Shown in pieces: positions 1 to 22,765 of a stretch of DNA of 22,765 nt; within the stretch, counting starts at the first letter, position 1; each line of letters starts with the position of its first letter. Origin of the DNA: a virus; IMG/VR virus record IMGVR_UViG_3300032081_000319, positions 1 through 22,765 of that record; one strand, given 5' to 3'. Both the position numbers and the translations under genes were made by a program. Below the pieces are notes generated by a model. That model did not search any database. It saw only the letters and a list, made by a program, of their open reading frames with translations, and was not told the origin of the DNA.

Positions 1-1061
1 ACCAAGAAGAAATACTTGCTACTATCCTTGCTTCTGTAGGTGGAGGACAAGTTATTATTGAGAGCACCCCTAATGAAATGGGAGATAAGTTCCACGAACT
101 TGTTATGGAAACGATAGAGACCAATGGTGAGAATGGTTGGCACTTATGTTTCTTTCCTTGGGACGTTCACGAAGACTACTACATTGAGCCTCAACCTACC
201 TTTAGAATAAGAGACACAGAGAACATTCTATTAGAAGAGAACGGTTGGTCTGTAGGTCAGATAGCTTGGAGAAGAAAGCAGATAGCAACCTTAGGTAAGG
301 AAAAGTTCTACAGAGAGTATCCCGCAAGTGTAGCTGAAGCATTTAGGTTTACAGGAAAGAACTATTTTTCTGGTGTTGCCTTGGATAGAATAAAACCTAT
401 CAAAGACACAACGAATAAGTATTCTGCTATTGGAGAACCTGTGTCTGGACTTGACTATGTTATCTCTGCTGATGTTGGTGCTGGCTTAGGGCAAGACTAT
501 TCTGTTGCCTGTGTTATGTCTGCTGCTACAAGACAGCCTGTTGCTTGGTGGTGGTGTAATGAAACCTCCCCTGCTAAGTTTGCTGAGAAACTATTTGACT
601 TGGGTTGTCTATGGAATATGGCTGAGCTTATTGTTGAGAGCAATAACACAGGACAGGTTGTTCTTTACAAACTAAAAGAAATGGGCTACACTCGTTGGCT
701 ATGGACCAATGATAAAGGCAAGCCATTCCTTACTACAAAGAGAACCAGACCTTTACTCTTTGAGGGACTTAGAGAAACATTAGACGACGGGTTATTGTTA
801 TCTTTACCTATGTCTGTCTTGGAAGAACTACGTTCTATTATCTATGTAAATAAGAAACCACAGCACCCACGTTCAGGTCACGACGATAAAGTTATGGCCT
901 TAGCTCTTGCTTGCTATGCTGTAAAGGAGTATCCCATAAAGGTCGTTCATAACCACAAAGAACATTTCTTTAACCAACTGAAAAGAAAGCGAAGAGCAAA
1001 AGAAGCAAATAGGAAGATACCTTGGAACATTAGGTCTGGGGATAAAAAAGGTTCTTATTAG
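1..1061 (+). CDS. terL: Terminase large subunit, 5' end missing
   Basis: This is the motor of DNA packaging: an ATPase plus nuclease that docks on the portal, pumps DNA into the prohead and cuts it. The frame is open from base 3, so the ATG at 78 is internal and the gene begins before the window. Directly before that ATG the frame reads IIESTPNEMGDKFHEL, the typical motif following the Walker B region. Numbering from the ATG at 78, YPASVAEAFRFTG (81-93) is the usual linker motif. The RNase-H-like nuclease carries its acidic residues in SADVGAGLGQD (D132), ELIVESNN (E187) and SGHDDKVMALA (D269/D270). The tail is basic (about 290-310). The Walker A part is outside the window. The portal gene follows after 49 bases. 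Family identity is secure from the motifs; which terminase subgroup it belongs to is not. Confidence 0.95.
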   Translation, partial: QEEILATILASVGGGQVIIESTPNEMGDKFHELVMETIETNGENGWHLCFFPWDVHEDYYIEPQPTFRIRDTENILLEENGWSVGQIAWRRKQIATLGKEKFYREYPASVAEAFRFTGKNYFSGVALDRIKPIKDTTNKYSAIGEPVSGLDYVISADVGAGLGQDYSVACVMSAATRQPVAWWWCNETSPAKFAEKLFDLGCLWNMAELIVESNNTGQVVLYKLKEMGYTRWLWTNDKGKPFLTTKRTRPLLFEGLRETLDDGLLLSLPMSVLEELRSIIYVNKKPQHPRSGHDDKVMALALACYAVKEYPIKVVHNHKEHFFNQLKRKRRAKEANRKIPWNIRSGDKKGSY

Positions 1062-1077
1062 AGCATAACTCAAACTC

Positions 1078-1103
1078 ATTACTATTTATTATCACATTAG
1101 GAG
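1078..1103 (+). promoter_or_regulatory. Terminase-portal spacer with a repeated AT-rich word
   Basis: The 49-base gap before the portal holds CTATTTATT followed by TTATCACATTA (1089-1099) and the ribosome binding site AGGAG (1099-1103), 7 bases before the ATG. CTATTTATT recurs at 4738-4746, just after the scaffold stop, and TTATCACATTA recurs at 4850-4860, just before the capsid ribosome binding site. A shared regulatory element such as a promoter or RNA processing site is possible, but no clear sigma-70 -35/-10 pair is visible. Confidence 0.25.
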
Positions 1104-1110
1104 CACATAA

Positions 1111-2730
1111 ATGAAAGCACAAGACATAGCAGAACTCTATCACCAACACAAAGAATATTGGGATAGACAAAGACCGGAACTGGAAAGATACAAGTCTGCT
1201 TACGAAACAAAGTTCTGGCAGAACCAATACTACGGTATGAACGATAACCAAATGATAAACGTCCAAACAAGTGATGCTTATGGTTACATAGAAAGTTTCA
1301 TTGCTTCCCTCTTTGCAAAGAACCCTGCGGTTATTGTAAAGCGTGGACTTCGCAATAGAGGAGACAAGGATAAGGCACAAGCTGTTGCTAACGACTTCTT
1401 GTTGCGTGCTCGTAATGAGATAGAGAACGTAGCACGAATGGCTCTTATCTATCCTATGGCTTTCTTTAAGCTTGTCCCTGACGACAACCAAGAAGAGCTT
1501 TACGATAAGGTCTATCCTGTTGCTGTTGCTCCTTGGCAAGTTATCATTGATAGAGAAAGTCCTCGTTGGGATAAGTCTCGTTATGTGGCGCATTGCTACT
1601 ACCTTCCCTTAAGTGAAGCACGAGAGAAGTTTGGTAATAAAACTTTTAACCCAACAAGCAAAGACGAATACTTTAACGCTGACCCACAAGACGAACCTGA
1701 TGGTTATGGTGAAGACAAAGAGTATGTTGAGATAGTTGAGTTCTATGACTTGGTGAATGACGAACTTATCTTTTACTGTCCTCAGCACGGTCAAGGTAAT
1801 AACATTTTAGAAAGAACAAAGTTCATTCCATTCCGTAATGTAAACAATAAACCTTCTGTGCCTATCATTCCTCTTTACTTTAATAAGATACCTGACTGTC
1901 CTCTTGATGGTTATTCAGCTATGCGTCGTGTTTACGACCAACTCTACGAGATAAACATTATCCGTAGCTTCCAAGCTAACTCTGTCCGTAAGGCTTCTCG
2001 TCAGTATCTTGTAAAGGCAGGACTATTAGACGAAGAGGATATGGCTAAACTAACAGCAGGCATTGACGGACTATTCATTGAGGTTGATGATGAAGACTTA
2101 GCTGGTGCTATCCGTGCGGTTCCACAAAACCCTACACCACCTGAGTTGGAAGCTTACTACAATATGGTCCAGAACGATAAAGACAAAGGCTCATTGCTTG
2201 CTCCCTTTACTCGTGGTGAAGCACTTAAAGCAACAGCCAGTGAGATAGTTGCCTTGGCTTCCTACTCTGCTACAGAGCTTGGACGAATGGCTCGTGAAAG
2301 AGACGGAGCAATAGAAGTGTTAGCTCACACCTACCTGAATATGGTCTCAACCTTTATTGATAATGATAACATTATTTATTTACAGAACTCACTACAGAAT
2401 GTAAGTGAAGATGACCTGAAGGGAGACTTTGATATCTTCGCACAAGACCAAGCCTCAACACCTATCAGCGAGCAGGTAAAGCAAAACCAACTGCTTATGA
2501 ATATTCCTACACTCGTTCAGTTAGGAGTTCAGCCTGATAAGATATTAGAACAAGTTGTTCGTAGTCTTGGCTTACCAGAAGACTTCTTAGAGAAGGCACC
2601 AGTGCCCCAACAAGAGCCGCAAAATGTTTCACGGGGCATTGAGCCACAGGTTGGAACAACAGAGCAGGCTATCCAAGCAGGAGCACCTAAGAACATAAGA
2701 CCGTTCTTACCAACTGAGGGGATAGGATAA
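1111..2730 (+). CDS. Portal protein
   Basis: At 539 residues this has the usual size of a podovirus portal, the dodecameric ring at one capsid vertex through which DNA enters and leaves and on which the terminase and tail dock. It follows terminase directly and precedes the scaffold and capsid genes, the standard order. Features consistent with the family are an N-terminal helical part with the conserved-looking stretch DAYGYIESFIASLFAKNPAV (about 50-69), a central mixed region, and a long helical part around 270-300 (YSAMRRVYDQLYEINIIRSF). Next come an acidic IEVDDEDLAGAIR segment (about 323-335) and ATASEIVALASYSATELGRM (about 375-394). The C-terminus is Gln/Pro-rich. The start is supported by AGGAG 7 bases upstream. 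The stop shares its last base with the next ATG. The call rests on position, length and overall character rather than one catalytic motif. Confidence 0.88.
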   Translation: MKAQDIAELYHQHKEYWDRQRPELERYKSAYETKFWQNQYYGMNDNQMINVQTSDAYGYIESFIASLFAKNPAVIVKRGLRNRGDKDKAQAVANDFLLRARNEIENVARMALIYPMAFFKLVPDDNQEELYDKVYPVAVAPWQVIIDRESPRWDKSRYVAHCYYLPLSEAREKFGNKTFNPTSKDEYFNADPQDEPDGYGEDKEYVEIVEFYDLVNDELIFYCPQHGQGNNILERTKFIPFRNVNNKPSVPIIPLYFNKIPDCPLDGYSAMRRVYDQLYEINIIRSFQANSVRKASRQYLVKAGLLDEEDMAKLTAGIDGLFIEVDDEDLAGAIRAVPQNPTPPELEAYYNMVQNDKDKGSLLAPFTRGEALKATASEIVALASYSATELGRMARERDGAIEVLAHTYLNMVSTFIDNDNIIYLQNSLQNVSEDDLKGDFDIFAQDQASTPISEQVKQNQLLMNIPTLVQLGVQPDKILEQVVRSLGLPEDFLEKAPVPQQEPQNVSRGIEPQVGTTEQAIQAGAPKNIRPFLPTEGIG

Positions 2731-3269
2731 TGGGTTTCTTTAAAATGAAATGTGGAGACTGTGATGAAACCTTTGAGGTTTTCCAACGCTGGGTTATTGA
2801 CAAAGAAACCAGAGAGACAGTCCATAACTTTGAGTTAGACGATATCTATTGCGGACACGAAGAATGTTTCTATGAAGACTACAAAAGAGTAGACGATAAG
2901 TTTATTGGCTGTGGTTCTAATAACACCTTCCGTGTTTTACAAGGTGGTTCATTCTCTATCTCTTCCAAAGGACTGAACGGAGACCACCAAGGTTTCTACT
3001 CACCAGACTTAGGAAAACACTTTAACAACCAGTTTGAGGCGTGTGAGTATGCCGAAGCAAATGGTTTTAAACGCTTGTCGCAAGTAAACATTGATGACGT
3101 TATGCAACGACGAGTAGACTTAGACGCACAAGACAGCGCTGACCTCAAGGCTATTCAGTCTATGGAAGCTGCCGGTGTAGATAAAGCAGAAGCCTATGGT
3201 AAGGTCTTCTCAACAAAAGAACTCAAGAAACGAGGACTATTAGACAACAGCATTAAAGGAGACGAGTAA
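2730..3269 (+). CDS. Zinc-ribbon protein of the head-gene cluster
   Basis: This is a 179-residue protein of unknown role. The first 61 residues hold cysteines spaced as a zinc ribbon: C8-x2-C11, C41-x4-C46 with His43 between them, and C61. The next segment (about 68-113) contains RVLQGGSFSI and GFYSPDLGKHF, a pattern I associate with FmdB-like zinc-ribbon proteins found in phage head-gene clusters. The C-terminal 60 residues are charged and helical. Its ATG overlaps the portal stop by one base (TAATG), and its own stop overlaps the next ATG in the same way, implying translational coupling. Because it sits between portal and scaffold, a role in head assembly is a reasonable inference, but a regulatory or host-directed function cannot be excluded. 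Confidence 0.65.
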   Translation: MGFFKMKCGDCDETFEVFQRWVIDKETRETVHNFELDDIYCGHEECFYEDYKRVDDKFIGCGSNNTFRVLQGGSFSISSKGLNGDHQGFYSPDLGKHFNNQFEACEYAEANGFKRLSQVNIDDVMQRRVDLDAQDSADLKAIQSMEAAGVDKAEAYGKVFSTKELKKRGLLDNSIKGDE

Positions 3270-3811
3270 TGGCTATTAGAGAAAACAAACAAATGGAAAT
3301 GGATGTCTTAGAAGTAGACACCACTCCACCAACAGACGAAAGTGTGTTACAAGAAAAGGTAGAGCAAGAAGAGCAAGCCTTTGATAAAATGGTAGAAGCT
3401 GTTTCACCGGAAGGTGAGTATAGCGAGGGAGCCATAGAAACTATCACTACAAGCATTAACGATGTCTTGTCTTTATTCGGTCCTATGGCCGAGCCTATTG
3501 TTGCGGGAGAGAGTGAAGGCTTTCTACCAGCTTCTATTACGGCGGCTATCTCTATGATAAGTCTTGCCGCACAGGATGCTGGAATGGAAGAGTTTGCTAT
3601 TGACCCAACAACCCTAACAAACGACAGAGCCTTGATAGAGGCTGCGGGCAAACTAAATGCCTTAGCGTCAAACCAAAACTTTGGAATGTTTCTAAAAACC
3701 TCACCGCAAAGTGTAGGCATAGAAGTAGCACAAGCAGAACCTGCTATGGCTTCTCCAGCAATGGGACAAGAAGAAGTTGATGTTGACGCACTGTTCGCTT
3801 CCAGAATGTAA
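3269..3811 (+). CDS. Acidic hypothetical protein between portal and scaffold
   Basis: This 180-residue acidic, mostly helical protein is not one I recognise. It opens with a Glu-rich stretch (about 20-45, QEKVEQEEQAFDKMVEAV) likely to form a helix. A more hydrophobic helical core follows (about 60-140, with INDVLSLFGPMAEPIVAG and ITAAISMISLAAQDAGM), then a flexible Ala/Glu tail ending in VDVDALFASRM. Start and stop are set by a TAATG overlap upstream and by AGGAG at its stop serving the scaffold gene 11 bases on. Such proteins next to scaffolds are often head-assembly accessory factors, and a short C-terminal peptide could be a docking motif. Both points are inference. Confidence 0.6.
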   Translation: MAIRENKQMEMDVLEVDTTPPTDESVLQEKVEQEEQAFDKMVEAVSPEGEYSEGAIETITTSINDVLSLFGPMAEPIVAGESEGFLPASITAAISMISLAAQDAGMEEFAIDPTTLTNDRALIEAAGKLNALASNQNFGMFLKTSPQSVGIEVAQAEPAMASPAMGQEEVDVDALFASRM

Positions 3812-3822
3812 GGAGATACTAA

Positions 3823-4737
3823 ATGGAAAACCAAACAACAGCGACTGGTCCCGCTACAACAGAGACCAATACCAAAGTTGCAGGAGTAAACGTACATGAC
3901 ACCCAAAGCCACCGCACCCACGCTTACGACGCCTTGGCGGCAGCCAAAGCCGACATTGCCCGTGGAAAAGCCGAAGCCGAAAGCGCCCAAGCAGCCCAAA
4001 CAACCGAAGGCTCCCAAGCCGAAGCAACCGGACAAACCGACACGTCGTCCGTTAGTTCCTCGCTTTTGGAAGCTAATGTTGAGAGTGAACTTCTCAACTC
4101 TTCTCACAAAGGAGTTAACTGGAATGACACTGTTGCGGGACTACCCGAAGACGCTCAAAAGCTGATAGGCAACTTGCGTGCTGACTACACAAAGAAGACA
4201 CAAGAGTTGGCGGCACAACGTAAAGCATTAGAGAGTGAGCGTCAAGCTTTACTTAACAGCGACTTTACAAAGACTTTGGATGAAACCTTAGCAAAAGACA
4301 CAGGGGAGTTTGACCCGTTCTCTAACGAGAGCGTCCAGAACCGAATAGAGCAAGAAGTAGCTATGCGAATGAAAGCAATGTTAGAACCATTACAGACTGA
4401 GTATGAGCTACAACAAAGACAAATGTCTTTACAAAACTTTAAAGACCAACACCCAGACCTTACAACTTACAAGACAGACATTGCTAAGTTGTTGATAGAA
4501 GATAACTCTCTATCGTTGGAGCGAGCCTACTACATTGTAAAGGGCAAAGCAAAGACCGAGGAAGCCAGTAGAGCAAGTGAAGAACTTGCTTCTTACAAGC
4601 AGGCTGCTCGTGAGTATGGACTGAAAGTTGGTGGTGGCCGTCAGGTTACTATGCAGAAACGCATTCCCGAAAATGTAAAAGCTAAAGGCGCCTATGCTGT
4701 TTATCAGTGGGTCGCCGCACAAAAGGCAAATAAATAA
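3823..4737 (+). CDS. Capsid scaffold protein
   Basis: Scaffolds template prohead assembly and leave before DNA fills the shell. This 304-residue protein lies immediately upstream of the major capsid gene. It has the expected make-up: a low-complexity Ala/Gln/Glu/Thr-rich N-terminal third (about 1-85), then VNWNDTVAGLPEDAQKLIGN (about 99-118) leading into a long charged helix with ADYTKKTQELAAQRKALESE. A second helical part (about 180-280) follows, and the C-terminus is basic (GRQVTMQKRIPENVKAKGAY). AGGAG at 3811-3815 gives a 7-base spacing to the ATG. About 3896-4060 the codon use changes sharply to GCC, ACC and TCC, unlike the flanking GCT/GCA-rich code. No protease motif was seen. Confidence 0.82.
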   Translation: MENQTTATGPATTETNTKVAGVNVHDTQSHRTHAYDALAAAKADIARGKAEAESAQAAQTTEGSQAEATGQTDTSSVSSSLLEANVESELLNSSHKGVNWNDTVAGLPEDAQKLIGNLRADYTKKTQELAAQRKALESERQALLNSDFTKTLDETLAKDTGEFDPFSNESVQNRIEQEVAMRMKAMLEPLQTEYELQQRQMSLQNFKDQHPDLTTYKTDIAKLLIEDNSLSLERAYYIVKGKAKTEEASRASEELASYKQAAREYGLKVGGGRQVTMQKRIPENVKAKGAYAVYQWVAAQKANK

Positions 4738-4878
4738 CTATTTATTTACAACAATAGCCCCCCTCCTTCTGGTTGAGTTGGGATAAGGCTTTTTTGGACC
4801 TCAGCAATGAGATAACCTCTAAGACCGAAAAAACAAATACAAGCCGTATTTATCACATTAACTAAAGGAGAAAAAATA
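4738..4878 (+). promoter_or_regulatory. Untranslated leader upstream of the major capsid gene
   Basis: This is the longest gene-free stretch in the window (141 bases). It contains CTATTTATT (4738-4746, also seen before the portal), a C-rich run, a possible weak terminator (4756-4795), a 4-bp hairpin CTCA-GCAA-TGAG with a GNRA-type loop (4800-4811), TTATCACATTA (4850-4860, also before the portal) and the strong ribosome binding site AAGGAG (4865-4870), 8 bases before the capsid ATG. Capsid genes are usually the most expressed, so a dedicated promoter or a stabilising or processing site here is plausible. No convincing sigma-70 promoter was found. Confidence 0.35.
4756..4795 (+). terminator. 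Weak candidate terminator before capsid gene
   Basis: AGCC (4756-4759) can pair with GGCT (4787-4790), and the following CCC with GGG, across an asymmetric internal loop. A run of six T (4790-4795) comes directly after the stem. The stem is imperfect, so this is a tentative call. Confidence 0.3.
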
Positions 4879-5904
4879 ATGGCTATTTCTAATGATATTC
4901 TCTCCTCAACACTTCGCATTCTAAAGGACCAAGAGGTAGACAACCTCTACAAAGCGGTTCCACTTTTAGATAACATTCGTGCGATGGGTGGTGTTGAGGA
5001 GTATGACGGAGGTCAAAAGGTCAATGTACCAATGATACTCGCAGAACACTCTACTATTACCCAACTTTCTACCGGTTATGAGCCTGTCTCATTGTCGGCT
5101 GCTGATGCCTTGCGTCAAGCAGAGTTTAACTGGTGCGACTATGTTGCTCCTATTATTATCACCAAGAAGGAAGAACTTTCTAACAAAGGTGAGCGTGCTA
5201 TTATCTCTATCGCAGAAGCACGAATGAAGTCTGTTATGGGCCTCATTAAGCGTGAGACTGAAAAGCAGATACTTCGTGGCGACAGTTCTATCTTGAGTGA
5301 GTTGCTTACTCTTAACGGACACTCTGCCGGTATCGGTTCCGCTACTGGTTTCTTGGAAGATGCTGCTTTTGGAGCACAGACAAATGTTGTCGGTGGTCTT
5401 TCTAAAGCTGCTTTCTCTAACGACCTACAGAACCAACGAGTAAATGGTTTGGACTTAACAGCAGGTAACGAAAACATTGTTGAGAAGTTGACTGACCTTT
5501 ACATTGAGGCTCAAATGCGAACACCAGACGGTTCAGCACCTAACCTTATTATGTGCTCTCCTGCTCTTTACCGTGCTTACAAAGCTCAACTCTTTAACCA
5601 AGAACGTTTCATTGACGAGCAAGTGCTTGACGGTGGAAAGCTTGCTTTGAGTTTTAACGGTGCTAAGATGTATGCTACACCATTTATGGATAGCACTCTT
5701 GCTGGTGCTGCTAACGACATTAACGCTTATGTTCTTAACACTAAGTTTATGAAGTTGATGTTTGACCGCGACGCTAACTTTGAGATGAGTGACTTTATTG
5801 ACGCTACTGGTTATGCTTCTCGCTACGCTTACTTAACAGTTCGCGCACAGATGGCGTTCTCACACTTGGCTTCACAAGGACTTGCTTCAGGAGGAAACAA
5901 CTAA
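4879..5904 (+). CDS. Major capsid protein
   Basis: This 341-residue protein follows the scaffold and has the length and character of an HK97-fold phage coat protein, which builds the icosahedral shell. The N-terminal part has a helix with SNDILSSTLRILKDQEVDNL and a strand region with DGGQKVNVPMILAEHSTI. The middle carries a long spine-helix-like stretch, about residues 100-135 (KEELSNKGERAIISIAEARM and on). Later segments APNLIMCSPALYRAYKAQ (about 216-233), FNGAKMYATPFMD and a C-terminal SRYAYLTVRAQMAFSHLAS fit the peripheral and axial domains. AAGGAG lies 8 bases upstream, the strongest ribosome binding site in the window, after a 141-base leader. The stop shares a base with the next start. 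There is no visible pro-domain or fused decoration domain. Fold assignment is by context and pattern, not alignment. Confidence 0.87.
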   Translation: MAISNDILSSTLRILKDQEVDNLYKAVPLLDNIRAMGGVEEYDGGQKVNVPMILAEHSTITQLSTGYEPVSLSAADALRQAEFNWCDYVAPIIITKKEELSNKGERAIISIAEARMKSVMGLIKRETEKQILRGDSSILSELLTLNGHSAGIGSATGFLEDAAFGAQTNVVGGLSKAAFSNDLQNQRVNGLDLTAGNENIVEKLTDLYIEAQMRTPDGSAPNLIMCSPALYRAYKAQLFNQERFIDEQVLDGGKLALSFNGAKMYATPFMDSTLAGAANDINAYVLNTKFMKLMFDRDANFEMSDFIDATGYASRYAYLTVRAQMAFSHLASQGLASGGNN

Positions 5905-6455
5905 TGAGTACAACTTCATACATTAACCGCATTTTTGGACGAGATGAAAGCGGAGTAAACGAGGCCACTGTAACAGCCTCGGCTCGTCGTAAAGTAGAAA
6001 CATTCGTAGCTGGTGCTGCTATTGCTGTGGGCGACTTTGTTGCTCTCAACTTTGCTGAAACCCACGACGGAGAAAAAGGGCTTGTAGTCAAGAAAGCAGA
6101 CATTGCTGACACAGACATTATCTGTGTTGTTGGTGTTGCTATTGAGGCTGCTACCACTGATGAGACTTCCTCTGATGGTGGAACTACCAACGACCGAACT
6201 AAACTTATTAAAGTTGTAGTTGCTGGTTTGGTAGACCAAGCTAATGTAAGCGGCTCTACAGCCAAAGGTGACCGACTTGTAGTTGGTGGAACCGCTGGCC
6301 GTGCTGACGTTGCTACCTCTTTCCGAACCGACCTCGGTGATGGAACAGGAGTAACAACTGGCACTGTAGCTCAACAGCAACAGATAGTAGCTATCGCTTG
6401 TGAAGCGGACGCTGCTAACAAAGCTCTTGTTTACGTTTTTCCACAGACACCATAA
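5904..6455 (+). CDS. Probable head decoration or cement protein
   Basis: This 183-residue, Ala/Gly/Thr/Val-rich protein is predicted to be mostly beta. It starts on the last base of the capsid stop (TAATG), with AGGAGG at 5889-5894 nine bases upstream, so it should be made in large amounts alongside the capsid protein. Segments such as FVAGAAIAVGDFVALNFAET and TKLIKVVVAGLVDQANVSG alternate glycine turns with strands. These resemble small beta-barrel decoration proteins (DUF2190-like) that bind the outside of HK97-type shells. The gene is followed by two hairpins, which suggests that a capsid-decoration transcript ends here. A minor capsid or tail-tube role is the alternative. Confidence 0.6.
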   Translation: MSTTSYINRIFGRDESGVNEATVTASARRKVETFVAGAAIAVGDFVALNFAETHDGEKGLVVKKADIADTDIICVVGVAIEAATTDETSSDGGTTNDRTKLIKVVVAGLVDQANVSGSTAKGDRLVVGGTAGRADVATSFRTDLGDGTGVTTGTVAQQQQIVAIACEADAANKALVYVFPQTP

Positions 6456-6467
6456 TAGTTTCTATTT

Positions 6468-6482
6468 GCCTATTTTTTAGGC
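6468..6482 (+). terminator. Small hairpin with T-rich loop
   Basis: GCCTA (6468-6472) and TAGGC (6478-6482) form a perfect 5-bp stem around a loop of five T. It lies 13 bases after the decoration gene stop and 7 bases before a stronger hairpin. It may aid termination or protect the 3' end of the capsid transcript. Confidence 0.4.
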
Positions 6483-6489
6483 TCTAAAT

Positions 6490-6513
6490 GAGGGGGGGCA
6501 CCTGTCCCCCCTC
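6490..6513 (+). terminator. Strong GC hairpin after the capsid-decoration pair
   Basis: GAGGGGGG (6490-6497) pairs perfectly with CCCCCCTC (6506-6513) around an 8-base loop, giving an 8-bp GC-rich stem. The downstream side is only mildly T-rich (TGTTTCATT), so termination may be partial, letting some transcript run into the tail genes. The next ribosome binding site begins 15 bases later. Confidence 0.6.
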
Positions 6514-6538
6514 TGTTTCATTACAACGGAGAATAACA

Positions 6539-7927
6539 ATGAACCTCGGCCAAATAAGAGCATATTGTAATAACATTTTAGACTACTCACCAAACGTACA
6601 AACCTACATTGATGAAGTCAACGAAGTTATCAACGAAGTCTATCTTACCCACTTCCAAGATAGAGTTTGGGAGTACGCACAGAAGGAAGTAAAACTACAC
6701 CTCTATGCTGATGTTACTGGTTCTTATGAAGGACAAGCCAATGGTTTGTTTAGACACGGCACAGGTTTACAAGAAGGTTGGGTAGGACACGGACACATTG
6801 CCGAAGTTATCTCAACAGTCACAACACCAAGCAACACATTGATAGAGGCAGGACAAGAATACTTTGTCTCTTACAGAGAAGATAGCGGAGGACGAACAGA
6901 AGTTTCATTAGAAGTTTTAGGACGCCAAGGCTACGGACAGTACTCTACTGCTGAAAAGAAAGTAATAGAAGCTATCCAACTACAACTAAAGTTTAAACAA
7001 CGACACATAGTTATGCCCCAAGACTGCATAGAAGTTCTTGGAGTAGGGTTAAGAAATAGACAGTCAGGCATTCGCTCACCGTTCTATGTTCTGCCAAAGT
7101 ATATGGACGAGCATATGGCTCTGGACTTAGACCTTGTTGCTATCCCTACTGATGTTATCATAACACAACCGGTAAGCATTCAGCAACCACACACACCACC
7201 AAGCATAAGCGTTATCTCTACAAGAGCCAACACAGTTCCAGCAACTGGAGACTACGAGATAGCTTACACATTAGTTCACAGAGCACAGACAGATAGTGCT
7301 ACTTCTATTGTAGAGTTAGAGAGTGCCCCTGTTTATTCTGCTGGTTCATTTGCTCTTACAGCAGGAACAAGCGTTGAGGCTTCAGGGTTATCAATAACAG
7401 ACACAAGTCCACAGACTGTGTTTAACGATGCTCGTAAGTATGTCTACATAAAAGGACCAGACAGCGAACATTTCTACAGAGCAGCAGACCTATCAGGTGC
7501 TGAGGAACAGTCTACCTTTAACAACACCGACGGGCTACTCATTGAGCCAAGCTCATTCATTAGTGCTGCTAAGCTTCCAGAGCACGGTGGGACTTATGCT
7601 ACAATAAGACTTTACCCAAGACAGGACGCAGACTACGAAGCAAACTTTCGTTATCACTTCCGTCCTGCTATTATGAGAGACGACACAGACACACCGCAAA
7701 TGCCTGCTGACGCACACCTTTACCTTGCTTACCGCTCTTGTGAAGAGTTGTTTATGAAGCACGGTAACACAGTCCAAGCACAGGCTTACAAAGCAAAAGC
7801 AGATAAAGAGTTGCTGAACTTGGAGAACCGCTACTTGACTACTAAAGCAGCCACGCACATTAAAGGTCCTTACAAGGTTTCGTCCGCCTTTATGGGGAGA
7901 CCGCAAATAACTATCACGAGGCGATAA
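6539..7927 (+). CDS. Head-to-tail adaptor or tail protein
   Basis: The likely product is 462 residues from the ATG at 6539, supported by GGAGA 6 bases upstream. The upstream ATG at 6488 lies at the edge of the hairpin, has no ribosome binding site and would translate through the stem, so it is rejected. The N-terminus is helical (IRAYCNNILDYSPNVQTYID, from residue 5), as in adaptors that bind the portal. A middle part (about 219-300) with ISVISTRANTVPATGDYEIA looks like an inserted immunoglobulin-like or fibronectin-like domain. The C-terminal part (about 344-440), with ATIRLYPRQDADYEANFRYH and DAHLYLAYRSCEELFMKHGN, ends in a helix. In podoviruses a gene of this kind sits just before the tail nozzle, as here, so a gp11/gp4-like adaptor role is inferred. 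The sequence itself is not one I recognise with certainty. Confidence 0.6.
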   Translation: MNLGQIRAYCNNILDYSPNVQTYIDEVNEVINEVYLTHFQDRVWEYAQKEVKLHLYADVTGSYEGQANGLFRHGTGLQEGWVGHGHIAEVISTVTTPSNTLIEAGQEYFVSYREDSGGRTEVSLEVLGRQGYGQYSTAEKKVIEAIQLQLKFKQRHIVMPQDCIEVLGVGLRNRQSGIRSPFYVLPKYMDEHMALDLDLVAIPTDVIITQPVSIQQPHTPPSISVISTRANTVPATGDYEIAYTLVHRAQTDSATSIVELESAPVYSAGSFALTAGTSVEASGLSITDTSPQTVFNDARKYVYIKGPDSEHFYRAADLSGAEEQSTFNNTDGLLIEPSSFISAAKLPEHGGTYATIRLYPRQDADYEANFRYHFRPAIMRDDTDTPQMPADAHLYLAYRSCEELFMKHGNTVQAQAYKAKADKELLNLENRYLTTKAATHIKGPYKVSSAFMGRPQITITRR

Positions 7928-7929
7928 GA

Positions 7930-10170
7930 ATGAAGACACAAGGCAAAATGCTGGTAATGCCTTTGAGCGGCATAAACCAAAAGATACCACAAGACACAAA
8001 CTCTGCTACACAACTAATAAACTTTTCTACTGACGAACAAACAGATGGTTGGGACAACCGAATAGGTTATGAACCCTATGCTATCAATGTGTTAGGACAG
8101 AACACTTGGGGTCCTTATCGTAACAGTGAAAAAATAACTTCTTGTTTCTATTGGCCTACACACGGTGGAGCTAAAAGTTTTATGCTTTATGAAAGCAACC
8201 AGATAGGTTTCTTCACACAGGACACAAACCAAATAAGATACATTGTCGGTAATGACGGTGGTACAACACCAGTATCCTTTGAGAGCATAGACACACAAAG
8301 AACAAGACCAGCACAGAACCAACTGGGTTCTTACTTTGAGCCATTCGGTAAAGAACTGGTTATCATAAATGGAACAGATAGACCTATTGTTTTTAACGGA
8401 GAAAGAGTTAGAACTTTAGGTTTCGCAACTGCTCCTAACCCACCAGTAGTGTGGCAACCATTATCAGGCTCAACAGAGTTTAACAAGAACGCTGGTGATG
8501 TAGCTTACAACCCTATTGAGGCTTCACCTACAGGCTCAGCTTTCTTAGAACCAGCCTCAGTTAAGTATAACCTTTACTATGGTCTCGGCACAAGAACAGA
8601 CCTGAAAGATAACCAGTATCGCTACAAGGTTTCCTACATTATGGATAACGGTAGTGAGAGCCCCATAAGCAGCCGTAGTGCCCCAGCACGGTGGGTAGCA
8701 GACGACACAGGGTTACGACAAGGGCTATGGATAGAAAACATTCCTACGGGCCCTGACGGCGTTGTAGCAAGGCGTCTTTACAGAACACGAAACCTTGGTG
8801 ATAACCCAACGAATGTAGGAACAGACACCTCTGCTGAGGACGAAGTTTATTTCTTTCTTGACGAGATAAAAGACAATGAGTGTACGCACTACTTTGATAT
8901 CCGTCCTGATAGCGCATTAGGCTTCCTTGCTCCAAGAGACGACCACTCTGTTTTATTTCCAGCAGGCAAAGGTAATGTAGCAGCTACATTTAAGAACTGT
9001 TTATTTATGAATGGTGGAGAGGGAGATGGCTACACACTTTATTATTCTAAGCCACTGAAACCAGACCAGTTCGGTGCTCTTGACTTCTTCCAAGCAGGAA
9101 ACCAAAACAGTGGAGACATTGTAGGACTGAAAGGTTATTACAATAGTTTGCTTGTGTTTAGAGAACGAGGCATAGACATTGTTATTGGTAACCCATTAGA
9201 AGGCTTTCAGTATGTCCCTTACATAAAAGGCATTGGCTGTTCTTCTCGCTTTGGAATAGTAGAAGTCCCTGAACTTGGAATAATGTTTTTAAGTGAAGAC
9301 GGCATTTATCTATTACAAGGTGGACTTGATGGTGGTGCTAAACTCACTGTAAAGAAAATGACTAACAAACTACCAGACTTGTTTAGCCGACTGAATAAAA
9401 CTCTGCTACCAAAAGCTGTAGCTGGTTACAGTAGCAAACGTAAAGAAGTTCACTTTTACTTTACAATAGACGGAGCTAATGATAACAATATAGGACTTGT
9501 TTATCATTTAGATAGACAAGGCTTCTCACAGAGAGAAGGTTTTCCTGTGAGTTGTTTGACTAATGACTTGGACGGCAACCTTATCTTCGGCCACCAAAAC
9601 GGCTACACTTCGTTTAACAACGACACGGTTCAGGAAGCTGGACTTTATTTTATTTCAGGCTGTGGAGATATGGGAACAGCTTACCAAGGGTCAGGAGACT
9701 TAGGCGTTATCAAACGAGCAGACGGTGGTAGAACAAGCCGCTACCAGTCAGCCACTCACGACTTTGGTTATGGACCACAGAAAAAGTTTATCAAGTATGT
9801 TTATCTTTATGTGAGAGCAATGGCTTCACAAGGCTACAAGATAAAGTATTACCTTGATAGAAACACAGACACACCTTATGTGATAGACAGTAAAGACTTG
9901 TTCTTCCAACGACCAGAGCAGACAGCACAAGCAGTCTATGGTGGTGGTTCATTTGTAGGTGGAGGAACCTTTGATACTTCCAACTGGGAACACACAGACC
10001 TTATCCAAGTTCGTTTCCCTGTAGCACAGAAGGCTTGTTCTTACTTTTCATTTGAGTTGGAGACCACAGGCACAGACACCTATTCAGGTAACATAGTTCT
10101 CGTTGGCTACTCATTAGAGTTTAACACGAACAACACTAAAACACGGAGCGGAAGAACCAATGCCCTTTAA
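7930..10170 (+). CDS. Tail nozzle / stabilisation-type protein
   Basis: This 746-residue, strongly beta-rich protein carries many repeated short strands, aromatic residues and glycine turns, as in the beta-propeller of podovirus tail nozzle proteins (T7 gp12 or P22 gp10 class) that close the tail and hold the DNA. It starts MKTQGKMLVMPLSGINQKIP and contains the hallmark-like central block LLVFRERGIDIVIGNPLEGF followed by GIVEVPELGIMFLSEDGIYL (about 406-460). Further on is YSSKRKEVHFYFTIDGANDN, typical of propeller blades. GAGG stands 8 bases before the ATG, and the start is 2 bases after the previous stop. The end overlaps the next gene by 11 bases. Assignment rests on length, order and composition; no enzymatic motif was seen. 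Confidence 0.68.
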   Translation: MKTQGKMLVMPLSGINQKIPQDTNSATQLINFSTDEQTDGWDNRIGYEPYAINVLGQNTWGPYRNSEKITSCFYWPTHGGAKSFMLYESNQIGFFTQDTNQIRYIVGNDGGTTPVSFESIDTQRTRPAQNQLGSYFEPFGKELVIINGTDRPIVFNGERVRTLGFATAPNPPVVWQPLSGSTEFNKNAGDVAYNPIEASPTGSAFLEPASVKYNLYYGLGTRTDLKDNQYRYKVSYIMDNGSESPISSRSAPARWVADDTGLRQGLWIENIPTGPDGVVARRLYRTRNLGDNPTNVGTDTSAEDEVYFFLDEIKDNECTHYFDIRPDSALGFLAPRDDHSVLFPAGKGNVAATFKNCLFMNGGEGDGYTLYYSKPLKPDQFGALDFFQAGNQNSGDIVGLKGYYNSLLVFRERGIDIVIGNPLEGFQYVPYIKGIGCSSRFGIVEVPELGIMFLSEDGIYLLQGGLDGGAKLTVKKMTNKLPDLFSRLNKTLLPKAVAGYSSKRKEVHFYFTIDGANDNNIGLVYHLDRQGFSQREGFPVSCLTNDLDGNLIFGHQNGYTSFNNDTVQEAGLYFISGCGDMGTAYQGSGDLGVIKRADGGRTSRYQSATHDFGYGPQKKFIKYVYLYVRAMASQGYKIKYYLDRNTDTPYVIDSKDLFFQRPEQTAQAVYGGGSFVGGGTFDTSNWEHTDLIQVRFPVAQKACSYFSFELETTGTDTYSGNIVLVGYSLEFNTNNTKTRSGRTNAL

Positions 10171-10834
10171 ACCAAAAGATAGCAAGCACACTATGGGAGA
10201 CATTTTAGAACCCATAGACTTTGACAAGACTTACGACAAACAAAAAGAACTTGTGAACGGAGGACTGGATAGAGAGAACTTACCAGAAGAAGGCTTCGGT
10301 AAAGACCAGTTCTTGCAACATAGTTTTATGAGACATTTCCAAACTTACTTTAAGATGGAAGAAGAGTATGTGGCTACCACTATGCCTTCTGGTCTCACAC
10401 CAAACGACCTCACTCTTACGACTGCTGGAACTTCTTATGCTAAGTATGCTGGTGGTTGGATAGACACAACCAATGACCGCTACAAGATAGAAGCAGAACT
10501 TAAAGAAGGGATGTGTCAAATAGAGATGAACGTCTGGGCGTTTATGAATAAGCCAAATGCTGGTGGTTATTTTAACAGTGGAACCAACAGCGACATTTCT
10601 TGGTTTCAGTTCCAACTGGTCTTTAATGGTTCAGTTGTTGCGGAAACAGACAGAGTTCATAAGTGTGCGGCAACCATTCACCTTATGGCTAATGTCCCTT
10701 GTTCTGCTGGACCTTGTGAAGTCAAGGTTAGGTGGAGACATAACGGACGACCTAATGGACCCTACTATGAGTTGGGTGCTCCATTATTTTATTACAGCGG
10801 GGGCAACCTGCTACTTATCAACAGGTATAGATAA
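10160..10834 (+). CDS. Small fibre-like tail protein 1
   Basis: This 224-residue protein begins inside the end of the tail nozzle gene, with GGAAG just upstream. The N-terminus is polar and likely extended or helical, with VNGGLDRENLPEEGFG at 32-47. Related motifs occur at similar places in the next two proteins. The rest (about 75-224) is beta-rich with alternating hydrophobics (MCQIEMNVWAFMNKP, WFQFQLVFNGSVVAETD, CEVKVRWRHNGRPNGPYYEL) and four cysteines. That layout, a short attachment module and then a compact beta domain, is usual for short fibres or receptor-binding tips. A jelly-roll-type tip is an inference, and host binding has no direct sequence proof. Confidence 0.55.
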   Translation: MPFKPKDSKHTMGDILEPIDFDKTYDKQKELVNGGLDRENLPEEGFGKDQFLQHSFMRHFQTYFKMEEEYVATTMPSGLTPNDLTLTTAGTSYAKYAGGWIDTTNDRYKIEAELKEGMCQIEMNVWAFMNKPNAGGYFNSGTNSDISWFQFQLVFNGSVVAETDRVHKCAATIHLMANVPCSAGPCEVKVRWRHNGRPNGPYYELGAPLFYYSGGNLLLINRYR

Positions 10835-11743
10835 ATGAGTAAAGTAGTTAACGATAGTTTTAGAACTAAATACAACCAGACCATAACCTCAGCAGATATG
10901 AATGCTAAGTTTACGGACATAAGAACAGCGACGAATGATGGTTCTCCACAAGTGGATGAAGCCAATGTTCGCAACGAAGGAATAGATAGACGCAACTTGG
11001 GTCAGACACCCAACCTTACACACTTAGACATAGAAGGGAATGAAATGATAGACGCTCTATCAACTTACACCTTTGACACTATCGCGGGTTCAGGTAACCC
11101 TGCGCTTGTAAGGCTGAACCAGACAAGTGGTGGGGGTGCTTCTGTTATTGACTTTGGCTCCGTCATTACTATCAATGGCTCAACCACAACACCAGACCTA
11201 CTGAGGCTACATTATTCCTTTCTTCACGATAGCTTTGGTGGTGCTGGAGACCCACTTGATGTAGGCGCTGATAGCCGACAGTTCCGCAGTGTTATGGTTA
11301 TCTTCCCAGCATACTCAACAGACAGTGTAAACTGGTCTTGCTTCCCCAATAGAACTAACTTCTTCCAGTTTAATAGTTCAGGTGTTAGCGCCTCAGAAGT
11401 TGGACCCAAAAGAGATAACACGTCAGGAGCAGCAGACAAGTATGAACTCCCTTATCAAGACGATAATGAAAACGTAGGCAAAGACGATGGCTGTGTAATG
11501 TGGGACATTGCTACCTTCGCAGACGTTGGAGCAACTAAAATGAAATATCACGGTTGTCTCAACTTTACAAACACCACAGACCTATCACTCCGCTACATTA
11601 GTTTCTGGGCGGTAGGACCGCTTATGCTCTCATTAAACTCTACTTATGGTACTGGAAGAACATTAGAAGCTGCTGGTTTAGGTTTATCACCTGTAAAGTT
11701 TGAGAGAGCACACTATGCCGCAATGGTTTTATCACCAAAATAG
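10835..11743 (+). CDS. Small fibre-like tail protein 2
   Basis: This 302-residue protein starts immediately after the previous stop (TAAATG) with only a weak ribosome binding site (AGG at 10823-10825), so it probably depends on translation of the gene before. The N-terminus (SFRTKYNQTITSADMNAKF, about 8-26) is followed by VRNEGIDRRNLG (45-56), which matches the shared motif of the flanking fibre-like genes. Residues 60-300 look beta-rich with many Gly, Ser, Thr and Asn. They include SVIDFGSVITINGSTTTPDL and a C-terminal part with YISFWAVGPLMLSLNSTYGT and FERAHYAAMVLSPK. A role as a trimeric short fibre or tip is inferred from context, composition and the shared module. Confidence 0.55.
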   Translation: MSKVVNDSFRTKYNQTITSADMNAKFTDIRTATNDGSPQVDEANVRNEGIDRRNLGQTPNLTHLDIEGNEMIDALSTYTFDTIAGSGNPALVRLNQTSGGGASVIDFGSVITINGSTTTPDLLRLHYSFLHDSFGGAGDPLDVGADSRQFRSVMVIFPAYSTDSVNWSCFPNRTNFFQFNSSGVSASEVGPKRDNTSGAADKYELPYQDDNENVGKDDGCVMWDIATFADVGATKMKYHGCLNFTNTTDLSLRYISFWAVGPLMLSLNSTYGTGRTLEAAGLGLSPVKFERAHYAAMVLSPK

Positions 11744-11752
11744 GAGACACTT

Positions 11753-12478
11753 ATGCCATTAGTAATACCACAAACATTCAGCAACGGTGACCCGATAGCT
11801 GCTAACCTCGTTAACGAAAACATTAACGCAGTCCAAACCTATGTAAACGGAGGCATAGAACAAGGCGACATAAACAATAAGTTTGAGACACGACACCTAA
11901 TGAGAGGTGAGTACAACCCTATCCAAAACCAACTAAACCTTATCACAGGAATAATGGGAGGACAGTCTTACTCTTCAGCGCAGTCTTCTTTCACAGGCAT
12001 TTGCTCTTCACCTTCTGGTGAATGGGATGGGACAGGAACAACTGGTGGAAACATTCTTACACAAGAGACTGACGTTGGTGTAGCCAACACAGGGATAACA
12101 TTTTATCTCGCACAACCTGCTGATGTCTTCTTTCAGTTCCAAGGCACACCACATTCTACGGCTGTGTCTAACCTCAAAGATAGTGTGAAGGGTGGCTACC
12201 GAAGAACAAGGTTCTACATTTATCTTGACGGTGTAAAGCAAAGTCATTCATTGATGACAACTTGGGACGAGAGCAGCGCCCCTTACAAAACGAGAATGCC
12301 TTTGTCTTCGTTCTGGGCTTACACTGGCTTAGCAAAAGGCTTTCACACATTTGATATCAAAGGCTTTACAGACACAAAGTATTCTTTGATGTTTACTTGG
12401 AGCACAACTCTGGAGGCATTCTATCAGTTGCCTTCCGGAGCAAGTAACCCAACTAACCCCAGCGACAACCCAACTTAG
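11753..12478 (+). CDS. Small fibre-like tail protein 3
   Basis: This 241-residue protein has AGGAG overlapping the previous stop, 6 bases before the ATG. The N-terminus reads SNGDPIAANLVNENINAVQT and then YVNGGIEQGDINNKFETRHL (about 30-49). The same arrangement (VNxGI, a few residues, then a His/Asn-Leu element) is seen in the two preceding proteins. A glycine/serine-rich joint (about 70-100, IMGGQSYSSAQSSFTG, WDGTGTTGG) leads into a beta-rich C-terminal domain with RRTRFYIYLDGVKQSHSLMT, GFHTFDIKGFTD and YSLMFTWSTTLEAFYQL. It ends in a Pro/Asn/Ser tail. It closes the fibre group and precedes the internal virion proteins. Function is inferred as for its neighbours. Confidence 0.55.
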   Translation: MPLVIPQTFSNGDPIAANLVNENINAVQTYVNGGIEQGDINNKFETRHLMRGEYNPIQNQLNLITGIMGGQSYSSAQSSFTGICSSPSGEWDGTGTTGGNILTQETDVGVANTGITFYLAQPADVFFQFQGTPHSTAVSNLKDSVKGGYRRTRFYIYLDGVKQSHSLMTTWDESSAPYKTRMPLSSFWAYTGLAKGFHTFDIKGFTDTKYSLMFTWSTTLEAFYQLPSGASNPTNPSDNPT

Positions 12479-12489
12479 GAGAAATAACA

Positions 12490-13275
12490 ATGGCTGACGA
12501 CATGACACAAAAACAACGATACGACATCTTCACAGGAGCAACGCAAGGTGCTACTGCCGGAGCAGGCTTAGGCTTTGCTGTAGGTGGACCTGCCGGTGCT
12601 GCTATTGGAGCAGGCATTGGTGGCGTAGGTGGTCTCATTTATGAGGGCATTCAGGGACCAAGTGAGTACGAACAACAGAGAGCAAAAGAAATAGAAGAAC
12701 TGAAACGCCGACAAGAGTTAGGCATTCTTGGTTTGACTGACGAAGAACGCTCTGTGTTGGAAGCACAAATGATAGACCCCATTAGAGCACAGCAACGAGG
12801 CGCAGCCTTACAGCAACAAGCAGCTATGGCTTCTATGAACGCAGGTCCAGCAACCGCAGCACGAATGGCTGTTGGAGAACAACAAAGAATAGCAGAGCAA
12901 CTACAACCAAGCATAATAGAAATGGAACGAGCAGACTTGGCAAAGGCAGCAGCAGAAGAAGAACTTCTTATGGCTTTGACCCGAGAGAGTAGTGCTGATG
13001 TAGAGAAGTCCAAGCAAGCAATGTATGGCTCAATGCTAAACGCAGCAAGTGCCGGACTAAACCTAAGAGCACAAGGACAGAAGGAAGCTCAGTTAGCAGG
13101 ACAAGCTAAGGCTAACGAAGAGTTTAATAAAATGTTCCAGACGTATGCTACGAGCCCCAATGCTGACCCAGCAATGACTATGTTATTGATGCAAGCTTAC
13201 GGGATAGGCACACCAATGGCTACAACACCTGCGACAATAACAACACCAACAACAGGAACTCCTGCGGGAAAGTAA
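12490..13275 (+). CDS. Glycine-zipper internal virion protein, unshifted product
   Basis: The 261-residue product ends at TAA 13273-13275. Residues 14-50 form a glycine-zipper-like hydrophobic segment (TGATQGATAGAGLGFAVGG, then AIGAGIGGVGGLIYEGI). This kind of sequence is common in phage ejection proteins that insert into the host envelope. Residues 55-215 are a long Ala/Gln/Glu helical region, and the last 25 are Thr/Pro-rich. AGGAG lies 8 bases before the ATG. The last two sense codons plus the preceding base form G GGA AAG right before the stop. A hairpin follows, so a fraction of ribosomes should shift to the -1 frame and extend the protein (see the fusion entry). It lies with two larger internal-type proteins downstream, fitting a DNA-ejection role. 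Confidence 0.72.
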   Translation: MADDMTQKQRYDIFTGATQGATAGAGLGFAVGGPAGAAIGAGIGGVGGLIYEGIQGPSEYEQQRAKEIEELKRRQELGILGLTDEERSVLEAQMIDPIRAQQRGAALQQQAAMASMNAGPATAARMAVGEQQRIAEQLQPSIIEMERADLAKAAAEEELLMALTRESSADVEKSKQAMYGSMLNAASAGLNLRAQGQKEAQLAGQAKANEEFNKMFQTYATSPNADPAMTMLLMQAYGIGTPMATTPATITTPTTGTPAGK

Positions 13276-14183
13276 CAACCCCTGTTGCACCCGCCCAACC
13301 AGCGACAGGGGAAATAAACACACCCACTCAAGGTCTTACTACTCCTATCGCCCCAACACAGGGCTCTCAGCTTACTGGAAAGGAGCCAATGTTTAACCCA
13401 TTACAGCCACCGGTAGGACTGACTACTAAAGACCCGCCGTTAGGAGTTATGCCTACAACGATAGAAACTCCAGTTATTGCTGGACCAGCAGCAGAAGATG
13501 TAGCAGCCACTGTCTTTTCACCTGAAAGACTAATGGAGTTAGAAGCAATGGGCTTTGATGTTCCAGCCAGCTTGCGGTCAAAAGCTACCGCACAGTCCAG
13601 AAGAATAGCGTTTAACCCTTTGACCTTTGACCCTAACTCTACACCAGAAGCAATGCTGAAACGAGAGACTGCTGAGGAACTCGCATTTAGATATGATGAC
13701 CTTGACGTCAATGTGTTGATGGAGCAACCACAAGGAGTGTTGGACGACATTGCTATCAGAAGAACACAAACAATAACCAAACCTGTGCTTCGCAACAAAC
13801 CAAACCCAGACGGTTCTTTCTCTAACCAAACAGAGATAGTTATGGTAGAAGAACCGAACCCAGAGTGGACCCAGACCAAGTCATTGTTCCGCAGAGGACC
13901 AGACGGTGAGGTTGTTCCAGAACAACAGACAGACTTATTCCTGCTTGGACTATCAACAACTGGTAATGAAAGAGCGGCAGAAGTGTATAACAAACTATTT
14001 ACAATAGACGATGCAATAGAAGAAATAGAACAAGCAAGGGTAGAAGGAATGCCCGTGTCTTCTAACTTCGCAAGACAAGAAAGAATGAAAATGGTAGACG
14101 AGCTTATTACTTTAGGTTACACCGAGAGTGAGATAGAGCAACTTATTCGTCAACACCGTAGCCTACTACAAGGAGAAAGATAA
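12490..14183 (+). CDS. Predicted -1 frameshift fusion of the glycine-zipper protein
   Basis: If ribosomes slip by -1 at G GGA AAG (13266-13272), reading continues as GTA ACA ACC CCT from 13272 to the stop at 14181-14183. This adds 303 residues to the first 261, for a total of 564. The 39 codons between the slip and the first ATG of the second frame (13389) contain no stop. They encode a Thr/Pro/Gln-rich linker (VTTPVAPAQPATGEINTPTQ and on) that continues the composition of the upstream TPATITTPTTGTPAG. This continuity across the frame change is strong evidence that the linker is translated. The outcome would be two forms sharing the membrane-active N-terminus, with the longer form minor. The alternative is a sequencing error; the intact slip signal and hairpin argue against that. 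Confidence 0.75.
13266..13311 (+). promoter_or_regulatory. Programmed -1 ribosomal frameshift signal
   Basis: The slippery heptamer GGGAAAG (13266-13272) is in the correct register (G_GGA_AAG) and is followed at once by TAA. After a 6-base spacer (13273-13278), CCCCTGTTGC (13279-13288) pairs with GCGACAGGGG (13302-13311). This gives a 10-bp stem with one T-G wobble and a 13-base loop. The same heptamer serves the lambda G/GT tail-assembly frameshift. Register, spacer length and hairpin all fit a -1 signal. Confidence 0.85.
13389..14183 (+). CDS. C-terminal frame of the frameshift fusion
   Basis: Read from its first ATG, this frame gives 264 residues, but the frame is open well upstream, past the frameshift site. 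AGGAG (13381-13385) leaves only 3 bases to the ATG, a poor spacing. The GGA AAG GAG CCA stretch is therefore more simply read as coding sequence of the fusion, although some independent initiation is possible. The first 45 residues are Pro/Thr-rich. Residues 40-264 are charged and helical, with ERLMELEAMGFDVPASLRSK, KRETAEELAFRYDDLDVNVL and a C-terminal ESEIEQLIRQHRSLLQGER. No enzyme motif was seen. The stop overlaps the next start (TAATG). It lies among genes for internal virion proteins. Confidence 0.65.
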   Translation: MFNPLQPPVGLTTKDPPLGVMPTTIETPVIAGPAAEDVAATVFSPERLMELEAMGFDVPASLRSKATAQSRRIAFNPLTFDPNSTPEAMLKRETAEELAFRYDDLDVNVLMEQPQGVLDDIAIRRTQTITKPVLRNKPNPDGSFSNQTEIVMVEEPNPEWTQTKSLFRRGPDGEVVPEQQTDLFLLGLSTTGNERAAEVYNKLFTIDDAIEEIEQARVEGMPVSSNFARQERMKMVDELITLGYTESEIEQLIRQHRSLLQGER

Positions 14184-15793
14184 TGGCCCCACCAAATGAA
14201 AGAACAGTAAAAGGAACAGCTTACGGCAATGCTAACGCTTACCTGTTTGCTTACCACCAAACCTCAACCCAACAATACACTCAGATGTTGCAGATGGTTG
14301 TGGCTCAACAACAGTTAGAGTTAGGGAGAGCAGAGGTTCTTCGCAAACAACTTGCTGACCTTGACGACCGCATTGTTGCCTATGAAAAACTTGCGGCTTC
14401 TTTTGAGACACCCAAAGGTGGAGGCGGAGGAAGCGGAACAACTAAAAACTTTATGTTGCAAGCTGAGATGGAGATAGCTACTCTTCGTGCTAAAGAAGAT
14501 AGCACCAAGGCAGGCATTGTAGAAGAAGTGGGTAGAGATACTTATGCTAACCAGTCTTCTATCAGTCAGTTCTTATCCAAGTCAGGTGACCGTTCCATTA
14601 TTATTAATGCTGGTGGTGGTAGCACAGACAACCTTGTTGCTGAGTTAGACGACGCTTACTACACAAACATTCTTGATGCTGAGGGTTCTAAGAACTCTAT
14701 TGCTAAGCAAGACGCAGCAGCTAAACTATTACAGCAGGTAAGCACAGAGCTTACACGAGCAGGTGTTACAGGCACAGAAAAAGATAAAGTTATCCACAAG
14801 ATAGGGATAATGTCTGGTGTTCTTACAGCAGGTGATGTTCCTTCTGGAGCAACAAGCACTAAAGTTAGAACAGCATTAGGTCCTTCGGGAATGTCCGCCG
14901 CAAGAAGTGCGGAGATAGACACCCGTTTATCAGGCAGCGGCATTGGTTTCCTTGACGAAGATAGTGGTGTTGAGAAGCCAGACAAGTCAGGCAACTTTAC
15001 TAACGCTGAACTTATTCGCTACAGAGGAGCAACAGGAGCAAGAACATTTGGTGGTTCTCGTGCTAAGCAAGTCATTACCCAGTCAAAGAAAGACCAAGCA
15101 TTAGACAACGTTCTTGTAGGTTTATTGCGAGACGACGGTGAGGCTGAACCAAGTGACGATGAAAGACAGTTTGCTTCTCAACAAGTAATGGGTATTATCA
15201 AAGGCGATAAAGCTTACAAAGGTTTGATAGGTGAGGATGGTGAGGTTGACTTTGATAAACTATTCCGTTCTCGTGTTGGTGCCTCCACAAGAGTTCAGCA
15301 AGCAGCAGAGCTTGGAGCATTACAGACAGAGAGAACTGCTGTTAGACGACAACTATCAGGAGCCGTTGGCAAGCCTATGACCCCAGAGCAAATGCTTGGT
15401 AGAGCAGGACAGCTACGAGACCAACCTATCCCAGCAGGAGTGCCGGATAGAGAACGAGTTCCAGACCCAGCAGAAGCAATGCGAATGGCTATGACGCCAC
15501 AACAAAGAATGCAAATGGACTATATGAGTGAGGCTACTGGTCTTTACAAGAATGGAAAAAGAGCCATTACAGATAGGGGCAGCAGCGATAGTATGCTTTA
15601 CCAGTCAGCAAAAGAAAAGTTAGAAAAGGGTGAGATAACAAAGGCAGAGTTGTTTGAGTATCTAACCGGTGAAGCTAACACAGTCTACAGCGACATTGAT
15701 AAAGCAAGGACCGGAACCAAGAAAGCTTTGCAACAAATATACCTTGACGACATTCGGGCCTTTGATGTGTCCGCTAACCCAGTAGGAGAGTAA
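14183..15793 (+). CDS. Putative internal virion protein, helical
   Basis: This 536-residue protein is one I do not recognise from sequence alone. AAGGAG (14170-14175) precedes the ATG, which shares a base with the stop of the frame before. Residues 25-75 are Gln/Leu-rich and likely coiled coil (MLQMVVAQQQLELGRAEVLR). A pure glycine linker (GGGGGSG, about 79-85) separates it from a second helical region. The remainder is charged, Ala/Lys/Asp-rich and without transmembrane segments. Repeated short helices include AARSAEIDTRLSG and SASVRK-like charged patches. The C-terminus has YDIDKART-like polar helices. Position between a glycine-zipper protein and a 1972-residue protein, and the lack of cysteine-rich or enzymatic motifs, suggest a T7 gp15-like core or ejection protein. 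That analogy is by order only. Confidence 0.55.
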   Translation: MAPPNERTVKGTAYGNANAYLFAYHQTSTQQYTQMLQMVVAQQQLELGRAEVLRKQLADLDDRIVAYEKLAASFETPKGGGGGSGTTKNFMLQAEMEIATLRAKEDSTKAGIVEEVGRDTYANQSSISQFLSKSGDRSIIINAGGGSTDNLVAELDDAYYTNILDAEGSKNSIAKQDAAAKLLQQVSTELTRAGVTGTEKDKVIHKIGIMSGVLTAGDVPSGATSTKVRTALGPSGMSAARSAEIDTRLSGSGIGFLDEDSGVEKPDKSGNFTNAELIRYRGATGARTFGGSRAKQVITQSKKDQALDNVLVGLLRDDGEAEPSDDERQFASQQVMGIIKGDKAYKGLIGEDGEVDFDKLFRSRVGASTRVQQAAELGALQTERTAVRRQLSGAVGKPMTPEQMLGRAGQLRDQPIPAGVPDRERVPDPAEAMRMAMTPQQRMQMDYMSEATGLYKNGKRAITDRGSSDSMLYQSAKEKLEKGEITKAELFEYLTGEANTVYSDIDKARTGTKKALQQIYLDDIRAFDVSANPVGE

Positions 15794-15796
15794 GCA

Positions 15797-18700
15797 ATGG
15801 CTGAACCAACACCACAAGTTATCATAGATAATGCTATGGAGAGTGAGTGGAACTACGCCACAGAACTCAACGACCAAAGTTATCTACAACTATTATTACA
15901 ACAAGCACAACAAATGGAAGCGGGCACTCTATCACCAGAGGGTGTAGAACGAGCAAGAGACCCCTTCTCAGCCACTCCAGAGTTGCTCCAGTCTGTTGAC
16001 CCTACCGCCACGCCAGAAGCCCTTCAGGCAGCAGAGACGGCCGCCTTTCCTACAGGTAGAACAGGCAAGCCTACACCAGCAGAAGCAGACACACCAGCAG
16101 GCATAGAAGAAGCAGCAATAGAAGCAGGAACTTTCTTTTCTCCTGAGTATCGCATTCAGCAAAGAATGTTAGAGCAAGGTCTTGTTGACGCTGAAGTAAA
16201 TGCTTTCCGTAGTTTGTTCCAAGCTTACCAAGCAGAGGGTGATAGTCCTACTGTTGCTATGAGAAAAGCAAGACAGGAAATATCTATTATCACTGGTGCT
16301 TACTACACACCGTCAGGACAAATGACCCCTGCTGAACCAACAACAAAGGGTGAGTTCCCTTTCCCAACACAACCAGAAGAACGAGGTGCGTTTGAGAAGC
16401 AGCTTGTTGAGAGCCCCTCGCAAGTAGAAGCAAGAAGCAAAGCACGTAAGGCAGGTGAAGAAGAGTATCAAAGACTGAAGGGAAGTTTTAACTTGGAAGC
16501 CTACGACATTGTGTTTGACGAGAACGACCAACGCAGACCTGTTGAGGAAATAGAACGACGACAAAGAGAAGCAAGACTACCGGTCAATGCTAACATAGAC
16601 TTTGACACAATGAGCCAGCAGTTAGAAGATAGGTTTAAAGCTGAAGACCTCGGTGTTGTAGTGAAGCAAGCATTGGACTATCAACTAAAAGCACAGGGCA
16701 AACCTATTCCAAAGAGGGGAGAGCCAGACTACGGCGACTACACTCGCGCACAGGTAGCTATGTCGGACCATTTCATAGCACAGGTTTTCCAAGAAGAAAT
16801 GGGACAGACCATTGACCCACGCAAAGCTACACTCACAGACAGGTTTGTAAAGGACTTGTTTACTGAAAAGAAAGCAGACGGTTCAGTCCAAGAGAGCAGC
16901 ACAGCAGCAGGGTTACGAATAGCTGGTGGTCTTATCCGTCCAGTCTCAAACCTTATCATAGGTGGAATGACCTATGAGGTAGACGAAGAAGGTAATGTTG
17001 TTGACGAAGACGACATAAACTACAAGCTGTCTGAAACAGTTGCTGAGTTAGTTGACGACGATAGCGTACTTGGTTACATAGGTTATCTTACACCAGCCCA
17101 ACCAATAGTTAGAAAGGAAGGAGCAAGAGAGAGCGGTTATGTTTCTCACGATACATTCTTAGACGCAACACTACACGACATCAAGGTTGGTAGGTTTCTT
17201 GGAGACGACTTTGTTTCTATGCCTTTCCTTGCAGAAGGTTTAGGAGAATATCTTAACACAGACGGTGAAGCAGCAGCTATGTCGTTAGGTCTTATCACAG
17301 AGATAGGCTTACCACTCACACCAGCAGGTGCTGTGGGGATGTCGGTCAAAGGTGTAGGAATGGGAACCGGTGCCATTGGTAAAGCTACCAAGGTTGTTAC
17401 TCGTGGTAAGAAAGGACAGAAGCTCTCAGAGACAGGAGCCTCAATAGATAAAGCAGGAGAGGCACTTCTTCCTGAAAACTTATTACAGACCTCAACAAAC
17501 TACTACCGCTTTAAGCAGTTGGAACGAGCCAAAAGTGAAACAGGAATGCAAGGAACTTTATCTATCAGTGAAGGCGCTGCTCCACGAATGGCCCGAGACT
17601 TTGACTACTCCGTTACTGACGACGCAGGAAAGTTCTCAAAAGAAAAGTATGATAAACTAAAAGCAACAACACCAGACGGAGAGCGTGCTATCAGTGAAGC
17701 AGCAAGCATTCACCAAGAGATAGACGACCTCGCAAGAAACATTGATAACATAAGTGATGAAGAACTGAGTGCTTTCTTAGCACGCAATGAAACAGGAGCA
17801 AAGGTCCAACAGCCACAAGGTGTAGGCACAGCTTCCTTTGAGGCTATTAGTGTTGATGACTTTCGTGCCTTGTTGAGTGAGCCGCAGGCTGGAGTGCCTG
17901 CTCTTAAGACTTCATTCACTTATGAAACATTCCAAACATTCTTGGCTAACAAAGTTCCTAAAGAGTTTATCTTTGTAACACCAACTATGGTTGCTAAGAC
18001 CTCAGCCTACAGACAAGTCTATCAAGACGTACAACAACAGATGACTAACCTCTTCAGTAAGTTTAAGAAGGTAGACGGCGGTGTTCGTTTCACTGGAAGT
18101 GTGGATGAAATGGCCGCAATGGAAGAAGTAGTAAGACTACGAGGCTTAAACATTGACCCAGAGTTTGTTCTTACACCGGTCCAAGTAGGTAAGCTGAATG
18201 ATGTAATGAAAGAAGTTGCGATAGAACAAACACTACTCGCAAGAGGTGAGGGTGGTAAGATAGGATATGTTAGCGACCAAGCTTATGCTAAACTAAACAT
18301 TCCAGAAGCAAGAAGATATCAAGGCACCATTACAAGCCAAGCATTATCTCCCATTGCTCTCTCAGGAATGACCGGTCTTGCTGTCGCTGGACCAGCCGGA
18401 GCATTGGTTGGTTTAGCTGCTGTGCCTATGGTAAAACTATTATCAAACATTCCAGTTGCTGGTAAGGCTGCGAAGGTAGTTGACAACATTATCACAGGGG
18501 TCTCAAAGTATGCGATAGACGCAGCAGAAGCAGGCCAGAACGCCACGCGGACAGTTGGGGGTAGGGTAGGTAGCTATTTCTTTGGGAAGCCCAAAATAAC
18601 CGAAACTATGCCGATAGAAATGAAAAGACTTTTGGAAGGTGTGAAGGGTGAAGTGAGAGCTATCCCAAGAAACTTGGTTATGGAAATGAGTGAAGAGATA

Positions 18701-21700
18701 AAGAACGGGGTTGACCCTGTTGTTGTCTTTGAGAGCAAGTTAGCACAAGCCATTACAGATAACCCACGCTATGATATTGTTATCGCAGGACAGAAGTTAG
18801 CTGACCCCATTCAGGGAGATGACTTGTTTAGCATTGACTTTATCCGTGGTTTCTTTGGAGACGACATAAAGTTTTTGACTGACGAAGAGATACTACGCTT
18901 TGGTTTCGGTGGCTCGGTAACTATTACTGACGCACCATTAGCAACTATGCGTTCAGGCATTGGTAAGTTGCGGTCAAGGTTTACACAGTTAGAGAACCGT
19001 GGCTTTGGTGGTAAGTTTATGGGAGATGACTTTGCTTCTTACTCTACATTATTTATTTTAGAAAGCAGAGCTAAGGCTGTGCTTGATAGCAGACTAACCA
19101 ACGCTTTACAAGAGGACGCATTCCTACAGCAGACTATGGCTACACGAAAGGTTGGTGTTGAGGCTACAGTAGAAGAGACACGAGCATTAGATGTAGAAGC
19201 ATTCGGTCGTGAGTTTGTGGGAGAGGTAGACCGGTCGGCTGCTATCGTAGCAAGAGTTAAAGCAGATATGAAAGCAGGAACAACAAACATTCTTGGACCT
19301 GACGGACAACCAATAGGACCAGCAGTAGCACCACAGCTTACTGTTGTAGAACAAGCACAGCTACAAGGTGTAGTCGGTAGGTTCCAAAGAGTTGTAGAAG
19401 GTAATGCTAACGCTATCACCAAAGGATACTTTAACGGAAAGAAAGAAGCTATGCTACAAGCAGGACTTGACGAAATGGTTGAGGCTGTTATTAGAGGAGA
19501 CGACTACTACACCATCATAAGAAACTATGAAGACAATGTTATTAGAACTCTTGTAAGCGACACACTTGTAAGTGATGTCAAAGCGTTGAGCGATAAACTG
19601 GCTGATGTTCCTTCTGTGAAGGAGGCACTCAAGCTATTGGGTGAAGACCAAAACGTTGACGGCATTATCCGTGGAGCATTGATAGACGCACTGAAGGTAG
19701 AGGACTTTTCTCTACAAGGTCAGGCATTCTTATCTGCTCTGGAAAGAAATGGAATGGTTGTCAACAAGACTACATTCGGTAAGGAAAGCGTCAAAGCATT
19801 ACAGCCTAACATAGTTGCTCTCGGCGACAGTGGCTACATTATGATAGGCAACAAAGGTGTACGCCAAGCCTATGATGACTTGGTGAATAGCTTCAGGACA
19901 GGCAACTATCAGCAAGCTATTGAGAGCCTCAACACAAGAAGCTTAACACTTGGAGACTATGCTGCTAACAGAGTAGGACAGTTTATCAATGGTGTGTCTC
20001 GGTCTATGAGAAATGGTTTGCTCGCAGGTAAATACATTTACAATGGTCGTTACTTGGGAATAAATAACATTAGTCAGCCATTCATTATGGCTACAACCAC
20101 ACCTAACTTTGTTGGTCGTGCGTTGCAAAGAACCTTGACTAACATAGCAACCTTAGGCATTGACCCTATTGCTTTGACAAACACACTCAAGAGAGCAGGG
20201 ACAGCATTGCCCGCTGGTGGTTTAGCAACTGGTGCTACCATTGGTGGTCTAATGTTTGGTGCTCCCATCGCTGGTGGTGTAGCAGGGGCAATAGCAGGGA
20301 CAGCATTGTTAGCCAAGGGAGACCTAACCGCTGTGGTCTCAAGAGCATTTGAGAACTTCTTGATGAAGAACCCAAGCACAAGAACACCGCTTGGAGTTTT
20401 CTATGGCGCAAACAAAATGGACGAGGTTTATTTTACTGACGCATTCGGTAAGCAATGGACTGGCTCTATGCTGAATGACGCTATCAAACGCAACGACATT
20501 TATCTTACTCAGGTTTCATATGAGTTTGGTGAAGACGCTATTGAGGACATTGTAAAGGCAGCAAGAGTTGGAGCACAAGGTAAGGGAGACTACACTTCTA
20601 TTGCTAAGGAAGCTTTGACTTATCTCTTACCAAACAAGAAAAGCTTTGCTAACATTTTAGCTGAGGAGACAGACCTTGCGTTTAGACAGCAGGTGTTTGT
20701 TGCCGGCTTGGGAATGGGACTACCAGAAGACCAAGCAGCAGCATTGGCGAGAGCCTCACTGTTTGACTACGGTGCTATCAACAATAAGTTGGAACGAGAG
20801 TATGCTCGTAAGTTCTTTTTATTCTATGCCTTTATGAGACAGTCAGGGTTGGAGACAACCAAAGCAATGCTATCTCCAAACAGAGCAGCTATCATTGGGA
20901 CACAAGCACGGTTCGCAAACAACCAAAAGAAGAAAGCTGAGTTAGACATTCTACTACAGAGTACACCTTTTGCTACACAAAGAAGAAAGCAACTTGCTTC
21001 GTCTTATGCCTATGTTACGAACGCTTATCAGCAACACTACTATGCTATGTACGGACCAGCATTCCCAATGGTTGAGAGTTATCTACAGCTACAGGATATG
21101 ATGGTGAATGTAGCGAAGCTTGATATTATCTCACCAGCATTAGCAACAGCCGCTGGTTCTTCTCCGCTTACACAACTTGCTTCACAAGAGCTTGTGGAAC
21201 TACGCAGTGGTAAGAGCGACATAGCACCACACGGTTATCTAAGAGATAGAGACCTCGTAGCTATGCAAGGACTGGGGCTGCTAACCAAAGACAACTTAGA
21301 CTTCTTTGACTTGGAGCCAGCAGAGCCACCAAGTAGAGCAAGCTTTACAGTTGCCGGTGATGTAGAAGGACTACCAGCAGAACCACAGTTATTCCCTGAA
21401 GGCTACAGACTTAGGTTCGGTAGCAAGGAAGGTCAAACAAGATACAGAATAATGAAAGGCATTGGCGCAGTAATGGCTATTGACCGTTCACTTATGGACT
21501 ACACCAGCAGTCAGGTGGTAGGCGATAGAGTTGTAAATGACGAGGACGTAAAGTATCGTCAGCTTAGTGATGGCTCTTATGAACTCTACTATCGTGGGTT
21601 GCAAACACCTATCAAAGTTCCTACTTACTTACAGATGGAACTTGACATTCTTAACAAACAACTTCGTGACCTACAAGGGGCAACGAAGGGAACCAAACAA

Positions 21701-21715
21701 CGGAGAAAAAAGTGA
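15797..21715 (+). CDS. Giant internal virion (ejection) protein
   Basis: At 1972 residues (about 215 kDa) this is by far the largest gene, covering a quarter of the window. AGGAG lies 8 bases before the ATG. The N-terminal 300 residues are acidic, Gln/Glu/Ala-rich. Three Gly/Ala-rich hydrophobic stretches could enter membranes: about 491-530 (LGLITEIGLPLTPAGAVGMS), about 846-900 (GMTGLAVAGPAGALVGLAAV) and about 1470-1510 (GGLATGATIGGLMFGAPIAG). The regions between are charged helices. The C-terminus is basic (TKGTKQRRKK). Giant proteins at this position in podoviruses, such as T7 gp16, sit inside the capsid and leave with the DNA to form a trans-envelope channel. I looked for lytic transglycosylase, peptidase and RNA polymerase motifs and saw none convincing. 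The last codons, AGA AAA AAG TGA, include the slippery heptamer A AAA AAG. Confidence 0.72.
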   Translation: MAEPTPQVIIDNAMESEWNYATELNDQSYLQLLLQQAQQMEAGTLSPEGVERARDPFSATPELLQSVDPTATPEALQAAETAAFPTGRTGKPTPAEADTPAGIEEAAIEAGTFFSPEYRIQQRMLEQGLVDAEVNAFRSLFQAYQAEGDSPTVAMRKARQEISIITGAYYTPSGQMTPAEPTTKGEFPFPTQPEERGAFEKQLVESPSQVEARSKARKAGEEEYQRLKGSFNLEAYDIVFDENDQRRPVEEIERRQREARLPVNANIDFDTMSQQLEDRFKAEDLGVVVKQALDYQLKAQGKPIPKRGEPDYGDYTRAQVAMSDHFIAQVFQEEMGQTIDPRKATLTDRFVKDLFTEKKADGSVQESSTAAGLRIAGGLIRPVSNLIIGGMTYEVDEEGNVVDEDDINYKLSETVAELVDDDSVLGYIGYLTPAQPIVRKEGARESGYVSHDTFLDATLHDIKVGRFLGDDFVSMPFLAEGLGEYLNTDGEAAAMSLGLITEIGLPLTPAGAVGMSVKGVGMGTGAIGKATKVVTRGKKGQKLSETGASIDKAGEALLPENLLQTSTNYYRFKQLERAKSETGMQGTLSISEGAAPRMARDFDYSVTDDAGKFSKEKYDKLKATTPDGERAISEAASIHQEIDDLARNIDNISDEELSAFLARNETGAKVQQPQGVGTASFEAISVDDFRALLSEPQAGVPALKTSFTYETFQTFLANKVPKEFIFVTPTMVAKTSAYRQVYQDVQQQMTNLFSKFKKVDGGVRFTGSVDEMAAMEEVVRLRGLNIDPEFVLTPVQVGKLNDVMKEVAIEQTLLARGEGGKIGYVSDQAYAKLNIPEARRYQGTITSQALSPIALSGMTGLAVAGPAGALVGLAAVPMVKLLSNIPVAGKAAKVVDNIITGVSKYAIDAAEAGQNATRTVGGRVGSYFFGKPKITETMPIEMKRLLEGVKGEVRAIPRNLVMEMSEEIKNGVDPVVVFESKLAQAITDNPRYDIVIAGQKLADPIQGDDLFSIDFIRGFFGDDIKFLTDEEILRFGFGGSVTITDAPLATMRSGIGKLRSRFTQLENRGFGGKFMGDDFASYSTLFILESRAKAVLDSRLTNALQEDAFLQQTMATRKVGVEATVEETRALDVEAFGREFVGEVDRSAAIVARVKADMKAGTTNILGPDGQPIGPAVAPQLTVVEQAQLQGVVGRFQRVVEGNANAITKGYFNGKKEAMLQAGLDEMVEAVIRGDDYYTIIRNYEDNVIRTLVSDTLVSDVKALSDKLADVPSVKEALKLLGEDQNVDGIIRGALIDALKVEDFSLQGQAFLSALERNGMVVNKTTFGKESVKALQPNIVALGDSGYIMIGNKGVRQAYDDLVNSFRTGNYQQAIESLNTRSLTLGDYAANRVGQFINGVSRSMRNGLLAGKYIYNGRYLGINNISQPFIMATTTPNFVGRALQRTLTNIATLGIDPIALTNTLKRAGTALPAGGLATGATIGGLMFGAPIAGGVAGAIAGTALLAKGDLTAVVSRAFENFLMKNPSTRTPLGVFYGANKMDEVYFTDAFGKQWTGSMLNDAIKRNDIYLTQVSYEFGEDAIEDIVKAARVGAQGKGDYTSIAKEALTYLLPNKKSFANILAEETDLAFRQQVFVAGLGMGLPEDQAAALARASLFDYGAINNKLEREYARKFFLFYAFMRQSGLETTKAMLSPNRAAIIGTQARFANNQKKKAELDILLQSTPFATQRRKQLASSYAYVTNAYQQHYYAMYGPAFPMVESYLQLQDMMVNVAKLDIISPALATAAGSSPLTQLASQELVELRSGKSDIAPHGYLRDRDLVAMQGLGLLTKDNLDFFDLEPAEPPSRASFTVAGDVEGLPAEPQLFPEGYRLRFGSKEGQTRYRIMKGIGAVMAIDRSLMDYTSSQVVGDRVVNDEDVKYRQLSDGSYELYYRGLQTPIKVPTYLQMELDILNKQLRDLQGATKGTKQRRKK

Positions 21716-21888
21716 AACAAAAAAATAGAAAAGTTTTAGTAGCAGTCGCACCAGCAATAATGAAACTGGCCCTTAAAGCCATTCGTTATGCGAAGGACGG
21801 CTACACCCCTGAAGAGGCAAGAGACTTAGGTGAGAGCCTACTGACGCTTGCTATTACGTTCATTACATTAGCACAAGAGGAGAACTAA
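21712..21888 (+). CDS. 58-residue amphipathic hypothetical protein (GTG start)
   Basis: The ORF starts with GTG in a GTGA overlap with the stop of the giant protein. GGAG (21702-21705) is 6 bases upstream. The protein begins MKQKNRKVLVAVAPAIMKLA and continues with a charged turn (IRYAKDGYTPEEARDLGES) and a second hydrophobic stretch (LLTLAITFITLAQEEN). Two short hydrophobic helices around a charged loop would allow a small membrane-associated protein, but the stretches are short and no holin family is recognised. The frame is also -1 relative to the giant protein and joined to it by A AAA AAG, so it could alternatively be a frameshift extension of that protein. Confidence 0.6.
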   Translation: MKQKNRKVLVAVAPAIMKLALKAIRYAKDGYTPEEARDLGESLLTLAITFITLAQEEN

Positions 21889-21889
21889 C

Positions 21890-22030
21890 ATGCCAAAAGT
21901 AAATGGAAAAAAATATGCTTACACTACCAAGGGTAAAGCAGCGGCCAAGAAAGCTATGGACGCAAAGAAGAAAGCAGCTAAGGCTAAAAAAGCTAAAGCT
22001 TCTAAGAAAAAAAAAAGTAAGAGGATGTAG
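21890..22030 (+). CDS. 46-residue lysine-rich basic protein
   Basis: The ATG begins one base after the previous stop, with GAGGAG (21877-21882) upstream. The sequence starts MPKVNGKKYAYTTKGKAAAK and ends in Lys/Ala runs (KKAMDAKKKAAKAKKAKASK, then KKKKSKRM). Over 40% of residues are lysine. The opening resembles short MPKVxGKxxxYTxxGKAAAKKA proteins that I recall from marine phages. A nucleic-acid-binding or DNA-condensing role is plausible but unproven. A run of ten A (22007-22016) lies within the lysine codons; a slip to the -1 frame there would meet TAA almost at once. Confidence 0.72.
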   Translation: MPKVNGKKYAYTTKGKAAAKKAMDAKKKAAKAKKAKASKKKKSKRM

Positions 22031-22032
22031 TT

Positions 22033-22251
22033 GTGGCAAGTAAAAATACACCTACAAATAAAAAGCTCTACGCATCAGTCAAGGCTGCGGCAAAGAAGAA
22101 GTTTAAAGTTTATCCTTCTGCTTATGCTAACGCTTGGCTTGTGCGCGAATACAAGAAGCGAGGTGGTGGTTACACTACCACTAAGTCAACGAAAGGGAGG
22201 AAAGCCAGTGCCCCAAAAAGCAGGAAAAAAAGCAAAAGCAAAAAAAGGTAG
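22033..22251 (+). CDS. 72-residue basic protein with YPSAYAN motif (GTG start)
   Basis: The GTG start lies 2 bases after the previous TAG, with GAGG 8 bases upstream. The first half is a compact domain, KLYASVKAAAKKKFKVYPSA followed by YANAWLVREYKKRGGGY (about 28-47). This pattern recurs in small basic proteins of marine viruses as I remember them. The tail is purely basic (KGRKASAPKSRKKSKSKKR). The final 44 bases overlap the next gene in another frame. The role is unknown; binding to packaged DNA or to nucleic acid in the infected cell is inferred from charge alone. Confidence 0.68.
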   Translation: MASKNTPTNKKLYASVKAAAKKKFKVYPSAYANAWLVREYKKRGGGYTTTKSTKGRKASAPKSRKKSKSKKR

Positions 22252-22492
22252 AGGTGGACTTGGCCGATGGTTCAGCGAAGAATGGGTTGATGTCAAGACT
22301 GGTAAACCTTGTGGTAGGTCTGGTAAAAATGATAAGAGAAAGTCTTACCCAGCCTGCCGGCCAAGCAAGCGAGTTAGTTCTAAGACACCGAAGACTACGA
22401 AGGAGATGTCTGCTGCCGAGAAACGAAAGTTTAAGAAAGCTAAGACCTCGTCAAAGAAGATACCGTATCAACACAAGAGGAAGAAGAAATGA
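22208..22492 (+). CDS. 94-residue basic protein, DUF5872-like (GTG start)
   Basis: GGGAGG (22195-22200) stands 7 bases before the GTG at 22208, an excellent ribosome binding site. This makes the 94-residue reading preferable to a longer one from the TTG at 22031. The N-terminus is lysine-rich (MPQKAGKKAKAKKGRGG). It is followed by GLGRWFSEEWVDVKTGKPCG (about 17-36) and YPACRPSKRVS with TPKTTKEM, the signature I associate with the DUF5872 family of small viral proteins. The two cysteines (GKPCGR and YPACRPS) may bind metal or form a bridge. The tail is basic (KKIPYQHKRKKK). The gene overlaps its upstream neighbour by 44 bases and its downstream neighbour by 4 bases (ATGA). Function of the family is unknown to me. 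Confidence 0.72.
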   Translation: MPQKAGKKAKAKKGRGGLGRWFSEEWVDVKTGKPCGRSGKNDKRKSYPACRPSKRVSSKTPKTTKEMSAAEKRKFKKAKTSSKKIPYQHKRKKK

Positions 22493-22765
22493 GTTTCGTA
22501 AGAAATAAACTTTACAGTAAAGAATACATTGGACTGTCTGTAGCATTTGACACCACCTATGGGACAAGTAAGAAGCAGGTGGTGAACTTGTTTCCTACCG
22601 CTGACTACACCTACGACCATAGTGTTGCTTGGTCTGGAAACATTCAGTTGATAAGAGTTATGGGAACCCTCACTGGTGGAGCAAGTGATAACATTACTCT
22701 CTGTGCTTACAAGAACCAAGACGGCACAAGGTTAGTCATTGAGCCTACTCAAGCCTCTCTTGTCC
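22489..22765 (+). CDS. Beta-rich virion-like protein, 3' end missing
   Basis: The ATG overlaps the previous stop (ATGA), with GAGG about 9 bases upstream. Ninety-two codons are visible and the frame is open at the window end. The sequence (MSFVRNKLYSKEYIGLSVAF, DYTYDHSVAWSGNIQLIRVM, GTLTGGASDNITLCAYKNQD) alternates hydrophobic and polar residues with glycine turns. It looks like the start of a beta-sandwich structural or fibre protein. It is not recognised, and the missing part could change the call. Confidence 0.6.
   Translation, partial: MSFVRNKLYSKEYIGLSVAFDTTYGTSKKQVVNLFPTADYTYDHSVAWSGNIQLIRVMGTLTGGASDNITLCAYKNQDGTRLVIEPTQASLV

Follow-up and report, generated by a model that had tools for sequence, protein, structure and literature searches.

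Absence of RATY and other restriction-type words from an uncultured podovirus-like phage, with erasure of sites under host restriction as the likely cause

Orthodox Type II restriction systems mostly recognise palindromic sites, and the CviJI enzyme of chloroviruses recognises the degenerate word RGCY. Non-temperate dsDNA phages are well known to eliminate Type II sites from their genomes (Rusinov et al. 2018, PMC6286503). Degenerate specificities with R and Y at their ends are known to exist because RCGY has been documented in ChlorV-1, where it is a 5mC motif found beside a putative endonuclease (PMC13196603). Phages may also be protected by modification: acquired methyltransferases are reported to protect lactococcal 936-type phages from restriction (PMC4190342). 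On the side of the hosts, Microcystis, Helicobacter and Neisseria carry many restriction systems per genome (PMC8262939).

The DNA analysed here, which we call the window, is a whole stretch of 22,765 bases that makes up the structural half of the genome of a tailed, podovirus-like, uncultured phage. It consists of a structural block on the plus strand, running from the terminase and portal through a probable scaffold and the capsid to tail-region proteins and a protein of 1972 amino acids (Table 1). The terminase frame exits the left end, being open from base 3, and its product is 62 to 72% identical to the full-length homologues of near relatives. Relatives were located with the major capsid protein and make up a family of more than 100 IMG/VR contigs, of which the near-complete members are about 30 to 33 kb long. 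Non-structural ORFs of ten relatives, 80 in all, were scanned. The matches listed include small proteins of the sigma-region-4 type, as well as a few methyltransferases; the Pfam and PHROG listings show no polymerase or primase and, as a check on lifestyle, the Pfam listing shows no integrase. One contig of 30,578 bases (G009; L087/L088) has both ends within a single tail gene, so that the genome probably closes on itself with a length of about 30.6 kb, circularly permuted and without polymerase genes. A search of INPHARED found no cultured relative for the portal or the 1972-residue protein, and the capsid matched at only 22 to 25%, to Mx8-like, Stenotrophomonas, Bradyrhizobium and Ruegeria phages. 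The early region of the window was sought via an early protein of the relative G001, and only G001-type contigs were returned. The sole genome match for the family was a 29 kb contig (L100), itself without ATAT and CTAG, that is binned in a Euryarchaeota MAG; no PF01555 genes were found in this MAG match. Euryarchaeota were set aside as the host, as the link is doubtful and the contig may be misbinned.

Table 1. Positions of features in the window and, where a contig is named, in relatives
Feature	Position	Strand	Basis or remark
Terminase large subunit, 3' part	78..1061	+	PHROG phrog_2, E 1.4e-10
Portal protein	1111..2730	+	PHROG phrog_1216, E 2.5e-13
Conserved structural-region gene	2730..3269	+	Kept in relatives
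Probable scaffold protein	3823..4737	+	Position just before the capsid gene; conserved in relatives
Major capsid protein	4879..5904	+	PHROG phrog_9953, E 3.4e-26; distant Mx8-type capsid matches
Tail-region or internal virion protein	7930..10170	+	PHROG phrog_8094, phrog_511
Giant virion-type protein, 1972 aa	15797..21715	+	Conserved within the family; matches nothing known
D..E-x-K ORF, candidate PD-(D/E)XK nuclease	L089:6292-6804	+	Homologues in L085, L087, L095
Methyltransferase-like gene of the GATC/AATT-regaining lineage	L083:11426-12898	+	
Methyltransferase-like gene of the GATC/AATT-regaining lineage	L083:3901-4764	-	
tRNA-Ala (TGC)	L116:4440-4514	+	Sole tRNA in the family loci scanned

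The initial annotation had claimed, from reading by eye, that the degenerate palindrome RATY (GATC, AATT and GATT/AATC) is absent from the whole window, and exact counting agrees: each of the four words occurs 0 times. The next base is always A or G after the 264 AAT and the 230 GAT trinucleotides, and the 138 ATC trinucleotides are preceded by T in 133 cases, by C in 5 and by no other base, just as had been described. The absence spans genes and spacers alike, there being no RATY in the 1,147 noncoding bases either. Base composition predicts 431 sites at the 44% GC of the window, close to the approximately 450 first estimated at about 43% GC. RATY is also the maximal word, as widening it to NATY gives 934 matches.

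The window is AT-skewed and gene-dense and has unusual codon pairs, so an artefact of composition, codon usage or assembly has to be weighed. Shuffling of synonymous codons in the window genes, which preserved each protein and the overall codon usage, nevertheless left 285 ± 11.5 RATY sites, with a minimum of 247 in 300 trials, and hence the absence exceeds what codon usage explains. Random choice of synonymous codons in the same genes gave an expectation of 341 sites, and first-order Markov simulations of the window gave 293, the lowest of 60 being 264. Moreover, our rule for calling a word absent (a count of no more than 4% of expectation, with an expectation of at least 12) called no motif absent in any of 60 first-order simulated windows, and independent contigs of other metagenomes agree with the window. 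The shuffles and simulations rule out chance, composition and codon usage as the cause, and the probability of an artefact of any of these kinds is negligible. RATY in the window is absent beyond composition and codon usage, as in site avoidance.

The initial annotation dealt only with RATY, which is one of several absent words. Unsupervised scans of k-mers and palindromic patterns found further words with counts of zero in the window, for each of which shuffling of the coding sequences gave means well above zero (CTAG 62, TCGA 64, GANTC 56, CCNGG 19, TGNNCA 69 and TTSAA 81). CATG and TATA are nearly absent, with counts of 3 and 8, and nine words in all are purged by the absence rule. A different picture is seen for GCGT (91 observed, 136 expected), ACGT (27/85) and GCGC (17/54), which are depleted yet present in the window and have counts of 0 in most members of the clade; this pattern looks as if avoidance of RCGY had recently been released.

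The scan was extended to 83 relatives with contigs of at least 7 kb, each combination of contig and word counting as one test. Four-base palindromes were absent in 254 of 1284 tests, five-base gapped palindromes in 62 of 1284 and six-base gapped palindromes in 28 of 1284, while non-palindromic 4-mers were absent in just 29 of 9960. Absent words in the family are mainly palindromic, as in site avoidance. As a control, 42 contigs of unrelated marine podoviruses were retrieved via the Syn5 terminase; these lacked four-base palindromes in 19 of 660 tests, all of them involving GC-only words, and non-palindromic 4-mers in 0 of 5040. With nothing comparable in the control contigs, a general trait of marine podoviruses was ruled out.

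The sets of purged words vary by lineage and change even between close relatives. On the capsid tree, the minimum number of changes is 10 for GATC, 4 for AATT and 3 for GATT. The sister group L005-L010 is devoid of 14 of the 16 four-base palindromes, as well as of GANTC, TGNCA, CTNNAG, RATY and RCGY, and 19 words are purged by the absence rule, with L009 being a variant that keeps some palindromes. Words have been replaced synonymously: across five genes aligned between the window and L002 (4,605 coding bases), none of the 25 GATC sites of L002 is kept in the window, with identical amino acids at 14 of the 25, and none of the 22 AGCT sites of the window is kept in L002, with identical amino acids at 16 of the 22. 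As far as these alignments can tell, the two phages differ in word choice and not in protein function.

Several other members of the family are worth recording. The hyper-purged sister group includes L005, L006, L007, L008, L010 and L229-L231. A distant second hyper-avoider, L234 (1-15314), lacks AATT, ACGT, AGCT, CCGG, CGCG, GCGC, GGCC, CCNGG and GGNCC and has nearly lost CATG; L235 (1-5336) shares most of this absent set, including CCGG. Among L011-L020 and L126, asymmetric 4-mers are wholly absent, with ACTC/GAGT missing in most, ACYC in L016 and L126, and AGTC and GACC in L017, L018 and L020.

It is highly probable that purging driven by restriction, in general terms, underlies these patterns. 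The best explanation is that many Type II restriction-modification systems of the hosts have exerted selection on the family repeatedly; such exposure fits because the absent words are palindromic or gapped-palindromic, the sets are lineage specific and removal is synonymous. These systems would have selected for phage DNA from which each recognition word had been erased, with separate host systems acting on CTAG, TCGA, GANTC, CCNGG, TGNNCA and TTSAA. By analogy with the RGCY and RCGY enzymes, the absence of RATY would most likely be due to a single Type II system of the host that recognises a degenerate R-AT-Y site. Sites may then come back once a lineage is no longer under this pressure or has gained a protecting methyltransferase. 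Overall, we consider it likely that the phage escapes host restriction by having no sites. Weighing against this explanation, the joint avoidance of about ten specificities would require the host population to carry unusually many systems. The earlier suggestion of a host restriction system of RATY specificity survives insofar as there is selection against a restriction-type specificity, but RATY is just one of many purged words.

To our knowledge, there is no restriction enzyme for RATY, GATT/AATC, GAGT/ACTC, GRGT/ACYC or RGTC/GACY. Our literature search found no paper that lists RATY among restriction or methylation motifs. At least one host enzyme seems to have a cutting specificity that has not previously been described.

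The initial annotation also took RATY to behave as one recognition specificity. We tallied the states of GATC, AATT and GATT, in that order and with 0 for absence, in 107 contigs of at least 5 kb: state 000 occurred in 8, 0++ in 37, +0+ in 14, ++0 in 2 and 00+ never. Wherever both palindromes are absent, GATT/AATC is absent too (8/8 contigs, of the window's clade). The comparison families behave differently, with state 00+ found in 12 contigs for RTAY, 5 for YATR, 6 for YGCR and 7 for YTAR, and state 000 never. These tallies incline us towards RATY being a single degenerate specificity. The analogous word RCGY resembles RATY in 14 contigs; the analogy is weakened by L234, which is in state 00+ (ACGT 0, GCGC 0, ACGC 140). 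All contigs with complete absence of RATY belong to one clade, which counts against our best explanation and means that the argument for a unit rests on few independent events.

The components of RATY are, moreover, split elsewhere, including within the clade by L002 and L003-type contigs. L002 has 32 GATC sites for 30 expected, no AATT and 8 GATT for 83 expected, while in L003 the palindromes are plentiful (GATC 133/78, AATT 139/130) and all 35 GATT sites are GGATT. GATT/AATC alone is missing from L113 and L114 (0/104 and 0/101), where GATC and AATT are normal. A methyltransferase of the phage could account for the splitting in L003. It is also possible, if rather unlikely, that GATC, AATT and an asymmetric GATT/AATC are each avoided separately, the window owing its pattern to a coincidence of three host specificities. 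Each component is indeed absent alone in some contigs (GATC in 37, AATT in 14, GATT/AATC in L113 and L114), L002 lacks AATT with GATC normal, and other asymmetric 4-mers (ACTC, ACCC, AGTC, GACC) are absent in the family; both the GATT-only avoidance in L113 and L114 and the sparing of palindromes in L003, which tell against a single unit, are compatible with a separate asymmetric specificity. Nevertheless, state 00+ was found in 0 of 107 contigs although avoidance of GATC only and of AATT only is common, the four other R/Y families always retain the asymmetric member when two palindromes are lacking, and the triple coincidence would be needed in both RATY-null branches, that of the window and that of L005-L010. 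One degenerate specificity is, on this evidence, the reading to which we lean.

Phage genes bear on whether the enzyme could be the phage's own. It had been proposed that a phage-encoded nuclease degrades host DNA at RATY while the phage keeps its own genome free of the site. In chloroviruses, the virion contains nucleases with sites as short as this (discussed in PMC13196603), and in several relatives of the window a small ORF is conserved whose D..E-x-K signature is reminiscent of PD-(D/E)XK nucleases, but the model of this ORF had a pLDDT of 56 and a fold search gave no significant match. A model of a 209-residue protein of G001 (pLDDT 38) was dropped. The proposal found no support in the matches listed for the 80 non-structural ORFs of ten relatives, which yielded methyltransferases and no restriction enzyme, either among the Pfam matches or among the 25 of 75 PADLOC families listed. 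About ten absent words in shifting sets would, furthermore, imply ten enzymes in a genome of 31-33 kb, and sites are regained, not lost, in the phages that bear methyltransferases. A phage-encoded nuclease is thus unlikely, on scans that covered the ORFs of relatives, the window being the structural half; in its RATY form, with the phage genome kept site-free, we regard it as very improbable.

The methyltransferases are of interest in their own right. L003 and L004 both encode an N6_N4 methyltransferase, inserted between the portal and the next gene; in G001/L083 this gene separates the portal from the homologue of the window gene at 2730..3269. The window has no insertion after the portal, and in L002 the spacing there is too short for a methyltransferase gene. 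The lineage in which GATC and AATT are restored also has a second gene, resembling adenine methyltransferases, which G001, L103, L104 and L125 all carry. In the L003/G001 lineage, GATC and AATT are back at or above expectation, with GATT still avoided except as GGATT. These observations would fit protection by a phage methyltransferase replacing avoidance, in one lineage only, and the surviving GGATT contexts are no more than suggestive as to the specificity of the L003 enzyme.

A further possibility is that the words, or at least the asymmetric ones, are read by a non-classical defence, such as a BREX-like, Dnd-like or Type III-like system or a nicking enzyme. GATT/AATC, GAGT/ACTC, GRGT/ACYC and RGTC/GACY are wholly absent in some lineages, and no orthodox enzyme is known to us for any of them. 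Most absent words are, however, palindromes, and elimination is rare (<0.5%) outside orthodox Type II systems (PMC6286503). We therefore think a non-classical defence a poor candidate, with a very small probability, and retain erasure under host Type II restriction as the preferred reading.

Site avoidance, where known, usually concerns one or a few words. The window is probably an extreme, many-specificity form of this strategy, with new recognition specificities behind it. The missing words would be a record of the specificities met by each lineage, and they point to RATY and asymmetric four-base specificities that are undescribed in the literature searched. More tentatively, and with some doubt on our part, the family may live by near-total erasure of the restriction vocabulary, in hosts that cover nearly every four-base palindrome as well as new specificities (RATY, GATT/AATC, GAGT/ACTC, GRGT/ACYC and RGTC/GACY). 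If this is true, the missing words of these phages could be read as a list of host enzymes yet to be discovered. The restriction-modification genes of the host, if it is found, should be predictable beforehand from the phage. The family also offers a natural experiment on the speed with which sites are lost and regained, and on erasing sites as opposed to carrying a methyltransferase.

Comparison with the systems described at the outset places the window among them. Restriction-rich hosts such as Microcystis, Helicobacter and Neisseria (PMC8262939) would create pressure of the kind proposed, although there is no evidence linking the window phage to these genera. As in the 936-type phages (PMC4190342), methyltransferase genes are carried by the L003/G001 lineage, in which GATC and AATT are again at or above expectation; here, protection by these enzymes is putative and the association is seen in one lineage only. 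CviJI, with its site RGCY, and the RCGY motif of ChlorV-1 share with the specificity proposed for RATY a four-base site with R and Y ends, but theirs are virus encoded, with viral DNA methylated, whereas the family of the window erases the sites and no enzyme for them was found. There is also a likeness to the phages of Rusinov et al. (PMC6286503), in which short, mainly palindromic Type II sites are likewise fully removed, beyond composition. The family differs from those phages in scale, with nine words purged at once in the window and 19 in L005-L010, and in kind, adding to the palindromes two degenerate words, RATY and RCGY, and asymmetric 4-mers.
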